Of a stretch of DNA of 64,000 nt, positions 1-64,000 are shown in pieces. The first letter of the stretch is position 1. The number at the start of each line of letters is the position of its first letter. A program made the position numbers and the translations under genes. This DNA comes from Lacticaseibacillus absianus (GTDB taxonomy: Bacteria > Bacillota > Bacilli > Lactobacillales > Lactobacillaceae). The notes beneath the pieces were generated by a model. The model was not told the DNA's origin, did not search any database, and saw only the letters and a list, made by a program, of their open reading frames with translations. The DNA is taken from NCBI RefSeq assembly GCF_013407595.1, contig NZ_JABEKX010000001.1, positions 514,522 through 578,521 on the forward strand, read 5' to 3'.

Positions 1-267
1 ACCTGGACATTCACTAAGAACTTCCAAGTCACCACGCTCCAAGCGATGCAGTACACGCTGGCGGAGCTGCACATCCCGTGGTGGGCATACGCGCTGCTCG
101 TCTTGATCCTGCTCCTATTGGTGATCGTGATCATCCTGCTCCTCAAACGCAGAAAGGGGGGAAAGCAACGTGACAAAGATTCCCTGGATGAAAGCCATTT
201 TGATCGGGCTGATCCTGGGCTTGGGCATGCTGCAGGCGAGCGTGGCCCGCGCCGCATCGACGGCTGA
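1..267 (+). CDS. WxL-interacting protein (WxLIP, DUF916/DUF3324), C-terminal end, 5' truncated by window
   Basis: Only the last 88 residues are present. They begin with a WTFTKNF strand typical of the end of the DUF3324 domain, followed by one strong transmembrane helix (about residues 30-52) and a basic KRRKGGKQR stop-transfer segment. That is the architecture of CscA/WxLIP proteins, which anchor WxL proteins to peptidoglycan. The reading frame continues about 30 residues past the basic tail and overlaps the next gene by 98 bases, which is unusual. One extra G in the six-G run at 156-161 would end the protein at a TGA overlapping the next GTG start (170), so a one-base deletion is possible. 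Family assignment is inferred from the tail only and supported by the neighbouring WxL genes. Confidence 0.7.
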   Translation, partial: TWTFTKNFQVTTLQAMQYTLAELHIPWWAYALLVLILLLLVIVIILLLKRRKGGKQRDKDSLDESHFDRADPGLGHAAGERGPRRIDG

Positions 268-571
268 CGGGACCGGCTTAGTGACCTTCACCCAAAAGGC
301 ACTGAACCCGCGTGACCCGTCGCTACCGATCACCAATGGTGGCGGTGGCGGGACCACGACTGCCAAGCCACGCACACCGGCTGTCGTGGTGAACACCGAG
401 CCAGAGGCCACGAAGGTCACGGCTCGTCAATCGACCGGCGCGCATCAGGCGCGGTTGCCCCAGACGAGTGGCGCGTCACTGCCGCTGTTCGCGGTGCTGA
501 TGATCGCACTGGCGGGGTTGGGACTCGCGGGCGGGACGCTATGGCGCCCCCTCCGCGCACGCGTGAGGTGA
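170..571 (+). CDS. Small LPXTG-anchored surface protein (CscD-like)
   Basis: A 133-residue protein starting at GTG 170, preceded by a G-rich Shine-Dalgarno (156-161). It has an N-terminal signal peptide (hydrophobic core about residues 8-24, AxA-type cleavage near ARA), a short Gly/Thr/Pro-rich middle, and a C-terminal sorting signal with LPQTS (near residue 97), a hydrophobic stretch and an RARVR tail. Small sortase substrates of this kind are standard members of WxL (csc) clusters, where they are thought to help display the WxL complex. The sortase three genes downstream is the obvious processing enzyme. No enzymatic domain is visible. Confidence 0.75.
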   Translation: MTKIPWMKAILIGLILGLGMLQASVARAASTADGTGLVTFTQKALNPRDPSLPITNGGGGGTTTAKPRTPAVVVNTEPEATKVTARQSTGAHQARLPQTSGASLPLFAVLMIALAGLGLAGGTLWRPLRARVR

Positions 572-643
572 ACGAGGGAGCGCTGGCGTATTCGACGCGC
601 AGCGCTTCTTTTGCCCTCGACCTGAGAAAGGAGGTGACGACCG

Positions 644-1195
644 ATGCGACGGTGGCGACGTGTGAACCAAGGTCTGGCGCTCATTGTGCTCGTGCTTGCA
701 CTGGCGGCGCTGGTCCGAGTCGGCTTCACGCTGTACAGTGACCACGCGATCCAGCCGGAACGTACCGTGACCCGCACCGCCGCGCTGTCTGCGCGGCCCA
801 GCGACGACTTGCGCTTGACGCTGAAGCACTACCGCACCGGTCACGACTTTCTCGACCGACCTGCGCTTGTGGTGACTTACGAGTTGCGTAACCGGGCGGG
901 GCAAGCGGCACTGCCGAGCTACGTATTCGACCGGCAGGTGCAGCTGCAGCAACAGACGCAGACCGGGCTGACCGGAGAGCTTGCCGGGACCCGCTTAGCG
1001 GCTGGACAGCTCAGTCCGCTCGAGGTGAACTATGTTGAAAATGGCCAGATCCGGCTGCTCGCAGGGCAGACGGTGCAGGCGATCGCGGTGTACCGGCTGG
1101 GGAGCCTGAACCTGCCGGTCACCGTCCAGATCGCCGGCCAGAAGTCGCGGGTCCTGCAGCCATGGACCCTGAAGGCGGTGACGCAAGATGGCTAA
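644..1195 (+). CDS. Membrane-anchored extracellular protein of unknown function
   Basis: A 183-residue protein with a strong AAAGGAGGTGA ribosome binding site at 627-637. A basic N-terminus (MRRWRR) and one hydrophobic helix (about residues 8-27) act as a signal anchor. The rest is a beta-rich extracellular domain in which LTLKHYRTG, LVVTYELRN and a late VQAIAVYRLG strand recall the immunoglobulin-like DUF5067/DUF4352 folds. That resemblance is by eye and weak. The end overlaps the sortase start by 8 bases, so the two are translationally coupled and the protein probably acts in the same surface complex. I do not recognise a specific function. Confidence 0.6.
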   Translation: MRRWRRVNQGLALIVLVLALAALVRVGFTLYSDHAIQPERTVTRTAALSARPSDDLRLTLKHYRTGHDFLDRPALVVTYELRNRAGQAALPSYVFDRQVQLQQQTQTGLTGELAGTRLAAGQLSPLEVNYVENGQIRLLAGQTVQAIAVYRLGSLNLPVTVQIAGQKSRVLQPWTLKAVTQDG

Positions 1196-1871
1196 ACGAT
1201 GGGGCGCGGTCATCCTGACCGTTGGCCTGCTGGTGAGCGGGCTCGCGCTGAGCCTGTACCTCCTGCAAGACCAATTAGCGGCGCGCTTGATCGCGAGCCG
1301 GCCGGTGACCGTGACGGTGACCACTGCCGCGCAGAGGCATCAGGCCAAACAGGCGGCGAACTATGATTTTGCCTCCGTTCGGCCGCTGACGCTGGCGCAG
1401 CTCAGCCAGGCCGCCTTGGCGCGGCATGCGGTCCCCGCTGTCGGCAAACTGCTGGTGCCGGATGTGGCGGTGGCTTTGCCGGTCGCGGAAGGCGTCAGCC
1501 AGCGTGTCTTGGCCTTTGCCGCGGGGACGCTCAGCGCTGATCAGACCATGGGCCAGGGCAACTACGCCTTGGCAGGACACCACATGCACACGGATGAGTC
1601 GCTACTTTTTGGCCCGCTGGTGCGGACGCGTGTCGGGATGGCCGCTTACCTGACGGACATGTCGACGCTGTACACCTATGAGATCTACGGTCGACGTTAC
1701 ATCGCGGCCACGGAGACCGCCGTTTTGGCCGCGACGGGGCGAGCGGAGCTGACCTTGATCACCTGTGATGACGACGGCCAGGGCCGCTTGCTCATCCAGG
1801 CGCGCTTGGTGGACCAGCGGCCGGTCACCAAGGCGTCAGCGGCGCTGCAGCGGCTGATCAACGCAGACTGA
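1188..1871 (+). CDS. srtA: Class A-type sortase
   Basis: A 227-residue membrane-bound transpeptidase that cleaves LPXTG-type signals and attaches proteins to peptidoglycan. An N-terminal transmembrane helix spans about residues 7-26. The catalytic His lies in LAGHHMH (His131), the catalytic Cys in TLITC (Cys193), and the conserved Arg follows at about residue 200 (GQGRLLIQA). All three active-site residues are present, so the enzyme looks intact. It is embedded in the WxL operon, coupled to the upstream gene, and could serve the LPQTS protein at 170-571. Whether it is the housekeeping sortase or a cluster-dedicated one cannot be told from this window. Confidence 0.88.
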   Translation: MAKRWGAVILTVGLLVSGLALSLYLLQDQLAARLIASRPVTVTVTTAAQRHQAKQAANYDFASVRPLTLAQLSQAALARHAVPAVGKLLVPDVAVALPVAEGVSQRVLAFAAGTLSADQTMGQGNYALAGHHMHTDESLLFGPLVRTRVGMAAYLTDMSTLYTYEIYGRRYIAATETAVLAATGRAELTLITCDDDGQGRLLIQARLVDQRPVTKASAALQRLINAD

Positions 1872-1899
1872 TAGACAACAGGCAGACTGGAGGAAGGTT

Positions 1900-4800
1900 A
1901 TGAGCACACATTCGACGACCGCAACCCCCTGGCGGATCAGGCTGGGCCCACTTCTGGCGACGCTGTTGATCCTGGTCGGCCAATTGTTCGCCGCGTGGCC
2001 GGCCGCACAATAGACCACAGTGACCGCGGCAGCGGGCAGCGTGACGATCACGAGCCAAGACGCCACCAACGGCCGCTACAACGTCGGTGACAAGGTGAAC
2101 CTGTTACTGACGGATTCCGATGCACCAGCCGGGTCCACCCTGACCTTTGACCTCAACGCGGCGCGCCTGACCTTCGATAGCGCGGCGACGTTGACGGCGG
2201 CCCAGGCCTACAACTCGTCGGTCACCTCACTGGATAACGCAGACTTTACGATGAGCGCCGCCAACGGGATCCTGACGGTGACGCGGCACGCCGCCGACGC
2301 CTTGCAGGTCTTCCCGCTGGTCTTCACCGTCGCCAGCGACCTGGGCGGGGGCACGACACTGACGGCGATGTCCAACGGTGCGGTGGGTGGGGCGATCACC
2401 CTGTCCGCTAATGTGACGACGTTCGATCCGACGACGTACAGCGCGGTGATCCTGTCCGCGAGCGCGGACCCTGACAACAATAGCCAGATCTACAAACTCG
2501 GGAACTCGCCGCTGTTCTACACGACGCAACTCGACACTGCTGGGAATAATCGGTGGTCACTGGCGACACGTGGCAACGCGACCGGCGGGACACTAGCCGA
2601 TGTTCTGGCATGGATGCAGGCGGGCAGCACTGGGACTGTGCCTGAACGGGCGACCACCGGGACTGGCTACGATAGCCCGTTTTCGGCGTTCGGGCTCGAC
2701 AGTACCAGCATCGGGGCGACTGGCGCCGCGATGACGTTCGACAACAAGTTCCGTCAAGACCGCCAGTACCAGCTGGTCGCATACCGGCCGGTCTCCGCTA
2801 GTGAACCCGCGAGCTTCGCCCGCGTGGGCTCGCTACTCTCGAACGTCTACTACATGCCGAGCACGACCACTCTGCCGCAGCTCACTTTTAGTGCGACTGG
2901 GACGCTGGGCATGATTCCGCCGGTGGAAGGTAAAGGGATCTACGGCCAGTACTACCTCAACTCGGCGAATCAGCTGGCGATCAAGGTCTACAAGGTCAAG
3001 CGCCTCCGCGTGATCAACGTGACGAACGGGGCCAACACCTCGATCAGTGGCGCCACGGTCAAGTTTACCGATATGCAGGTAACGACGACCGGTAACGACG
3101 GTGGCGAATTCCTCCCGCTCAATTACCCGACGAGCAGTACCGCCTTTTACTGGGGTAAAGGACTCGACAATGCGGGGACACAGCGGCTCGAAAGCCTGAG
3201 CTTCACGAACTCGTCGAACTATTACATTCTCGGTGGGACAAGTTTTGATCTGCACACGAGTGCGACTGATGTCCTGACCGCAACGGGGAACTCGACCGGA
3301 GTCTCGATTGCTCCGCGGACCGTTTCGAGTCGAACGATCAGTACCGTTGACGTGAAGGTCCAAGACCGCACCGCACTGGCCCCGGCGAAGCGCTATATGC
3401 AAGTCAAGGCGGTGAACGCGCAGACCCAGGCCGCCCTGGCCGGTATTAATTTTGACATCCAAGAGGTACAAAATACGGCGGGGGATACGATCACGGCAGG
3501 GAGCATGACGCCGACGGACACTGCGGGGCTCACCCAGTGGAATCAGATCCCCGAGGCGATGCTCGGAACGCAGACGCGCATCGTTGCGCTGACGCAGACC
3601 AACACGCTTGCCGGCTACCTGCCGGCGACTTCGACCTATTATGCGAAGTGGCAGCTCGGTAGCGGCTTCACCGCGGTGGGGACAGATCCGGCGAACCTGA
3701 CGGCGACGACCAGCGGACGACTCAGCGTGAACGCCGACGGCCAGCTGCTGGTCGCCAACGCGATCGAGCCTGTGTACACGATCGCGACGCAATATCCGAG
3801 CGTCTCCAGTAGCACGAGTCAGACGACGCCACCAGAAGATGTGATCTACCAAGACCCACTCGGTGTCGGTGCAGTCGGGGTCAAGCTGAACCTGGCTGGG
3901 GCTAGCGGGACGTTCACTGGCACGACTGATCCAAGCGGGAATCTGACGGTGACGGCGACGGCACTCGCAACGGCGCTCGGCGTGCCGGTGTCGACGTTCA
4001 ATACGACACAGGCGCTGACGCTGAGCATCGACAGTGCGGCGGCGGGGTACACGAACCCGGTCGCGCGGACCGTGAATTTCAGTGCGGCCAGCGGCTTTGC
4101 GATCCTCGCGAACACTACGGCGGATAACGCGACGATCCTCGACGCGACATCGGCGCATGGCCTGACGATCGCGGCCGGGAACTTGGTCGCGTTGCTCCGC
4201 TACGACGAGCTGGTGGTGCAAGGCCCGAGCGTGGATGGGGAGACGCCGAAGCCGGTCGCCAACGCCACGTTCCAGCTTCAGTTCTACACCAAATCCGGCA
4301 GCGTCTACACCGCGATCGGGAGCCCGACCACGGTGACCAGTGACGCGAGCGGTGCGGTGCTACTGCCAGACATCGGAACGCTGAGTCACGCGGCGATCGA
4401 GCCGAGAAACACCTACTTTGCCCAGCTGACCCAGACAGCACCGGTGAATGGCTTCGCCACGCTTCCGATGCAGGCGATGTTCAGCTACACCACCCAGATG
4501 GGCTACAGTCTGGTCGAGGTCACGCAGGCCGGACAGACGACTGCGGCCAACTTCACCGGCGGGTTCATTGACGGGGAGTACTACGTCGGTTACCAGGATA
4601 CCGCGATCGGGTCGACCGCCTTCAACGCCAAGTCGCTGTCGCTACCGTTCCGCCGCGCGCGGATCACTGTTAGTCTTCTCGAGGCATCGATCTCGTTGGA
4701 CAGCGTGCCGGCGAACCTGAACTTCGGGCGCACGCAGGCCAAGTCGATCGATCAGGCGATGCCGCTGCTGAGCCCGAGCGCACCGGCGGATCAGTTGGCG

Positions 4801-5253
4801 AGCTGGGGTGGGGTGGCTGCCCCTGCGACCGATGTGATGACGATCGGCGGGACGCCTGAACCGGCGATCGGCGTCCAAGTTACCCTCGATACCGCAACGG
4901 CGAGTTGGAAGCTGATGCTCCAGAGTCAACTGCTGACGACAGATGGCGAGACGGCCACGCTTGACGGCGCAACGCTCGATCTGGCGGCCCGTGACACTTA
5001 TCTGGGGACGGCGACCACCAAGGGGACGCGGCAGGCGGCCCTGAGCAGTTCGACGCCGACCACGATCCCGCTGACCAATGCGGCGAGTCAGGCGGCGACG
5101 CAGATCGTGCAGGCGGACGCCGTGGCCATCGGGACTTACCGAATGCTGTGGCAGACCGACGCCGTGACGCTGAATCTGCCGCAGAACCGCGGCGCGACCG
5201 ATGGGGCCGAGTACAGGACCCAGATGACTTGGCAGCTAGAGGCAACGCCATAG
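1900..5253 (+). pseudogene. Large WxL-domain surface protein interrupted by an in-frame TAG after the signal peptide
   Basis: ATG 1900 has a good ribosome binding site (TGGAGGAAGG, 1889-1897) and encodes a 37-residue signal peptide ending AAWPAAQ. TAG at 2011-2013 then stops translation. The same frame continues without another stop to TAG 5251-5253 (about 1,080 residues). The downstream part has prealbumin/SpaA-like beta modules and ends with a WxL domain: WKL about 120 residues before the end and a terminal TWQL. GTG 2020 could restart translation, but the product would lack a signal peptide and remain cytoplasmic. The simplest reading is one nonsense mutation exactly between signal peptide and mature protein. 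A sequencing error or amber read-through are alternatives. It is the last gene of the cluster before a terminator. Confidence 0.8.
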
Positions 5254-5263
5254 CACGTGACCG

Positions 5264-5289
5264 AGAGCCGGTGAACCGGCTCTTTTTTT
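5264..5289 (+). terminator. Rho-independent terminator of the WxL operon
   Basis: A perfect 9-bp stem (AGAGCCGGT pairing with ACCGGCTCT) is followed by a run of seven T residues and begins 10 bases after the WxL stop codon. It ends the plus-strand surface operon. Confidence 0.85.
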
Positions 5290-5294
5290 CGACC

Positions 5295-5320
5295 AAAAAA
5301 GCCTCAGCGTCAGCTGAGAC
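5295..5320 (-). terminator. Rho-independent terminator of the minus-strand WxLIP gene
   Basis: On the minus strand GTCTCAGC-TGAC-GCTGAGGC forms an 8-bp stem with one G-T pair and is followed by six T residues. It starts 2 bases after the stop of the gene at 5322-6299 and is separate from the plus-strand terminator beside it. Confidence 0.75.
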
Positions 5321-5321
5321 T

Positions 5322-6299
5322 TCAGTGATGGCGGTGGAGGATCAGCCACCCGGCGGCGATCGCCAAGCCGGAGGCGATGAGCACGAGGCCGGCGAACCAC
5401 CAAGGGGATAACTTGAGCACGCGGTGCGGGCCGGTGGTGACGTGGCGCGCAGCGCGAACGGTGAAGGTCTTGTTGAAGCGCCAGCGCTTCGTCTCTGTGT
5501 GGGCGGTTACGCTGAGCCGGTAGCGGCCGTCCGGCAACGCTTGCGGGCTGGTGTTGAGGGGGAGCGCCAGCGTGCTGTTGGGCGCTAGCCGCAACTGGTC
5601 ACGCGTCAGTCGCATCACTTGCGCCTCGGAATCGGTGCGCGTCAGCCTGGCCGTGACCTGCAGCCCCTCAAGGATGGCAGCCTGATCATTCGTCAGGTGG
5701 GCGGTCACGACGCTGCCACTGCCGACTTTGGCGGCGGTGGCGCGGCTCAGGCTGAGCCGTGGCGCCAGGGTCGCGGCTGGGCGCGTTCGGACTTGCAGCC
5801 CGACCACGTAGGCGGTTCGCGTCGCTTGGTCAGCCGCGGCGGTCGCGGTGACGCGGACCCCAGCGAGCAGGACCCCGTCGTAGGCCGTGGCAGGGACGTT
5901 CAGCGTCAGGTGGATGCGGCGGACGGCGTACCCGGCCACGCGGACGGTGCGCGGCACGCTGACCAGGGTCTCGAGGTCCGCAGGTAGGCTTGTCGGCGCT
6001 TTGGCGCCGTGCACGCTGTAATCGATCACGCCATTCACATTGGTCGTGGCACGGTTGACAGCGAGGTCAAACCGTTGGGTGCGGGTCGTCGTGTTTTGGA
6101 GGCGCAGGGTCAGTCGCTTCGTTGTGCCAGGCGTCAGCAAGAGGTCCCAGTAATTCAGCTGCCGGTCCACTTGTTCTGCGGGTAGCTCTGGCGTGACGGA
6201 GAAGCCTGGGTTGGTCGCGCCGTGGACAGTGGTGGGCGCAGTCCAGCCGGTCAGGCACCAGAGGCATGCAATGAGCAGCCATTTTTTCGTCGCGATCAC
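5322..6299 (-). CDS. WxL-interacting protein (WxLIP; DUF916 + DUF3324) with abnormal start codon
   Basis: About 322-325 residues: a signal peptide, the DUF916 peptidoglycan-binding beta domain (about 30-150), the DUF3324 domain (about 160-285, ending KRWRFNKTFTV) and a C-terminal transmembrane helix with a short RHH tail. This is a full-length CscA/WxLIP. The only canonical start in frame is GTG 6299, but that GTG lies inside the Shine-Dalgarno GGAGGTGATC. The codon at ideal spacing is ACG (6290-6288), followed by AAA AAA TGG CTG CTC, so starting there would give a textbook MKKWLL signal peptide. ACG looks like a mutated ATG, and expression may be poor. It is convergent with the WxL operon and may have followed the genes upstream on the same strand. 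Confidence 0.82.
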   Translation of the reverse strand: MIATKKWLLIACLWCLTGWTAPTTVHGATNPGFSVTPELPAEQVDRQLNYWDLLLTPGTTKRLTLRLQNTTTRTQRFDLAVNRATTNVNGVIDYSVHGAKAPTSLPADLETLVSVPRTVRVAGYAVRRIHLTLNVPATAYDGVLLAGVRVTATAAADQATRTAYVVGLQVRTRPAATLAPRLSLSRATAAKVGSGSVVTAHLTNDQAAILEGLQVTARLTRTDSEAQVMRLTRDQLRLAPNSTLALPLNTSPQALPDGRYRLSVTAHTETKRWRFNKTFTVRAARHVTTGPHRVLKLSPWWFAGLVLIASGLAIAAGWLILHRHH

Positions 6300-6384
6300 C
6301 TCCCTGTGTCATCGACACCTTCTCTTTCCAGTGTAACAGGTCGAGCGGGTTAATCGTAGCGATAAGGTAGACTGACGTCACCAG

Positions 6385-7326
6385 TTAGTCAGGCTGGGTC
6401 ACCGGACGTGGCCAAGTCTGGCCGATGAAGCGCGCGTAGCGGACCGCGACGGCGGCATCGACAACGCAGATCACCGCCCACTCGCTCCACTGTAGCGCGT
6501 GCAGTATGGCACTATGGGCGCCGAACAGGGCGGTATACTTGGTGATCGCCGTTGCGGTGATCGCCAGCGGAAAGGTGAACGCGCCCATGCTGGGCACGAA
6601 GGCATGGGTGAAGTAAGGCAACACCCAGACCAAGGCGACCAGGTAGAGGAGCTGGCAAAACCAAAAAAGGCCGGTCGCGAGCTGGGCGTTCGGCGGCGTC
6701 GCGACTGTCAGATAGGCGGCCAGACACAAGCTGGCGGGTGCGGCGATGATCGTCGTCAGCGGTTGGGCGGCGACGGGCAGCGGCACGCGGAGCATCCGCC
6801 AGAGCACAAGCGGGAACACGCCAGCATACAGGCCGAGGGCCAACCAAGTGGTGGGTAACCCGACCTGGGGCGCAAATGGGCCGCAGGTCAAGGGAATCAC
6901 CCCGATCCCCACGAAGGCGACGAACCAGCTCGGCATGACCATCGCTAAATGCTTGGGGGCCAGCCACAGGTGGCGGACCAAGAAGACGCCCATGATCGCG
7001 TAGTGGCCTACGACTGCGGTCAGCCACAGGGCCAGCGCGATCGGGTGCGGCAACCCGTATGTTTGTCCGCATACCGCCAGCAGCATCGTCGCCATCGTCA
7101 GGTTGGGCATGACCGACGTGATCACTGGATCGGCCAACCCAGCGACAAAGCTACGCGGGGCGAGCACGAGCTTGAGCAAAATCATGACCCATAAGAGCAG
7201 GGCTAGCCCAGAGCAGAGCCAGTCACCGGCGGGCATGGCCAAGCTCGCATTGAGGCGGCCCAGGGACGCCAGCCCAAGCATCAGCCCGCACACTGGCAAC
7301 GGTAGGCGCGTCAAAAAAGTTTTCAT
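6385..7326 (-). CDS. TDT-family transporter (TehA/SLAC1-like)
   Basis: A 313-residue membrane protein with about ten predicted transmembrane helices, the fold of the tellurite-resistance/dicarboxylate transporter family (SLAC1/TehA). Supporting signs are an N-terminal LPLPVCGLMLGLASLG segment, evenly spaced hydrophobic helices and the late YFTHAFVPSMGAFTFPLAI stretch typical of the family. Members export or channel anions such as malate, sulfite or chloride; the substrate here cannot be assigned. ATG 7326 has a clear GGAGGGG ribosome binding site. The gene lies 73 bases after the EEP gene and 85 bases before the WxLIP gene on the same strand, so co-transcription is possible. Confidence 0.8.
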   Translation of the reverse strand: MKTFLTRLPLPVCGLMLGLASLGRLNASLAMPAGDWLCSGLALLLWVMILLKLVLAPRSFVAGLADPVITSVMPNLTMATMLLAVCGQTYGLPHPIALALWLTAVVGHYAIMGVFLVRHLWLAPKHLAMVMPSWFVAFVGIGVIPLTCGPFAPQVGLPTTWLALGLYAGVFPLVLWRMLRVPLPVAAQPLTTIIAAPASLCLAAYLTVATPPNAQLATGLFWFCQLLYLVALVWVLPYFTHAFVPSMGAFTFPLAITATAITKYTALFGAHSAILHALQWSEWAVICVVDAAVAVRYARFIGQTWPRPVTQPD

Positions 7327-7399
7327 GTATTACCCCTCCAAGTGAGACAGTTCACGGAGAGTAGTGTATCAGCTGACTCGCCCGGATGCAATCGCTTTC

Positions 7400-8161
7400 C
7401 TAGCCGATGTCGGCGATGACTGGCCAGTGATCGGACCCCCAGCGTCCGGACGTCAGCGTCGCATCGATCGCGTAGCGCTTGACGGGCAGTGTCCGCGAGA
7501 CGAACAGATAGTCGATCCGGGCTGTCACCATTCCAGCGGTCGGGGTGAATTGGTGGGTCGGGCGGTAGGTGCCGGGGTAGGGGCGGTGCCGCGTCTTGGC
7601 GATGACTTGTGCATCAGCGAGGACCGTGGTCATCAGACGGTAGGCTGAGCTCGTCGGGCCGGCGTTAAAGTCGCCTCCGATCAGTAGTGGTCCCGGCAGC
7701 TGACGGGCAAGGGTCTGCAGGCGGCGCGCACCAAAATCGCGTGCCGCCGCACTTCGGTGGTCTAGGTGAGTCCCGATCACGGTCCAGCGACTGCCGGTGG
7801 CTGTCGCGAGCGTGATCTGTTGCAAGGTGCGTGGGTAGCGTGCGCCGGGATAGCGCGAGGGGCGGTCGGGGGTCTCGGAGAGCCACTCGTGGTGCTCGGC
7901 GACGCAGTGAAATCGATCGGCGCGCCAGAAGAGCCCGACCGCTTCTCCGCGGTGGTGACCATCGTCTCTGGGCACGGCCACATGAGCGTATGCGGTTAGC
8001 TGGGTCAGGGCGGCGAGGTGCGCGGCTTCCGCTTCCGTCACGATCAGGATGTCCGGGTCATTGCGCTGGATATCTGTCAGCACGGTCTGTGCACGGTCGG
8101 ACCAGCGCCAGCTGCCGTCTTCAGGTGCATCGACGCGTAGGTTGTAGGTCATCAGGCGCAT
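7400..8161 (-). CDS. Endonuclease/exonuclease/phosphatase (EEP) family protein
   Basis: A 253-residue cytoplasmic EEP-fold hydrolase without signal peptide. The metal and catalytic motifs are visible: MTYNLR at the N-terminus, THLDHR, GGDFN (about residue 158) and a terminal GSDHWPV. Family members cleave phosphodiesters in nucleic acids, lipids or small molecules, and the substrate here is unknown. It is a paralogue of the protein at 26319-27116: both start with a YN(L/V)R...(E/Q)DGxWRW segment. It is encoded 29 bases downstream of the LacI regulator in the same direction, which suggests shared transcription and perhaps a sugar-related phosphodiester substrate (inference). Confidence 0.83.
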   Translation of the reverse strand: MRLMTYNLRVDAPEDGSWRWSDRAQTVLTDIQRNDPDILIVTEAEAAHLAALTQLTAYAHVAVPRDDGHHRGEAVGLFWRADRFHCVAEHHEWLSETPDRPSRYPGARYPRTLQQITLATATGSRWTVIGTHLDHRSAAARDFGARRLQTLARQLPGPLLIGGDFNAGPTSSAYRLMTTVLADAQVIAKTRHRPYPGTYRPTHQFTPTAGMVTARIDYLFVSRTLPVKRYAIDATLTSGRWGSDHWPVIADIG

Positions 8162-8190
8162 GGGTAGGGCCCTCCTCGCGCAGTGAATGG

Positions 8191-9198
8191 TTAGCGCGTG
8201 CTATCGCGTGGGGTGATCGTGGGCAGCAGGCGAATGTATAGATTGGGTGACTCGGCGTCTTTGGCGCGGCGTTGTAGCTGGATCCAAGCGGCGTCAGCCA
8301 TTCCGTCGAGATCCGTTGCGATGACAGTTAGCTTCGGGGTCACGACCTGGGCGATGTCGGTGTCGTCGAACGACAAGATCGCAACGTCCGCCGGGATCTG
8401 ATAGCCAGATCCTTGAAGGTAAGTGACCAGCATCGAGGCATAGCCGTTGTTGACGGTGAACCAGACGTCTGGCATCTGGTCGAGCGCGTTGAGCTGTGCG
8501 AAGAGCTCATTGGGGTAAGCTTCCTGGATCGTTGTGATCTGATGTTCTGGGGCTGAGATCAGATCGGGATGCTCCGCGAGTGCGTTCTGAAAGCCGATAT
8601 ACCGCTCGGCATAGCTGGGTGAAAACCCGGTATTACCCAAAAAGCCGATCCGTCGATAGCCGCGGGTATACAGATAGTTGATCGCGATGCGTGTCCCGTC
8701 AATGTTTTCGGTCAAAATGCTATCGGCGTTGAGCGTGGGTGAGTGGTGGTCGATGAGGACCGTCGGCCGCCCCAGTGCAATGATCGCTTCGATATAGGCG
8801 TTGGAAATGAAGGACAGCACGAAGATCCCTGCGTAACTGTCTTGCTGGAGTTGAACAGGTAAGACGAGCCGATCGCGCATCTCTGCGGTGACGGGTAAGA
8901 CCTCAAGTTGATAATCAGTCTGACGAAGGTCGTGCTTGAGTCGACTCAGAATGACCCCAAAGAAACTTTTGAGATCCAGGGTGAAGTCTGTGGCGATCAG
9001 GGCGATTTTTTGTTTGGGCTGCGTGGGGGATGGTTCAGGACTGTCTGTCGCAAAGTCATAACCGAGCATCGTCGCGGCTTCGAGAACAGTCTGTTTGGTC
9101 TGGGTGCTAACGCCCGGTTGATCGTTGAGCGATCGCGAAACGGTATTACGTGAGATCTTCAAGTAGTCCGCGATATCCTGAGTGGTGATTTTTTTCAT
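8191..9198 (-). CDS. LacI-family transcriptional regulator
   Basis: A 335-residue repressor. Residues 1-50 form the LacI helix-turn-helix (TTQDIADYLKISRNTVSRSLN), followed by a hinge and a periplasmic-binding-protein-like sensor domain (about 65-330). It is divergent from the ABC importer/GH130 operon, and the intergenic region holds several GTAACG/CGTTAC elements, including a perfect palindrome 14 bases upstream of its own start (9212-9223). It is therefore very likely the local regulator of both itself and the importer operon, responding to an imported oligosaccharide or its phosphorylated product (inference). Confidence 0.9.
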   Translation of the reverse strand: MKKITTQDIADYLKISRNTVSRSLNDQPGVSTQTKQTVLEAATMLGYDFATDSPEPSPTQPKQKIALIATDFTLDLKSFFGVILSRLKHDLRQTDYQLEVLPVTAEMRDRLVLPVQLQQDSYAGIFVLSFISNAYIEAIIALGRPTVLIDHHSPTLNADSILTENIDGTRIAINYLYTRGYRRIGFLGNTGFSPSYAERYIGFQNALAEHPDLISAPEHQITTIQEAYPNELFAQLNALDQMPDVWFTVNNGYASMLVTYLQGSGYQIPADVAILSFDDTDIAQVVTPKLTVIATDLDGMADAAWIQLQRRAKDAESPNLYIRLLPTITPRDSTR

Positions 9199-9211
9199 GG
9201 GCTTTTCTCCT

Positions 9212-9223
9212 TGTAACGTTACA
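9212..9223. promoter_or_regulatory. LacI-family operator O1 (perfect palindrome)
   Basis: TGTAACGTTACA is a 12-bp perfect palindrome with the central CG of LacI-family operators. It sits 14 bases upstream of the lacI-type gene, where binding would give autoregulation. Related GTAACG/CGTTAC elements recur at 9295-9311 and 9324-9343. Confidence 0.7.
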
Positions 9224-9288
9224 TTAACACAAACCGTTTTACAAAGAAAGCCCTTTATGCGAGGGAATGGATATTACAAAAAATAAGG

Positions 9289-9317
9289 TTGACACGTTAC
9301 CGCAACGTTACTATAAT
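9289..9317 (+). promoter_or_regulatory. Sigma-A promoter of the ABC importer operon with operator in the spacer
   Basis: TTGACA (9289-9294) and TATAAT (9312-9317) are both perfect consensus with a 17-bp spacer. The spacer contains CGTTAC and AACGTTAC, matching the O1 palindrome, so a LacI-type repressor would block RNA polymerase directly. Such a strong promoter needs tight repression. Confidence 0.85.
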
Positions 9318-9323
9318 CCAAAT

Positions 9324-9343
9324 TGTAACGTAAAGCGTTTACA
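9324..9343 (+). promoter_or_regulatory. LacI/CcpA-type operator O3
   Basis: TGTAACG-5 bases-CGTTTACA is an imperfect inverted repeat starting 7 bases after the -10 box. Its right half (AAAGCGTTTACA) also fits the 3' part of a cre site, so it could bind the local LacI protein, CcpA or both. The exact ligand is not decided by sequence. Confidence 0.55.
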
Positions 9344-9362
9344 AAAAAGGAGGACGAACAAG

Positions 9363-10688
9363 ATGTTTGCAAAGAAAGCTTTAGTGGGGCTCAGCCTACT
9401 TGTAGCGGCAGGCACTTTGGCAGCATGTGGGGGCTCGAGCGATAAGTCGGGCACTGCAAACGGGAAGACCGAGATCACCTTCTGGGCGGCCCCTAACCCG
9501 ACACAGGTGAAGTATTGGAAGCAAATGGCCAGTGATTTTGAAAAGGCAAACAAGGACATCACGGTCAAGGTCACCCAGATGAAGGAAAGCCCATCGTCTG
9601 AAGCGACGATCCAGTCGGCGATCGCCTCCGGGACCGCACCGACAATGTCCGAAAACATTACGCGAAGCTTTGCGGCGCAGTTGGCCCAGAGCAAGGCGAT
9701 CGTTTCATTAAATAAAGACGCGGAGACGAAAAGTGCGTTGACGTCTATTGTCGATAGTCGTGATATGGCAAAGACCATCGATGGTTGGAAGTTTTCTGAT
9801 GGTGGTCAGTATGTTGTGCCGCTCTATTCCAACCCGATGCTGTTTGGCTGGCGGTTGGATATGTTGAAGGACCTGGGCATCAAGTCAGTGCCGAAGACAT
9901 ACTCAGACGTCATGAATGTTGCGAAGGCGCTGAAGGCTAAAAACAGTAAGAGCGTTGTCTGGGCCCTGCCGACAGGGGCAGATCCGACCGCATGGCAGCG
10001 GTGGTTCGACTTTTTCCCACTCTATGACGCAGCGAGCGATGGGCAGGCCTTCGTCACCGGTAAGAAGCTAGTGGCGGACAGCAAGGCGGGCAAAGAGGTC
10101 TTTGACTTTGTTCAGGAATTACACCAGTCTGGCAACTTGCTGACCAGCAAGGCGACGGATCCGTTCGAGACCAAGCTAGCGGTGATGAACATTATCGGGT
10201 CGTGGACGTTCCCGAACTGGAAAGAAAAGTACCCAGATCTGGAATACGGCAAGAACTACACGCTGACGGCACCAGTCGTACCCGACAGCATGAAGGACGC
10301 CAAGAACGTGAAGACGTATGCGGATGCTAAGGGGATCGTCGTGTACGCCAAGGCGACGACCGCTCAAAAGAAGGCCGCGATGAAGTTCATGCAGTTCGTC
10401 TTCAAGGATGCGAAGAACGACCTCTCCTTCCTGAAGACGACGTCGCTCCTGCCTGCGCGTGATGATGCGGCGACGAACAAAGAATTCACGAGCTATTTTG
10501 AAGCGAACCCTTACATGAAGCCATACGCGGAGAACGTGCCGAACGCGATCCCAGCGATGGATAATGCAGATTACAACGATATTCAAGAAAAACTGGGTAA
10601 AGACGGTTGGATCCCTGCACTGAAGGGCGAAAAGAGTCCTGCTAAGGCCTGGAGTGACATGATCGCATCAATTAAAGGAAGTCTGTAA
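9363..10688 (+). CDS. ABC importer sugar-binding lipoprotein (family 1)
   Basis: A 441-residue lipoprotein starting at ATG 9363 with AAGGAGG 9 bases upstream; reading from the earlier in-frame codon would destroy the signal peptide. The lipobox is LAAC (Cys about residue 20). The mature part is a family 1 solute-binding fold (TEITFWAAPNPTQVKYWKQ opening), as in maltose, glycerol-phosphate and mannooligosaccharide binders. It is the first gene of the operon, followed 1 base later by the two permeases. Its neighbours (GH130, DUF1861, mutase) suggest a beta-mannoside or related disaccharide ligand, which is inference from context. Confidence 0.9.
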   Translation: MFAKKALVGLSLLVAAGTLAACGGSSDKSGTANGKTEITFWAAPNPTQVKYWKQMASDFEKANKDITVKVTQMKESPSSEATIQSAIASGTAPTMSENITRSFAAQLAQSKAIVSLNKDAETKSALTSIVDSRDMAKTIDGWKFSDGGQYVVPLYSNPMLFGWRLDMLKDLGIKSVPKTYSDVMNVAKALKAKNSKSVVWALPTGADPTAWQRWFDFFPLYDAASDGQAFVTGKKLVADSKAGKEVFDFVQELHQSGNLLTSKATDPFETKLAVMNIIGSWTFPNWKEKYPDLEYGKNYTLTAPVVPDSMKDAKNVKTYADAKGIVVYAKATTAQKKAAMKFMQFVFKDAKNDLSFLKTTSLLPARDDAATNKEFTSYFEANPYMKPYAENVPNAIPAMDNADYNDIQEKLGKDGWIPALKGEKSPAKAWSDMIASIKGSL

Positions 10689-10689
10689 T

Positions 10690-11568
10690 ATGAATAAGCG
10701 CAATGACAAATTGGGCTTCGCGTTCACAGCGCCCTATATCATCTTCACAACGATCTTCTTCTTGCTCCCATTGTTGTGGTCGATCTGGCTGGCTTTTACG
10801 AACTGGAACCTTATCTCTCCCGATATCCAAAACGTTGGTTTGGGCAACTTTATCGACGCACTCAAGAGTCCAGCTATTCACGCGGCGTTCTTTGTGACGT
10901 ACAAGTTTCTACTTGTCTTTGTGCCGTTAGCAGTCGTGCTGTCGATGATCATCGCGGTGCTCGTACACGGATTGCCCAAGTTCAAGGGACTGTACCTCGT
11001 CGCGTTCTTCCTGCCATACCTGTCCAGTGGCGTCGTGACGTCGCTGATCGTTAAAGGCTTCTTGTCCTACAACGGTCCGCTGAACACCTGGCTGCGCAAT
11101 CGCTTCGACGTGAATATCGACTGGCTAGGCAGTCCAAACACCGCGCTGTTCGTTGTCTCCTTCATGATCGCGTGGAAAATGTCTGGGTACTATGCGCTGA
11201 TCTTGATCTCAGGACTTGAGAGCATCAACGACGAGATCTACGAGGCGGCCATGATGGATGGCGCGAGCAACCGGACGATCTTTTGGAAGATCACGGTGCC
11301 GATGATGTATCCGTCGCTGTATACCGTTTTGATCCTCGCTGTTGGGGTCTCATTCGGGATCTTCACAGAAGTTTACCAGCTGACCGGTGGTGGTCCTAAC
11401 TATGCGACGAACACGTGGCAGATGGAGATCTATAACCAGGCCTTCGTGAACCTGAAGTCTGGCTACGCGTCCGCGATCGCGATCTTGGCCTCGATCGTGA
11501 CCTTCATGTCGATCTCTGTCATTCGCAAATTAATCGAGAAGTGGGGGCATCACTATGGTTGGAATTAA
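10690..11568 (+). CDS. ABC sugar importer permease (MalF/UgpA type)
   Basis: A 292-residue inner-membrane permease with six predicted helices. The EAA loop that contacts the ATPase is visible as YEAAMMDGASNRTIFWKITVP (about residues 185-205). It begins 1 base after the binding-protein stop and overlaps the second permease by 14 bases, so the subunits are made together. No ATPase gene is in this operon, and a shared MsmK-type ATPase elsewhere must energise it (inference from the CUT1 family). Confidence 0.92.
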   Translation: MNKRNDKLGFAFTAPYIIFTTIFFLLPLLWSIWLAFTNWNLISPDIQNVGLGNFIDALKSPAIHAAFFVTYKFLLVFVPLAVVLSMIIAVLVHGLPKFKGLYLVAFFLPYLSSGVVTSLIVKGFLSYNGPLNTWLRNRFDVNIDWLGSPNTALFVVSFMIAWKMSGYYALILISGLESINDEIYEAAMMDGASNRTIFWKITVPMMYPSLYTVLILAVGVSFGIFTEVYQLTGGGPNYATNTWQMEIYNQAFVNLKSGYASAIAILASIVTFMSISVIRKLIEKWGHHYGWN

Positions 11569-12388
11569 GAAAAACAAGCCGCGAACATGGCGCTACGTGT
11601 TGACGACCTGTGTGATGCTTCTGATGATCTATCCGTTCATCTACCTGGTGCTCAACTCGTTTGCGGCGTGGGATCAGGTGGATAAGAAGTTGATCCCGAC
11701 GCACTACACGTTGAGATCTTGGCAATGGCTGTTCAGCAACAACGCAACGGCCGCGCCAGCCCCGTGGCTTCATGCTTTCTTCAACACCTTTGTAGTCACA
11801 ACGCTCAGCGTGGCGCTGATGATGCTCTTTGCGATCATTGTCGCCTTCGCGCTGTCCAAGCTCAACTTCCGCGGCAAGAAATTCACGAACAACTTCCTGC
11901 TGTTTCAGATGTTTTTCCCGGGCATCATCCTGTTGGTGCCGCAGTTCTTACTGGTGACCAAGGTGGGACTGATCGATTCATACGCTGGCCTGATCTTGCC
12001 GACGGCGGTCAGCCTCTGGGCGATCTTCATGTATACCAACTTCTTCAAGTCGATCCCAGATACGCTGATCGAGTCTGCGACGCTCGACGGGGCCACGCCG
12101 CTGCAGATCCTGTTTAAGATCATCGTGCCGATGTCGAAGTCGATCACGACTGTTATCTTCTTGTTCCTGTACACGGAACGGTGGACGACGCTGCTGTGGG
12201 ATATGATCGTCTCCAAGAGTGATGGGACCGTCACACTGAATGTCTTGATCTCTCAGATGTTCGGGCCGTACGGGACCTATCCGGGGCCGATGTACGCTGC
12301 ATCAGTACTCTTGACACTCCCGTTGATCGTGCTGTTCTTGTTGTTCTCGAAGAACTTCCAACAAGGAATGCAGTACACACTGAAATAA
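11555..12388 (+). CDS. ABC sugar importer permease (MalG/UgpE type)
   Basis: A 277-residue permease with six helices and an EAA-like loop, IESATLDGATPLQILFKIIVP (about residues 170-190). It overlaps the partner permease and together they form the membrane channel for the lipoprotein at 9363-10688. The DUF1861 gene follows 15 bases later with an AAAAGGGG ribosome binding site, continuing the operon. Confidence 0.92.
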   Translation: MVGIKKNKPRTWRYVLTTCVMLLMIYPFIYLVLNSFAAWDQVDKKLIPTHYTLRSWQWLFSNNATAAPAPWLHAFFNTFVVTTLSVALMMLFAIIVAFALSKLNFRGKKFTNNFLLFQMFFPGIILLVPQFLLVTKVGLIDSYAGLILPTAVSLWAIFMYTNFFKSIPDTLIESATLDGATPLQILFKIIVPMSKSITTVIFLFLYTERWTTLLWDMIVSKSDGTVTLNVLISQMFGPYGTYPGPMYAASVLLTLPLIVLFLLFSKNFQQGMQYTLK

Positions 12389-12403
12389 AAGGGGCCAAAT
12401 AGG

Positions 12404-13303
12404 ATGGACTTTTCTGATTTGTTTCACGCATATGAAGTTGCGACCAAGCCGACTGCGCCGCACAAGATCATCTTTAGCGGTGCGGCGGGGTACGATGTCT
12501 ACAATATTACGGCACCGTTCACGGATCGTGGCCGGACGTACATTGCCGGGCGTGTCGAGTTGCGAACATCGGAAGACGCCGAGGTGCGCTTCTTCGAACG
12601 AGTCGACGCGACGCACTATCGGGCGAGTACATTGCCGACGCTTCACCTCCAGGATCCGTTCGTGACACGGATCGGGAGTCAGCTGGTCGTCGGCGGGGTG
12701 CATGTGACGCCACAAGCCGATGGGACAATGCGGTGGCGAACGGACTTCTATGTCGGTCAGCACCTCGATTCACTTGAGTTCTTGGTTGCCGGGCCTGATC
12801 AGATGAAGGACATCCGACTGGCAGAAACACCGGATCACCAGATCCTTGTGTTGACCCGACCGCAAGGCGGGGTCGCCGGGGCCGGTAAGATCGGGATGTG
12901 TTTGATCGATCGCCTGGCGCAGTTGACCGCTGAACGGATCGCGACGGCACCACTGCTTGCCGACAATATTCCGGATGGTAACTGGGGTGGGCCGAATCAG
13001 GTCTTGGCGATCGATCGCTCGACCGCAGTCGTACTGGGGCACCTGGCGCGGCGTAAGGCGGATCAGACGCTTCAGTACACGAGTGTGATCTTCGAAGTTG
13101 ACTATCGCCAGCAGCGGATCGCACGGACCACGATGATCGCGACCCGCGAAGATTTTGAAGATGGCCCAGCCAAACGTCCTGATCTGACCGACGTGATTTT
13201 TAGCGGTGGGTATGCAGACGGCAAGCTGTACGTTGGGACCGGAGATGCGGAAGCACAATTTGCTGCCGTTGAGTTGAAAGGATATCAAGTAAATGCACAT
13301 TAA
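12404..13303 (+). CDS. DUF1861 family protein (predicted beta-propeller, glycosidase-like)
   Basis: A 299-residue cytoplasmic protein that looks like the DUF1861 family, recognised from the KIIFSGAAGYDVYNITAPF opening and the late DVIFSGGYADGKLYVGTGDAE blade. The family has no firmly established reaction that I know of and is often encoded next to GH130 genes. Several acidic positions repeat in propeller-like blades, resembling GH43/GH130 folds. It overlaps the GH130 start by 11 bases, so the two are translationally coupled and probably act on the same sugar. It could be a new glycoside-active enzyme or a non-catalytic partner. Confidence 0.72.
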   Translation: MDFSDLFHAYEVATKPTAPHKIIFSGAAGYDVYNITAPFTDRGRTYIAGRVELRTSEDAEVRFFERVDATHYRASTLPTLHLQDPFVTRIGSQLVVGGVHVTPQADGTMRWRTDFYVGQHLDSLEFLVAGPDQMKDIRLAETPDHQILVLTRPQGGVAGAGKIGMCLIDRLAQLTAERIATAPLLADNIPDGNWGGPNQVLAIDRSTAVVLGHLARRKADQTLQYTSVIFEVDYRQQRIARTTMIATREDFEDGPAKRPDLTDVIFSGGYADGKLYVGTGDAEAQFAAVELKGYQVNAH

Positions 13304-14357
13304 ACGTTTTGACCTTAACCCCTTAGTGACGCCTGCGGATGTCCGGCCGTCTCGGCCAGACTTCGAAGTGGTCGGCGCCTTCAACGGGGCAGTTGCTAAA
13401 TTTGGTGATGAAACGATCATGTTGTTGCGGGTGGCTGAGCGGCCGATCCAACAGCCAGGTCAGCTTTTGACCCCGGTCTACGATGCGGAGAAGGACACCA
13501 CAGAGGTCGTGAAGCTGGACCCGGCCGCGTACGATCTCAGTGATTCACGTGTGATCCGGCCGAAAGGGGAGAATGCAGAGTTTGCGTACCTGACCTCACT
13601 GTCGCACATTCGTTGTGCGCGGAGCCGCGATGGGCAACACTTCACGGTGGATGACCAGCCGTTCATCTATCCGCACGACGCGTACGAGACCTTTGGGATC
13701 GAAGACCCACGTTGCACGCAGATCGGTGACACCTACTACATCAACTTCAGTGCGGTCTCCAAGATGGGGATCTGTGTCCAGTTGGTTTCCACGAAAGACT
13801 TTGCGCACTACCAAGATGAAGGCATCATGTTTTTGCCGGACAACAAGGACGTGGCGATCTTTGAGGGCACGGCCTCTGGTCGCTACTGGACGTTGAGCCG
13901 GCCAACGGTCCCCTCCACCGGGGTGCACGATGTGTGGATCAGCGCTTCGACGAACCTTCATGATTGGGGCGGCCATCGCTTCTTGTTCACGGGCAGCCGT
14001 GATGGCTGGGATAACGGTCGCGTCGGTGCAGGCATGCCGCCCTTCTTGACCCAAGCGGGCTGGTTAGAGATCTATCACGCAGCTAACAAGCAGAATCAGT
14101 ACTGCCTAGGGGCGATGCTCCTTGACCGCGATGATCCAACTAAGATCCTGGCCCGCACGGCAGCGCCGATCATGGTCCCGAGTGCGCCGTATGAAACAGA
14201 CGGCTTCTTCGGCGATGTGGTCTTCACCTGTGGTGGGATCGTTGAGGGGGACCGATTGACGCTGTATTATGGCGCGGCGGACACCCGGATGGCGGCCGCA
14301 GAGCTCAGCATCCAAGAGATCCTTGGGGCGCTCAAGGTGGCGACTGATGATGAATGA
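13293..14357 (+). CDS. GH130 beta-mannoside phosphorylase or beta-1,2-mannosidase
   Basis: A 354-residue five-bladed propeller of family GH130. The signature FGIEDPR (residues 134-140) carries the catalytic Asp, and the N-terminal VGAFNGA and LLRVAER strands match the family. GH130 enzymes either phosphorolyse beta-mannosides (for example Man-beta-1,4-Glc, Man-beta-1,4-GlcNAc or beta-1,2-mannobiose) to Man-1-P or hydrolyse beta-1,2-mannosides. The phosphohexomutase overlapping its 3' end favours phosphorolysis, since Man-1-P would need that enzyme. No signal peptide is present, so it acts on imported sugar. The linkage cannot be decided without a subfamily alignment. Confidence 0.88.
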   Translation: MHIKRFDLNPLVTPADVRPSRPDFEVVGAFNGAVAKFGDETIMLLRVAERPIQQPGQLLTPVYDAEKDTTEVVKLDPAAYDLSDSRVIRPKGENAEFAYLTSLSHIRCARSRDGQHFTVDDQPFIYPHDAYETFGIEDPRCTQIGDTYYINFSAVSKMGICVQLVSTKDFAHYQDEGIMFLPDNKDVAIFEGTASGRYWTLSRPTVPSTGVHDVWISASTNLHDWGGHRFLFTGSRDGWDNGRVGAGMPPFLTQAGWLEIYHAANKQNQYCLGAMLLDRDDPTKILARTAAPIMVPSAPYETDGFFGDVVFTCGGIVEGDRLTLYYGAADTRMAAAELSIQEILGALKVATDDE

Positions 14358-16044
14358 ACGCTATCAAGCGTGGTTGGCCCACCCGTTGATCGATGGGCTG
14401 GATCAGGCCCTGGCGGGTCTTTCCGAGGCTGCGATCGAGGAACACTTCGAGGGCTATCCGGCCTTTGGCACTGGGGGAATCCGGGCCTTGATGGGCGTGG
14501 GGACCAACCGGCTGAACGCCTATACGATCGCTCGGGTGACGACGGGGCTCGCGCAGTATATCCAAACGGCAGGGCCTGAGGCACCATGCGTCGCGATCAG
14601 CTTTGACACGCGCGCGCACTCGAAAGAGTTTGCGCAGATCAGCGCTGCGATTTTGGCAACCAAGGGTTGTCGCGTCTACCTGTCGGACCGGCCACGGCCG
14701 ACCCCTGAACTCTCATTTATGACGCGGCATTTCGGCGCATTTGTCGGGATCATGATCACCGCGAGTCACAATCCTGCCCAATATAACGGGTACAAGGTCT
14801 ATGACGCGAGTGGTGGTCAGATCACGTTGGATCAAGCACGTACGATCACGGCTGCGATCGAGCAGGTCACAGACGAGCTCGCACTCCCGGTATCAACCGG
14901 GTTACCAGAAGGGGTCCACTTGGTCGGAACGGAGATCGACCGCGCTTACCTGGCATGTCTGAGTGCTGTCATCCAGGCCCCCGATACGACACGGGCGAAT
15001 GGACACCAACTCAAGGTCGTCTATACGCCGCTTCACGGCACCGGTGAAGCATTGGTGACCGCAGGCTTGAAACAGGCTGGGTTCACCGCACTCCGCGTTG
15101 TCCCTGAGCAGTCGGTGCAAGATCCCAACTTCTGCACGGTCAAGCTGCCGAACCCCGAGTACCACGACGCGTTCGCGCTTGCACTCGCGCTCGCCAAGCA
15201 GACCGACGCGGATATCGCGATCGCGACAGACCCGGATGCGGATCGGCTCGGGATCGCGGTCAAGCACGCTGGTCAGTATCGGTTCCTGTCCGGCAACCAG
15301 CTCGGTGCGATCTTTACGGATTATCTGATCCGGATGTTGAAGCAGACCGGGCGTGATCTGACCGACTATCGATTGATCAAAACGATCGTGACCTCAGACT
15401 TTGGGCAGGCGATCGCAGGGCGCCACGGGATCCCAACGATCGAGACGTTGACCGGGTTCAAATTCATTGGCGAACAGGCGGATCACCTGGAGGCCACTGG
15501 CCGGTTGAAGTTTCTGCTCGGCTACGAGGAGAGCTTTGGGTTCTTGATCGCACCGTTTGTGCGTGACAAAGATGCGGTCCAAGCGGCGGTATTGGCATGT
15601 GAGGTCGCGCTTGACTGTAAACGTGAGGGTCAGACGATGATCGACCGGCTAACGCGGTTGGAAGATCAGTACGGCGTTTACCGCGACCGCTTGGTCAGCG
15701 CCGACTTTCAGTCGAAGGCGGAAGAAGCGCGGATCCTCGCACGAGTGACGTCACTGCGACAAGCGCATCCACGACAGCTGGCGGGGATAACGGTGTCGGC
15801 GTATGAAGACTACGAGACGTCGCAGCGTGTCACGCTGGCCACTGGGCAGACCACAACGTTGACGCTACCGAAGTCCAATGTTCTCAAAGTTTGGTTTGAG
15901 GACGGGAGTTGGCTGGCGGTCCGTCCGAGTGGCACAGAGCCCAAGATCAAGTCGTACCTGGCGACGCGCGATCCAGACGCGCGAACGGCTGAGGCGCGAC
16001 TCGAGGCATTGGCTACCTGGGTCAAGCAGACGCTGTATGCTTAA
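14347..16044 (+). CDS. Alpha-D-phosphohexomutase (phosphomannomutase/phosphoglucomutase)
   Basis: A 565-residue enzyme interconverting hexose 1- and 6-phosphates. The phosphoserine loop is TASHNP (Ser140), the metal loop DPDADR lies near residue 300, and the C-terminal phosphate-binding loop RPSGTEPK is present, so all active-site elements are intact. The start is ATG 14347 or 14350, overlapping the GH130 stop by 11 or 8 bases; upstream in-frame codons lie deep in GH130 and are unlikely starts. Length fits PgcA-type mutases. Placement after GH130 suggests it converts Man-1-P (or Glc-1-P) for glycolysis. Confidence 0.9.
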   Translation: MMNERYQAWLAHPLIDGLDQALAGLSEAAIEEHFEGYPAFGTGGIRALMGVGTNRLNAYTIARVTTGLAQYIQTAGPEAPCVAISFDTRAHSKEFAQISAAILATKGCRVYLSDRPRPTPELSFMTRHFGAFVGIMITASHNPAQYNGYKVYDASGGQITLDQARTITAAIEQVTDELALPVSTGLPEGVHLVGTEIDRAYLACLSAVIQAPDTTRANGHQLKVVYTPLHGTGEALVTAGLKQAGFTALRVVPEQSVQDPNFCTVKLPNPEYHDAFALALALAKQTDADIAIATDPDADRLGIAVKHAGQYRFLSGNQLGAIFTDYLIRMLKQTGRDLTDYRLIKTIVTSDFGQAIAGRHGIPTIETLTGFKFIGEQADHLEATGRLKFLLGYEESFGFLIAPFVRDKDAVQAAVLACEVALDCKREGQTMIDRLTRLEDQYGVYRDRLVSADFQSKAEEARILARVTSLRQAHPRQLAGITVSAYEDYETSQRVTLATGQTTTLTLPKSNVLKVWFEDGSWLAVRPSGTEPKIKSYLATRDPDARTAEARLEALATWVKQTLYA

Positions 16045-16059
16045 ATGATCAGTCAAGCG

Positions 16060-16090
16060 AAAAGGTCGGTGCCGAGGGCATTGACCTTTT
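16060..16090 (+). terminator. Hairpin between mutase and GH13 genes
   Basis: A 14-bp stem (AAAAGGTCGGTGCC with GGCATTGACCTTTT, two G-T pairs) and a 3-base loop, ending in a short T run. It may be a partial terminator or mRNA stabiliser that lowers expression of the downstream GH13 gene. Confidence 0.6.
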
Positions 16091-16113
16091 AGTTTCCAAA
16101 AAAGGAGCAAAAA

Positions 16114-17862
16114 ATGATGAGCAAATGGTGGCAGCGTGCCGTTTTTTATCAGATCTATCCGCAGAGTTTTAAGGATAGCGACGGGGATGGGATCGGTGAT
16201 CTGCGAGGCATTACCTCAAAAGTGAGTTACCTGCATGAGTTAGGCATTCAGGCGGTATGGCTCAATCCGATCTATGCTTCACCGATGATCGATAATGGGT
16301 ATGACATTGCAGATTATCGACAGATCAATCCGGTGTACGGGACGATGGCCGACTTTGAAGAGATGCTGACGCAGCTACATGCGCATCAGATCAAGCTCGT
16401 GATGGATCTGGTGGTCAACCACACTTCGGATCAACATCCGTGGTTCCAAGCTTCGCGACAAAGCCGCGATGATCCGTTCAGCGATTATTACATCTGGGCA
16501 GACCCGCGAGCCGACGGCAGTGCGCCGAACAACTGGGGCTCGACGTTTGGTGGCTCCGCATGGACCTATGTGCCCGCCCGGGGGCAGTACTATCTGCATC
16601 TGTTTTCCCCCGCACAACCGGACCTCAACTGGCGAAATCCGGTCGTGCGTGAAGAAGTGTACCGCTTGATGCGCTTTTGGTTCGACAAGGGGATCGATGG
16701 GTTCCGGATGGATGTGATCAACTTGTTGTCCAAACCGGAACACTTTGAGGACCGACCCAAGGACCCGGGCAGTGAGTACGCCGATTTTTATCCCGTCGTT
16801 GCGAACGGCCCTGAGATGCACGCTTATCTACATGAGATGTACGACCGTGTCTTGAAGGACTATGAGGGCATGACGGTCGGCGAAATGCCGCACGTTACAC
16901 CCGACGAAGCGAAGCGGTACACAGATCCAGCACGACATGAGCTGAACATGGTCTTTCAATTCGACCACACCTATATCGACGAGGGCCAGTATGGCAAGTT
17001 CTCAACGGTCCGCTTCAAGTTGAGTGACCTCAAGCAGACCCTGGACCGCTGGCAGCTCGCATTGAACGAGACAGGATGGAACGCATTGTACCTCGGCAAT
17101 CACGACCAACCGCGGGTCGTCTCTCGGTTTGGCGATGAACATCAGCACCGGGAGGCCTCGGCGAAGATGTTGGCGACGTTGTTACTCTGCCAAAAAGGCA
17201 CGCCGTTCTTTCTCCAAGGAGACGAGCTGGGGATGACGAATGTCCACTTGCCGCTTGAGGCATACCGCGACATCGACACGCGTAACGCGATCCGAATGCT
17301 GAGTCGGCAAGGCTGTGGGGTGGCGGACGTGCGGCAGATGGTCTACAACAAATCGCGCGATAATGCCCGGACGCCATTTCAGTGGTCGAGTGCCGAGCAC
17401 GCGGGGTTTTCAACACACGCGCCGTGGCTGGCCGTTAACCCCAATTTTGCGGCGATCAACTTGGCTGAGCAGCAGACGAGAACGGATTCCGTTTTTCACT
17501 ACTACCAGCGACTACTCGCGTTTTGCCAAACCGACGAGACGATCATTGCGGGGGATTACCGCCCCGTCGCGACAGCCGACTCGGCGGTCTACAGTTATAT
17601 GAGGTGTCACGGCGAGACGCGCTACCTCGTTATCTGTTCATTTGCCGCCACGCCAGTTCGGTATCTACTGCCGGTCGAACCAGAGGCGGTGGCGCGCGTG
17701 GTGTTGAGCAGCGCTGAAGAGCGGGCGCATGCGGCGGTGACGCAGTACCTGACGCTTGCGCCGTTCGAGGCAACAGTCTTGGCGTTGAACACAAACGAGG
17801 AGGTGAGCGGATGCTCCGTTAGCGGGCGGTGGCGCGCGCAGTCCGAACCTGCTCAGCGTTGA
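16114..17862 (+). CDS. GH13 alpha-glucosidase, oligo-1,6-glucosidase type (copy 1)
   Basis: A 582-residue cytoplasmic GH13 (subfamily 31-like) enzyme. The nucleophile is Asp200 (GFRMDVIN), the acid/base Glu257 (TVGEMP) and the third carboxylate Asp331 (GNHDQP). Val directly after the nucleophile is the pattern of alpha-1,6-specific enzymes. Starting at the second Met (16117) would shift the numbering to the classical 199/200, and both starts have the same AAAGGAG site. The C-terminus is about 20 residues longer than usual (SGCSVSGRW...). It is the last gene of the LacI-controlled operon, and paralogues lie at 43283 and 49303. Confidence 0.9.
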   Translation: MMSKWWQRAVFYQIYPQSFKDSDGDGIGDLRGITSKVSYLHELGIQAVWLNPIYASPMIDNGYDIADYRQINPVYGTMADFEEMLTQLHAHQIKLVMDLVVNHTSDQHPWFQASRQSRDDPFSDYYIWADPRADGSAPNNWGSTFGGSAWTYVPARGQYYLHLFSPAQPDLNWRNPVVREEVYRLMRFWFDKGIDGFRMDVINLLSKPEHFEDRPKDPGSEYADFYPVVANGPEMHAYLHEMYDRVLKDYEGMTVGEMPHVTPDEAKRYTDPARHELNMVFQFDHTYIDEGQYGKFSTVRFKLSDLKQTLDRWQLALNETGWNALYLGNHDQPRVVSRFGDEHQHREASAKMLATLLLCQKGTPFFLQGDELGMTNVHLPLEAYRDIDTRNAIRMLSRQGCGVADVRQMVYNKSRDNARTPFQWSSAEHAGFSTHAPWLAVNPNFAAINLAEQQTRTDSVFHYYQRLLAFCQTDETIIAGDYRPVATADSAVYSYMRCHGETRYLVICSFAATPVRYLLPVEPEAVARVVLSSAEERAHAAVTQYLTLAPFEATVLALNTNEEVSGCSVSGRWRAQSEPAQR

Positions 17863-17888
17863 CCCGCCTCTGCGCGGTGTGATAGCAT
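17859..17888 (+). promoter_or_regulatory. Possible promoter of the LPQTG protein gene
   Basis: TTGACC (17859-17864, overlapping the GH13 stop) and TAGCAT (17883-17888) are separated by 18 bp. The match is moderate, but the position 40 bases before the next start is right for an independent promoter. Confidence 0.4.
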
Positions 17889-17928
17889 CGGATTAGATAG
17901 GCATCACGATCAGGAGGAGGCGTTATTG

Positions 17929-19149
17929 ATGACTTATTGGCAGAAAAATAGACCCCATTACCGCACGGCGATCGCGGCGGTGATCAGCGGGGTCGCAGCG
18001 TTGACTGTCGCGGGCGCACAGGGGTTGAGCGGGCAGCCGGTCTCTGCGGCGTCGGTCGAGATCACGGCGGCCGCGCCGCGGGATGAAGTCACGGATGACC
18101 TACTGGCACGTGTTGAGGCCAATCGTGAGGCGTTCGGGGCTTATCTGGCGCTTCAAAACCCGGTGACCGGGCAGACGTTCGCGGCGGATCATGACGCAAC
18201 CGTTCAAGCGATCAACGACGGGATGATCACGTCGCGGCTTGAGCTGTATGAATACTGGCTACCGATGGCGGAGGGCCTCAAGCAAGTCATGCAGGCGCAG
18301 TACAAGGCGCAGATCAGTGCAGTCGGTGACGTGGTCAATTCGGCCAGTGGTCAAACGTTCGACCAGGATATCGACCAATTATTCGCGGCCCCAGCGACCG
18401 CCACTGCGGACGGGGTCAACTTCAACGTCGACTTTGCAGCGGTCGAGCAACTGGTCGCCCGCGCGCTGGCGCTCGAACCGCTGATCACCGACTTGCTCAA
18501 CCGGGTCGACAACAATCGCGCGCTGGTCAAGGACTACCTGTCACTTCAGAACCCGAAGACCGGCCGGACTTTTGATGAAGAGTTTGATCGAACGGTCCAG
18601 GCCATCAAGGCCGGCGAGATCACGTCACGACTCGCCCTGTATGAATCTTGGCGACCGGTCGCCGAAGGGCTCAAGCAGGTGATGGCGGCGCACGTGAAGG
18701 CGCAGATCGCTGCGGTCGGGCACGTGGTCAATCCGGTCAGCGGGCAGACCTTCGACCAAGACGTTGAGCGGCTTTTTGGGCGGCCCGTGATCGTCAATGA
18801 GGACGGCGTCGACTTTAACCTCGATTTTGATGCCTTGGCCCGGCTGATCGCACAGGCCGAAGCGATGATCAAACAGATCGAGGCGGAGGCTGACAAGGAC
18901 GATAACGGTGGCGAGCCCACGCCAGGGGAAGAACCGGCGAGCGAGACGCCGTCAACGGAGACTTCGACGGCGGCCAAGGATGTGCCGACGTCAACGGCGA
19001 CCACACCGGCCCATGGCACGAACAAGCAACTGCCGCAGACGGGCGCACGAGAGGACCGTGCGCTCGCGGGCCTCGGACTCGTGGCGACCAGCATGGCGCT
19101 GGTGGCGCTTGCCGGGACTTCGATCAAGCGACGTGCAGACGTGCAGTGA
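17929..19149 (+). CDS. LPQTG cell-wall-anchored protein with two 131-residue tandem repeats
   Basis: A 406-residue sortase substrate starting at ATG 17929 behind AGGAGGAGG (the TTG just upstream is less likely). It has an N-terminal export signal (hydrophobic core about 15-40, cleavage near VSAAS), two repeats with a period of 131 residues (about 58-187 and 189-315), an acidic Pro/Thr/Glu-rich spacer, and LPQTG near residue 368 with a hydrophobic helix and KRR tail. Each repeat holds shared blocks such as TVQAI, ITSRL.LYE, AEGLKQVM and SGQTFDQD and looks largely alpha-helical. I do not recognise the repeat; an adhesin or structural wall protein is likely. Transcribed alone, it ends at the shared terminator with fba. 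Confidence 0.85.
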   Translation: MTYWQKNRPHYRTAIAAVISGVAALTVAGAQGLSGQPVSAASVEITAAAPRDEVTDDLLARVEANREAFGAYLALQNPVTGQTFAADHDATVQAINDGMITSRLELYEYWLPMAEGLKQVMQAQYKAQISAVGDVVNSASGQTFDQDIDQLFAAPATATADGVNFNVDFAAVEQLVARALALEPLITDLLNRVDNNRALVKDYLSLQNPKTGRTFDEEFDRTVQAIKAGEITSRLALYESWRPVAEGLKQVMAAHVKAQIAAVGHVVNPVSGQTFDQDVERLFGRPVIVNEDGVDFNLDFDALARLIAQAEAMIKQIEAEADKDDNGGEPTPGEEPASETPSTETSTAAKDVPTSTATTPAHGTNKQLPQTGAREDRALAGLGLVATSMALVALAGTSIKRRADVQ

Positions 19150-19169
19150 TCGCGCCGCGTGGGACAAAC

Positions 19170-19196
19170 AAAAAACCGCCAAATCGGCGGTTTTTT
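19170..19196. terminator. Bidirectional terminator between LPQTG gene and fba
   Basis: AAAAAACCGCC pairs perfectly with GGCGGTTTTTT around a 5-base loop, giving T runs on both strands. It serves the plus-strand surface gene and the minus-strand fba gene. Confidence 0.9.
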
Positions 19197-19214
19197 TGTT
19201 TGTCCTAGGTCAGC

Positions 19215-20096
19215 TTAGATCTCAGCTGGGACGAGCTTAACTTGCTTGGTCCCCATCCAGCCACAGATCTCCTTGAAGGTATCCGTGATCGCCTGGGTGC
19301 CAGGTGCCAGCAACTTACGAGGGTCGTAACCCTTGCCTTGCTGGTCCTTGCCGGCGAGGATGTATTCGCGCGTTGCCTTAGCAAAGGCAAGCTGGCATTC
19401 GGTGTTGATGTTCAGCTTGGCAACACCCATGGAGATCGCCTTTTGAACTTGGTCGACCGGGATGCCGGAACCACCGTGGAGGACCAGCGGCTGCTTAACG
19501 GCTTCGCCGATCTCCTGAAGGCGGTCGAAGTGCAGACCCTTCCAGTTAGCTGGGTATGGGCCGTGGATGTTACCGAAGCCAGCGGCCAAGTAGTCAACAC
19601 CCAGGTCAGCAAAGGTGGTTGCTTCTTCAACGGAAGCCAGTTCACCTTCGCCGACAACGCCGTCTTCTTCACCACCGATGGAGCCAACTTCGGCTTCGAC
19701 GGAGATGCCCTTCGCGTGGGCCAGGGCGATGATCTCCTTGGTCTTTTCGAGGTTCTCTTCGAAAGGCAGGTCGTGGCCGTCGAACATCACGGAGTTGTAG
19801 CCGGCAGCGATCGCAGCCTTGGCTGCTTCGTAGTTACCGTGGTCCAGGTGGATCACGACCGGAACGGTGATGTCCATTGCCTTAACGGTAGCTTCGATCA
19901 ACTTTTGGCAAAGTTCGTAGCCACCCATGTACTTAGCAGCGCCCATGGACGTCTGGATGATGACCGGAACATTGAGTTCTTGTGCACCGGCCAGGATCGC
20001 GCGGGTCCATTCCAGGTTGTTGGTGTTGAAGGCACCAATGGCGTAGTGACCTTCACGAGCTGCCTTGACAAGTTCAGTGCCGTTAACTAATGGCAT
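19215..20096 (-). CDS. fba: Class II fructose-bisphosphate aldolase
   Basis: A 293-residue zinc-dependent aldolase of glycolysis, cleaving fructose 1,6-bisphosphate to dihydroxyacetone phosphate and glyceraldehyde 3-phosphate. Zinc and catalytic motifs are present: HLDHG, EAEVGSIGG, GFGNIHG and LHGGSGIP. Length and sequence fit the FbaA enzymes of lactic acid bacteria rather than tagatose aldolases. It is a single-gene unit with AGGAGGA before ATG 20096, an extended -10 promoter upstream and a shared terminator downstream. Codon choice looks strongly biased, as expected of a highly expressed housekeeping gene. Confidence 0.96.
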   Translation of the reverse strand: MPLVNGTELVKAAREGHYAIGAFNTNNLEWTRAILAGAQELNVPVIIQTSMGAAKYMGGYELCQKLIEATVKAMDITVPVVIHLDHGNYEAAKAAIAAGYNSVMFDGHDLPFEENLEKTKEIIALAHAKGISVEAEVGSIGGEEDGVVGEGELASVEEATTFADLGVDYLAAGFGNIHGPYPANWKGLHFDRLQEIGEAVKQPLVLHGGSGIPVDQVQKAISMGVAKLNINTECQLAFAKATREYILAGKDQQGKGYDPRKLLAPGTQAITDTFKEICGWMGTKQVKLVPAEI

Positions 20097-20143
20097 AAGT
20101 GTTTTTCCTCCTAAAAGATGAAAACAAAATTTTTTACTTCCCT

Positions 20144-20152
20144 ATTCTAGCA
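20144..20152 (-). promoter_or_regulatory. Extended -10 promoter of fba
   Basis: On the minus strand TGCTAGAAT is an extended -10 element (TGN plus TAGAAT) about 48 bases upstream of ATG. The -35 region is poor, as expected of extended -10 promoters. The remaining intergenic stretch to 20322 holds a small GGTGCCA/TGGCACC hairpin (20213-20231) of unknown role. Confidence 0.5.
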
Positions 20153-20322
20153 TAGATTTTCAAAATTTGCGCGTTCAAATTCTCTGGGCTTTCATTCGGT
20201 CGCACCGGCGCTGGTGCCACACGGTTGGCACCGCTTCCGGTGGGATTTGCAAACCAGATGATAATAATTGTATTGGGCGCATGCACCGTGTCAGACTAAA
20301 CTGAAGGGCCTGTGATTTTAGA

Positions 20323-20360
20323 TTGACAAATGTAGACAATAAGCATAATCTACATTTGTA
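20323..20360 (+). promoter_or_regulatory. CopY-type copper-responsive promoter with two cop boxes
   Basis: TTGACA (20323-20328) is the -35. The -10 is TAATCT (20346-20351, 17-bp spacer) or CATAAT. Two sites match the cop-box consensus KACANNTGTA: GACAAATGTA (20325-20334, on the -35) and TACATTTGTA (20351-20360, at the -10). The pair forms an inverted repeat ideal for a CopY dimer. No copY gene lies nearby, so the repressor must act in trans. Confidence 0.82.
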
Positions 20361-20388
20361 AACAAAAGAGATTGAGAGGGATCAAATC

Positions 20389-22533
20389 ATGTCAAGCGAA
20401 CACGGCGCAACGTCATCTGAGACGCATGACCAGATGGCGCACGGCGAGCACGAGGCGATGGATCACGCGCACATGGAACACGGCGACCATGAGGCGATGG
20501 ATCACGCGCATATGGCGCATAGCGATCATGAGGCGATGGATCACGCGCACATGGCGCATGGCGCCATGTCTGGCCACGCGATGCACCACGGGAACTTCAA
20601 GCGGAAGTTTTGGGTCTCGCTGGTCGCAGCGATCCCAGTCTTTGTACTGTCACCGTTCATGGGGCTGTCACTGCCGTTCCAATTCACGTTCCCGGGGTCG
20701 GACTGGCTCGTCCTTGTGCTTGCAACGTTTCTGTTCGGGTATGGCGGACAGCCATTCCTGAGCGGGGCACGCGACGAGTTGAAGGCCAAGGTGCCTGCAA
20801 TGATGACGCTGATCGCGATGGGCATCTCCGTCGCATATGCGTACAGTCTGTATGCGTTCGTCATGAATCACTTTGTCGCCCCACACGCGCATGTGATGGA
20901 CTTCTTCTGGGAGCTCGCCAGTCTGATCGTGATCATGCTGCTGGGTCACTGGATCGAGATGAACGCAGTGATGAACGCGGGCAATGTCCTTGAAAAAATG
21001 GCGGCGTTGCTGCCGGGCGAGGCGCATGTCCAGCAGGCGGATGGCTCGGTCCAAGACGTGCCGTTGGCCGAATTGGCCGCAGGAGCGACCGTGGTGATCC
21101 GTGCTGGGGAGAAAGTGCCGGCAGACGGTCGAGTCCTCAGTGGGACGAGTGCTGTCAATGAAGCGCTGGTCACCGGTGAGGCCAAGGCGGTCACTAAGAC
21201 GACCGACGCCACGGTGATCGGCGGGTCCGTCAACGGCGATGGCACACTGGTCGTACGGGTCACAGGCACCGGGGAATCCGGCTACCTGGCCCAAGTCGCC
21301 AAACTGGTCGCCAGCGCGCAGCAGGAGAAGTCCAAGGCGGAAGGGCTGGCGGACCGGGTCTCACGGGCCCTGTTTTACGCCGCGCTGGCTGTTGGCCTGG
21401 TCGCCTTCGTCGTGTGGTGGCTGATCGCCGATACCGCCACGGCGTTGCAGCGGCTGGTCACCGTCCTCGTGATCGCCTGTCCGCACGCGCTGGGGTTGGC
21501 GATCCCGCTCGTTGTCGCTCGGAGCACGAGCCTGGCGGCGAGCCACGGGCTGCTAGTCCGTGACCGGCAGGCGCTTGAGGCGGCCGGCACGATCGACACG
21601 GTGTTGATGGACAAAACGGGCACGCTGACGCAAGGGGTCTTTGCCGTCAATGCAATCCAGCACACGGCAGCGGCGGATGAGGATACGGTCTTGGCCCTGG
21701 CCGCCGCCCTTGAGGCGGGGTCGAGCCACCCGCTAGCGGCGGGGATCCGGTCGGCGGCGGAAGCGGCCAAGCTGACGGTCCCGACCGCATCGGCGATCCA
21801 GACCCTTCAAGGCGTCGGCGTTCGCGGGGACATTGATGGGACCACAGTCGCCCTTGTGACCGCGCGTTACCTTGATGAGCATGACGTCGCCTACGACCAG
21901 ACGGGCTACCAACAGCTCGCGGCGGCGGGGAACTCGGTCAGCTTTTTGCTGCGCGACCAGCAGGTGCTCGGGGCGATCGCCCAAGGGGATGCGATCCGGC
22001 CAGAAGCGCCTGCGCTGATCCAGGCATTGCGGGCGCTGGGGATCACCCCAGTCATGTTGACCGGAGATAACACCCCTGCGGCGCAGGCGATCGCGCATCA
22101 GCTCGGCGATATCGAAGTTCGCGCTGAACTGCGACCGGAAGACAAGGCGGCGATCGTGGCCGAAACACAGGCTGCGGGCCACCACGCGATGATGGTCGGT
22201 GATGGGATCAACGATGCACCCGCGCTCGCCCGAGCCACGATCGGCATGGCGATCGGCGCGGGGACCGACGTGGCGATCGACGCTGCCGATGTCGTGCTGG
22301 TCAAGAGCGATCCACAAGACATCTTGGCGTTCCTGCGCCTCGGTCGCGCGACGACGCGCAAGATGGTCCAGAACCTCTGGTGGGGGGCAGGGTACAACCT
22401 GCTCGCCTTACCGCTCGCGGCCGGCGTGCTCGCCGGCATCGGTGTGATCTTGAGTCCGGCGGTCGGTGCGGTCCTGATGTCGGCTTCGACGGTGATCGTG
22501 GCGATCAACGCGATGGGCTTGAAACTGAAGTGA
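20389..22533 (+). CDS. copB: CopB-type copper/silver-translocating P-type ATPase
   Basis: A 714-residue P1B-ATPase that exports copper. Residues 1-68 form a His/Met/Asp-rich metal-binding tail with three exact-length 13-residue repeats (consensus HEAMDHAHMAHGD). Six to eight transmembrane helices follow. The ion-pathway motif is CPH (Cys364-Pro-His), typical of CopB rather than CopA (CPC). The phosphorylated Asp is in DKTGT (Asp408), and MVGDGINDAP is near residue 603. There is no CxxC heavy-metal domain. Two cop boxes in the promoter support copper control. The gene is monocistronic and followed by hairpins and a terminator. Confidence 0.93.
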   Translation: MSSEHGATSSETHDQMAHGEHEAMDHAHMEHGDHEAMDHAHMAHSDHEAMDHAHMAHGAMSGHAMHHGNFKRKFWVSLVAAIPVFVLSPFMGLSLPFQFTFPGSDWLVLVLATFLFGYGGQPFLSGARDELKAKVPAMMTLIAMGISVAYAYSLYAFVMNHFVAPHAHVMDFFWELASLIVIMLLGHWIEMNAVMNAGNVLEKMAALLPGEAHVQQADGSVQDVPLAELAAGATVVIRAGEKVPADGRVLSGTSAVNEALVTGEAKAVTKTTDATVIGGSVNGDGTLVVRVTGTGESGYLAQVAKLVASAQQEKSKAEGLADRVSRALFYAALAVGLVAFVVWWLIADTATALQRLVTVLVIACPHALGLAIPLVVARSTSLAASHGLLVRDRQALEAAGTIDTVLMDKTGTLTQGVFAVNAIQHTAAADEDTVLALAAALEAGSSHPLAAGIRSAAEAAKLTVPTASAIQTLQGVGVRGDIDGTTVALVTARYLDEHDVAYDQTGYQQLAAAGNSVSFLLRDQQVLGAIAQGDAIRPEAPALIQALRALGITPVMLTGDNTPAAQAIAHQLGDIEVRAELRPEDKAAIVAETQAAGHHAMMVGDGINDAPALARATIGMAIGAGTDVAIDAADVVLVKSDPQDILAFLRLGRATTRKMVQNLWWGAGYNLLALPLAAGVLAGIGVILSPAVGAVLMSASTVIVAINAMGLKLK
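20449..20565 (+). repeat. Three tandem 39-bp repeats in copB
   Basis: Units at 20449-20487, 20488-20526 and 20527-20565 share the core GAGGCGATGGATCACGCGCA. Each encodes 13 residues of the metal-binding tail, so copy-number change keeps the frame and would alter metal-binding capacity. Confidence 0.9.
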
Positions 22534-22663
22534 GGCGCCCCGAGACCAAAGGCGGTCCTGGGGCTGGCTGTCCGGCGACCGGTCTCCGGCAGTCGGGCAG
22601 CCTGACGGACGCAAGCTCAGTGCCGGTCGTTTGAACCGGCAGCCTGCTGGCCCGTGACAAGCA
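22534..22663 (+). other. Structured intergenic stretch after copB, no gene
   Basis: No open frame with a ribosome binding site is seen. Hairpins include GCCCCGAGACC with GGTCCTGGGGC (about 22538-22564) and TGCCGGT with ACCGGCA (22621-22641). I could not match it to a riboswitch class. It may simply be copB 3' untranslated RNA. Confidence 0.4.
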
Positions 22664-22696
22664 AGGACGCGTGACTTTTGTCAGGCGTCCTTTTTT
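22664..22696 (+). terminator. Rho-independent terminator after copB
   Basis: AGGACGC-GTGAC-TTTT-GTCA-G-GCGTCCT forms an interrupted 11-bp stem followed by a run of six to seven T residues. Confidence 0.85.
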
Positions 22697-22756
22697 GTCC
22701 AGCCGTGGCCGGTTTTTCTGCTACACTAGAAGCATGATGAAGCGGGAGGTCATGGC

Positions 22757-23332
22757 ATGACAAAGACACTGTATCTGATGCGGCATGGCGAGACGTTGTT
22801 CAACGTCCTCGGTCGGATCCAAGGGTGGTGCGATTCGCCCCTCACACCACGCGGGATCGCGCAGGCGAAGCAAGCGCAAGCGTGGTTCGCGGCTCAAGGC
22901 GTGGCGTTCGACGCCGCCTATTGCTCGACCGCAGAACGCGCCGCCGACACGCTGGAGCTCGTGACCACCAGACCGTACACGCGGCACAAAGGCCTGCGTG
23001 AATGCGGCTTTGGACGCTTCGAAGGGCAGGCGGAGTACCTGAACCCGCAACCGCCTTATGGCGACTTCTTTGTCCCGTATGGTGGCGAGTCGCAAGCGAC
23101 GATCGATGCACGGATCGGGGGGACGGTCGCGGACTTGATGGCGCAGGCTACCGGGGAGACCGTTCTGATGGTCTCCCACGCAGGGGCGATCCACCACTTT
23201 ATCGCACAGTGGACGGACCCAACGACCGCCTTGCCGGATCACCGGCTACCGAACTGTGCGATCGTGCAGTTCGATTACGGTGCCGGTCAGTTCAGGTTCG
23301 TGCGAGTGGTGGCACCGGCTGACGTGGACTGA
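22757..23332 (+). CDS. Histidine phosphatase (phosphoglycerate mutase-like) superfamily protein
   Basis: A 191-residue phosphatase with the catalytic RHGET motif (His10) at the N-terminus and the second catalytic His in VSHAGAIHHF (about residue 140). The short length and lack of mutase-specific loops favour a broad-specificity phosphatase over a true glycolytic mutase. ATG 22757 has GGGAGGT at good spacing. It is followed 34 bases later by the unknown gene at 23367, possibly co-transcribed. The physiological substrate is not indicated by context. Confidence 0.87.
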   Translation: MTKTLYLMRHGETLFNVLGRIQGWCDSPLTPRGIAQAKQAQAWFAAQGVAFDAAYCSTAERAADTLELVTTRPYTRHKGLRECGFGRFEGQAEYLNPQPPYGDFFVPYGGESQATIDARIGGTVADLMAQATGETVLMVSHAGAIHHFIAQWTDPTTALPDHRLPNCAIVQFDYGAGQFRFVRVVAPADVD

Positions 23333-23366
23333 GTGGGCCTAGGCGCACATTGAGGGAGGTGGCGAG

Positions 23367-23918
23367 ATGCCGAACCGTGTTCACCCTGAGGAATTGCGTG
23401 CCTTGCAGGTCCTTCAGACGATCGAGCCGGCCAAGTTTCGCACCGCAGTCAACCGCGATCGACCGGATATTCAGTGCCTGGATGGGACGGTGGGCGTCGA
23501 GGTGACGCGCGCGATCGAACAGGCCGTCTCGGCGTTGCTGGCGACCGACCAACACTCGGCCCACCGGCGCCCACACCCGGCGCGCCTGCACCTGGGCCAC
23601 ACGGTGGGCGGGCCGCGTGATGCGGTGTTCCCGAACGCCCGGTGGACGTCTGGTAACGACATGGTCGCCGCGTACCAGCGTAAGGCGCGCCTGCTACCGG
23701 GATACGCGTCGTTTGCCGAGCAGGACCTCTTCTTATTCATGCTCCCGGAGGCGAGTGATGTGGCCCGACTGCGCGGCTATCTGCGCACGGTCACGCCGGT
23801 GTTCACTGTGATCTATATGTACGATCAGCGCCACTGCTGGCGCTTGGAGACGGCGTCGAACACGATCACCCGCTTCGTGGTCGCCGGTCGGTCGGCAGAC
23901 AGCGGGCGCCACTTGTAG
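23367..23918 (+). CDS. Conserved-looking protein of unknown function, possible PD-(D/E)xK-like motif
   Basis: A 183-residue soluble protein with GGGAGG before ATG 23367. I do not recognise the family. Residues 33-47 (PDIQ...VGVEVT) have the spacing of a PD-(D/E)xK nuclease core (Asp34, then ExT at 45-47), and a helix-rich middle contains FAEQDLFLFMLPEAS. The match is only a motif by eye, and no methylase or mobile element is adjacent. It is Arg/His-rich and cytoplasmic. It may share a transcript with the phosphatase upstream and ends at a strong terminator. Confidence 0.6.
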   Translation: MPNRVHPEELRALQVLQTIEPAKFRTAVNRDRPDIQCLDGTVGVEVTRAIEQAVSALLATDQHSAHRRPHPARLHLGHTVGGPRDAVFPNARWTSGNDMVAAYQRKARLLPGYASFAEQDLFLFMLPEASDVARLRGYLRTVTPVFTVIYMYDQRHCWRLETASNTITRFVVAGRSADSGRHL

Positions 23919-23990
23919 GCGATCTCGCACCAGTATCGACGTTCGCGGCCCGTCGCGTGGCCAGTTCTCAGCCCAGCCTGAAGCATATCG

Positions 23991-24046
23991 GGCCCCAAAG
24001 CCCCGTTCAGCGCACAGTCATTGTGCACTGAACGGGGCTTTTTGGG
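23991..24046. terminator. Strong bidirectional terminator
   Basis: AAAGCCCCGTTCAG (23997-24010) pairs with CTGAACGGGGCTTT (24028-24041). An inner GCACA/TGTGC stem and outer GGCCC/GGGCC pairs extend it. T-rich flanks exist on both strands, between convergent genes. Confidence 0.9.
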
Positions 24047-24122
24047 CCGCACCTTGGGTATGGTCACGAATCCTTGAGTTTGGCTATTGGTCGCTGGTCG
24101 GGGGCTCGCTAGAATGGAAGCG

Positions 24123-24743
24123 TCACTTGGCCTCGTGGCCGAGGTGGCGCTGGAGCAAGGCGAGCACTTGGGTGTAGACCACGATGAAGACCAAGCCCAA
24201 GGCAAAGGAGCGCAGGCCAAACGTCCACGCGCCAAGGCCCAGCACGGCAAGATTGATCACCCGCAAGCCCAACGCGACCGAAAATTGCGGCCAGCGCTGA
24301 TGAATGACCAAGGCGAAGACGTCGAGCCCAGCGGTGGACGCGTGGTGATCGAGGCACAGGAAGTAGCCGGCCCCGACCACTGCACCAGCTAACGGTAGGC
24401 TGAGCCAGAGCGGCCAGTGGCTCAAGTCGAGTTGCCAGCTCTGCGCAAGGGTGAACCAGCCCATGTAGCTGAAGCTTGAGACCAGTGAATTGACGAAATT
24501 GCGCCGCCCGAGAAAAGCGAGCGACGCCGCCAGGCAGACCAAGGTGATCGCATTGGTCCAAAAGGTGACAGACCACGGCGTCAAGCGCGCCGCGATCATG
24601 CTGGAGGCGGTGACCCCGCCCGAGATGACGTTCAGGCGCACGAGCACCCAAGAGTAGGCGAAGGCGGTGATGCCGTTGCCGATGATAACGCCGATGAGAT
24701 CTTGGGTCGCCTCGCGGGCGCTGAGCGTGCTGGATCGATTCAT
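24123..24743 (-). CDS. YitT-family membrane protein
   Basis: A 206-residue membrane protein with five to six helices. It belongs to the YitT/YczE group, recognised from IIGNGITAFAYSWVLVRLNVISGG near the N-terminus and the later YFLCLDHHASTAGLDVFALVIHQ loop. I chose ATG 24743, which has a GAGGCGA site upstream; earlier in-frame codons add an unlikely basic extension. The function of the family is not established. The gene is monocistronic, divergent from the sulfatase operon and convergent on the terminator at 23991-24046. Confidence 0.78.
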   Translation of the reverse strand: MNRSSTLSAREATQDLIGVIIGNGITAFAYSWVLVRLNVISGGVTASSMIAARLTPWSVTFWTNAITLVCLAASLAFLGRRNFVNSLVSSFSYMGWFTLAQSWQLDLSHWPLWLSLPLAGAVVGAGYFLCLDHHASTAGLDVFALVIHQRWPQFSVALGLRVINLAVLGLGAWTFGLRSFALGLVFIVVYTQVLALLQRHLGHEAK

Positions 24744-24843
24744 AAGTGATCGCCTCGTTAGTCGGAATACCCGTATTGTAGCGGAGTCCCACAGGCAGGG
24801 AAATCGCCAAATTAAAGTTTTTATGATTGGTGTATGGTGGTAT

Positions 24844-24894
24844 GCCAACTTTGCCCGGCAAAATGTTGGCGCTTACTTAGACGCCGGATAGACT
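24844..24894 (+). promoter_or_regulatory. Large inverted repeat and possible promoter of the sulfatase operon
   Basis: GCCAAC-TTTGCC-C-GGCAAA-AT-GTTGGC (24844-24870) is a nearly perfect 12-bp-arm dyad. Directly overlapping, TTGGCG (24866-24871) and TAGACT (24889-24894) have a 17-bp spacer. The arrangement suggests an operator upstream of a modest sigma-A promoter. The regulator is unknown; no regulator gene adjoins the operon. Confidence 0.45.
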
Positions 24895-24927
24895 GGGCAC
24901 TAGAGAACCTTAAAGGAGGTCAGCTCA

Positions 24928-26319
24928 ATGAAACACAATGTGATCTTGATGATCGCCGATGACCAGCGCTTCGACACGATCCACGCACTGGGCAACCCGC
25001 AGATCATCACCCCGAACTTTGACCGGCTCGTCGCCCGCGGCACGAGCTTCACGGAAGCCTTCATTCCAGGGGGCTCCAGCGGGGCCGTCTGCATGCCGTC
25101 GCGCGCGATGTTACATACCGGCCGCTATGTCACGAGCTGGGATGACGACGGTGACACGATCCCCGATGATCAGGCGCTTCTTGGTGAGGAGTTGGCACGC
25201 GGCGGGTACGCGACGATCGGTGTCGGCAAGTGGCATAACGGGACGCGCAGCTTTGCCCGCAGTTTCACCGACGGCGGCAACATCTACTTCGGTGGAATGT
25301 GGGACCACTGGAATGTGCCGGTCAACGACTTTGACCCGACCGGCCGCTATGACCACATCCGTCGCTTCACGCAGGACGCGTTTTCGTCCAAGCGGATCAC
25401 CGAATTGCCGGCGGATCGCATCAACCTTGGGACGCACTCGACGGATCTGTTCGCGGACACCATGATCGAAAAGATCCAGGCCTACGCCGACTCAGATCAG
25501 CCGTTCTTCATGTATGGGGCATTCATGGCGCCTCACGATCCGCGTGTGATGCCGGATAAGTACTCGGCGATGTACGATTCGGCGACGATCGATATCCCGG
25601 ATAACTACCTCCCGCAGCATCCCTTCGAATTCGACATGCGCGCGCAGCGAGACGAGTCGCTGGAAGCCTACCCTCGTCCGATCGCGGCTGTTCGCCAGCA
25701 CATCGCGGATTACTACGCGATGATCACGCACATCGATGACCGTGTCGGCGACATCGTGGCCGCGCTTGAGGCCACCGGCCAACTGGACAACACACTGATC
25801 GTCTACGTGGCTGACCACGGGATCTCCCTGGGGCAACACGGATTGATGGGTAAGCAGAACCTGTACGATAACAGCATCCGCATCCCGATGATCCTGGCGG
25901 GGCCAGAGATCCCAGCGGACCAGCGGGTGGCGGGCAAAGCGCTCCTCTTGGACATGATGCCGACGATCCTCGATTACGCCGGCTTGCCCGTACCGGACGG
26001 CGTCTTTGGCCGCAGTCTCCTGCCGCAGATCCAGGGCCAAGCTGGGGGCCGCGATGAGGTCTACTTACAATTCACCGATAAGCTGCGCGGGTTGGTCACG
26101 CCGGACTACAAGCTGATCGAATACCGGACTGTGCAAGGCTCGCACACGCAGCTGTTCGATCGGCACACCGATCCGAATGAGGAGGTCGACCTCTCCCATA
26201 CGGCGGCGGCCCAGCCGATCATCGCGCACTTGCGGCAGCGGCTGCGTGCACTGGCGGCGGCTCAAGGCGACTTGGACTTCTACCAAGGGCAGAAGTTCTG
26301 GGCGCGGGAGGAACGCTGA
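24928..26319 (+). CDS. Type I (formylglycine) sulfatase, copy 1
   Basis: A 463-residue cytoplasmic sulfatase without signal peptide. The formylglycine motif is CMPSR (Cys55-Met-Pro-Ser-Arg59), the metal ligands begin at MIADDQRFD (Asp11, Asp12), and GKWH, APHDPR and ADHGISLGQHGLMGK supply the remaining metal and sulfate-binding positions. All key residues are present. The C-x-P-S-R form can be modified by the anSME encoded three genes downstream. The substrate is unknown; lack of a secretion signal means it must desulfate an imported sugar or small ester. AAAGGAGG precedes ATG 24928. The stop overlaps the next start (TGATG). Confidence 0.9.
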   Translation: MKHNVILMIADDQRFDTIHALGNPQIITPNFDRLVARGTSFTEAFIPGGSSGAVCMPSRAMLHTGRYVTSWDDDGDTIPDDQALLGEELARGGYATIGVGKWHNGTRSFARSFTDGGNIYFGGMWDHWNVPVNDFDPTGRYDHIRRFTQDAFSSKRITELPADRINLGTHSTDLFADTMIEKIQAYADSDQPFFMYGAFMAPHDPRVMPDKYSAMYDSATIDIPDNYLPQHPFEFDMRAQRDESLEAYPRPIAAVRQHIADYYAMITHIDDRVGDIVAALEATGQLDNTLIVYVADHGISLGQHGLMGKQNLYDNSIRIPMILAGPEIPADQRVAGKALLLDMMPTILDYAGLPVPDGVFGRSLLPQIQGQAGGRDEVYLQFTDKLRGLVTPDYKLIEYRTVQGSHTQLFDRHTDPNEEVDLSHTAAAQPIIAHLRQRLRALAAAQGDLDFYQGQKFWAREER

Positions 26320-27116
26320 TGCGGATCACGACGTATAATGTGCGCTACGATACCCCCCAAGACGGGGACTGGCGCTGGGCGCAACGGCGCGCGGCGGTCC
26401 TGGCGAACCTGACGCACCTGGCGCCAGACATTTTCACCATCGAAGAGGCACTGCCTCACCAATACGCTGACCTCAACGCGCTTGCGGGCTACGCACACTG
26501 CGGCGCCCCGCGTGAAGATGGCTTCAGCACAGGGGAAGCGACAGCGATCTATTACCGCGCTGGGGCCTTCGACTTGTTGGACGAGGGTCACCGCTGGGTC
26601 ACCACGACACCACTGGTGCCGAGCACGTACCCGGGGACGGGTAACAAGCGGGTCTTTCAGTGGGCACATCTGCGGCGCGTGGCCGATGATCAGGAGCTGG
26701 TCGTGGTGGCGAACCACCTCGATGATTGGATCGCAGACGCCCGAGTGTTGGGCGTCCAGCAGGTCACGGCCTTCCTTGCACCGTACTTGGCCGCCGCGGT
26801 CCCGGTGATCTGGTGCGGGGACTTCAACATGCAGCCAGGAGATGTCGCGTATCAGGCGGTGCCCAGTGCACTGCGCGACGCGGCCTTGCACGCGGCGACG
26901 ATCGTGGATCCGTTCGGTGGGACTTGGCCGGATCAAGCGGATTTTGCCCCTGTCACCACGCAGGACGTGCAACGGTTAGACTTCTTCTTCGTCAACGCGG
27001 CGGTTCAGGTTGACGCCTACGCGGTGGAGACGACGGCGACGGCGGACGGGCGCTATGCGTCGGATCATTTTCCCGTCACGTTAGACGTACGATTGGAGGC
27101 ACACCATGACGACTAA
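26319..27116 (+). CDS. EEP-family hydrolase between the two sulfatases
   Basis: A 265-residue cytoplasmic endonuclease/exonuclease/phosphatase-fold protein: TTYNVRYD at the N-terminus, NHLDDW, WCGDFNMQP (about residue 165) and ASDHFPVT at the end. It is clearly paralogous to 7400-8161. It overlaps the upstream sulfatase by one base and the downstream one by 11, so it belongs to the same pathway. A phosphodiesterase acting on a sulfated or phosphorylated glycan or lipid headgroup is plausible, but the substrate is not visible in the sequence. Confidence 0.85.
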   Translation: MRITTYNVRYDTPQDGDWRWAQRRAAVLANLTHLAPDIFTIEEALPHQYADLNALAGYAHCGAPREDGFSTGEATAIYYRAGAFDLLDEGHRWVTTTPLVPSTYPGTGNKRVFQWAHLRRVADDQELVVVANHLDDWIADARVLGVQQVTAFLAPYLAAAVPVIWCGDFNMQPGDVAYQAVPSALRDAALHAATIVDPFGGTWPDQADFAPVTTQDVQRLDFFFVNAAVQVDAYAVETTATADGRYASDHFPVTLDVRLEAHHDD

Positions 27117-28635
27117 GCAACCGAACATCCTGTTCATCCTCACCGACCAGCAACGCAAGGACACGCTGGACGCCTATGTCGATGGGACGCTGTGCAAAAC
27201 GCCGAACCTCGACGCCCTCGCGCAGCAGGCCACGATCTTCGACAACTGTTACACCACCTGTCCGATCTGCACGCCGGCGCGTGCATCCCTGCAGACCGGG
27301 CTCTACCCGATGCACCACGGGATGCTAACGAATTCCTATAATTATGTCAACATGGTGCAGGAGCTGCCAGACACCCCGGAACTGCTGTCTCGGCGGTTGA
27401 ACGCCGCGGGCTACCGCACCGGCTACACCGGTAAGTGGCACCTTGGGACCGGCGTCTACAACGTGCAGCACGACGAGTATGTGCAGCACTACATGGGCGA
27501 TATCCAGTTCGCGGAGCTGACGAAGGGGTTCGATTCGGTGCCGACACACCTCGGCTATACCGGGGATGATTTTCCCGGCCATGGCTTCGGGGAGTTCGGC
27601 TATCCGGAGTATCTGGACTGGCTCCGGGCGCAGGGTAAGGAACTGAAGATCGAACATCGCATCAATGGGTTCTACGAAGGGCATCAGGCCGGGCAGATCA
27701 CGAGCGGCATCGAGACCAGCATCGACGAGTTCCTGGTCGACCGCACCGAGCATTACCTCGCCGACTTCCAGCAGCAGGGGCAGCCGTGGTACTTCCAGCT
27801 GAATTTCTGGGGCCCGCACGAGCCGTACTTCGTGGCCAGTGAGTTCCTCCACGAATACGACGACGTGGATTTGCCGCCGTGGCCCAACTTCCACGATCCG
27901 GCCAATAGCCCCAAACCGCGGGTGCATGACTTGAAGCGTGGCAACATCGCAGACTGGGCGGCGCTTGAACCGATCGTCAAGCATTATTACGCTGAGATCA
28001 CCTCGATCGATTACCAAGTCGGGCGGCTGATCGACTGGCTCAAGGCGCAGGGGATGTATGACAACACGCTGATCATTTTTTCTGCGGATCACGGGGAGTC
28101 ACTGGGAATCCACGGCGGCCTGTTCGATAAAGCGATCTTCATGTACGACGAGACGACCACGGTCCCGCTGATGGTCAAACAACCGGGGCAGGTCAGCCAA
28201 GACCGGGTCGCCCCGTTCGTCACGAGCGTGGACCTGTATTCGACCATCCTCGACTATGCGGGGGTCGATCAGGCGACGCGTGAGCGCGACAGCCAGAGCT
28301 TCCGGCCGCTGATCGACCACGCACCGGTCGACTGGCCGGAGACGGTGGTCACGGAGTGCTCTGGCATCGGCAGCGTCTTGTTCTCGCAGCGCATGCTGCG
28401 CCGCGGTCAGTTCAAGTACGTCTTCAACTGTGGCGACATCGACGAGCTGTACGATCTGGACCAGGACCCGCACGAGCAGGTCAATGAGATCGATAATGTC
28501 GGGTACCAGACCACGCTGCACAGCCTGCGTCTGGCCATGCGCGACTGGATGATCGCCCACCATGACAATCTGATCTACGAGTTCAACCACATGCGCCTAC
28601 CGCTCAACGAACGCGACAGCGGGCCGACGTTCTAG
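27106..28635 (+). CDS. Type I (formylglycine) sulfatase, copy 2
   Basis: A 509-residue cytoplasmic sulfatase. The formylglycine motif is CTPAR (Cys55-Thr-Pro-Ala-Arg59). NILFILTDQQR gives the first metal ligands, TGKWHLG and GPHEPY the sulfate site, and SADHGESLGIHGG the second metal cluster. It differs widely from copy 1 in length and sequence, so the two probably act on different sulfate positions. GATTGGAGG (inside the EEP gene) precedes ATG 27106. No signal peptide. An anSME follows 30 bases downstream. Confidence 0.9.
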   Translation: MTTKQPNILFILTDQQRKDTLDAYVDGTLCKTPNLDALAQQATIFDNCYTTCPICTPARASLQTGLYPMHHGMLTNSYNYVNMVQELPDTPELLSRRLNAAGYRTGYTGKWHLGTGVYNVQHDEYVQHYMGDIQFAELTKGFDSVPTHLGYTGDDFPGHGFGEFGYPEYLDWLRAQGKELKIEHRINGFYEGHQAGQITSGIETSIDEFLVDRTEHYLADFQQQGQPWYFQLNFWGPHEPYFVASEFLHEYDDVDLPPWPNFHDPANSPKPRVHDLKRGNIADWAALEPIVKHYYAEITSIDYQVGRLIDWLKAQGMYDNTLIIFSADHGESLGIHGGLFDKAIFMYDETTTVPLMVKQPGQVSQDRVAPFVTSVDLYSTILDYAGVDQATRERDSQSFRPLIDHAPVDWPETVVTECSGIGSVLFSQRMLRRGQFKYVFNCGDIDELYDLDQDPHEQVNEIDNVGYQTTLHSLRLAMRDWMIAHHDNLIYEFNHMRLPLNERDSGPTF

Positions 28636-28665
28636 CCGGCGATTCTGACAAGGAAAGGCATCACC

Positions 28666-29784
28666 ATGAAAAAAACCGTCAACCTCTTGATCAAACCCGC
28701 ATCGGCGCTGTGCAACCTGCGCTGTAAGTACTGCTTTTATGCCAATATTAGCTCGATCCGAGAGGTGCGCTCATACGGCAAGATGAAGGCCGCCGTGGTT
28801 GATGAGATGATCCCCAACGTCTATGCCGACCTGAACGACGGCGATGAGCTCTCGATCGCCTTTCAAGGGGGCGAGCCCACGCTGGCGGGGCTGAGCTACT
28901 TTGAACATTTCATCGACGTGATCGAGCAGCAACCCAAGCGCGTCAAGGTGCACTACGCGATCCAAACCAACGGGACGATCATGTCTGAGCTATGGATGCC
29001 GTTGCTGCGGGATCACCACTTCCTTGTCGGGTTGTCGATCGACGGCGGGCCGCTGTATCACGACCTCAACCGCGTCGATACCCATGAGCGCGGGACCTTC
29101 TGGCGCGTGTTGAAGACTAAGGCGCTCTTCGACCAGTACGGGATCGATTACAACGTCTTGTGCGTCTTGACCAACGAGCTCGCCAAGCACCCACAGAAAG
29201 TCTACAAGTTCTTTCAGGAACAAGACGTGCAGTTCATCCAGTTCATCCCGTGCTTGGATGACCTCGATGCGACGGCCAAAAGCGACTTTGCGCTGACTCC
29301 TGAGCGCTTTGCCAGCTTCTACCAGCAGCTCTTCCCCCTGTGGTGCAATGAGCTGAAGGCGGGGCGCTACCGCAGCGTCAAGCTGTTCGACGACGTGTTG
29401 AACCTGTTTTTGCACGGTCAGGTCAACGCTTGCGGGCTGACCGGACAGTGCCAGATCCAATACGTGATCGAAGCTGACGGGTCCGTGTACCCGTGCGACT
29501 TCTACGCGTTGGATGAGTATCGACTGGGCTACATTCAAGAATCGACCCTGCGCGAGCTGTTCAGTCAGCCGATCGCCTTCGACTGGCTCAACAACAAGCG
29601 GACGCTGCCAACCTACTGCGACACCTGCCCATTCAAGCAGATGTGCTGCGGTGGGTGCAAGCGGATGAAAGACGCGATGTACGTTGCGCCATCCAACCGG
29701 TTCTGCGGTTACCGGACCGTGCTCGAAACGGTGCTGCCGCAAGCAGAACAGGTGATGCAGCTGGTGGGGCAGTGCGGCGGATAA
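28666..29784 (+). CDS. Anaerobic sulfatase-maturating enzyme (radical SAM/SPASM)
   Basis: A 372-residue radical-SAM enzyme that oxidises the sulfatase Cys to formylglycine without oxygen. The radical-SAM cluster ligands are C16-x3-C20-x2-C23. The FQGGEPT segment and a SPASM region rich in Cys (CGLTGQC, YPCDFY, CDTCPFKQMCCGGC, FCGY) bind two auxiliary clusters. The CDFY Asp matches the proposed proton acceptor of known anSMEs. Position directly after two sulfatases gives strong functional linkage. AAGGAAAGG precedes ATG 28666. Confidence 0.93.
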   Translation: MKKTVNLLIKPASALCNLRCKYCFYANISSIREVRSYGKMKAAVVDEMIPNVYADLNDGDELSIAFQGGEPTLAGLSYFEHFIDVIEQQPKRVKVHYAIQTNGTIMSELWMPLLRDHHFLVGLSIDGGPLYHDLNRVDTHERGTFWRVLKTKALFDQYGIDYNVLCVLTNELAKHPQKVYKFFQEQDVQFIQFIPCLDDLDATAKSDFALTPERFASFYQQLFPLWCNELKAGRYRSVKLFDDVLNLFLHGQVNACGLTGQCQIQYVIEADGSVYPCDFYALDEYRLGYIQESTLRELFSQPIAFDWLNNKRTLPTYCDTCPFKQMCCGGCKRMKDAMYVAPSNRFCGYRTVLETVLPQAEQVMQLVGQCGG

Positions 29785-29935
29785 CCTCATCTGGTTGCGG
29801 CGCGAACACGCGGGGGGCGCAATCAGAAGCTCACGGTGAATGCAGCCGATTCAAGAACGGAACGGGCCTTGGCGTAGTGCCCTTTCTCACGTGCCTGGCT
29901 GGTACTCATGACGTTTGAATGGACAACACAAGACG
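29785..29935. other. Intergenic stretch after anSME, no gene
   Basis: A GC-rich imperfect hairpin (about 29791-29828) follows the anSME stop without a T run. A 28-codon minus-strand frame (29910-29824) has no clear ribosome binding site and no recognised product. Nothing else is seen. Confidence 0.4.
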
Positions 29936-30123
29936 TTATAGGGGCTGTGCCATAACCTCTGGTGACACGACTATTCTAGAACGTGACGTGCCATAACGCA
30001 ACGCCCTTGCTTCCGTCCGGCATAGCCGGACTCCGCAGCGCGGCATTCTAACGCATGTCTGCCTGTAACTCACTGCGTTCTTATACTCGGGGCTAAAACT
30101 GCGTTATGGCACAGTCCCTTATA
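29936..30123. mobile_element. MITE-like element with 16-bp terminal inverted repeats and 5-bp target duplication
   Basis: The 178-bp body (29941-30118) starts GGGGCTGTGCCATAAC and ends with the inverse GTTATGGCACAGTCCC, matching at 15 of 16 positions. It is flanked on both sides by TTATA (29936-29940 and 30119-30123), as expected of a 5-bp target-site duplication. It has no coding capacity. An internal GTGCCATAACGCA (29988-30000) repeats the terminal motif. The mobilising transposase family is not identified and not encoded here. Confidence 0.78.
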
Positions 30124-30187
30124 TTCGGTGATCAAGTCGCTTGATGGCGCTCAGCGGTGTGGCATCGCCGAAGTGTGTGACACCGAC

Positions 30188-32245
30188 TCAGGGTAGAAGG
30201 CGCAGCTTGGTCGTGAACTGACCGCCTTGCATCAGGGTGTGATGGGAGATCGTGTTCGTCAGCGGTTGACCGTTGAATGTACGGGAAGCGACGAAGTTAA
30301 AGAAAGGTTGATTATTGGTCGTTGTCAGGTGAAGGTCACCGGCAGGCAGATGCATGGTCACTTCGTCGAACAACGGAATGCCCAAGACATAGGTGCCGCT
30401 CCCGGGTGTGACAGGGTAGAAGCCTAAGCTAGAAAACAGGACCCAGCAACTCATTGAGCCATTGTCCTCGTCGCCAGGGTAGCCGGCAAAACCGGGGTCG
30501 AATGCCTGTGTCAGTAACGTTTTGACCAAAACTTCGGTTGAGGCTGGATCATTGGCGAGCGTGAACAGGTAGGGTAAATGAAAACTCGGCTGATTCGAGA
30601 TTGCGAGTTGGCCGAATGGCAGCGCAGACAATTCGCGCATCTCGTGAATTGTCTGACCATAGCTACCGACCTTGAAGTGTGCGGGCTGATTCACCAAGTG
30701 GTGAAGATGGTCCGCGAACGCCTCAGGACCACCGCAAGCATCGATCAGACCCGGCAGATCCTGATAGACGGCGAAGCTATTTTGCCATGCGCTGCCCTCG
30801 GTGTAACCGTTACCCCAGGCCAGGGGGTCAAAGTCCGCCAAAAAGTGACCATCTCTGTCTTTGGGCCGCATCAACTTAAGTTCCGGGTCGAATAAGTTGC
30901 GCCAGTTCTGGCTGCTAGCAGCGTAAGCGGTCGCGACCCCTTCGTGACCTACTGCTCGGGCGACGACACTGATCAGCCAGTCTGAGTAGGCGTAATCCAA
31001 TGTCTTGTTGACACTTTCGTGAATATCGGCGGGCACATAGCCCAGTGTCCGATACTCCTGACCGCCTTCGCGACCGTAGCGCGGATCAGGACTGACCGTT
31101 GTGGCTTCATCGATCATTGCCGCCAGAAATTTAGGCATCAGGTCAGTCGCGATCCCCTTGACTGCAGCGTCTGCAATGACGGCATCTAACATAGTTCCTG
31201 GCATGACACCACGCTCATCAGGAGAGAGCCAACGCGGCAGGAATCCGGTCTCCAGATAACTATTATAGAACCCTTCCAGCATCTCAGCGTATCGCGCTGG
31301 CTGCAGTAAGGAGAGTAGCGGAAATGCAGTTTTGTAAGTATCCCAAAATCCGTTGTTGGTGAACATCTTGCCGGCTCGGGGTTGGCGACTGGTGGTGTCG
31401 TAATGCCAAGGCGCGCCTTGCGCATCGATCTCATAGAACTGCATGGGAAATAGTTGCGCACGGTAGAAGTTGTGATAGAACAGACTGACATGACTTGGAT
31501 TTGCGTCATGGATGGTGATCTGATCCAACGCTGTTTGCCAGACGGCTCGATTCTCAGCTACCTGGGTGTCAAACGGTTTCTCGATGAGCGGGCGAAGGTT
31601 AACGTTCGCCTGGTCCGCACTGATGAACGAGGTGGCCCAGCCAAGCGTTGCCTCGCGGGCGTCTATCGTTAATGTGACGGCATGCTCACCGATCGTTAAC
31701 GTGGTCTTGGGCGGTAGGGCAAGGGATAGAAACATCGTGAACTGAGGGTCTTCACTACCGCTAAAGTTGACGATCGCGAGCATCAGACGCTCGGGTGTGT
31801 GGGTCAAAACGCGCGCCCCCGCAGCACTGATCCGAAGGTACAGCGGTGCCTCAGTATGGGCCGACAAATGTAACGCGCCGCCGGTCGTATTGGCAGTCGC
31901 CTCAACGGTGACTTGGGCCTCTTGAACGCGCAACGCGAGGCGGTGTGGGGCGAAGGTCGCGTCATCAGGGACATAGGTCTCAAGCAAGGGCTGGTCGACT
32001 TGCGCCACCGGCGTGAACAACACACTTGAAAAATCACCGACCCAAGGACTGGGCTGGTGTGTCAGACGAATACCTGCAAAACCAGCGTCTCGTGGGGAGA
32101 ACCACCAGTTCGTCTCCTCGTCGGTTGTTTGGACGCTCAAGTAATTCATGCCAAAGGGGACCCCGCAAAGCGGTAGTGTATTGCCGTGTGAAAAGGTCGC
32201 AGTGCTATCGGTACCGATCCGTGTATCGATTTGGTCTGGGTTCAT
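30188..32245 (-). CDS. GH92 alpha-mannosidase
   Basis: A 685-residue glycosidase of family GH92, calcium-dependent exo-alpha-mannosidases acting mostly on alpha-1,2 (also 1,3/1,4/1,6) linkages. Family segments seen are FSHGNTLPLCGVPFGMNY near the N-terminus, GIRLTHQPSPWVGDF (about 80) and the catalytic GYPGDEDNGSMSCWVLFSSLGFYP region (about 600). There is no signal peptide, so it trims imported mannosides in the cytoplasm, as in the pneumococcal N-glycan pathway. It overlaps the GntR gene by 4 bases (ATGA) in the same operon, divergent from GH125/GH38/GH20. Confidence 0.93.
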   Translation of the reverse strand: MNPDQIDTRIGTDSTATFSHGNTLPLCGVPFGMNYLSVQTTDEETNWWFSPRDAGFAGIRLTHQPSPWVGDFSSVLFTPVAQVDQPLLETYVPDDATFAPHRLALRVQEAQVTVEATANTTGGALHLSAHTEAPLYLRISAAGARVLTHTPERLMLAIVNFSGSEDPQFTMFLSLALPPKTTLTIGEHAVTLTIDAREATLGWATSFISADQANVNLRPLIEKPFDTQVAENRAVWQTALDQITIHDANPSHVSLFYHNFYRAQLFPMQFYEIDAQGAPWHYDTTSRQPRAGKMFTNNGFWDTYKTAFPLLSLLQPARYAEMLEGFYNSYLETGFLPRWLSPDERGVMPGTMLDAVIADAAVKGIATDLMPKFLAAMIDEATTVSPDPRYGREGGQEYRTLGYVPADIHESVNKTLDYAYSDWLISVVARAVGHEGVATAYAASSQNWRNLFDPELKLMRPKDRDGHFLADFDPLAWGNGYTEGSAWQNSFAVYQDLPGLIDACGGPEAFADHLHHLVNQPAHFKVGSYGQTIHEMRELSALPFGQLAISNQPSFHLPYLFTLANDPASTEVLVKTLLTQAFDPGFAGYPGDEDNGSMSCWVLFSSLGFYPVTPGSGTYVLGIPLFDEVTMHLPAGDLHLTTTNNQPFFNFVASRTFNGQPLTNTISHHTLMQGGQFTTKLRLLP

Positions 32246-33306
32246 GGTGCTGCCTCCTTAATCAGAGATTGGGTTGAGTTGCGTACAACGAGTTTGACCG
32301 GGACGGTGATTCGATCAAGGTAGCACTGGTCAGGCACGTTGATCTGCTGGAGGATCAAGTCGACGGCTTGACGGCCGAGGGCCTCGAAGTCCTGTGTCAG
32401 CGTGGTCAATGCGGGGGAGTTACTGGCTGCAATCTCGATGTCATCGAATCCGACGATCGACAGGCGGTCAGGCAGTGACCACCCGATTTTTTGTAGTGCT
32501 TGGCTGAGGGCGACCGCTTCGAGGTCGTTGCCCATGATCACCGCGGTGATTCGTGCGTGTGTGAGGTATTCTGCAAGCGTCGTGACGTCCGCGCATCCGC
32601 TCAGGTCCTGTGCCCACTGAAGCGGTAGCGTTGGCGCGATCCCGACTGGATGATAGGCGTTGAGGTAGCCAAAAAAACGGTCAGACACGGTGCCCGACCA
32701 GTCTTGCCAGAAAGGGACACGGCTACAAAAAGCGATCCGTTCGTGGCCTAAGTCGAGGAGGTGGGTCGCAGCAAGGTGGCCACCGCTCACATTGTCTGAA
32801 GCGACGCTGGGAAGGGCAAGCGCACTCGGGGGTGCGTCGAGGATCACGGTTGGCATATGCAGTTGAGCCAATGTGATCAATGTCGGCATCTCCGCATTGC
32901 GTTCTCTCGGGTAGAAGAAAATGCCGGCATATTGATCAGTCGCAGCGATAAGGTGACGCTGGCGGAATTGTTTGGACGTGATCGTCTCGAGCTGCCAAGT
33001 TGTCCCGGCCAGTCCCGTCGTGATCCCACTCGCATAATCGCCCATCTTTAGGTTGGCATAGGGTAGCACGAGAAGCAGCTTGCGTGAGCGACTAGCAGCA
33101 TGCGGTTTGACGAAGCTTCCCCGGCCCTGAACGCGATAGGCAAGATCCGCTTTGACGAGTTCATTCAGGGCGCGTTTGGTCGTGATTCGGCTGACTTGGT
33201 AGTGGATCGCGAGCGCATTCTCGCTAGGTAGCAGATCGTCCGGTGCATATTCACCACGCAGAATGGCAGCGCGTAGTCGCTCGTATAGCGTCTGATATTT
33301 TGGCAT
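32242..33306 (-). CDS. GntR/LacI hybrid (AraR-type) transcriptional regulator
   Basis: A 354-residue regulator: an N-terminal GntR winged helix (about 1-72, PSENALAIHYQVSRITTKRALNEL) fused to a LacI-type periplasmic-binding sensor domain (about 75-345), the AraR architecture. It is divergent from the GH125-GH38-GH20 operon and co-transcribed with GH92, so it is the likely local repressor of mannosidase genes, with an alpha-mannoside or mannose phosphate as inducer (inference). ATG 33306 has GGAG upstream (minus strand CTGGAGGAGCCGA). Confidence 0.9.
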   Translation of the reverse strand: MPKYQTLYERLRAAILRGEYAPDDLLPSENALAIHYQVSRITTKRALNELVKADLAYRVQGRGSFVKPHAASRSRKLLLVLPYANLKMGDYASGITTGLAGTTWQLETITSKQFRQRHLIAATDQYAGIFFYPRERNAEMPTLITLAQLHMPTVILDAPPSALALPSVASDNVSGGHLAATHLLDLGHERIAFCSRVPFWQDWSGTVSDRFFGYLNAYHPVGIAPTLPLQWAQDLSGCADVTTLAEYLTHARITAVIMGNDLEAVALSQALQKIGWSLPDRLSIVGFDDIEIAASNSPALTTLTQDFEALGRQAVDLILQQINVPDQCYLDRITVPVKLVVRNSTQSLIKEAAP

Positions 33307-33355
33307 TCGGCTCCTCCAGTTGGTATAGGCGACTAAGACGACTTTTTGACGAGAA

Positions 33356-33402
33356 TGTTAACGCTTGCACCAATAATGGCACCTAACATGATATATTGCA
33401 AG
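33356..33402 (+). promoter_or_regulatory. cre site, extended -10 promoter and dyad of the mannosidase operon
   Basis: TGTTAACGCTTGCA (33356-33369) fits the CcpA site TGNNANCGNNNNCA exactly. TGATATATT (33389-33397) is an extended -10. CTTGCA (33364-33369) and TTGCAAG (33396-33402) form an inverted repeat around the core promoter, a candidate GntR/AraR-type operator. This suggests glucose repression plus specific control. The divergent GntR-GH92 unit is probably controlled from the same region. Confidence 0.65.
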
Positions 33403-33428
33403 TGTAAAAAAATACCAAGGAGAAAAAG

Positions 33429-34712
33429 ATGACAGACTTCTTAACTCAAGGTGCCGACACCTATATCAAGAAGATCGTTGCTCAGTGTGGCGAGGAGCAC
33501 CCAGCCTGGGCGGAAACTTTTGCGTTGACGTATGCTGATACGCTGAAGCACGCCCTGATTGCGGATGGTCCCGATCGAATTTTTGTGTTGACGGGAGATA
33601 TTCCGGCGATGTGGCAGCGCGATTCCACTGCCCAGATGCGGCCGTACCTCGTCCCGGCGCGCACAGACGCTGCCCTTGCAGATGTGATCGAGCGTGTGAT
33701 CAATCGCCAGTTCTTCAATATGGCCCTTGATCCATACGCCAATGCATTCAATCAGACGCCCAACAATGCCGGGCATCAGACGGATGAGACCCAAATGGGC
33801 CCATGGATCTGGGAACGTAAATATGAGTTAGACTCGCTGTGTTACCCTGTACAGTTGGCATACTTGTTCTGGCAGAACACTGGCCGAACCAGTCATTTCA
33901 ATGCTGGTTTTGAAGTCGCGATCGAGAAACTGCTTCAAGTGATCGTTGCAGAACAGGACCACCGCCATTCACCATACCGATTCGCGCGCACCGAGGACCG
34001 TCCAGAGGACACCTTGATCGATAAAGTCGGTCGCCCGGTTGCGCCCACTGGCATGAGCTGGAACGGATTTCGACCGAGCGACGATGCATGTGTGTATGGC
34101 TACTTGATCCCAAGTAATCTGTTTGCGGTTGAGATCTTGCGTGACCTGGCCGAGATCTACCGCGAGGTCCTTCATCGGCCCGCGGAGCGCTTTGAGTATT
34201 TGGCTAACACGATTGAGGCGGGTGTGGCACGTTATGGACTGACAACTAATGCTGCGGGCGAAAAAATCTATGCCTTTGAGGTTGACGGCCTTGGCAATCA
34301 ACTCGTGATGGACGATGCGAATGTCCCGAACCTGTTGTCGCTGCCGTATCTTGGCGCCGTGGCCGTTGACGACCCGATTTATCGGGCGACGAGAAAGACG
34401 ATATTATCTTCGGAGAATCCGTATTACTATGCGGGGACTTTTGGTGAAGGACTTGGGTCACCGCATACCCCGAACGGATATATTTGGCCGATCGCTAAGG
34501 CGATCGAAGGGCTGACCGAACAGGATCGTTCAGTTAAGGCCGCGCGCTTAGACGGGCTTGTGGCAACCACCGCAGGTACCAGAATGATGCATGAGGGCTA
34601 TAACGTGGAGAACCCGACGCAGTACACACGTGAATGGTTTAGCTGGGCCAATATGATGTTTTGTGAACTGGTGATGGATTACTTCGGTGATCGCGTGGAC
34701 ACGATTCGCTGA
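33429..34712 (+). CDS. GH125 exo-alpha-1,6-mannosidase
   Basis: A 427-residue family GH125 enzyme, an inverting exo-alpha-1,6-mannosidase. Diagnostic segments are GDIPAMWQRDSTAQMRPYL (about 57-75), QTDETQMGPWIWERKYELDS (about 118-138) and GMSWNGFRPSDDACVYGYLIPSN (about 215-237). No signal peptide. AAGGAG precedes ATG 33429. It is first in a GH125-GH38-GH20 operon, the same set found in the pneumococcal N-glycan locus, where GH125 removes alpha-1,6-mannose from the trimmed core. Confidence 0.95.
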   Translation: MTDFLTQGADTYIKKIVAQCGEEHPAWAETFALTYADTLKHALIADGPDRIFVLTGDIPAMWQRDSTAQMRPYLVPARTDAALADVIERVINRQFFNMALDPYANAFNQTPNNAGHQTDETQMGPWIWERKYELDSLCYPVQLAYLFWQNTGRTSHFNAGFEVAIEKLLQVIVAEQDHRHSPYRFARTEDRPEDTLIDKVGRPVAPTGMSWNGFRPSDDACVYGYLIPSNLFAVEILRDLAEIYREVLHRPAERFEYLANTIEAGVARYGLTTNAAGEKIYAFEVDGLGNQLVMDDANVPNLLSLPYLGAVAVDDPIYRATRKTILSSENPYYYAGTFGEGLGSPHTPNGYIWPIAKAIEGLTEQDRSVKAARLDGLVATTAGTRMMHEGYNVENPTQYTREWFSWANMMFCELVMDYFGDRVDTIR

Positions 34713-34742
34713 TCATCGGGCTTGGAAGGTGGAGGCAACGAT

Positions 34743-37421
34743 ATGACAAAGAAAAAAGTGTACATCATCTCGCATAGTCATTGGGACCGTGAATGGTACA
34801 TGGGTTACGAGCAACACCACATGCGATTGATTAGCCTGATGGATGATCTATTTGATCTATTTGAGCATGACCCAGAATTCGATAGTTTTCATCTGGATGG
34901 ACAGACCATTATTTTGGACGATTACCTTAAGGTTCGGCCCGAAAAAAAAGACGAACTCGCAAAGTGGATCCGTCTGGGGAAGCTACGCGTTGGCCCGTTT
35001 TACATCCTGCAAGATGATTTTTTGATCAGTCCGGAAGCCAATGTGCGTAATACTCAGTATGGGTTGCGTGACGCCAAACGATGGGGGCAACCCGTTCCTT
35101 TGGGGTATTTCCCCGACACGTTCGGGAATATGGGTCAGACGGCGCAGATGATGACACTAGCAGGACTCGATACTGTTGCGTTCGGACGGGGCGTGACCCC
35201 AACCGGGTTGAATAACCAAGTGAGCCATGGCGATTTCGATTCGACTTACTCGGAGATGTGGTGGCAGGGGCCTGATGGGTCCAAAGTACTGGGGATCCTT
35301 TTTGCAAACTGGTATTCGAATGGGAATGAGATCCCCGTAGACCCCACCGAAGCAAAACGATACTGGGATCAAAAGTTGGCTGACGCAACGCGCTATGCCG
35401 CGACACCAGACCTGCTTTTTATGAATGGCGTGGATCACCAGCCGGTGCAGATGGATCTGAGTGCCGCGATCCGAACCGCCAACGCGTTGTACCCGGATTA
35501 TGAGTTCATCCATTCGAACTTTCCTGACTATATTCAGGCGCTGCGAGCCGATCTGCCCGCTCACCTTTCGACCATTCACGGTGAGCTAACTTCACAGGCA
35601 ACCGATGGGTGGTATACACTTGCCAATACGGCATCAAGTCGGGTTTACCTCAAACAGCAGAATACGAAAACCGAGCGACTGCTTGAAGATCAGGTCGAGC
35701 CCCTGCTTGCGCTAGCGGGAATGGCAACGACGGCTAACCAAGATAAGCTGGATTATGCATGGCGATTGTTGTTGCAGAATCACCCGCATGATAGTATTTG
35801 CGGCTGCTCGGTCGATCCGGTCCACGCGCGCATGATGACAAGATTTGCGGCAGCACAGCAGGTGGGTCAAAGCCTGAGCGAACAGGCTTTGCGTCACTTC
35901 GCGGATCAACTTGATACGACCGGGTTCAGTGCCGCCTCACACCCCTTTGTCTTATTGAATACGAGTGGGGTCACCAAGCAAGAAGCCGTGCAGGTCGAAG
36001 TTGAATTAGACCGGGCCTTGTTCAAGGACGGGGCCCCTCGAGAACAGTATGATCGGCTTCAGGCGAAGGCGGATAGACTACCCGCACTGCGAGTGGTCGA
36101 CGCGACTGGTCACGTGATCCCTGCCCGGATTTTGGCGCCATATGTGCGCTTCAACTACGAGCTGCCTGATCGCAGTTTTCGCGTTCCGTTCATGGGCTTG
36201 TACGTCACGGTTGAGGTTGCGGCACAGGTGCCAGCCTTTAGCTGGCGAACGTTGGCTGTCGTCGAAGGGGAGCCGCCTGTGTTGGATGCGCCACCAGCGT
36301 CTATGGCGATCACAGACCAGACGCTCACGGTTGCGCTGGAGGCTGACCACAGCGTGACCGTAACTGACAAAGTCACGGGGCATGTTTATCGAAACGCCTT
36401 GGTCGTCGAGGATACTGGTGATATTGGCAACGAGTATATCTATCGTCAATCACATGATCAGCTGACCATCACCGCCAAGGCGGGACAAGTCCGTCACGTT
36501 AAGACGGAAGTCACTGCGGCTGGTCAGCAACTGAGTTTTGACCTGACACTAACGATCCCGGCTAGTGCTGACCATCGGCTAGATTATGAGCGTCAGGCAA
36601 TGATCGACATCACTGAGCGAATCAGTGAACGGAGCAGCGAGTCCGTCACACTACCGTTGCATGTGACGTTGGCATTGGCTAACGATGCGCGCGTGCAAGT
36701 ACGGGTGACGGGGGATAATCACGCTCGGGATCATCGGCTGCGCGCAGTGATCGCGACTGGGCTTGAGACGACCACGCATCAAGCGGAATCGATCTACGAA
36801 GTTGTGACGCGGCCCAATGGCGTTGGGCCTAACTGGCGGAATCCCACGAATCCGCAACACCAACAAGCGTTTGTGACTGTTCACGATACACACCGCGGCG
36901 TCGTGGTCGGCAACTTTGGCCTTAACGAATATGAAGTCGGACCGCAGGGTGAATCGATTGCGCTGACCCTGTTACGTTGCGTGGGTGAGATGGGTGATTG
37001 GGGCTACTTCGCAACACCGGATGCACAGTGCCAAGGGGCATTTGATGCAGCGTTTTCACTTGCCTTCACGGATGGAAGCACTGCTGAGCAGCTGAGGGCA
37101 ATGCAGGCGGCCCGGGCGGATCAGGTCCCACTGATCAGCACACAGACAGGCCATCACTTGGGCCAACGGTCGACAGACGGCACGTACCTGACGGTCACGA
37201 ACGAGGCTTTTGCCGTGACCGCAACGCAACAGGTGGGCGCGACGATGATCGTTCGGGGCTATAACCTGACTGACCAGCAACAGCCAGTAGCGGTGCGCGT
37301 CGCGGGTCAGTCGGCCACAAGGCTGATGGATCTGGTCAATACGCCGCTATCACGACCCGTTGCGCAAGATCTGGGCCCAGCAGAGATCCGCACCTATGCG
37401 TTTGATCGACAGGGGGAATGA
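34743..37421 (+). CDS. GH38 alpha-mannosidase
   Basis: An 892-residue cytoplasmic GH38 retaining alpha-mannosidase. Zinc and catalytic residues are in ISHSHWDREWY (His12, Asp14) and GYFPDTFGNMGQ (nucleophile Asp125); the late NHPHDSICGC is also diagnostic. ATG 34743 has GGTGGAGG at proper spacing, whereas the TTG 21 bases earlier lies before that site. In other Firmicutes this group cleaves alpha-1,3-mannose of N-glycans. It overlaps GH20 by 4 bases (ATGA). Confidence 0.95.
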   Translation: MTKKKVYIISHSHWDREWYMGYEQHHMRLISLMDDLFDLFEHDPEFDSFHLDGQTIILDDYLKVRPEKKDELAKWIRLGKLRVGPFYILQDDFLISPEANVRNTQYGLRDAKRWGQPVPLGYFPDTFGNMGQTAQMMTLAGLDTVAFGRGVTPTGLNNQVSHGDFDSTYSEMWWQGPDGSKVLGILFANWYSNGNEIPVDPTEAKRYWDQKLADATRYAATPDLLFMNGVDHQPVQMDLSAAIRTANALYPDYEFIHSNFPDYIQALRADLPAHLSTIHGELTSQATDGWYTLANTASSRVYLKQQNTKTERLLEDQVEPLLALAGMATTANQDKLDYAWRLLLQNHPHDSICGCSVDPVHARMMTRFAAAQQVGQSLSEQALRHFADQLDTTGFSAASHPFVLLNTSGVTKQEAVQVEVELDRALFKDGAPREQYDRLQAKADRLPALRVVDATGHVIPARILAPYVRFNYELPDRSFRVPFMGLYVTVEVAAQVPAFSWRTLAVVEGEPPVLDAPPASMAITDQTLTVALEADHSVTVTDKVTGHVYRNALVVEDTGDIGNEYIYRQSHDQLTITAKAGQVRHVKTEVTAAGQQLSFDLTLTIPASADHRLDYERQAMIDITERISERSSESVTLPLHVTLALANDARVQVRVTGDNHARDHRLRAVIATGLETTTHQAESIYEVVTRPNGVGPNWRNPTNPQHQQAFVTVHDTHRGVVVGNFGLNEYEVGPQGESIALTLLRCVGEMGDWGYFATPDAQCQGAFDAAFSLAFTDGSTAEQLRAMQAARADQVPLISTQTGHHLGQRSTDGTYLTVTNEAFAVTATQQVGATMIVRGYNLTDQQQPVAVRVAGQSATRLMDLVNTPLSRPVAQDLGPAEIRTYAFDRQGE

Positions 37422-39277
37422 AGACTATGATCGAATGGATCGGACTTCCTGAGCAGTACACGACTGCCGTTGAACTGATCGCGGCGCAATATCACACCGA
37501 TCGAATTCAGGCACAGGTCAGCGTCAGTCAGGACGCGCCCGGATTGACCATCACACGTGAGGGCACTCAAGGCACACTCAGGTATGGCAGCGCACACGAC
37601 TTGATGCGGGCCGTGACGCTTTGGCTCGGACATGCGCAACAGACTCAGACATTTGAACTGAGCGAGACCCCCGCGATGGATGAGGTGGGGGTGATGATCG
37701 ACCTCGCGCGTAACGGTGTGTTGACAGTCGAGACGCTTAAGCAGGTGATCATTCGGCTTGCGAGTCTTGGGTACACTGAACTATGGCTGTATTTAGAAGA
37801 CTGTTTTGAGATCCCTAAGGAGCCTTATTTTGGGCATTTGCGTGGCCGCTACAGCCAAGAAGATCTGCATGCGCTGGCGCTCTTTGCAGATCAGTTCGGC
37901 CTTCGCCTGGTGCCTGCGATCCAGACACTCGCACACTTGCAGAACGCCTTGAAGTGGACGGCGTTTGAGCGTATTAAAGATACACCTGACGTTTTATGGG
38001 TCGAGAAGCCAGAGACGACCACCTTTATACGGGCCATGTTGAAGGCTGCGACGGCACCGTTTTTGACGAATAAAATCCATATTGGCATGGATGAGGCATA
38101 TGGCTTAGGACACGGGAACCGGCTGTATCATGAGGGGTACGTGGATCAAGCGACACTGATCCAGGCCCACCTGCGAACCGTCAGCGGCTTGTGCTCGGAG
38201 TTGGGGCTAGTGCCTTACATGTGGAGCGATATGTGGTTCACGATTGCCAGCCCGCAGAATACGATGTATGACGAATCGGTGCATTTTGATCCCGCCTTCG
38301 TGGCTCAGATCCCGCCGGTTGGACAAGTGTATTGGGACTATTACCACGAGGACGTCGCAACGTACGAGAAGCGTTTGGCTCAGCATTTCGAGCTGAAGCA
38401 ACCGATCGTTTATGCGGGTGGCTTGTGGACGTGGTCAGGGCTTGCCCCACACCAAGAAAAAATGCTGCAGTCAGTTCAAGCTGGGATGACTGGCGCCAAA
38501 GCGGCAGGCGTGAGACAGGCGATCGCGACGATGTGGTTCGATGATGGCGCAGAGACGCCGATGGCAGCGAGCTGGTTGGGCCTTCAGACCTTTATTGAAT
38601 ATCAGTATCACGATACCGTCTCGCTCGCATATTTGGCGCAGCAGTTCAGGCTTATGCAGGGTGAATCTGCAGCTGCCTTTCAGCTACTGGATGATTTCGA
38701 TCATCTGACTGGCGCGCCCGCCAATCTGACAGGAGAGAACCCGAGCAAGCTACTCTTGTATGAGGATCTTATGCTCCAAAAATATGTCGTCAATCTTCGC
38801 CCGTTCGATCTAGAAACACACTATACGCGGTTAGCTGCAAAACTGAGCAATGCATCAACGACTGCAGACTCGCGGCTGTTATTCGACTACTACCGCGAGT
38901 TGGCGTTGGCCTTAGCCAAGAAGGCGCGGGCATTACAGCAACTCAAAACGCTGCCGAGCGAAGGGGTCGGTGCAGTGGCGGACGTGAAAGCGGCGCTTGT
39001 TGCGTACAAGGATCAGTTGGGCGTCATGATCCGAACGTATCGGGCGGTTTGGCATCGAGAACGGCGTGGCAACGGGTACGAGGTGATGGACATTCGGTTA
39101 GGGGGTCAACTGGAACGCGTCGACACTGTGCTTTGGCGACTTGAAGAGTTGGCGGCTGGCCGAGATGACCTTGCTGAGCTGCAGGCGCCGGAATTGTTGG
39201 CGGATAAGTGGACCACCGGCCCGGTCGGCCACGGTCTGTACATGCAGATTGCCAGCGCTTGCGATCTATCGCATTGA
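37418..39277 (+). CDS. GH20 beta-N-acetylhexosaminidase (GH20C-like)
   Basis: A 619-residue intracellular GH20 enzyme. The catalytic Asp-Glu pair is in HIGMDEAYG (Asp225-Glu226), and VGVMIDLARNG starts the TIM barrel after a small N-terminal domain. A long helical C-terminal region (about 430-610) is as in GH20C of streptococci. Absence of a signal or anchor separates it from surface StrH. ATG 37418 overlaps the GH38 stop; ATG 37427 has slightly better spacing from AGGGGG. It would remove terminal GlcNAc from imported N-glycan arms or process the chitobiose end. Confidence 0.88.
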   Translation: MKTMIEWIGLPEQYTTAVELIAAQYHTDRIQAQVSVSQDAPGLTITREGTQGTLRYGSAHDLMRAVTLWLGHAQQTQTFELSETPAMDEVGVMIDLARNGVLTVETLKQVIIRLASLGYTELWLYLEDCFEIPKEPYFGHLRGRYSQEDLHALALFADQFGLRLVPAIQTLAHLQNALKWTAFERIKDTPDVLWVEKPETTTFIRAMLKAATAPFLTNKIHIGMDEAYGLGHGNRLYHEGYVDQATLIQAHLRTVSGLCSELGLVPYMWSDMWFTIASPQNTMYDESVHFDPAFVAQIPPVGQVYWDYYHEDVATYEKRLAQHFELKQPIVYAGGLWTWSGLAPHQEKMLQSVQAGMTGAKAAGVRQAIATMWFDDGAETPMAASWLGLQTFIEYQYHDTVSLAYLAQQFRLMQGESAAAFQLLDDFDHLTGAPANLTGENPSKLLLYEDLMLQKYVVNLRPFDLETHYTRLAAKLSNASTTADSRLLFDYYRELALALAKKARALQQLKTLPSEGVGAVADVKAALVAYKDQLGVMIRTYRAVWHRERRGNGYEVMDIRLGGQLERVDTVLWRLEELAAGRDDLAELQAPELLADKWTTGPVGHGLYMQIASACDLSH

Positions 39278-39339
39278 ATGCGCGCTGACGAATCGGCTGT
39301 TTGTTTTTGAGCCTGAGACATCAAGCGGTTATCGCCAAG

Positions 39340-39397
39340 CGTATAAGCGCCCCCTGTAAAACCGAACTTAGGTTTTTGCAGGGGGCGCGCTTATGCG
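39340..39397 (+). terminator. Long hairpin after the GH20 gene
   Basis: GCGCCCCCTGTAAAACC pairs with GGTTTTTGCAGGGGGCGC around GAACTTA, extended outward by CGTATAAGC/GCTTATGCG. The stem is exceptionally stable but has no trailing T run, so it may be a terminator, an mRNA-stabilising structure or a palindromic repeat. Confidence 0.5.
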
Positions 39398-39620
39398 GCG
39401 TACTGCCCGCCCGAACGCAGTGGGTGACGGGTAACTAGGCGCGTGAAAGGGTCGAGGCATGATTAACGGCCCAGGACTAGTCGGGCATCCACTGTGGGTC
39501 GTTCCTGATGTGGCGCCCCTTTTTGAGTGATGTCGTGATGACCAGCTCGGTAGCGGCAGTGGTGGCTTGCGAGCGGTCGGATCGTCTGAGTGGTCTGCCC
39601 GCTAAAAAAGGCGTGAAAAC
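39398..39620. other. Intergenic region before the ABC importer, no gene
   Basis: About 220 bases without a frame that has a start, ribosome binding site and recognisable product. It may be a remnant of a lost gene. In the pneumococcal locus a ROK-family gene sits among these enzymes, but I see no trace of it here. Confidence 0.35.
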
Positions 39621-39625
39621 AAAAT

Positions 39626-39701
39626 ATTAGGTGAACGTCCTTTAATTAGGAGAGAAAGTCCTAAACTAAGTTGATTGTCGCATCGTTGGAAAACGCTTAC
39701 C
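39626..39701 (+). promoter_or_regulatory. Candidate response-regulator repeats and cre-like site upstream of the importer
   Basis: ATTAGG...GTCCT (39626-39641) is repeated as ATTAGG...GTCCT (39645-39662); the GTCCT halves are 21 bp apart, two helical turns, as AraC-type regulators (YesN) prefer. Each unit is also a dyad (TTAGGA/TCCTAA). GGAAAACGCTTACC (39688-39701) resembles a cre site with two end mismatches. No convincing -35/-10 pair was found, which fits an activator-dependent promoter. Confidence 0.45.
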
Positions 39702-39734
39702 ATTAATTCATAAAGAGAGAAAGGAGGGGAGACG

Positions 39735-40712
39735 ATGACACAAGATGTGGTTGTCGGGGAAACCGCTCCGCGGCCGAAGAAAAAAACTAACTTTTTCCAG
39801 CGGCTTTGGGCGAATCGAATCTTTCTACTACTGGTTGCACCGGGCACGATATTCCTGATCGTATTCTTCTATATTCCGGTACTTGCTAACGTTGTTGCAT
39901 TTCAAAACTTTCAATACTCTGATCAGGGATTCTTGTATAGTCTGTTCCATAGCCCGTGGGTCGGCTTCCAAAACTTTGAGTTCTTCTTCAAGTCTGCAGA
40001 TTTTTGGATCGTCCTTCGTAATACGGTCGGATACAACATGATCTTCCTGCTAATGAACTTCTTCTTCGCGATCTTCTTTGGGATCGTGATGAGTCAGTTG
40101 CGTAACGCCAGGTTATTGAAGGTGTACCAGACGTCCATGCTGTTCCCGTATTTCCTTTCATGGGCAATCCTCGCATACTTCGTCTATGCATTCTTGAGCA
40201 CCGACAAAGGGATCCTGAATCAGCTGATTCAAGCAATGGGCGGTAAGCCGATCGATTTTTATAACACGCCGGCGGTCTGGCCGTTCATTCTAATTTTCTT
40301 GGGCGTTTGGAAGGGCATCGGGTACAACAGTATTCTATACTTTGCGACAGCCATGGGGATCGATCCATCGTACTATGACGCCGCAATGATGGATGGTGCC
40401 AGCAAGTGGCAACAGATCAAGAACGTGACGTTGCCGCATATTCTACCCGTTGCAGTGTTGATGCTTATCCTGAATATCGGCGGGATCTTCCGTAGCGACT
40501 TTGGACTGTTTTATCTGATTCCAAGGGGCTCCGGGACGCTGATCAACGTCACGCAAACCTTCGATACGTACATTTATCGAGCGCTGACAACGACCAATGA
40601 TATTGGGATGTCGACTGCTGCCGGATTGATGCAATCTGTTATTGGGGCGATGTTGATCGTTGTTTCAAACTGGGTCGTTCGACACGTTGAACCTGAATCT
40701 GCACTATTTTAG
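39735..40712 (+). CDS. ABC oligosaccharide importer permease (LplB type)
   Basis: A 325-residue permease with six helices and a short charged N-terminal tail. The EAA loop is YDAAMMDGASKWQQIKNVTLP (about residues 217-237). The LplB/YtcP pairing with a large lipoprotein is the CUT1 subgroup that takes up large oligosaccharides; the pneumococcal N-glycan importer NgtS-NgtP1-NgtP2 belongs here. GAAAGGAGGGGA precedes ATG 39735. There is no ATPase gene in the operon. Confidence 0.92.
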   Translation: MTQDVVVGETAPRPKKKTNFFQRLWANRIFLLLVAPGTIFLIVFFYIPVLANVVAFQNFQYSDQGFLYSLFHSPWVGFQNFEFFFKSADFWIVLRNTVGYNMIFLLMNFFFAIFFGIVMSQLRNARLLKVYQTSMLFPYFLSWAILAYFVYAFLSTDKGILNQLIQAMGGKPIDFYNTPAVWPFILIFLGVWKGIGYNSILYFATAMGIDPSYYDAAMMDGASKWQQIKNVTLPHILPVAVLMLILNIGGIFRSDFGLFYLIPRGSGTLINVTQTFDTYIYRALTTTNDIGMSTAAGLMQSVIGAMLIVVSNWVVRHVEPESALF

Positions 40713-40724
40713 GAGGTGACGCCA

Positions 40725-41645
40725 GTGCGTAATAAAAAACACATTTCAGCAGTTGAGATTCGCAAGTTTGGGGCTGGCGCCAACCTGTTCTTCAACATCT
40801 TTTTGGCCGTTTTTGCACTGAGTTGTGTCCTGCCGTTCTTCTTCATCATCATTTTATCGTTGACGAAGGAATCCGACATCACACTGTATGGTTATCAGTT
40901 CTGGCCGAAACATTTTGTCCTCAGCAGTTATAGCTACTTAGCTAAAATGGGCCACCAAGTGATCGTTTCCTTCGGCGTGTCGGTTTTCGTTACCGTAGTG
41001 GGGACACTGATGAATAGTCTGTTCAGTTCGACCTATGCTTACGCGATTTCACGATCAGATTTTCTGTATGCACGATTTTTCACCATTTTTGCTTTGATCT
41101 CGATGCTGTTTGTGCCTGGGATGGTCCCGACGTACTTAGTTGTGACGCAGATGTTACACTTGCAGGATAACATCTGGGCACTGATCTTGCCGATGTCTTT
41201 CGGGGTCTATAACGTGCTGATCATGCGGACGTTCTTCAAGACCTCGATCCCAGAGGCGATCATTGATTCGGCTAGAATAGATGGCGCGGGAGAACTACGG
41301 ATCTTCCGGAGCATTGTCATCCCGCTAGCGATCCCTGGCGTCGCGACGATCTCGCTGTTTTCGGCGTTAGGCTACTGGAACGACTGGATGAACGCCTTGC
41401 TTTATACGAACAGCGATAACGTGACGCCGTTGCAGTATTTGTTGGTCAAGATCGCGAATAACATTCAGTACATGGCCCAGCAAATGTCCAGTGGTGGTTC
41501 AGCGGCCATGGCCGGCGCTAATCTGCCGACGGAAGGGATGCGCTTTGCAGTTGTCGTCGTGGCAACGTTACCGATCGCGCTGACCTATCCGTTCTTCCAG
41601 AAATACTTTGTCAAGGGAATGACGATTGGTGGGGTCAAAGGCTGA
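40725..41645 (+). CDS. ABC oligosaccharide importer permease (YtcP type)
   Basis: A 306-residue permease starting at GTG 40725. AGGAGGTGA lies 5 bases upstream, and the earlier GTG 40716 falls inside that site, so it is not the start. There are six helices, with the EAA loop IIDSARIDGAGELRIFRSIVIP (about 185-206) and a C-terminal YFVKGMTIGGVKG end typical of YtcP proteins. It pairs with the LplB-type permease 12 bases upstream. Confidence 0.92.
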   Translation: MRNKKHISAVEIRKFGAGANLFFNIFLAVFALSCVLPFFFIIILSLTKESDITLYGYQFWPKHFVLSSYSYLAKMGHQVIVSFGVSVFVTVVGTLMNSLFSSTYAYAISRSDFLYARFFTIFALISMLFVPGMVPTYLVVTQMLHLQDNIWALILPMSFGVYNVLIMRTFFKTSIPEAIIDSARIDGAGELRIFRSIVIPLAIPGVATISLFSALGYWNDWMNALLYTNSDNVTPLQYLLVKIANNIQYMAQQMSSGGSAAMAGANLPTEGMRFAVVVVATLPIALTYPFFQKYFVKGMTIGGVKG

Positions 41646-41719
41646 TTTAGGGGTTGACCGCCACGCGCTTGGAAGACTCATGTTGATCTCAATAATATAG
41701 GTTTGGGGAGGAAAGAATT

Positions 41720-43189
41720 ATGAACAAATGGTTTAAGGGGTTGGCCCTGGCCGGGGTTGCGAGTGCAAGTGTACTTGCGCTGGCTGCCTGCAGTAATAGT
41801 TCTAGCGGTTCCGGCGACGGCGCTACGACGACCGTCTCCATGTATATGCCTGGCGATAAGCCGAAGAACTACGATGCGTTGATCAAGAAAGCAAACGCCG
41901 AGATCCATAAGACGTATAAGAACATCGACGTGAAGATGACCTTCATTGGCTGGGGCGATTACACCCAGAAGTACAATGTTATGGTGACATCCGGCGACAG
42001 CTACGACCTCGCCTTCGCTCAGAACTATGTGAATAACGCTTCTAAAGGCGCCTATGCCGATATGACGGATCTGCTCAAAAAAGACGCCAAGAAGGCGTAC
42101 GATACCGTTGATCCAGCCTACTGGCGTGGTCTGACCGTCAACGGCAAAGTCTATGGTTTCCCGATCAATGCAAATGTGTTTGCGTCTAACTCGCTGACTT
42201 TCAATGACTATTTTGTCAAGAAATACAATCTAGACATCTCCGAGATCAAGTCTTACGCCGATATGGAGGATGTGTTGGCTAAGTTCCACAAATCGGAGCC
42301 AGGCGTTGCGGCCTTTGCGATCGGCAAGGACTACAAGGCGTCTCCACGGCATATGGACTTCCCACTGGGGAACGGATTGCCGTTTGCGATCGATTCAAGC
42401 GGTAAGAACACGAAGGTCGTTAATGCCTACGATACGGATGAAGTGCAGGGGATCCTCAAGACGTTGCACAGCTATTATCTGAAGGGGTATATCCCACAAG
42501 ACGCGGCTACGGCAACGACGCAGTATAACTTGCAGGATAACACGTGGTTCGTCCGTCAAGAGACGAATGGTCCTTTCGACTACGGGGCAACTGCATTGAT
42601 CAACTCTGCGGGTGGCAAGAAGATGACGGTCAAGCCGATCACCGATCCGTACAAGTCCACTGCCCAGGCACAAGTCGCGGTTTGGTCTATCTCGAAGACG
42701 TCCAAGCACAAGACCGAAGCGATGAAGGTCTTGAACCTGCTCAACACGGATAAGAAGCTCCTGAACAACATCGTTTGGGGGATCCAAGGGCAACAGTGGA
42801 ACTTCACGGATGAGGCCAACGGTAAGATTAAGACGACCAGCAAGTACCAGCCTGGCTACTTCATCGGCGCTTGGATGATGGGGAACAATAAGATCCTTTA
42901 CACGCAAGATAGTGTAACGGATGCGCAGGTCAAGGAACGCGATGAGAGTATTGCAGCGGCCAAAGAGTCAGCTTCCCTTGGATTCAATCCCGACACAACG
43001 GCGCTGAAGACCGAAGTGACGAACTTGTCTAACGTGATGAGCAAATACCTTGATATTCTCAACACAGGGACTGCGGATCCTGTTCCGACCATCAAGAAGA
43101 TGGATGCTGAACTTAAGACCGCAGGCTACGATAAGGTTCAAAAAGAGTTGCAGAAACAGTATGACGCCTTTCTTGCCAACAAGGATTAA
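41720..43189 (+). CDS. Large oligosaccharide-binding lipoprotein of the LplB/YtcP importer
   Basis: A 489-residue lipoprotein, lipobox ALAAC (Cys24). Its mature domain is typical of LipO/NgtS-like binders: VSMYMPGDKPKNYDAL opening, WRGLTVNGKVYGFPINANVF, and a C-terminal DUF3502-like segment near NLSNVMSKYLDILNTG. The large size suits big ligands such as N-glycans. A weak promoter (TTGGAA 41669, TAATAT 41693, 18-bp spacer) may raise its expression over the permeases. A terminator follows 22 bases after the stop. Confidence 0.9.
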   Translation: MNKWFKGLALAGVASASVLALAACSNSSSGSGDGATTTVSMYMPGDKPKNYDALIKKANAEIHKTYKNIDVKMTFIGWGDYTQKYNVMVTSGDSYDLAFAQNYVNNASKGAYADMTDLLKKDAKKAYDTVDPAYWRGLTVNGKVYGFPINANVFASNSLTFNDYFVKKYNLDISEIKSYADMEDVLAKFHKSEPGVAAFAIGKDYKASPRHMDFPLGNGLPFAIDSSGKNTKVVNAYDTDEVQGILKTLHSYYLKGYIPQDAATATTQYNLQDNTWFVRQETNGPFDYGATALINSAGGKKMTVKPITDPYKSTAQAQVAVWSISKTSKHKTEAMKVLNLLNTDKKLLNNIVWGIQGQQWNFTDEANGKIKTTSKYQPGYFIGAWMMGNNKILYTQDSVTDAQVKERDESIAAAKESASLGFNPDTTALKTEVTNLSNVMSKYLDILNTGTADPVPTIKKMDAELKTAGYDKVQKELQKQYDAFLANKD

Positions 43190-43211
43190 GCGTTGCAAAC
43201 TTTATTGGGCG

Positions 43212-43241
43212 GAGTTGGGGCGGCGTGCCCCAGCTCTTTTT
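43212..43241 (+). terminator. Rho-independent terminator after the binding lipoprotein
   Basis: GAGTTGGGGC pairs with GCCCCAGCTC (one G-T pair) around a 5-base loop, followed by five T residues. It probably limits read-through to GH13 copy 2. Confidence 0.85.
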
Positions 43242-43282
43242 GTGTCAACGCGGGTGAACCCTAACGCAAAAGGAGGGAGAAA

Positions 43283-44908
43283 ATGCGGCAACATTGGTGG
43301 CAATCAGCGGTTGTGTATCAGATCTATCCGCGCAGTTTTCAGGACAGTGACGGTGACGGAATTGGGGACCTGAACGGAATTATCTCGCGGCTCGATTATT
43401 TGCAGCAGCTGGGGATTGGTGCGATATGGCTCAGTCCGGTGTACCGCAGTCCGAGTGCCGATAATGGGTATGATATTGCGGATTACCAGGCGATCGATCC
43501 GTTGTTCGGGACGATGGCAGATATGGATCGGTTGATCCTTGAGGCAGGGAAGCGTGGCATTCGACTGATCATGGATCTGGTCGTTAATCATACAAGCGAT
43601 GAGCATCCTTGGTTTGTTGCCGCCCGGCAGGATCCGAATGCAGAGACGCGAGACTACTACATCTGGGCAGACCCCGTCGATGGACACGAGCCGAATGCAC
43701 TGACTTCGGGTTTTACCGGCGGCTCGGCGTGGGAGTTTGACGAGCGTAGCGGTCAGTACTTCTTACACCTCTTTTCGCGTCAACAGATCGATTTGAACTG
43801 GGCGTCACCAGCCCTTCGACAAGCGGTTTATCAGATGATGAATTTTTGGATAGATCGCGGAATCGCGGGCTTTCGCCTAGACGTTGTCGATATGATCGGC
43901 AAGGACTGGTGTCATAATGGTGTCGTCAACGGCCCGCATTTGCATGAGTACCTTCACGAGATGAATCGCAAGACGTGGCGAGACCGTGATTTTTTGACCG
44001 TGGGTGAAGCGTGGAGTGCAGACCCAGAATTGGCGCGAGGATACAGTGATCCGCAAAATCAGGAGCTTTCGATGATCTTTCAGTTCGGCTTTACCTGGGC
44101 GGATCGGGTGCTTGGCGGTGCGAAGTGGGAGACCCAACCGCTTGATATTGTTGCGTTGAAGCAGGCCCTCTTTGAGAATCAGTGGGCGATGGCGTCAGCG
44201 GGTTGGCCGAGTCTTTTTTGGAGTAACCATGATTTGCCACGAGCAGTGACGCGCTATGGTCAGAATTGTCCGGTGGCCGCCAAGATGCTAGCGATCGTTT
44301 TGCACGGGCTGCGCGGGACGCCCTTCATCTATCAGGGTGAGGAGTTGGGGATGACGAGTGCCATGTCGGAGACAATCGAAACGGTCGATGACGTGGAGGC
44401 AAGGGCGATCTACCGACAGCTGCGGAAGCGTGGTGAATCTGCCGGTCAGGCGATGGCCAAGCTCAATGTCTTTAACCGTGATCAGGCACGCACTCCGATG
44501 CAATGGGATGCGACCCCTAAGGCGGGCTTCACGACAGGAACGCCTTGGTTGGCGATCAACGCGGATCATACGCAGGTCAATGCTGCCGCTGAGGTGGGGG
44601 CCGCTGATTCTGTCTGGGCGACTTACCGCCAGTTAATTGCGTTGAGACGTCACAGTCCAATCCTTCAGACTGGGACATTCGGCGCACTTGAGGGGGACCC
44701 GGAGCAGATCATTGCGTACACGCGGTCGTTGGGCGAAGAGCGCTGGCTGATTGTCGCTAATTTCGCTGAGACGCCAATTTCAACGACCTTAGCCTCACCG
44801 GCAATGCACCTCGACCGCTATCTGATCTCCAATTATGCGTTGCCTGAGTCGGAGGTACCCACGCTCAGGTTGAGACCGTACGAAGCATTTATCGCGAGGC
44901 TGAAGTGA
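43283..44908 (+). CDS. GH13 alpha-glucosidase, oligo-1,6-glucosidase type (copy 2)
   Basis: A 541-residue cytoplasmic GH13 enzyme with nucleophile Asp200 (GFRLDVVD), acid/base in TVGEAW and third Asp in SNHDLP. Val follows the nucleophile, as in alpha-1,6-specific members. AAAGGAGGGAG precedes ATG 43283. It is separated from the importer by a terminator and from yesL by 63 bases. Its role within an N-glycan locus is not obvious; it may act on co-imported alpha-glucosides. Confidence 0.9.
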   Translation: MRQHWWQSAVVYQIYPRSFQDSDGDGIGDLNGIISRLDYLQQLGIGAIWLSPVYRSPSADNGYDIADYQAIDPLFGTMADMDRLILEAGKRGIRLIMDLVVNHTSDEHPWFVAARQDPNAETRDYYIWADPVDGHEPNALTSGFTGGSAWEFDERSGQYFLHLFSRQQIDLNWASPALRQAVYQMMNFWIDRGIAGFRLDVVDMIGKDWCHNGVVNGPHLHEYLHEMNRKTWRDRDFLTVGEAWSADPELARGYSDPQNQELSMIFQFGFTWADRVLGGAKWETQPLDIVALKQALFENQWAMASAGWPSLFWSNHDLPRAVTRYGQNCPVAAKMLAIVLHGLRGTPFIYQGEELGMTSAMSETIETVDDVEARAIYRQLRKRGESAGQAMAKLNVFNRDQARTPMQWDATPKAGFTTGTPWLAINADHTQVNAAAEVGAADSVWATYRQLIALRRHSPILQTGTFGALEGDPEQIIAYTRSLGEERWLIVANFAETPISTTLASPAMHLDRYLISNYALPESEVPTLRLRPYEAFIARLK

Positions 44909-44935
44909 GGCATGTCTGCCTCGACCGGCAATTTT

Positions 44936-44944
44936 TGGTAAAAT
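44936..44944 (+). promoter_or_regulatory. Extended -10 promoter before yesL
   Basis: TGGTAAAAT (TGN plus TAAAAT) lies 28 bases before ATG 44972. The -35 region is weak. It would give the yesL-yesM-yesN unit its own transcript. Confidence 0.5.
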
Positions 44945-44971
44945 GGGGTATCAACTAAGGGGAGGTTATTT

Positions 44972-45580
44972 ATGTTAGGGCGTACAACTCAGAACGTGTT
45001 CACTCGAGTGTTTGTCATGTTGATTTTGAGCCTGTTTTTCTGGGTCTATACATTCGCGGGACTGGTCATACTAGGGCTAGGACCGGCGCTTCGTGCGGTG
45101 GCCGAACTGTATCAGGCCAACCGCTGGGAATGGCGCGGCTATTCGTTCAGGGCCGGGTGGCGACAGTGGCGGGCTGAGTTTTGGTCAGTCAATGCGCATA
45201 CCTGGGGGTTCTTGGGGATCCTCCTGTTCCTGGGGTACAATCTGTACCTAAGTGTACAGCTACATCAAGCGTGGATCGTCTTCGTGCAGTTTGTGATCAT
45301 TGCGGCGATTGTGCTCACCTTTAGCCTGGGTATTTTTACGCTAACGCTCCGGGCACACTATGACATTGCGTTTAGAGATGCCCTGAAACTTGCGCTGGTC
45401 CAGTTCTTTAGCAACTTCTACCAGTTGGCCCTATTTATATTAGCGACGATCGCGACCGTGCTGATCTCCCTGAAGTGGCCAGGACTGATCATCTTCCTCA
45501 GCGTGGGGGCGTACATTGTGTTGGCTGACTGGCTCTCTGGAAAGATGTATGCGCGGATCGATGCCAGTATCGCGCCATGA
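44972..45580 (+). CDS. YesL-like membrane protein (DUF624)
   Basis: A 202-residue membrane protein with five helices, recognised as YesL/DUF624 by LGLGPALRAVAELYQ near the N-terminus. The family is regularly encoded with YesM/YesN systems and LplB-type importers, and its function is not established; a role in signalling or importer assembly is a guess. GGGGAGG precedes ATG 44972. It overlaps the histidine kinase by 4 bases (ATGA). Confidence 0.85.
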   Translation: MLGRTTQNVFTRVFVMLILSLFFWVYTFAGLVILGLGPALRAVAELYQANRWEWRGYSFRAGWRQWRAEFWSVNAHTWGFLGILLFLGYNLYLSVQLHQAWIVFVQFVIIAAIVLTFSLGIFTLTLRAHYDIAFRDALKLALVQFFSNFYQLALFILATIATVLISLKWPGLIIFLSVGAYIVLADWLSGKMYARIDASIAP

Positions 45581-47328
45581 GGCATCAGGAGCACCGCGTG
45601 CGTGAGACTTTGGTGCAGTCGAGTTTTATTCGTCTGATCAAGGTCTACACATGGATATTAGCGACCTCGGTCATCGCGGTGACGAGTATCTTTATTGTCG
45701 TCAACGTCCGTAATTACGAATCCGAGTTGCGACAGGCAGAGAACGCGGCGATGTCGCGGATCACCGATACGGTTTCGCATAATCAACAGGTGGTGGCAGA
45801 CTTTGCCTCCAAGCTCATGACGACGCCAGAGGATCTGGCCAGCTTAGATAAGTACTTCACGACGCCGCTGGCGGACTACGCGGATTATGCGATCGACCGT
45901 AGTTTGGCGGTCGGCGGCCATTACTTTTTTTGGCCGACAGAGTCGAGTCAGTTCTTCTTGCAGAATCCGCAGATCACAGAGATGACGCTGAGGATGGGCG
46001 ACCAGAGCAAAGTTTTCGTTGCCAGTTCGACGAAACCAGGCGGTGAATTACTGAGCGCAGGTACTGTCAAGAAAAAGCTGGCGCTGTCGGCCCCTCTGAT
46101 CAATCAGTACACACTTGCAACGGCAGGCGTCGTCAGCATTGGGTTCAACCAGCAGGAGTTGCGCCAGCAGTTGACTGAGATTCGTGCAACGGCGCCAATT
46201 CAGATCGCAGTGGTGTCAGACTCCGGGGTGCGGGCGTTTTATTATCGGGGTCAGGGGGTGACGCGAGACGAGGAGAAGCGCGTTAAACACGCATTGGCAA
46301 CGGGGACACTTGATAAGTTGACGGGTTATAAAGTCACCAGCAAGGCATTGACGTCCGACTACCAACTGATCCAAGTGACGAACGCGCATACGATCCAGAA
46401 TCTGATCATGTGGCGAGTGTTGCCATTGATGCTACTCGGTCTGGCCTTGCTGACCGCGCTGAGTGGTGTTCTGTGGCTGATCTTCCGGCGTTACCAGCAC
46501 CAGCTCAGCATGATTGTCGGAACGGTTCAAGCGGTGTCTGAGGGTGACCTTAATGCGCGAGTGGCCATTGAGCCCAGTCCGACCGACCTAAAAGTGCTGG
46601 CTACAGGGATCAATGCGATGCTGGCAGAGATCCATGAGCATATCTACACGATCTATCAACTGCGGATCGCACAGCAGGAGGCGAATATTAAGGCATTGCA
46701 GGCGCAGATCAATCCGCATTTTATGTCGAATACGATGGAGTATATTCGAATGGCTGCGTTAGATGCGGATCAACCGGAGCTTGCGCAGGTCGTTTACAGC
46801 TTTGCCGCCTTGTTGCGCAACAATACAGATTTTTCGCCTATGACGACGCTTAAACGTGAGCTGGACTTTATTGATAAATACATCTTTCTTTATCAAGTGC
46901 GGTTTCCAGACCGCTTAGCATATCAGATCAGTGTATCGCCAGAGGTCGCGAAGCTCAGTTTGCCCAAGTTTAGTTTGCAGCCCATCGTCGAGAACTACTT
47001 CGTTCACGGGGTGGACTTTGCCAGAAAAGATAATGCGATGCACTTGAAGGCGTGGCGTGAAGGAGATCAGGTCACCATCACGGTCGTGAATAACGGCCGG
47101 CCCTTATCAGTGGCCGAAGTGGCCGCGGTGAATCAGAAAATGAAGGCACCGCTGGGTCTTTCTCAACGGGACTCGATCGGATTGCAAAACGTCTATTCCC
47201 GACTGAGCGATTACTTCGGTGACAGTTTTGATATGAATCTGAGTAGTGATGGGGTCGAGGGCGTTCAAATGACCATGAGGTTCATTGACAAGGAGGAGAG
47301 CCTGAATGCGCAAGGTGATGATCGTTGA
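45577..47328 (+). CDS. YesM-type sensor histidine kinase
   Basis: A 583-residue membrane kinase: one helix at about 20-42, an extracellular sensor domain (about 43-275), a second helix (about 278-302), HAMP (about 305-360), the HisKA-like His_kinase domain with phospho-His381 in QINPHFMSNTMEYIR, and HATPase (about 460-575, with the GIGLQNVYSRL box). Such kinases sense extracellular carbohydrates, often with the help of the importer. Its neighbours point to N-glycan sensing, as proposed for pneumococcal TCS07. It overlaps the response regulator by 23 bases. Confidence 0.93.
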   Translation: MRHQEHRVRETLVQSSFIRLIKVYTWILATSVIAVTSIFIVVNVRNYESELRQAENAAMSRITDTVSHNQQVVADFASKLMTTPEDLASLDKYFTTPLADYADYAIDRSLAVGGHYFFWPTESSQFFLQNPQITEMTLRMGDQSKVFVASSTKPGGELLSAGTVKKKLALSAPLINQYTLATAGVVSIGFNQQELRQQLTEIRATAPIQIAVVSDSGVRAFYYRGQGVTRDEEKRVKHALATGTLDKLTGYKVTSKALTSDYQLIQVTNAHTIQNLIMWRVLPLMLLGLALLTALSGVLWLIFRRYQHQLSMIVGTVQAVSEGDLNARVAIEPSPTDLKVLATGINAMLAEIHEHIYTIYQLRIAQQEANIKALQAQINPHFMSNTMEYIRMAALDADQPELAQVVYSFAALLRNNTDFSPMTTLKRELDFIDKYIFLYQVRFPDRLAYQISVSPEVAKLSLPKFSLQPIVENYFVHGVDFARKDNAMHLKAWREGDQVTITVVNNGRPLSVAEVAAVNQKMKAPLGLSQRDSIGLQNVYSRLSDYFGDSFDMNLSSDGVEGVQMTMRFIDKEESLNAQGDDR

Positions 47329-48751
47329 CGATGAATACATGTTGCTACGTGGGCTGCGTAAGTTGATCGATTGGACGAGCCTGGGGTTGCGCGTTGAGAA
47401 CACTGAGCAAAACCCAGTCAGGGCATTGGCGTATCTACGCACCAACCCCATCGATATCCTTGTCTCGGATATGAATATGCCGGAGATGCCGGGGCCAACG
47501 TTCGTGGCGGCAGCCAAGCAGATACAGCCTGAGATGGAATTGATCGTGGTCTCGGGATATGCAGATTTTGACTACGTGAAGGCTGGTCTGCAGCAACATG
47601 CGGTCAATTACTTGAGCAAGCCGATCGATGCTGATGAGCTAGACGAGGCAGTGCGTGCGGCGATCGACCGCCTTGAGGCGCGCCAGCAAGTAGACGCTAA
47701 CGCAAGCCTTGCGGCGCAGACGCAGTTAAGGACATTGGTAACGACTGGTGCGGTAGAGCTGGCGAAGTCGCTGGGGGTGTCTTTCGATCATGAGCAAGCC
47801 CCCGTGCGTTTACTAGCGGAGTTGAATCCGCTGCCACCCAATATATTAACTGCATATCTAGACGCAGTGCCAGGCGTCCGTGGCTTTTTCCGGGAGGCGC
47901 AAGACTTTGTCATCTTGTTTCAGGGTGATCAGCAGCATCTGTCTACTTTTATCAATGAATCGCCTCGGGCGGTCGCCTCAGCCCAACGGCCAGTGTTGGT
48001 CGGACCAGAGGTATCAAAAGTCGACCAACTGCCGGGTTCATATGCCCAGTTGACCGCGGAGATCGCTCGCCAGTATTTCTTTGAGACTGCCAGCGGGTTA
48101 CGCGTAATGCTAGCCGCCGGTGAAGCGGATAACGTGCCGACATTACCAGATTTTTCTAGTGTGCGTCAGCAGATCGCAATGCTTGAACCGGCCGCATTCA
48201 AGCGGTGGCTCGCAGGGCAGTTCGAAGGGTTACGTGAAGCCAATGCCTCGGTCTTGTTGACCAGACAGATGGCCTTGTTGGTACTGATGGTATTGGCTGA
48301 AAAATTGACGCGTTTTGAGGACAAGGCAGAAGTGATCGCAACCATCAACCAGGCCCCGGTTGTCACGAAGCTGAGTGAGATCCTCGTGGCAGTTGCCCAA
48401 AGAGCGGCTACGCATGGGACCAGACGCTACTCCCGTAACGTGGCGGCGGTGCAGCATATCATCCACGAACGCTACGCTGAACCATTGACCCTGAGTAATG
48501 TTGCGGCAGAGCTTCACCTCAATTCGGTCTATCTTGGTCAGCTGTTCAAGCAGGAAACCGGTCGAACTTTTGCACAGTATCGTAACGATTGGCGGATCGG
48601 TGTTGCAATCGATATGCTGCGCAATATTAACTACGATATCAATGAGATCGCGTTGGCGGTCGGGTATCCTAATCCCAACTATTTTTACAAGATTTTCAAG
48701 TTGCAGACAAGTATGTCACCTCGTGAATATCGTGAGGCGATGGGCCGCTAA
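47306..48751 (+). CDS. YesN-type response regulator (receiver + AraC DNA-binding domain)
   Basis: A 481-residue regulator: receiver domain (1-120) with acidic pocket Asp8/Asp9, phospho-acceptor Asp55 (VSDMNMP) and the conserved Lys in YLSKPID, a middle domain, and two AraC helix-turn-helix motifs at the C-terminus (about 380-478, LTLSNVAAELHLNSVYLGQLFK and IALAVGYPNPNYFYKIFK). It is partner of the YesM kinase. The direct repeats before the importer at 39626-39662 are candidate targets. Start ATG 47306 lies behind AGGAGGAG. Confidence 0.93.
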   Translation: MRKVMIVDDEYMLLRGLRKLIDWTSLGLRVENTEQNPVRALAYLRTNPIDILVSDMNMPEMPGPTFVAAAKQIQPEMELIVVSGYADFDYVKAGLQQHAVNYLSKPIDADELDEAVRAAIDRLEARQQVDANASLAAQTQLRTLVTTGAVELAKSLGVSFDHEQAPVRLLAELNPLPPNILTAYLDAVPGVRGFFREAQDFVILFQGDQQHLSTFINESPRAVASAQRPVLVGPEVSKVDQLPGSYAQLTAEIARQYFFETASGLRVMLAAGEADNVPTLPDFSSVRQQIAMLEPAAFKRWLAGQFEGLREANASVLLTRQMALLVLMVLAEKLTRFEDKAEVIATINQAPVVTKLSEILVAVAQRAATHGTRRYSRNVAAVQHIIHERYAEPLTLSNVAAELHLNSVYLGQLFKQETGRTFAQYRNDWRIGVAIDMLRNINYDINEIALAVGYPNPNYFYKIFKLQTSMSPREYREAMGR

Positions 48752-48784
48752 TCCTGCGCGCATGTGTGATAAGGAGAGATGATA

Positions 48785-49300
48785 GTGACGGAGATCAAAA
48801 GCCTTGAGCTGGGTCGTTTGCAGATCACGGCGATGCGCCGAGCTGATGTTGTCGCACTCGGCCAGGCCTTCGTCGCTCAGGGCTGGTCGGCGCGGCTGGC
48901 GGTGCTCGAACGCTATTGGGCGGAACAAACCGCCGGTATGCGAGCAGTGTTCGTCGCGCGCGACTCGACGCGCGTGCTCGGCTACTTGACCCGCGTGCCG
49001 CAAGCGGCGCACGGGCCGTTTGCTGGGCAACTGCCGGAGCTGGTCGATTTCAACGTCTTTGGGCCGTACCAGCGCCAGGGCGTCGGGACCGCGCTGATGA
49101 CAGCGGCAGAAGCCGGTGCGGGGCCGCGGATCAGCCTCGGCGTCGGCCTGCACGCCGGCTACGGAGCGGCGCAACGGCTGCGGGGGTATGTGCCAGATGG
49201 TAGTGGGCTCTGGTACCGCAATGCACCGCTGGCGCGAGGGGCGGTGTGCGTCAATGATGATCTCGTGTTATACCTAGTCAAAGAAATGCAAGAGGGATAA
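48785..49300 (+). CDS. GNAT-family N-acetyltransferase
   Basis: A 171-residue acetyltransferase with the acetyl-CoA loop YQRQGVGTALM (about residue 100). I prefer GTG 48785, 7 bases after AAGGAGAG; ATG 48779 abuts that site. It is small, cytoplasmic, of unknown substrate and clearly more GC-rich than the YesMN genes before it. It precedes GH13 copy 3 by 2 bases, so the two form a small operon that could be transcribed with yesMN. A different GNAT protein lies at 62108-62617. Confidence 0.82.
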   Translation: MTEIKSLELGRLQITAMRRADVVALGQAFVAQGWSARLAVLERYWAEQTAGMRAVFVARDSTRVLGYLTRVPQAAHGPFAGQLPELVDFNVFGPYQRQGVGTALMTAAEAGAGPRISLGVGLHAGYGAAQRLRGYVPDGSGLWYRNAPLARGAVCVNDDLVLYLVKEMQEG

Positions 49301-49302
49301 GC

Positions 49303-50940
49303 ATGCAAAAACATTGGTGGCAAGAAGCCGTGGTGTACCAAGTCTACCCACGGTCGTTCCAAGATAGTGACGATGACGGGCTGGGCGACCTTAACGGGTT
49401 ACGTCGGCGCCTGCCGTACATCAAGCGGCTGGGGGCCGACGTGATCTGGCTGACGCCGGTGTACCGGTCGCCGGATGATGATAACGGCTACGACATCAGC
49501 GATTACGAGTCGATCCAGCCAGCGTTTGGTACGATGGCCGATTTTGATGCCGTGCTGGCCGATGCGCATGCGCTGGGGCTCAAGATCGTGATGGATCTGG
49601 TCGTCAACCACACCAGCGACGAACACGCGTGGTTCGCCGAGAGCCGCAAGGCGGTGGACAACCCGTACCGCGACTACTACATCTGGCGCGACCCCGTCGA
49701 CGGGCACGAACCGGCACCGTGGTCCTCGACCTTCTCTGGCTCAGCCTGGGAATTCGATGAGGCGACCGGGCAGTACTACCTGCACCTGTTTTCCAAAAAG
49801 CAACCGGACCTCAACTGGCGCAACGATACGGTGCGCGACGAGATCTATGGGATGATGACCCGCTGGCTCGACCGCGGCATCGACGGCTTCCGCATGGATG
49901 TGATCAACTCCATCTCCAAGCCAGAGGACTTCACCAACACACGGCGGGGCGATGACCGGCAGGCGCAGGTGCACGCCTACCTGCGCGAGATGAACGACCG
50001 CGTGCTGTCCAAGTACGACATTATGACGGTGGGGGAGACCGGGGGCGTAACACCGGAGTCGGCGCAGCTGTATGCGGGGTATGATACCCACGAGCTGAGC
50101 ATGGTGTTCCAGTTCCAGCACCTCAGCTTGGATCTGGACCGCGAATTCGGGCGCTGGCGCCACCACCCGATCCAGCTCAGCCGGCTCAAAGCGATCATGA
50201 CGCGCTGGCAGGTCGAGTTGGCGGGTAAGGCGTGGAACTCGCTGTTCTGGAGTAACCACGACCAGCCGCGGGCCGTCTCGCGCTGGGGCAACGACCGGCC
50301 GCTGTACCGGGAACTGTCCGCCAAGATGCTCGGCGCGGTCCTGCACTACCAGCAAGGCACGCCGTACATCTACCAAGGTGAAGAGCTGGGGATGACCAAC
50401 GTCTACAACGTGCAGTCCATTGACGATTGCCGCGACATCGAGACCCTCAACGCGTGGCAGGACCTGGTCGAAACTCGCCACCTGTTGGCGCCAGACGAGA
50501 TGCTGCTGGGGATCGAACTCTGCGGGCGCGACAACGCCCGGACCCCGATGCAGTGGGACACCAGCGCTAACGCCGGCTTCACCAGTGCGGGCGTCACCCC
50601 GTGGATCGGCCTGAATGACAATTACCCCAAGATCAACGCGGCCAGCCAGGTCGATGACCCGAATTCCGTGTTCAGCTTCTATCGCGAGATGAACGCGCTG
50701 CGCAAGCAGTACCCGATCATCACGTACGGCGACTACACCCTGCTGGCGCCTGAAGACGAGCAGGTCTGGGCCTACACCCGCACCCTGGATGGGCAGGTCC
50801 TGACGGTCGTTGCCAACTTCACGGATGAGACCCTGACGCGGCCAGAAGCCGCACCGGCGGGCACCCTGTTGCAACAGAACTATGGCGACGACGCCGGTGA
50901 GCGACTGCGGCCATACGAAGTGAAGGTCTACTTGAAGTAA
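49303..50940 (+). CDS. GH13 alpha-glucosidase, oligo-1,6-glucosidase type (copy 3)
   Basis: A 545-residue GH13 enzyme with nucleophile Asp199 (GFRMDVIN), acid/base in TVGETGG and third Asp in SNHDQP. Val200 suggests alpha-1,6 specificity. It resembles copy 2 in its N-terminus (QHWWQ/KHWWQ...YQ(I/V)YPRSFQDSD) and copy 1 around the active site. GC content is visibly higher than copy 2, so it is not a recent duplicate. AGAGGGAT precedes ATG 49303; the gene follows GNAT by 2 bases. Confidence 0.92.
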   Translation: MQKHWWQEAVVYQVYPRSFQDSDDDGLGDLNGLRRRLPYIKRLGADVIWLTPVYRSPDDDNGYDISDYESIQPAFGTMADFDAVLADAHALGLKIVMDLVVNHTSDEHAWFAESRKAVDNPYRDYYIWRDPVDGHEPAPWSSTFSGSAWEFDEATGQYYLHLFSKKQPDLNWRNDTVRDEIYGMMTRWLDRGIDGFRMDVINSISKPEDFTNTRRGDDRQAQVHAYLREMNDRVLSKYDIMTVGETGGVTPESAQLYAGYDTHELSMVFQFQHLSLDLDREFGRWRHHPIQLSRLKAIMTRWQVELAGKAWNSLFWSNHDQPRAVSRWGNDRPLYRELSAKMLGAVLHYQQGTPYIYQGEELGMTNVYNVQSIDDCRDIETLNAWQDLVETRHLLAPDEMLLGIELCGRDNARTPMQWDTSANAGFTSAGVTPWIGLNDNYPKINAASQVDDPNSVFSFYREMNALRKQYPIITYGDYTLLAPEDEQVWAYTRTLDGQVLTVVANFTDETLTRPEAAPAGTLLQQNYGDDAGERLRPYEVKVYLK

Positions 50941-50952
50941 GCTTAGCCCCAA

Positions 50953-51027
50953 AAACCGGCGATCCCCCCGCGTTCCGCCCCGTCAGGCGATGTGTCTGAC
51001 CGGCAGAACGTGAGGGGGTCGCCGGTT
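50953..51027. terminator. Long branched hairpin between convergent genes
   Basis: AAACCGGCGATCCCCC pairs with GGGGGTCGCCGGTTT, with inner CGTTC/GAACG and GTCAG/CTGAC stems. It lies between the convergent GH13 and M20 genes and probably terminates both, although T runs are short. Confidence 0.6.
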
Positions 51028-51065
51028 TGGCGTGACCTCCAAAATTGATAGATGACCTAGACCAA

Positions 51066-52202
51066 TCAGTCGAAGTACGCCCTAGCGATCGCTTCAAACT
51101 CGCGGATCGTCTCGTGGTAGCGAGTCAAGCTGACATACTCGTCGACTTGGTGGGAGACGCTACCGGCTTCGTTGCCGGGCCCGTAGATGATCGTCTCGAA
51201 GTGGTTGGCGCTCTTGGTGAACTCAGAGGCGTCGGTGGCGCCGTGGGAGATCGTCAGCGCGCGCGCAGCGCCGGTGGTCGCAGCGATCGCCGCGTTGGCG
51301 CGGGTGACCAGACGACCGGTGCGCTCAGTCAGAACGGGGAAGAAGCTGTGGGTCAGCTCGAACTCGAGCTTGCCCGGCCCGGCCGCGTCTAGCTCGGCGA
51401 CGAGGGCTTGCAGGCGAGCGGTGACTTCGGCGTTGGTGAAGCTTGGGGTCGGCCGGATGTTACCGGCTAGCTCCGCGTAGTCGGGGATCGTGTTGACTTG
51501 ATCACCGGCGCGCAGCACGGTGACGCTGTGCACGAGCTCGCCGATCACAGGATCGACTGGTGTGTCCGCAAACAGGGTGCGTTCGGCCTGAACGAAGTCG
51601 ACCAGCTTGGCGATTGCGTTGACCCCTGTCTGCGGCAGGGAGCTGTGGACGGACTTGCCATAGCTCTTGACCTTGTAGTTGTAAGAGCCAGCGTGGGCGT
51701 ACTCGATCTTGCCACCGGTCGGCTCGCCGACGATCAGGGCCGCGATGTCATCTGCGTAGCCGAGGTCGGTCAGCTGGCGGGCGCCCATCGCGCCGTACTC
51801 CTCACCCACGGTCGCCATGAAGCGCACATGGTGGGGGAAGCCGCTGGTTTTGAGCGCGATGAAGGCCAGCGCCATGGCGGCAAGGCCGGATTTCATGTCA
51901 GACGCGCCGCGTCCGTAAAGCTTATCGCCGTCGATCGCGGCCGCAAACGGGGGAAAGTGCCACTGGCTGAGGTCGCCGACGTTGACCACGTCTTCGTGGC
52001 CAGTGAAGGCGAACACCGGTTGACCGTCGCCAAATTCTGCCACCAAGTTCACGCGGTGGTCGGCATAGGGGATCAGCTTGACCGCGATCCCAGCCGCCTC
52101 GAACTTCGCCTGGAGCAAGTGCGCGATCGCTTCTTCGTTGCCGGTTGCGGTCGAGGTATCGACCTGTACCAATTCTTGTAAAAACTGTGTTGCTTCGTCC
52201 AT
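51066..52202 (-). CDS. M20 family metallopeptidase (ArgE/DapE type)
   Basis: A 378-residue zinc hydrolase. Metal ligands are seen in FTGHEDVV (His68), YGRGASDMKSG (Asp102) and VGEEYGAMG (Glu pair about 135), plus the terminal SHQVDEYV. The family includes succinyl-diaminopimelate desuccinylase, acetylornithine deacetylase and dipeptidases, and the N-terminus (ATQFLQELVQVDTS) resembles ArgE/DapE-type proteins annotated in lactobacilli. The substrate is not decided. It is monocistronic, divergent from the Met T-box leader. The ribosome binding site before ATG 52202 is weak. Confidence 0.85.
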   Translation of the reverse strand: MDEATQFLQELVQVDTSTATGNEEAIAHLLQAKFEAAGIAVKLIPYADHRVNLVAEFGDGQPVFAFTGHEDVVNVGDLSQWHFPPFAAAIDGDKLYGRGASDMKSGLAAMALAFIALKTSGFPHHVRFMATVGEEYGAMGARQLTDLGYADDIAALIVGEPTGGKIEYAHAGSYNYKVKSYGKSVHSSLPQTGVNAIAKLVDFVQAERTLFADTPVDPVIGELVHSVTVLRAGDQVNTIPDYAELAGNIRPTPSFTNAEVTARLQALVAELDAAGPGKLEFELTHSFFPVLTERTGRLVTRANAAIAATTGAARALTISHGATDASEFTKSANHFETIIYGPGNEAGSVSHQVDEYVSLTRYHETIREFEAIARAYFD

Positions 52203-52259
52203 TTTTGCTCACCATCTTTCGCCCCCAAAGGTACACGAGGCCAAATGAAAAATCAACTG

Positions 52260-52287
52260 TTGACATTAAAAATTGGCGTGGTATTCT
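52260..52287 (+). promoter_or_regulatory. Promoter of the T-box/metQ transcript
   Basis: TTGACA (52260-52265) and TATTCT (52282-52287), 16-bp spacer, with TGG before the -10 (extended -10). It starts transcription just upstream of the T-box leader. Confidence 0.7.
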
Positions 52288-52294
52288 GAGTGCA

Positions 52295-52566
52295 ACTTAA
52301 AAAACGATGAAACGACGTCAAGTGAGTAGGCGTGGCAAGACTGCACAGAGAACCCGGGTAGCTGAGAACGGGGTAGCACGACGCACCGAACATGGCTTGA
52401 TCAACATGGCGCACCGAGTCCCTCGGACAAGGCTGCGATGGCTGGCACCCATTACCGTGCACGCAGATTATTGTCTGTTGTGGAGGACGGCCGTGCGCCG
52501 TCGAATTAGAATGGTACCGTGGGCCCGCTCACTTCTAACGTTGGTTAGAGGTGGGCGGTTTTTTTT
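52295..52566 (+). ncRNA. T-box riboswitch leader, probably methionine-specific
   Basis: The stem I region carries AGTGAGTAGGC and AGAGAACCC. The antiterminator has the T-box bulge TGGTACC (52512-52518, within AGAATGGTACCGTGGG), which binds the uncharged tRNA end. A terminator overlaps its 3' side. A candidate specifier is ATG 52392-52394, preceded by GAAC; another ATG at 52405-52407 makes this uncertain. The downstream metQ supports Met specificity. Unaminoacylated tRNA-Met would favour read-through. Confidence 0.85.
52525..52566 (+). terminator. Conditional terminator of the T-box leader
   Basis: CCGCTCACTTCTAAC pairs with GTTAGAGGTGGGCGG (two G-T pairs), loop GTTG, then eight T residues. 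Its left arm overlaps the antiterminator region. Confidence 0.88.
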
Positions 52567-52685
52567 GCCCCGGAGCAGCGGCCGCGCACCGCGGATGGTC
52601 AGGTTGCCCGGCCAGCCGGTACCGCCGTTGTGCGCTCGACGCCACCCCACTCACGTGGCTGCGTTTCATCACAGGAGGACATATC

Positions 52686-53516
52686 ATGAAAATCAGTTTG
52701 AAGCATATTGGGATCGTTGCCGCACTAGGGTTGCTCTTGACGGGTTGCGGGCAGGCCAAAAAAGGCAGTGACGCGGACAAGACGACTACCGTTAAGATCG
52801 GGATCGTCGGCGCGGACCAAGACATCTGGAATGCGGTCGCGAAGAAGGTCAAAAAAGACGGCATCACGATCAAGATCGTGCAGTTCCAGGATTACAATCA
52901 GCCCAACACGGCGTTGCGTGACGGGGACATCGACCTCAACGCCTTCCAGCACCAGTACTTCCTGGACAACTGGAACAAAGAGCAAAATGCGGACTTGATC
53001 TCGATTGCCAAGACTGTGATCGCCCCGGCCGCGGTCTACTCCCAGAAGATCAGCAGCCTCAAGCAACTCAAGAAGGGGGATAAGATCTCGATCCCGAACG
53101 ACGCGACGAACGAGGGGCGTGCGTTGCAGCTTCTGGAATACGCCGGGTTGATCAAACTCAACGATAAAGTCGCCCTGCCAACGCCACGAGACATCACCGA
53201 GAACAAGTTGTCGCTCGATATCCAGGCGCTCGACGCCGCGCAGCTGCCGGCCTCCCTGCCGGATGTGGCCTGCTCGGTCGTGAACTCCGGGGTCGCCGTC
53301 GACGCCAAGCTCGACCCGAAGAAGGCGATCTACCGCGAGGCGATCACCAAGAAGTCCATTCCGTGGATCAACATCATCGCGGCGCGCAAGGCGGATAAGA
53401 ACAATGCGACGTACAAAAAGATCGTCAAAGCATACCAGACTGACGACATCGCGAAGTTGATCAAGAAGCAGTATAAGGGCACTGAAGTCACCGCCTGGAA
53501 CATCGATCTGAAGTAG
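52686..53516 (+). CDS. metQ: MetQ/NlpA-family methionine-binding lipoprotein
   Basis: A 276-residue lipoprotein; lipobox LLTGC (Cys21). The mature protein is a MetQ fold: VKIGIVGADQDIWNAV, FQDYNQPNTAL, NAFQHQYFLDNW and IPNDATNEGRALQLLE are family landmarks. It delivers D/L-methionine to a MetNI ABC transporter, whose genes are not adjacent. AGGAGGA precedes ATG 52686; longer frames run back into the T-box leader and are not used. Met T-box control fits this function. Confidence 0.92.
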   Translation: MKISLKHIGIVAALGLLLTGCGQAKKGSDADKTTTVKIGIVGADQDIWNAVAKKVKKDGITIKIVQFQDYNQPNTALRDGDIDLNAFQHQYFLDNWNKEQNADLISIAKTVIAPAAVYSQKISSLKQLKKGDKISIPNDATNEGRALQLLEYAGLIKLNDKVALPTPRDITENKLSLDIQALDAAQLPASLPDVACSVVNSGVAVDAKLDPKKAIYREAITKKSIPWINIIAARKADKNNATYKKIVKAYQTDDIAKLIKKQYKGTEVTAWNIDLK

Positions 53517-53578
53517 CCTGACTGGCGCAACCGCTAACTGGATAGACGTCTGACCACCTGGTCGGACTGTCGCTCGCA

Positions 53579-53608
53579 ACGCATCCTTTCACGGAAGGGT
53601 GCGTTTTT
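53579..53608 (+). terminator. Rho-independent terminator after metQ
   Basis: ACGCATCCTT pairs with AAGGGTGCGT (one G-T pair) and is followed by five T residues. Confidence 0.85.
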
Positions 53609-53764
53609 GGCGTGCAGGCGCGTCGCTCGGCATTCGGCGATGGATGGACAAGCTAGTTCACCCCGATGGCTTTCTTTCTATAAGGAGTTTTGGTCCCCGA
53701 ATACTGGGTCTAGTCGGCTTTTCTCGCGCGCGTTAGGTGGTGACGAAAATTTTGGGGTCAGCGC

Positions 53765-53795
53765 TTGACTTAGAGTGCACTCGAAGTCGTATGGT
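53765..53795 (+). promoter_or_regulatory. MerR-type promoter with 19-bp spacer and dyad
   Basis: TTGACT (53765-53770) and TATGGT (53790-53795) are 19 bp apart, the over-long spacing that MerR activators correct. The spacer holds CTTAGAGTGCACTCGAAG (53769-53786), a dyad of the AdhR/NmlR type. The MerR gene is second in the operon, so autoregulation is likely. Confidence 0.85.
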
Positions 53796-53819
53796 TGGTC
53801 TATGAAGGGAGTGACCAGC

Positions 53820-54827
53820 ATGGACTACACATCACTAGGTAACTCAGGGATCGAAGTTTCCAAGCTGTGTGTCGGCGCGATGAGCTTCGGTCAGGCTGGC
53901 ACGATGCATGATTGGACGTTGGATCCTGCGCAGACGGATCGCGTCGTCGCACATGCGCTGGCGTTAGGGATCAATTTTTTTGACACGGCGAACACCTACT
54001 CCGCTGGGACCAGCGAGCAGTACCTCGGCGCGGCGTTGCGGCAGCATACGACGCGCGATCGGGTCGTGATCGCATCGAAGGTGTACTTCAACCCAGGGCG
54101 GCTGTCGCGGGCGGCGATCATGCGGGAGATCGAGGGGACGCTGCGGCGACTGGGGACGGACTACCTCGACTTGTACCTGATCCACCGCTTCGACTACGAG
54201 ACCCCGATCGAAGAGACCATGGTGGCGCTAGACGAGCTGGTGCAACAGGGGAAGGTCCGGGCGCTGGGCGCTTCGGCGATGTACGCCTACCAGTTCTACA
54301 ACATGCAGCTGGCGGCCCGCGACCATGGCTGGACCCCGTTTGTGGCGATGGAAAATCACTACAACCTGCTCTACCGTGAAGACGAGCGGGAGCTGATCCC
54401 GCTGTGTCGCCAGATGGGGGTGGCCCTGATGCCCTACAGCGCGCTCGCCGCAGGCCGACTGGCGCGGCCGGGGTGGACCAGTGACACGCTGCGCAGTCGG
54501 ACTGACCGGGTGGCACAGGGCAAGTACGATCACACCCAGGCGCAGGATCAGGCGATCGCGGCGCGCGTCGAGGCACTGGCGACGCGCGAGGGGGTGACGA
54601 TGGCCCAGATCAGTCTGGCTTGGCATTGGGCCAAGGGCGTGACGTCTCCGATCATCGGGGCGACGCGCACGCGCTACCTCGACGACGCAGTGGGAGCCCT
54701 CAAGGTCCAACTGACAGCGGAAGACGTTGCGTTCTTGGAGGCGCCGTATGTTCCGCACCAAGTGATCGGCGCGATCGATCACAACCCAGCCGCCGGCGTC
54801 ACGTTGCTGGACGCGGACCCCAAGTGA
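53820..54827 (+). CDS. Aldo/keto reductase (copy 1)
   Basis: A 335-residue NAD(P)H-dependent aldo/keto reductase. The catalytic tetrad is visible in FFDTANTYS (Asp, Tyr), VIASKV (Lys) and LIHRFD (His); SPIIGATRTRYL binds the cofactor phosphate. Related to the YghZ/Tas-like (AKR11/12) branch. ATG 53820 has GAAGGGAG upstream, and the longer in-frame start would overlap the promoter. First gene of a six-gene MerR-controlled operon likely dealing with reactive aldehydes or electrophiles. Confidence 0.9.
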   Translation: MDYTSLGNSGIEVSKLCVGAMSFGQAGTMHDWTLDPAQTDRVVAHALALGINFFDTANTYSAGTSEQYLGAALRQHTTRDRVVIASKVYFNPGRLSRAAIMREIEGTLRRLGTDYLDLYLIHRFDYETPIEETMVALDELVQQGKVRALGASAMYAYQFYNMQLAARDHGWTPFVAMENHYNLLYREDERELIPLCRQMGVALMPYSALAAGRLARPGWTSDTLRSRTDRVAQGKYDHTQAQDQAIAARVEALATREGVTMAQISLAWHWAKGVTSPIIGATRTRYLDDAVGALKVQLTAEDVAFLEAPYVPHQVIGAIDHNPAAGVTLLDADPK

Positions 54828-54840
54828 ACGGAGGGAGACA

Positions 54841-55287
54841 ATGACGCAATATCGGATCGGCGCGTTTGCCGAGCGCGTTGGCCTGAGCAGTTTCACGCTG
54901 CGCTACTATGAGCAAGCGGGACTGCTTCGGCCGCATCGTGACGGCAACGGCCAACGGTTTTACACCGAAGAAGACGAAAAATGGCTCTTGTTCGTCCTGC
55001 ACCTGAAGGGAACAGGTATGACGATGGCCCAGCTACAGCGTTACGTGACGCTGCGCGCGCAAGGCGACGCGACGATCCCGGCCCGCATGGCACTGCTCGC
55101 GGACGTACGGGCGGCCGCCGAGGCGCAGATCGAGGCGATCCAGAAGAATCTGACCGTGCTGACGCACAAGCTCGATTGGTATCAAGGCAAGGTCGACTGC
55201 ACGATCGCTGAGGATGAGAATTTCGAGGCATACTTGCAGCGCATTGGACAGGAGGAACGACCTAATGGATCCGTCAAAACTGTATGA
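54841..55287 (+). CDS. MerR-family regulator (AdhR/NmlR-like)
   Basis: A 148-residue MerR protein: winged helix (about 4-72, IGAFAERVGLSSFTLRYYEQ), a long dimerisation helix and a short C-terminal tail containing one Cys (about residue 120). Members of this subgroup sense aldehydes or electrophiles and activate promoters with 19-bp spacers, exactly the type at 53765-53795. It is 13 bases after the first reductase with a GGAGGGAG site, and overlaps the cupin gene by 23 bases. Confidence 0.9.
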   Translation: MTQYRIGAFAERVGLSSFTLRYYEQAGLLRPHRDGNGQRFYTEEDEKWLLFVLHLKGTGMTMAQLQRYVTLRAQGDATIPARMALLADVRAAAEAQIEAIQKNLTVLTHKLDWYQGKVDCTIAEDENFEAYLQRIGQEERPNGSVKTV

Positions 55288-55699
55288 ACGCGGTGACCTG
55301 AACACGGCCTACGCCGCAGTGTTCACCGGCACCAGCTACCTGCGCACGTTGGTGGCAGACCCGGCCGTCAACGTCGGTGTGGGCGAGGTGACGTTTGAAC
55401 CCGGTTGTCGCAACCATTGGCACATTCACCACGGCGGCTACCAGCTGCTACTTGTGACCGGTGGCGTGGGTTGGTACCAAGAAGCGGGCCACCCAGCGCG
55501 CCGCCTGACCACTGGTGATGTGGTGGTGACCCACGATGGCGTGAAACACTGGCACGGCGCGACGCGCGATGCGTGGTTCAGCCACATCGCGATCACGGCG
55601 GGCACGCCGGAGTGGCTGGAAGCGGTCGACGATGTGACGTATGATGCATTGGACACAACGGTCGCCGGTGACCTCACCGCGACCGCCGAGGAGGACTGA
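55265..55699 (+). CDS. Cupin-domain protein
   Basis: A 144-residue single-domain cupin starting at ATG 55265 (GGAGGAA upstream). Metal-binding motif 1 is HWHIHHGGYQLLLVTGG and motif 2 includes DGVKHWHG. This size and neighbourhood match cupins found with carboxymuconolactone decarboxylase-like proteins and aldo/keto reductases in stress operons. The reaction is unknown. It overlaps merR, and the CMD gene starts 1 base after its stop. Confidence 0.87.
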   Translation: MDPSKLYERGDLNTAYAAVFTGTSYLRTLVADPAVNVGVGEVTFEPGCRNHWHIHHGGYQLLLVTGGVGWYQEAGHPARRLTTGDVVVTHDGVKHWHGATRDAWFSHIAITAGTPEWLEAVDDVTYDALDTTVAGDLTATAEED

Positions 55700-55700
55700 G

Positions 55701-56033
55701 ATGACGAACCAAACTGCTGGTCGCGATCAGCTGGGGGCCTTGGCCCCGCAGTTTGCGGCCCTGAATGACGACGTGCTGTTCGGTGAGGTCTGGGCCCAGC
55801 CGGACCTGTCGGCGCGCGACCGGAGCTTGATCACGGTCAGTGCATTGATGGCGCAAGGCCTGTTCCCACAGCTGGCCGCGCATATGGCGATCGCTAAGGC
55901 GAATGGGGTGACGTGCGCTGAGATGGTCGCGTTAGTCACGCACCTGGCGTTTTACGCCGGGTGGCCCAAGGCGTGGAGCGCCTTTGATCTGATCAAGCAG
56001 ACCTACGGAGAGGATGATGACAAGCTTGACTGA
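55701..56033 (+). CDS. Carboxymuconolactone decarboxylase (CMD)-like protein
   Basis: A 110-residue all-helical protein: LSARDRSLITVSALMAQG and HMAIAKANGVTCAEMVALVTHLAFYAGWPKAW are the CMD family core. It lacks the CxxC of AhpD-type peroxidases, so peroxidase activity is unlikely. It is commonly encoded beside small cupins, as here. The end overlaps the second reductase by about 20 bases. Confidence 0.88.
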   Translation: MTNQTAGRDQLGALAPQFAALNDDVLFGEVWAQPDLSARDRSLITVSALMAQGLFPQLAAHMAIAKANGVTCAEMVALVTHLAFYAGWPKAWSAFDLIKQTYGEDDDKLD

Positions 56034-56877
56034 GACCGTTGAACTGAACAATGGCGTCACGATGCCGCGGCTGGGGCTGGGCACGTGGCTGATCCCGGAT
56101 GATGCGGTGGCCGCGGTGGTGCGCACCGCGCTGGAGGCCGGCTACCGCCACCTCGACACCGCGCAGGCGTACGGGAACGAGCGGGGCGTTGGGGAGGGCT
56201 TGCGCGCCAGTGGCCTGGCGCGCGAGTCAGTCTTCGTGACCACCAAGCTGGCCGCCGAGGCGAAGGACTACGCCTCGGCCACCGCGGCGATCGATGGGTC
56301 GCTGACCGCGCTGGGGCTGGCCGAGATCGACCTGATGCTGATCCACAGCCCGGAGCCCTGGGCGGATTGGCGCAACGGGGAGCACTACTTCGCCGGCAAC
56401 CTAGAGGCCTGGCGCGCGCTGGAAGACGCGCAGGCGGCGGGCAAGCTACGGGCGATCGGGGTGTCCAACTTCGAGCCGGTCGACCTGGAGAACCTGCTGA
56501 CGCACGGGCGCGTGCGCCCGGCGGTCAACCAGGTGCTCGCCCACATCGGCAACTGGCCGCGAGCCGTGATCGATGATGACCGGGCGCACGGAATCGTGAC
56601 CGAGGCCTACTCGCCGGTGGCGCACGGCGCGATGCTCAACGAGCCGACGATCGTGGCGATGGCGGCCCGCTACGGCGTCGGTGTGGCGCAGCTGGCCCTG
56701 CGCTTTTGCCTGCAAAAAGGCCTGGTGCCGTTGCCGAAGTCGACCAGTCCCGCCCACCTCGCGGCCAATCTGGCGCTGGACTTCGAGATCGCGCCGGCCG
56801 ATATGGCGACGCTTGAGGCGCTGCGCTTCGCCGACTACGGGCAGGACCGCGCCTTTCCCGTGTACAGCGGCAAGTGA
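56014..56877 (+). CDS. Aldo/keto reductase (copy 2, AKR5-like)
   Basis: A 287-residue reductase with RHLDTAQAYGNE (Asp, Tyr), VTTKL (Lys) and LIHSP (His), ending in PLPKSTSPAHLAANL. It is closer to 2,5-diketogluconate/methylglyoxal reductases (AKR5) than copy 1 is. Start ATG 56014 or 56017; GGAGAGG abuts, so the second is slightly better. It overlaps the CMD gene, and 164 bases with a GC-rich imperfect hairpin (56899-56941) separate it from the next gene. Confidence 0.9.
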   Translation: MMTSLTETVELNNGVTMPRLGLGTWLIPDDAVAAVVRTALEAGYRHLDTAQAYGNERGVGEGLRASGLARESVFVTTKLAAEAKDYASATAAIDGSLTALGLAEIDLMLIHSPEPWADWRNGEHYFAGNLEAWRALEDAQAAGKLRAIGVSNFEPVDLENLLTHGRVRPAVNQVLAHIGNWPRAVIDDDRAHGIVTEAYSPVAHGAMLNEPTIVAMAARYGVGVAQLALRFCLQKGLVPLPKSTSPAHLAANLALDFEIAPADMATLEALRFADYGQDRAFPVYSGK

Positions 56878-57041
56878 GCGGCGCACCCGCCAACTGGATC
56901 GCCCCCGCCTCACCTGGATCCTCGGGTGGAGCCGGGGCGATCGGCGTCAGCGGGCTTGCGTCGCCGGAAAATCAGCGTTATCTTGTGGACATGACCGCCA
57001 CCGGCGCGTGCCCGGTGCCTAATGAAGGGATAGTGAGCGAG

Positions 57042-58004
57042 ATGCAAGCAGCAGTATTCGATCAATTCGGTGATCCGGGCGTGATCCACCTGGCGTCGGT
57101 GCCGGACCCGGTCGCCGGGCCGGGCGAAGTGGTGGTGCAGGTGGCCGCCGTCGCGGTGAATCACGTGGACACCTTCATCCGCAGTGGGGGGTTCCAGACC
57201 GCGCTGGCGACCCCGCACGTGATCGGCCGCGACCTGGTCGGCACGGTGCAGGCACTGGGGCCCGGGGTGACCGGTTTCACGCCGGGCCAGCGGGTCTGGA
57301 CCAACTCTGCCGGCTACGACGGGCGCCCCGGGGCGACCAGCACCCTCGTCGCGGTGGCGGCCGATCGCCTGTACCCGGCCCCGGCCGGGATCGCCGACTC
57401 GGCGCTGGTCGCGGCGCTGCATCCCGGCGCGACGGCGGCGATCGTGCTGGCCGCGGTGATGCACGCAAAGCCCAAGCAGCGCCTGCTGGTGGCCGGGGCG
57501 GCGGGCCACGTCGGCCGCGCGTTCGTCAGCCTCGCGCACCGCGCCGGCCTGCAGGTGGCGACCACCAGCAACGCCGCCGACGCCGAGCGGCTCGCGGCGC
57601 TTGGCAGTGGCGACTGGACGGATTACCACCAGCCGCTGCCGCCACGCTGGATCGGCCAGTTCGACCATGTCGTCGACACCTCGGGGCGCGCGCCGCTGCA
57701 GGCAAGCCTTGACGCGCTGCGCCAGGGTGGCGAGGTGACGCTGATCACGGCTCCGGCTGACGATCAGTTCAGCTTCGCCGTGCGTGGCTTCTACATGGCC
57801 CAAAAGCAGCTCAACGGCTTCGTCATCAGCCACGCGACTGGCGCCCAGCTGGCGGCTGCCGCCGTGGTGCTCAACGCCGCGTTTGCGCGCGGCGACTTGC
57901 TGGACGCGCCGCTGCTAGTCCGACCATTTGGGGATGCCGCCTGGGCCCATGCCGCGCTTGAGGCGGGCGCGCACCACCGCGAGCGGCTGGTGCTGGTGCC
58001 GTGA
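57042..58004 (+). CDS. Zinc-independent medium-chain oxidoreductase (quinone oxidoreductase-like)
   Basis: A 320-residue MDR-family NAD(P)H oxidoreductase. N-terminal GroES-like domain (MQAAVFDQFGDP...NHVDTFIRSG), Rossmann motif AGAAGHVGRAFVSLA (about 147-161), no zinc ligands. ATG 57042 is preferred; GTG 57033 is an alternative, nearer to AAGGGA. It is very GC-rich, as is the rest of the operon. It probably reduces quinones or enones, in line with an electrophile-response operon. Confidence 0.85.
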   Translation: MQAAVFDQFGDPGVIHLASVPDPVAGPGEVVVQVAAVAVNHVDTFIRSGGFQTALATPHVIGRDLVGTVQALGPGVTGFTPGQRVWTNSAGYDGRPGATSTLVAVAADRLYPAPAGIADSALVAALHPGATAAIVLAAVMHAKPKQRLLVAGAAGHVGRAFVSLAHRAGLQVATTSNAADAERLAALGSGDWTDYHQPLPPRWIGQFDHVVDTSGRAPLQASLDALRQGGEVTLITAPADDQFSFAVRGFYMAQKQLNGFVISHATGAQLAAAAVVLNAAFARGDLLDAPLLVRPFGDAAWAHAALEAGAHHRERLVLVP

Positions 58005-58018
58005 ATGCGGCAAAATGC

Positions 58019-58047
58019 TTGCGTTCGTCTATACGATTGGATATACG
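58019..58047 (+). promoter_or_regulatory. Promoter and repeats of the mazE-mazF unit
   Basis: TTGCGT (58019-58024) and TATACG (58042-58047) with a 17-bp spacer. TATACG occurs twice (58030-58035 and 58042-58047), a candidate site for MazE autoregulation. Confidence 0.5.
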
Positions 58048-58065
58048 TGTGCTGGAGGTGATACC

Positions 58066-58326
58066 ATGACAATGACGGTTGACACGACGCTCAAGCATTG
58101 GGGTAATTGCGCGGGGGTGCGGATTACGAAGGAATCGATGGCTGCTGCCCAGATCGATATCAGCGAGCCTATCGAGATCACAGTGACAGACGGACAAATC
58201 GTGATCAAGAAACAGCGACGTAAATCGTTGGCAGAACTTTTTGCGCACTACGACGGCTACTACGACCCAACTGCTGAAGATACGGATTGGCTGGCCATGG
58301 CACCCGCTGGGGAGGAATGGAGATGA
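58066..58326 (+). CDS. mazE: MazE-type antitoxin (AbrB fold)
   Basis: An 86-residue antitoxin with an N-terminal AbrB/SpoVT swapped-hairpin domain (LKHWGNCAGVRITKES, IEITVTDGQIVIKKQ) and an acidic C-terminal tail (DGYYDPTAEDTDW) that would occupy the MazF active site. TGGAGGTGA precedes ATG 58066. Its stop overlaps the expected mazF start (ATGA), the classic arrangement. It appears intact while the toxin is broken. Confidence 0.88.
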   Translation: MTMTVDTTLKHWGNCAGVRITKESMAAAQIDISEPIEITVTDGQIVIKKQRRKSLAELFAHYDGYYDPTAEDTDWLAMAPAGEEWR

Positions 58327-58659
58327 GGTAGCGACCGCGTATGGGAGATATTGTCCTGCTTGACTTTGCCCCTTCCCAAGGGCACGAACAGGTCGGTAAG
58401 CGTCCAGCTTTAAGTGGTCAGTAATGATCTTCTGGCTGAGACGTCACCATTCGCTTGGGTCGTTTCGATCACGCATGGTCAATGGGCTTATCCGACGCAC
58501 ATTAGCCTTGACGGGCGCACTAAGACAGACGGAACGATCTACGTGGAGCGGCTGCTGACGATCGATCACCGTATTTGTCAACCACGTTTTTTGGAGAAAC
58601 TCCCGGCTGACAAACTGGCGGATGTGTTGCATCTCGTACATGAGCTGACTCGCCCTTAA
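58323..58659 (+). pseudogene. mazF: mazF toxin remnant with early TAG and a frameshift
   Basis: The expected start ATG 58323 overlaps the mazE stop, but the third codon is TAG (58329-58331). The frame then reads MGDIVLLDFAPSQGHEQVGK RPAL from 58341, typical MazF, until an extra A at 58412/58413 shifts it. The remainder VVSNDLLAETSPF... to HELTRP continues in the +1 frame (58414-58659). Removing one A restores a normal MazF of about 110 residues. Two independent lesions indicate an inactive toxin; ribosomal frameshifting would not explain the TAG, although initiation at ATG 58341 would bypass it. Confidence 0.85.
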
Positions 58660-58692
58660 AGGTGTGACCAGCTGCCTAGACGCACGGTAATC

Positions 58693-58739
58693 AAAAGCAG
58701 CGACCCAACGCCAAATCGTGGCATTGGGTCGCTGCTTTT
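58693..58739. terminator. Bidirectional terminator between mazF remnant and uvrA2
   Basis: AAAAGCAGCGACCCA pairs with TGGGTCGCTGCTTTT, extended by GCC/GGC near the loop. Four-T runs occur on both strands; it separates convergent units. Confidence 0.82.
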
Positions 58740-58746
58740 CTGTTGC

Positions 58747-60975
58747 TTACAGGTACTGCCCGGTGATCGACTCGGCGCAGGCGCGCACCCCGGCGACCGG
58801 GCCTTCGTAGACCACGCGGCCACCGCGGCTGCCGCCGTCCGGCCCGATATCGATCAGCCAGTCGGCCGCCCGCATCACGTCGAGGTTATGCTCGACCACG
58901 ATCACGGTGTTGCCGGCGTCAACGAGATCGTTGATGATGCGGCTCATGTTGGCCGTGTCGGCGGTGTGCAGGCCGGTGGTCGGCTCGTCGAGGATCAGGA
59001 GCCGGTGGGCCTGGCTGAGCTCGGCGGCGATCTTCAGCCGCTGCGCCTCACCGCCGGACAGGGTGTCGAGCGTCTGGCCAAGCGCGAGGTAGCCGAGGCC
59101 GACGTTTTGAACCGCGGCCAGCTGGGCATTGATCTTGGCGTCGGCGAAAAAGCTGGTGGCTTCCTCAATTGTCATTCGCATCAGCTCGACGATGTTGACG
59201 CCGTGCAGGCGGTAGTCGAGCACTTCTGGCCGGTACTTCTGGCCGTCACAGTCGGGGCAGACCACCTCCACGTCGTCCATGAAGGAGAGGTTGAGCGCCA
59301 CCACGCCCTTGCCCTTGCAGGTCGGGCAGGCGCCCTTGGAGTTGGCGCTGAAGAAGCCGGCGGGCTGACCGCTGGCCTTGGCGAACAGGGCGCGCAGCCG
59401 GTCCATGATGCCGGTGTAAGTCGCGATGCTGGAGCGGCTGTTGGCGTGCAGCGGCGCCTGGTCGATCACCTGGGCGTCGGGGTGTTCGCGGGCAAACACC
59501 TGCTGGACCAGCGTGCTTTTGCCCGACCCGGCCACGCCGGTCACCACCGTGAACAGGCCCAGCGGGACCTTGAGCTGCGCGTGCTGGAGGTTGTGCCGGT
59601 CGCTCGGGGTGCTGGTGACCCAGTCGTGCGGTGTGCGCGGAGCGGGGTTGATCGGCAGGTGTTGGGTGAGCGCGCGCCCGGTCAGTGTGTCACTGGCCAG
59701 CAGCTCGGGGTAGGTGCCGGTGAAGGTGACCGTCCCGCCGTGGCGCCCGGCCCCGGGGCCCATGTCGACGACATAGTCGGCGACCTTGATCACATCAGGG
59801 TCGTGCTCGACCACGATCACCGTGTTGCCGTTGTCGCGCAACTTGATCAGCAGCTCGTTGAGCCGGTGCACATCACGCGGGTGCAGGCCGGTGCTGGGTT
59901 CATCGAGGATGTAGAGCATGTCGGTCAGCGCGTTGCCCAGATACTGAACGGTCTTGACCCGCTGGCTTTCGCCGCCGGACAGGGTGCGCGTGTCACGCGT
60001 CAGGCTGAGGTAGGCGAGCCCGATATGGATCAGGTCGCCCAGCCGCCGGCGCAGATCGGCGATCAGCGGTGCGACGCTGGTGTCATCCCAGGTCGCGAGC
60101 AATGCATCCAGCGCGTCCAGTTGCATGTCAGTCAGGTCGAACAAGTTGTACCCGTGCACCTTGCACGCCAGGACCCCAGCATTGTAGCGCTGCCCGTGGC
60201 AGGCGGGGCACACCGTCGTCTGGGCGTAGGTGGCCAGGCGCTTGGCGGCCCCTTCACCAGTGTCGCCGTCATGCCCCGCAGTTTGGCGGAAAAACTGACG
60301 GCTGATGCCTTCGAATTTTTGCTTCTTGCGCACCGCCTCATCTGGATCACCGTTCAGAAGTCGGGCCAGCTCTGCAGCGCTGTAGTCCGCCAGTGGTTTA
60401 TCCGGATCGAACAACTTGGCCTTGAGCAGCTGTTGCAGGTAGTAGCCGTGGTCGCCGTAGTTCGGCAACAGGATTGCACCTTGCTTCAGACTCAACTTGC
60501 GATCCAGCGTTGCGTCCAGATCCAACACGTAGGTTTCGCCCAGACCTTGGCACGTGGGACACATGCCAGCCGGATCGTTGAACGAGAACGCGTTGGCGGC
60601 GTGTCCGTGGTGTGGTTGCCCGAGCCGCGAAAACAGCAGGCGCAACAGTGGGTTGATATCGCTGATCGTCCCCAGCGTCGAGCGGGCATTGCCACCCAGC
60701 GGTTTTTGCGCGATCACGACCGCTGGTGATAAGTTGCGTACCGCTTCGACGTCGGGCCGGTGGTACTTCGGGAGAAACAGGCGGGCGAAGTTGCTGAAGG
60801 TGCTGTTGAGCTGGAGGCCAGCTTCTTGGGCGATCGTGTCAAACACGATCGATGACTTGCCTGAGCCGGACACCCCGGTGAAGACGGTGATGCGGTGCTT
60901 GGGCACGCGCAGATCCACGTGCTTGAGGTTGTTCTCGCGGTCACCGACGATCTCGATCCATTCCGTTGCGGTCAT
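58747..60975 (-). CDS. UvrA-like ABC ATPase (class II, UvrA2/DrrC type)
   Basis: A 742-residue protein with two UvrA-type ABC modules: Walker A GVSGSGKSS (about 35) and GVAGSGKST (about 495), signature LSGGESQR and LSGGEAQR, zinc-finger cysteines CPTC, CPAC, CPTCKGKG and CPDC. At about 740 residues instead of about 940 it lacks the UvrB-binding insertion of true UvrA, so it belongs to the UvrA2/DrrC group linked to drug or DNA-damage tolerance. Start ATG 60975 has AGGAGGA; the upstream in-frame extension lies before that site. Monocistronic. Confidence 0.9.
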   Translation of the reverse strand: MTATEWIEIVGDRENNLKHVDLRVPKHRITVFTGVSGSGKSSIVFDTIAQEAGLQLNSTFSNFARLFLPKYHRPDVEAVRNLSPAVVIAQKPLGGNARSTLGTISDINPLLRLLFSRLGQPHHGHAANAFSFNDPAGMCPTCQGLGETYVLDLDATLDRKLSLKQGAILLPNYGDHGYYLQQLLKAKLFDPDKPLADYSAAELARLLNGDPDEAVRKKQKFEGISRQFFRQTAGHDGDTGEGAAKRLATYAQTTVCPACHGQRYNAGVLACKVHGYNLFDLTDMQLDALDALLATWDDTSVAPLIADLRRRLGDLIHIGLAYLSLTRDTRTLSGGESQRVKTVQYLGNALTDMLYILDEPSTGLHPRDVHRLNELLIKLRDNGNTVIVVEHDPDVIKVADYVVDMGPGAGRHGGTVTFTGTYPELLASDTLTGRALTQHLPINPAPRTPHDWVTSTPSDRHNLQHAQLKVPLGLFTVVTGVAGSGKSTLVQQVFAREHPDAQVIDQAPLHANSRSSIATYTGIMDRLRALFAKASGQPAGFFSANSKGACPTCKGKGVVALNLSFMDDVEVVCPDCDGQKYRPEVLDYRLHGVNIVELMRMTIEEATSFFADAKINAQLAAVQNVGLGYLALGQTLDTLSGGEAQRLKIAAELSQAHRLLILDEPTTGLHTADTANMSRIINDLVDAGNTVIVVEHNLDVMRAADWLIDIGPDGGSRGGRVVYEGPVAGVRACAESITGQYL

Positions 60976-61179
60976 GCTGTTCCTCCTCTGATGTAATGGG
61001 GTCCCTACTGTACCACAGTTGCCTAGGGTTGCAAAGCGCTTGCGGGGAACTAGACCCAAGGGGCGCGGCGATCGGGTCGGGTGAGTCGACTGCGGTGGTC
61101 AGGTCGTGCGGAGGCGCATCGCTGGTGCGGGTATGAACGGGTCAAGCCCGTGTGCGCCTCGGGTGGGTGCAACCCAAAA

Positions 61180-61206
61180 CCGCCGCCGCGACTACTGCGG
61201 TGGCGG
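61180..61206 (-). terminator. Terminator of the unknown gene at 61221-61976
   Basis: CCGCCGCCGC pairs with GCGGTGGCGG (one G-T pair); on the minus strand a run of four T residues follows. The rest of 61060-61179 shows no gene. Confidence 0.55.
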
Positions 61207-61220
61207 GCCTTCGAAATGCA

Positions 61221-61976
61221 TTACTTGACGATCGTCCAGTCCTCGATGGTCTTGCCGGCGGCGTCTTTGAGCTGTAGCCAGCTGTTGGTGTTGCCGAAGT
61301 AGAGAAATAGGCCGACTTCGTTGACGCTTTTGAGCACCAGATCACGGGTGGTGGTGAAGGTCTGGGGGTCAAACGCGTCGGCGTTTTCGTGACGCAGCTG
61401 GGCGGCGAAGCGGGCGTCGAAGCCGAGGCTGCCGTCGGCGTTGAGGTCGGCCTCTGGCTTCATCTGCGCGCCGGCCAGGAGCATGAGCTCGTTGCGCTTG
61501 CGCCAGTAGACGGTGGCTTGGGTGCCGGCCCAATCAGTGGTGAACGGCACCGTGGCGACAGCCGCCTTCCAGCGGTGCTGCGCCTTGGCTGGGCGCTTTG
61601 GCGCCGGGGCGAGGCTGACGCCAAGCACCATGAGCAGTGGCGCCAGCTCAGCCCAATACGCGGTGGCCGTGGCGCGCTGGCTGGCCGGCAGCTTGGCGGT
61701 CGGCGCGGTCTCCAGCTTGAGCTTGGCGGCCTGCGCCAGCTCCGCGAGCAGGCGGCTCAGGTATTGCGGCTCAAGCGCTGAAGGTCTGATCTGCAGCGTG
61801 CGCGTCACCGTGGCTTTAGTCGGCGCGGCATCGAGGCCGACTAGTTGCGTGCCGGTTAGGTAGAGGGTGGCCGCCGTCGGCTCGGGGGTCGCCGCACCGG
61901 CCACCAGGCGCAGCTGCCCATGGGCTAGTGCGAGCGTCAATGTGTCTTGGGTCCAATCACCGTCAACTTGTGTCAT
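61221..61976 (-). CDS. Cytoplasmic protein of unknown function
   Basis: A 251-residue protein starting at ATG 61976 with GGAGG 7 bases upstream. It has no signal peptide or transmembrane helix and is rich in Ala, Leu and Thr. The C-terminal half looks best conserved by composition: FTTDWAGTQATVYWRKRNELMLLAG and SVNEVGLFLYFGNTNSWLQL, beta-rich with several Trp. I do not recognise a family. Monocistronic, divergent from the GNAT gene at 62108. Confidence 0.65.
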   Translation of the reverse strand: MTQVDGDWTQDTLTLALAHGQLRLVAGAATPEPTAATLYLTGTQLVGLDAAPTKATVTRTLQIRPSALEPQYLSRLLAELAQAAKLKLETAPTAKLPASQRATATAYWAELAPLLMVLGVSLAPAPKRPAKAQHRWKAAVATVPFTTDWAGTQATVYWRKRNELMLLAGAQMKPEADLNADGSLGFDARFAAQLRHENADAFDPQTFTTTRDLVLKSVNEVGLFLYFGNTNSWLQLKDAAGKTIEDWTIVK

Positions 61977-62031
61977 CAGAGACCTCCTAAGGGGATATAG
62001 GTCCATCATAACAGATGCGCACGAGCCAGAC

Positions 62032-62065
62032 TTGTCAAAAACGCATATTTAAGGTATACCTTAAA
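62032..62065 (+). promoter_or_regulatory. Promoter with perfect 18-bp palindrome at the -10
   Basis: TTGTCA (62032-62037) and TATACC (62055-62060) with a 17-bp spacer. TTTAAGGTATACCTTAAA (62048-62065) is a perfect palindrome centred on the -10 box, so a dimeric repressor would block the promoter. The regulator is not encoded nearby. Confidence 0.7.
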
Positions 62066-62107
62066 ACGAGCCCCGAACCCAAGGTGCTCGGAAGGAAGGA
62101 ATACCCG

Positions 62108-62617
62108 ATGATACGATTCCAACCGGTTCATTCGATGCCGCAACGGCGGCAATGTCTCGAAGTTTACCGAGAGGCGATGGATTACTTTGCCCGCTGCGGG
62201 CTGCCGTACCCGAGTCGCAGCACGGTGGCAGATGATCGCACTGGCGTTCCGGCAGGCGTGCAGGGGACCAAGCACTATGCGCTGATCTGCGACGACGCAC
62301 AGGTGGTCGGGGTGATCGCCTACGTCACCGGTTGCCCGCGGCCGGGTGTGTTGACACTGCAACTGCTGCTGATCCCGACGCAGCTGCGCGGGCGCGGCTA
62401 CGGGACTGCGGCGCTGGCCACGTTGGCGGCGCAGGCGGCCAGCGCCGGTGATCGACGCATTGCGCTCACGGTGGTCAACGCGACGCCGAGTGACCTCACG
62501 TTTTGGCGCCACCGCGGCTTTGCGATCGTCACACGTGACCGGGTGGCGCAGGCGGCGGGCACCTACCATGACGTCACGACACTTCGGCACACCTTGGCTG
62601 TGCCAGTCACCGAATGA
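62108..62617 (+). CDS. GNAT-family N-acetyltransferase
   Basis: A 169-residue acetyltransferase with the acetyl-CoA loop LRGRGYGTAALATL (about residues 97-110) and the NATPSDLTFWRHRGF motif at the end of the fold. ATG 62108 has GGAAGGAAGG upstream. Substrate unknown. It is a single-gene unit behind a tightly controlled-looking promoter and ends at a strong terminator. Confidence 0.87.
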   Translation: MIRFQPVHSMPQRRQCLEVYREAMDYFARCGLPYPSRSTVADDRTGVPAGVQGTKHYALICDDAQVVGVIAYVTGCPRPGVLTLQLLLIPTQLRGRGYGTAALATLAAQAASAGDRRIALTVVNATPSDLTFWRHRGFAIVTRDRVAQAAGTYHDVTTLRHTLAVPVTE

Positions 62618-62623
62618 CAACCT

Positions 62624-62649
62624 GGCCCCGCCTTGCGCGGGGCCTTTTT
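62624..62649. terminator. Rho-independent terminator after the GNAT gene
   Basis: GGCCCCGC pairs with GCGGGGCC around CTTGC, followed by five T residues. It lies between convergent genes. Confidence 0.85.
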
Positions 62650-62686
62650 GGCCCCGAAAGCGACGTGGCGCGTGTCAGGGATGTGG

Positions 62687-63250
62687 TCAAAACCAGCTCA
62701 GTATGTGATCGATCAGCCCACTGTCCCAGAAGACATAGCAACCGATCAGGATGTAGCAGCCCTTCATCAATTGTTCCCCGTAGTGGGCCAGCACCCGGGT
62801 GACGGCGGGACTGTCGGCGATCAGGTGGATCAGCCAGACGATCAGCACGGTCAAGGTGCCGATGAAGAGCAGCGTCAACCCGAAGTGGGGGAGCGTCTCA
62901 TTGGCCAAGACGGGTAAGAAGATCGAGAGATTGCAGCCTGCGCACACCGATAGGTAGGTGACGAAGACGTTCCAGACCGGTGCACCGGTGCTGCGAGCAT
63001 CATCATCATCGTCGTCGTCGCGTAGTGCAAGCCAGATCGGGAGCACCCCGAGGACACCGAGCACCCACTCCGGCAGTATGGTCGCCAGGGCTTTGCCCAC
63101 GCCAAAGCTCAAGGTCAACAGGGTCAGTGTGCCGAGCAGATACCCAAGCATCACGGCCGGCATCCGGTAGCGCTTGAGTAGGAACAGTAGCATGAAGAAG
63201 AAGTCTAGGTTCACGCTCAAAAACGTGATGGCCAGTAGCCAGTAATTCAC
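62687..63250 (-). CDS. CadD-type cadmium resistance/cation transporter
   Basis: A 187-residue membrane protein with five to six helices, similar to the CadD family. Landmarks are LSVNLDFFFMLLFLL at the start, LGYLLGTLTLLTLSFGVG, FVTYLSVCAGCNLSIFLPVLAN and the terminal KGCYILIGCYVF. Between helices 3 and 4 lies a run of seven Asp residues encoded by a GAT/GAC trinucleotide repeat (63001-63021), a possible metal-binding loop. Start is GTG 63250 with AAGGGGG. The promoter carries an inverted repeat typical of ArsR/CadC-type control. Confidence 0.83.
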   Translation of the reverse strand: MNYWLLAITFLSVNLDFFFMLLFLLKRYRMPAVMLGYLLGTLTLLTLSFGVGKALATILPEWVLGVLGVLPIWLALRDDDDDDDARSTGAPVWNVFVTYLSVCAGCNLSIFLPVLANETLPHFGLTLLFIGTLTVLIVWLIHLIADSPAVTRVLAHYGEQLMKGCYILIGCYVFWDSGLIDHILSWF

Positions 63251-63278
63251 AGGAAAGCCCCCTTAAGTCGATAGCGAG

Positions 63279-63307
63279 AGTATATGTCTAACTAAACATA
63301 TATTCAA
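63279..63307 (-). promoter_or_regulatory. cadD promoter with inverted-repeat operator
   Basis: On the minus strand TTGAAT and TATACT have a 17-bp spacer. TATATGT-8 bases-ACATATA (63281-63302) is a 7-bp-arm dyad filling the spacer, like ArsR/SmtB operators. No such regulator gene is in the window. Confidence 0.65.
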
Positions 63308-63309
63308 CC

Positions 63310-63560
63310 GGCTGCGGGGGCTGATGGTTTTTTCAGCGCTTGCTCAGTTTTTGGGGCGGCGGCATACGTGATATTCGGGCAGGCTAATAATATCGGCGCA
63401 CTTGGATGAATGAGCGCCAGTGGCGCTTGACGGCACACAATGACGTCGGCGCCGGAATGACCGCAAAGAAAGCGGATTCTGTGAAAGCCGATCGGACGGG
63501 CGGAAGTGGGTTTGCGCAAATGCTGAATTGCACGCCATTAATCATGTTTAATAACTATTT
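63310..63560. repeat. Intergenic stretch, probably a noncoding repeat
   Basis: No convincing gene. Both overlapping minus-strand frames (63304-63519, 63344-63538) lack ribosome binding sites, yet their translations resemble, from memory, short hypothetical ORFs repeated in lactobacillus genomes. Small hairpins such as GCGCC/GGCGC (63412-63424) occur. Repeat status needs a genome self-comparison. Confidence 0.3.
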
Positions 63561-63658
63561 TCGTAAAATCGTTTGCTGTTCCTAACTTGATCAATCCCTT
63601 GATATCAGTGGTTATACCCGAACCATCAGAAATAAGTTAGCTCGGCCTCAAAAAAATC

Positions 63659-63686
63659 TTTACTTTGGATTTTTCTGCCGTATACT
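63659..63686 (+). promoter_or_regulatory. Possible promoter of the Nramp gene
   Basis: TTTACT (63659-63664) and TATACT (63681-63686), 16-bp spacer. The following 90-base leader contains three small hairpins (CCTCG/CGAGG, GCCG/CGGC, GAGCC/GGCTC), not recognised as a known metal riboswitch. Confidence 0.4.
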
Positions 63687-63776
63687 AACGGTGGTTTCAA
63701 AATTCCTCGTCGTGGCGAGGCGCCGATAATTCGGCAGTTCGAGCCTGGGTTGGCTCGGGCAGAAAGGATGGTTGAG

Positions 63777-64000
63777 ATGAACGATGCACCACAGACACCC
63801 CGTAAGCATAAGCTGATCGAGTATGCGAACGGGCCCTCACTTGAGGAGATCAATGGCACGGTCGAGGTGCCGAAGGGCAAAGGATTCTGGCGGACCTTAT
63901 TCGCTTATTCCGGTCCCGGCGCGCTTGTTGCCGTGGGGTACATGGATCCAGGTAACTGGTCGACCTCCATCACGGGTGGGCAAAACTTCGGTTACCTGCT
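63777..64000 (+). CDS. mntH: Nramp-family Mn2+/metal transporter, N-terminal part (cut by window end)
   Basis: The first 74 residues of an Nramp transporter. After a hydrophilic N-terminal tail (about 40 residues), [18 protein letters not shown] appears; DPGNW is the metal-binding motif of helix 1 in MntH proteins. Start ATG 63777 is 9 bases after AGAAAGG, while the in-frame ATG 63768 abuts that site. The extended N-terminal tail is normal for lactobacilli. The rest lies beyond the window. Confidence 0.88.

Follow-up and report, generated by a model that had tools for sequence, protein, structure and literature searches.

A probable N-glycan-processing locus of pneumococcal and enterococcal type in a Lacticaseibacillus

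Introduction

The closest described system is that of Streptococcus pneumoniae, for which the parts of two papers available to us (PMC5215778, PMC7075642) describe a carbohydrate-processing locus (CPL; SP_2141-2146), the importer NgtS-P1-P2 (SP_0090-0092), the endoglycosidase EndoD and the two-component system TCS07. Six of the pneumococcal genes lie together in one locus; an earlier note on our DNA had described the pneumococcal genes as spread over several loci. According to the same portions of these sources, other Firmicutes, Lactobacillus plantarum among them, have comparable loci (Robb et al. 2017; PMC5215778), other streptococci show clustering around TCS07, and GH29 is also absent from some streptococci (PMC7075642).

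Here we characterize an island in a 64-kb window (the whole stretch of DNA analysed) from a Lacticaseibacillus near L. kribbianus. As far as these sources describe the pneumococcal system, the island has in common with it GH20C, GH38, GH125, GH92, an NgtS/NgtP-type importer without its own ATPase and YesMN-type two-component genes, and unites in one place everything except the endoglycosidase and the ATPase. In contrast, it lacks GH29, ROK and GH85, carries an extra GH13 and a GntR-LacI regulator, and is accompanied elsewhere in the genome by an endoglycosidase of the EndoE-like GH18 type.

Results

Gene content of the island

An open-reading-frame check combined with Pfam recovered all 12 genes of 30188-48751, with the coordinates and families that the earlier note had listed (Table 1). 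The plus-strand series opens with GH125, divergent from the minus-strand GH92 and regulator genes. Inspection by eye of the first 45 residues revealed no signal-peptide-like stretch in GH92, GH125, GH38, GH20C or GH13, in agreement with the claim that none of the glycosidases is secreted, and a lipobox-like LALAAC in the solute-binding lipoprotein (SBP).

Table 1 Features of the island and its divergent promoter region.
Feature	Position	Strand	Evidence
GH92, predicted alpha-1,2-mannosidase	30188..32245	-	Pfam 435.7 bits; signal peptide not seen (by eye)
GntR-LacI chimeric regulator	32242..33306	-	GntR 63 bits, Peripla_BP_3 89.6 bits
Divergent promoter region; palindrome TGTTAACGCTTGCA, 33356-33369	33307..33428	.	
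GH125, predicted exo-alpha-1,6-mannosidase	33429..34712	+	Pfam 471.8 bits
GH38 alpha-mannosidase	34722..37421	+	Pfam, four domains
GH20C beta-N-acetylhexosaminidase	37418..39277	+	GH20 + GH20C C-terminal domain 117.3 bits
NgtP1-type permease	39735..40712	+	BPD_transp_1
NgtP2-type permease	40716..41645	+	BPD_transp_1; recurs between P1 and SBP in relatives
NgtS-type lipoprotein (SBP)	41720..43189	+	SBP_bac_1 + DUF3502
GH13 (GH13a), DexB-like alpha-glucosidase	43283..44908	+	Alpha-amylase 489.7 bits
YesL membrane protein	44972..45580	+	DUF624
YesM-type sensor kinase	45577..47328	+	His_kinase 73 bits; HAMP slightly below cut-off
YesN-type AraC response regulator	47306..48751	+	Response_reg + HTH_18

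Pfam revealed neither a ROK gene nor a GH29 fucosidase among the island genes, and an endoglycosidase, an ATPase, a beta-mannosidase and a ROK kinase are all missing from the 64-kb window; the description "apparently complete" thus fails for the island itself and nearly holds for the genome as a whole. Rfam gave no match, and promoter and terminator scans returned fewer sites than in shuffles. A GNAT gene and a second GH13 that follow the island (48779-50940) differ from it in composition.

A formylglycine sulfatase gene lies directly upstream of the island. In L. kribbianus and L. parakribbianus, too, the locus has a sulfatase and its maturase as neighbours, and in two enterococci a sulfatase was seen on its own. 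The sulfatase model had a mean pLDDT of 92.3, and the 50 Foldseek matches listed, at 18-27% identity, comprised carrageenan, choline, GlcNAc, galactose and other sulfatases as well as phosphonate hydrolases. A literature search on sulfatases in lactobacilli gave nothing to the point among the matches listed.

Several island proteins resemble pneumococcal N-glycan proteins

The nearest solved structures to GH92 were 7fe1/6dwo and SpGH92 (5swi), and in the alignment all five SpGH92 catalytic and +1-subsite residues compared (E489, D600, W70, H540 and E541, from the available part of PMC5215778) are kept. GH125 matched SpGH125 (3qpf/3qry, E 6.3e-146), GH38 matched solved GH38 mannosidases (3lvt, E 2.3e-302; 2wyh, E 6e-285) and GH20C matched the solved GH20C 5a69 (E 3.3e-83). 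Both the GH125-GH38 pair and the GH20C of a pneumococcal-type CPL are therefore present. The SBP matched the NgtS structures 5swa/5swb (E 1.5e-123), and the glycan-contacting NgtS residues W81 and W386 both align to tryptophans (W78, W385), which are present in nearly all DUF3502 relatives examined and so do not discriminate (6 of 68 rows, at 14-19% identity, were dropped as frame artefacts). Of 151 genomes, 15 have a DUF3502 SBP, and 14 of these are GH125 carriers; at least one carrier searched (G132) has none. A genome search for MsmK, which the earlier note had proposed, led to an orphan MsmK/MalK-type ATPase gene 39 kb downstream, outside the window (L086:7379-8563), the sole OB_MalK match in the genome. 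Companilactobacillus, Latilactobacillus and some Lactiplantibacillus carry an MsmK-type ATPase gene as part of the locus.

Because the closest solved relatives of SBP, GH20C, GH92 and GH125 include pneumococcal N-glycan proteins, we read the island as, very probably, an N-glycan carbohydrate-processing locus of the pneumococcal/enterococcal type, here carried by a Lacticaseibacillus; this homology likewise supports the import and cytosolic trimming of N-glycans that had been proposed earlier.

A predicted EndoE-like endoglycosidase is encoded outside the window

The earlier note had seen no endoglycosidase in the window and called for a genome search for GH85 and GH18. Neither GH85 nor the Pfam GH18 model (PF00704) had a match in the genome, and the idea of a pure scavenger, raised by these empty searches, was dropped once an endoglycosidase adjoining GH125 in a relative (L034) was used as query. 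This revealed an EndoE-like GH18 endo-beta-N-acetylglucosaminidase gene, missed by PF00704, ~340 kb upstream of the island (L194:9180-11000). The product carries a signal peptide and an LPQTG anchor (LPXTG model above its cut-off), and matches PF23916 (230.3 bits) and 7puj (E 4.1e-97). Against NF049901, a model that we take to represent EndoBI-1 of Bifidobacterium, it scored 449.5 bits, below the 900-bit cut-off. It shows an EndoS TIM barrel with the catalytic Asp-x-Glu and glycan-contact residues, and keeps 14 of 16 EndoE residues (catalytic, groove-floor or Man5-contact); the mannose contacts D142 and E145 are replaced by Gly, so its glycan range may differ from that of EndoE. The GH18 domain of Enterococcus faecalis EndoE, as described in the available part of its report (7PUJ; PMC8894350), has the EndoS-type TIM barrel and the DGLDIDME motif in common with it, whereas the enzyme found here has no GH20 domain and has the LPQTG anchor.

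The enzyme occurs in 14 of 397 Lactobacillaceae genomes, 13 of which also carry GH125 (Fisher p 1.7e-11, in a test that ignores shared ancestry, with 9 of the 14 genomes from the same genus and a query taken from beside a GH125 gene). A weak match in another GH125 carrier (G089, E 5.8e-10) was dropped from the 15 matches, and two of the 14 copies (G011, G248) contain an internal stop. Neither an EndoE-like enzyme nor GH85 is seen in 36 of the 54 GH125 genomes; the total of 54 counts G071, which has a fragment, and G232, where the gene is split. In three relatives (L034, L039, L173) this enzyme type sits inside the GH125 locus.

These findings bear on the alternative of a scavenging or yeast-mannan system, which would take up alpha-manno-oligosaccharides of fungal mannan, or oligosaccharides freed by others, with N-glycoproteins not the main source. 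GH92, GH38 and GH125 serve mannan breakdown too (available part of PMC10154615), and an operon 11-22 kb away combines SBP, permease and PGM genes with a GH130 close to Lin0857, which NCBIfam names a beta-1,2-mannobiose phosphorylase below its model cut-off. However, GH20C and the NgtS-type binder point to GlcNAc-ended N-glycans, pneumococcal NgtS burying the reducing GlcNAc of its glycan (available part of PMC5215778), and the genome encodes a surface-anchored endoglycosidase. We consider this alternative unlikely.

GH13a and the possible use of glucosylated or sulfated glycans

GH13a has as its best solved relative the glucan 1,6-alpha-glucosidase 4aie (E 6.4e-183), also exceeds the NCBIfam phosphotrehalase subfamily cut-off (566.3 vs 535), and has no role in the N-glycan scheme proposed below. 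It travels with the importer operon version of Lactiplantibacillus and with our island. In an extended pathway it would remove alpha-glucose caps from glucosylated high-mannose glycans while the sulfatase would desulfate GlcNAc before GH20C acts. We regard this extension as improbable, the more so because GH13a is absent from other Lactiplantibacillus-group importers (L065, L067, L256); no literature on glucosylated IgY glycans was found. If it held, these lactobacilli would draw on glucosylated and sulfated N-glycans that the pneumococcal scheme, as known, does not cover. A further alternative, that the importer feeds isomaltose-type alpha-gluco-oligosaccharides to GH13 and lies beside the mannosidases incidentally, would suit the kinship of GH13a to dextran/isomaltose glucosidases and the finding that, of 11 further stretches, 7 have GH13 between SBP and YesL. 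It is highly improbable given that the other four have the importer without GH13, as do many Enterococcus and Schleiferilactobacillus loci and L065 and L067, that the NgtS tryptophans are retained and that 14 of the 15 genomes with this SBP type also carry GH125.

Single-locus versions are common among relatives

We compared 80 named loci, the best 80 of 378 ranked by likeness to the island GH125, whose stretches end ~10 kb out, so that all counts are lower bounds. GH92, GH125 and GH38 occur together in at least 69 of the 80, with an NgtS/NgtP-type importer in at least 40, and with importer and an adjacent YesM-YesN pair in at least 22. Single-locus N-glycan versions are thus common in Enterococcus and Lactobacillaceae and not special to the island, and consolidation, which the earlier note had singled out, loses its novelty, the L. 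plantarum version having been published in 2017.

Enterococcus loci (for example L109, L110, L120, L140) share the divergent GH92-GntR / GH125-GH38 arrangement with P1-P2-SBP-YesL-YesM-YesN, and L140 (GH92-GntR/GH125-GH38-ROK-P1-P2-SBP-YesL-YesM-YesN) follows the island order. Importer and two-component genes lie on the GH38 side, as in the island, in L116, L117, L125, L126, L128, L140 and L162, and, unlike the island, on the GH92 side in many other Enterococcus loci. These loci have ROK, several have GH85 or GH1, no GH13 was seen, and nearby GH20C matches are weak (23-36%). The Lactiplantibacillus module GH20C-P1-P2-SBP-GH13-YesL-YesM (L250-L255, L260; also L080/L165) repeats the island order including GH13, with identities to the island of 74-75% for SBP, 83-88% for P1 (seven stretches) and 62-67% for GH13. 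YesN directly follows YesM, as in the island, in L250, L251, L254, L165 and L252 (continued in L070), but not in L253, L255 and L260. GH20C of this module is only 50-53% identical to that of the island, whose GH125 is of Lacticaseibacillus type.

The island looks mosaic in origin

Direct observation of composition and gene trees indicates that the island looks mosaic. GC3 is 0.59-0.67 in the island versus 0.72-0.84 in seven flanking genes. Trees built from 18 of the 80 named loci, hand-picked and leaving out L. kribbianus and L. parakribbianus (L094/L095), were discordant: GH125 is of Lacticaseibacillus type, and SBP and YesN are nearer Lactiplantibacillus/Lapidilactobacillus, the sole Lacticaseibacillus comparator for YesN being a long branch. 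The P1 tree left the island copy unresolved, beside Lactiplantibacillus. An AU test gave p 0.011, using 11 of 12 full-length SBP copies of relatives and a group chosen after the first trees were seen. This suggests a modular make-up of N-glycan loci in lactobacilli, in which genera have exchanged importer and regulator parts.

Regulators and the divergent promoter

Of the 80 named loci, 72 have a GntR-type gene and GH125 in divergent orientation. The island regulator joins a GntR DNA-binding part to a LacI-type effector part, a chimera that we take to be AraR-like in architecture. The promoter palindrome is one site read on both strands, and an equal number of matches arose in 25 of 100 whole-window shuffles. 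A site within 1 mismatch of the cre consensus occurs in 10 of 60 GH92/GH125-type intergenic regions vs 0.31 (max 2) in shuffles, the pattern having been picked after seeing our own site and the regions coming from related loci. YesM-YesN appear similar to TCS07 at the family level.

Discussion

Building on the observed gene content, homology, key residues and the endoglycosidase and ATPase genes, we propose a scheme in which all activities, ligand, localisation and regulation are predictions. The wall-anchored EndoE-like GH18 enzyme would cut the GlcNAc-GlcNAc core of glycoproteins, and the NgtS-type lipoprotein would capture the released Man(n)GlcNAc1 for import through the two permeases, with a shared MsmK/MalK ATPase supplying the energy. 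In the cytosol, GH92 (alpha-1,2), GH38 (alpha-1,3) and GH125 (alpha-1,6) would strip mannose and GH20C would remove beta-GlcNAc. YesM-YesN may sense an outside glycan, and the divergent GH92/GH125 promoter may be the target of the GntR-LacI regulator, perhaps together with CcpA.

What counts against this scheme is the Man-beta-1,4-GlcNAc step, to which no enzyme among the GH1, GH2 and GH130 candidates was assigned. The GH1 that accompanies many N-glycan loci has 12 relatives in the genome, of which the best (46%) lies beside genes that look by eye like PTS genes. GH2 gave one weak match, with beta-glucuronidase as its best NCBIfam model, far under the cut-off, and the GH130 in the window is closest to beta-1,2-mannobiose phosphorylases. 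A 54% ROK homologue lies alone on C4, outside the locus.

These findings leave the kind of system unchanged, a known N-glycan locus type. They point to an enzyme, overlooked by the Pfam GH18 model, that probably releases the glycans, and offer a genome-wide scheme, open to testing, by which a lactobacillus may feed on host or dietary N-glycoproteins.

A probable N-glycan island of an ordinary kind

The island (30188-48751) carries GH92 and a GntR-LacI chimera, assigned by profile search, on the minus strand and, in order on the plus strand, GH125, GH38, GH20C, two permeases (P1, P2), a DUF3502 binding lipoprotein (SBP) with a lipobox-like N-terminus by eye, a GH13 (GH13a), YesL, YesM and YesN. 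Every gene described in the earlier note was found in place and in its family, and its statement that no glycosidase is secreted agrees with the absence, by eye, of signal-peptide-like stretches from the glycosidase N-termini. GC3 is 0.59-0.67 in all twelve genes versus 0.80-0.84 in six of seven flanking genes (GNAT, 0.72); the borders first drawn are therefore those of a compositional island.

The closest solved relative of SBP is the pneumococcal NgtS (5swa, E 1.5e-123), in which Trp81 forms a hydrogen bond to the terminal alpha-1,6 mannose and Trp386 stacks on the Man-GlcNAc core (PMC5215778); they align to W78 and W385 (chain numbering plus 23, giving Trp at both). The pair is W/W in 60 and F/W in 2 of 68 alignment rows, which include the window, some proteins twice and 6 frame artefacts; conservation in nearly all relatives thus fits an NgtS-like role but does not discriminate. 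The residues named as key in excerpts on SpGH92 (E489, D600, W70, H540, E541; PMC5215778) are all conserved in the aligned window GH92. GH20C matches solved GH20C, GH38 matches 3lvt and 2wyh, and GH125 matches 3qpf/3qry. GH13a is nearest to glucan-1,6-alpha-glucosidase 4aie; it and both other window GH13s (the three 44-48% alike) exceed the NCBIfam phosphotrehalase subfamily cut-off.

Among the best 80 of 378 GH125 loci, the nearest are those of Lacticaseibacillus kribbianus and L. parakribbianus (protein identity 85%). GH92, GH125 and GH38 stand together in at least 69 of the 80, with an importer in at least 40 and also adjacent YesM-YesN in at least 22, all lower bounds as stretches end near the locus; consolidation in one island, earlier considered notable, is thus not unusual. 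The corresponding counts in 54 further Lactobacillaceae stretches are at least 32, 14 and 6. L140 (Enterococcus gallinarum) shares the island's order but has ROK in place of GH20C and lacks GH13. Closely similar loci elsewhere in the Firmicutes, of which 8 of 10 include the ABC transporter, were described by Robb et al. 2017 (PMC5215778); Lactobacillus plantarum appears in the legend to their S2 Fig, together with regulators and sensors, and excerpts of PMC7075642 describe a clustered TCS07 regulon in other streptococci. The island is ordinary in kind and well supported. In five Schleiferilactobacillus loci (L042, L047, L098-L100), a GH28-type protein lies between GH38 and importer.

In the titles and abstracts retrieved, literature joining NgtS, GH125 and N-glycan concerned pneumococcus, and that joining Lactobacillus, GH125, GH38 and GH92 included L. 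plantarum genome papers (PMC13095006, PMC12110957). No worked-out pathway of this kind in lactobacilli was found in these sources, mostly titles and abstract beginnings with few subscription journals; L. casei is known to use a different N-glycan remnant, Fuc-alpha-1,6-GlcNAc-Asn (PMC10154615).

Features within and outside the island (window coordinates, except L194 and L086, other stretches of the same genome, G000)
Feature	Coordinates	Remarks
Operon-like run: LacI regulator, SBP, two permeases, DUF1861, GH130, PGM/PMM, GH13, 407-aa protein without family	8191-19149	
Two formylglycine-type sulfatases (CMPSR, CTPAR), endonuclease/exonuclease/phosphatase-family protein, anaerobic sulfatase maturase	24928-29784	directly upstream of GH92
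Palindrome TGTTAACGCTTGCA		divergent GntR/GH125 promoter
457-base gap, GH20C to first permease	39278-39734	long inverted repeat 39340-39397
Second GH13	49303-50940	right after island; native composition, GC3 0.84
MalK/MsmK-type ATPase	L086:7379-8563	39 kb downstream of island; single one in genome
EndoE-like endoglycosidase	L194:9180-11000 = G000:C1:203179-204999	about 340 kb upstream of island

Regulation and neighbouring genes

The palindrome TGTTAACGCTTGCA may be a CcpA site or the GntR-LacI regulator's own operator. Its count across the whole window is not above chance (two matches reached in 25 of 100 shuffles). Of 60 divergent GntR/GH125-type intergenic regions, 10 have a cre-like site with at most one mismatch, versus a shuffle mean of 0.31, the loci being related and the pattern chosen after the window site was seen.

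Upstream of the N-glycan carbohydrate-processing locus and another GH20C, L094/L095 too have Sulf2-anSME, and genes for a CLC channel and a TauE-type exporter lie in between. Upstream of that locus in L161 and, next to a GH20, in L160 there is a Sulf2 homologue (59%). The GH130 of the operon-like run is close to Lin0857.

Probable exchange of the importer module

In gene trees of 18 of the 80 loci, window GH125 groups with L. mingshuiensis and L. nasuensis (support 99/99). The partners of GH38 are L. mingshuiensis and Lactobacillus (98/99), whereas both SBP (95/98) and YesN (95/100; sole Lacticaseibacillus comparator on a long branch) fall with Lapidilactobacillus and Lactiplantibacillus; the placement of P1 is not resolved. 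Window YesN is 44% identical to that of L. kribbianus versus 51-52% for Lapidilactobacillus and L. daowaiensis. Constraining window SBP with eleven added Lacticaseibacillus SBPs of relatives, a group picked after the trees were seen, was 37 log units worse (AU p 0.011).

A Lactiplantibacillus module has the gene order P1-P2-SBP-GH13a-YesL-YesM. Of 11 stretches retrieved to examine it, seven have GH13a, all among the eight of the Lactiplantibacillus group; the eighth (L256), L065 and L067 have another importer version (SBP 51-54%) without GH13a. Full-length NgtS copies number one in this genome and G107, two in G277, and three in the relatives G303, G156 and G011, where they lie at L231, L234, L235 and elsewhere and may differ in glycan preference. 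We read the discordant trees, module order and copy numbers as module exchange, and the exchanged importer-GH13-YesLMN module is one addition of this analysis. The 457-base gap lies near where the mosaic's two halves join.

A predicted EndoE-like endoglycosidase outside the island

The earlier note suggested searching the genome for an MsmK ATPase and a GH85 or GH18 endoglycosidase. One MalK/MsmK-type gene is present; in Companilactobacillus, Latilactobacillus and some Lactiplantibacillus, homologues (76-81%) belong to the locus or adjoin it. A homologue (54%) of other loci's ROK gene stands alone on contig 4. No gene of the genome was assigned to the cleavage of Man-beta-1,4-GlcNAc. Across the assembly (2.84 Mb, 11 contigs), GH85 and the Pfam GH18 model (PF00704) had no match, and a candidate endoglycosidase came from a search with an EndoS TIM-barrel (PF23916) query, L034:13830-15038, from near GH125 of another Lacticaseibacillus (55% identity over residues 21-399).

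Read by eye, the matched protein begins with a signal-peptide-like stretch, contains DGLDIDME and ends in an LPQTG tail; its LPXTG anchor model is above cut-off. It scores 230.3 bits for PF23916 and 449.5 bits, under the 900-bit cut-off, for the NCBIfam endoglycosidase model. Its best solved relative is EndoE GH18 (7puj, E 4.1e-97), which acts on high-mannose and trimmed complex glycans according to excerpts of PMC8894350. Sixteen EndoE residues taken from these excerpts (catalytic, groove floor or Man5 contacts: Y67, R69, W71, N80, F104, R139, D142, E145, D184, E186, Q243, Y245, E276, E277, N281, Y313) are kept at 14 positions in the 7puj alignment, whereas D142 and E145 are both Gly. Genes that look by eye like a mannose-family PTS lie beside it at L194:3304-7122, together with a GntR regulator and a protein with a GlmS-like sugar-isomerase domain.

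Of 397 Lactobacillaceae genomes, 54 carry GH125 (one fragment, one split) and 14 an EndoE-like endoglycosidase at E < 1e-50 (15 at E < 1e-3), two of the 14 copies with an internal stop. GH125 is also present in 13 of these 14 (Fisher p 1.7e-11, ignoring kinship, with nine of the 14 from the window's own genus and the query picked for lying near GH125). GH85 occurs in seven, five with GH125 (p 6.7e-4), and 36 of the 54 GH125 genomes have neither endoglycosidase. In Companilactobacillus insicii (L173), the EndoE-like type lies within the locus itself. Lacticaseibacillus also has another kind of GH125 locus (L034, L036, L037, L039; GntR type, GH38 about 25%, GH125 40-56%); L034 and L039 carry the EndoE-like type there, and L037 has it split into two pieces.

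Because PF00704 missed an EndoS/EndoE-type enzyme here, absence calls from the Pfam GH18 model alone are unsafe. The anchored EndoE-like endoglycosidase, the other addition of this analysis, would nearly complete the N-glycan route.
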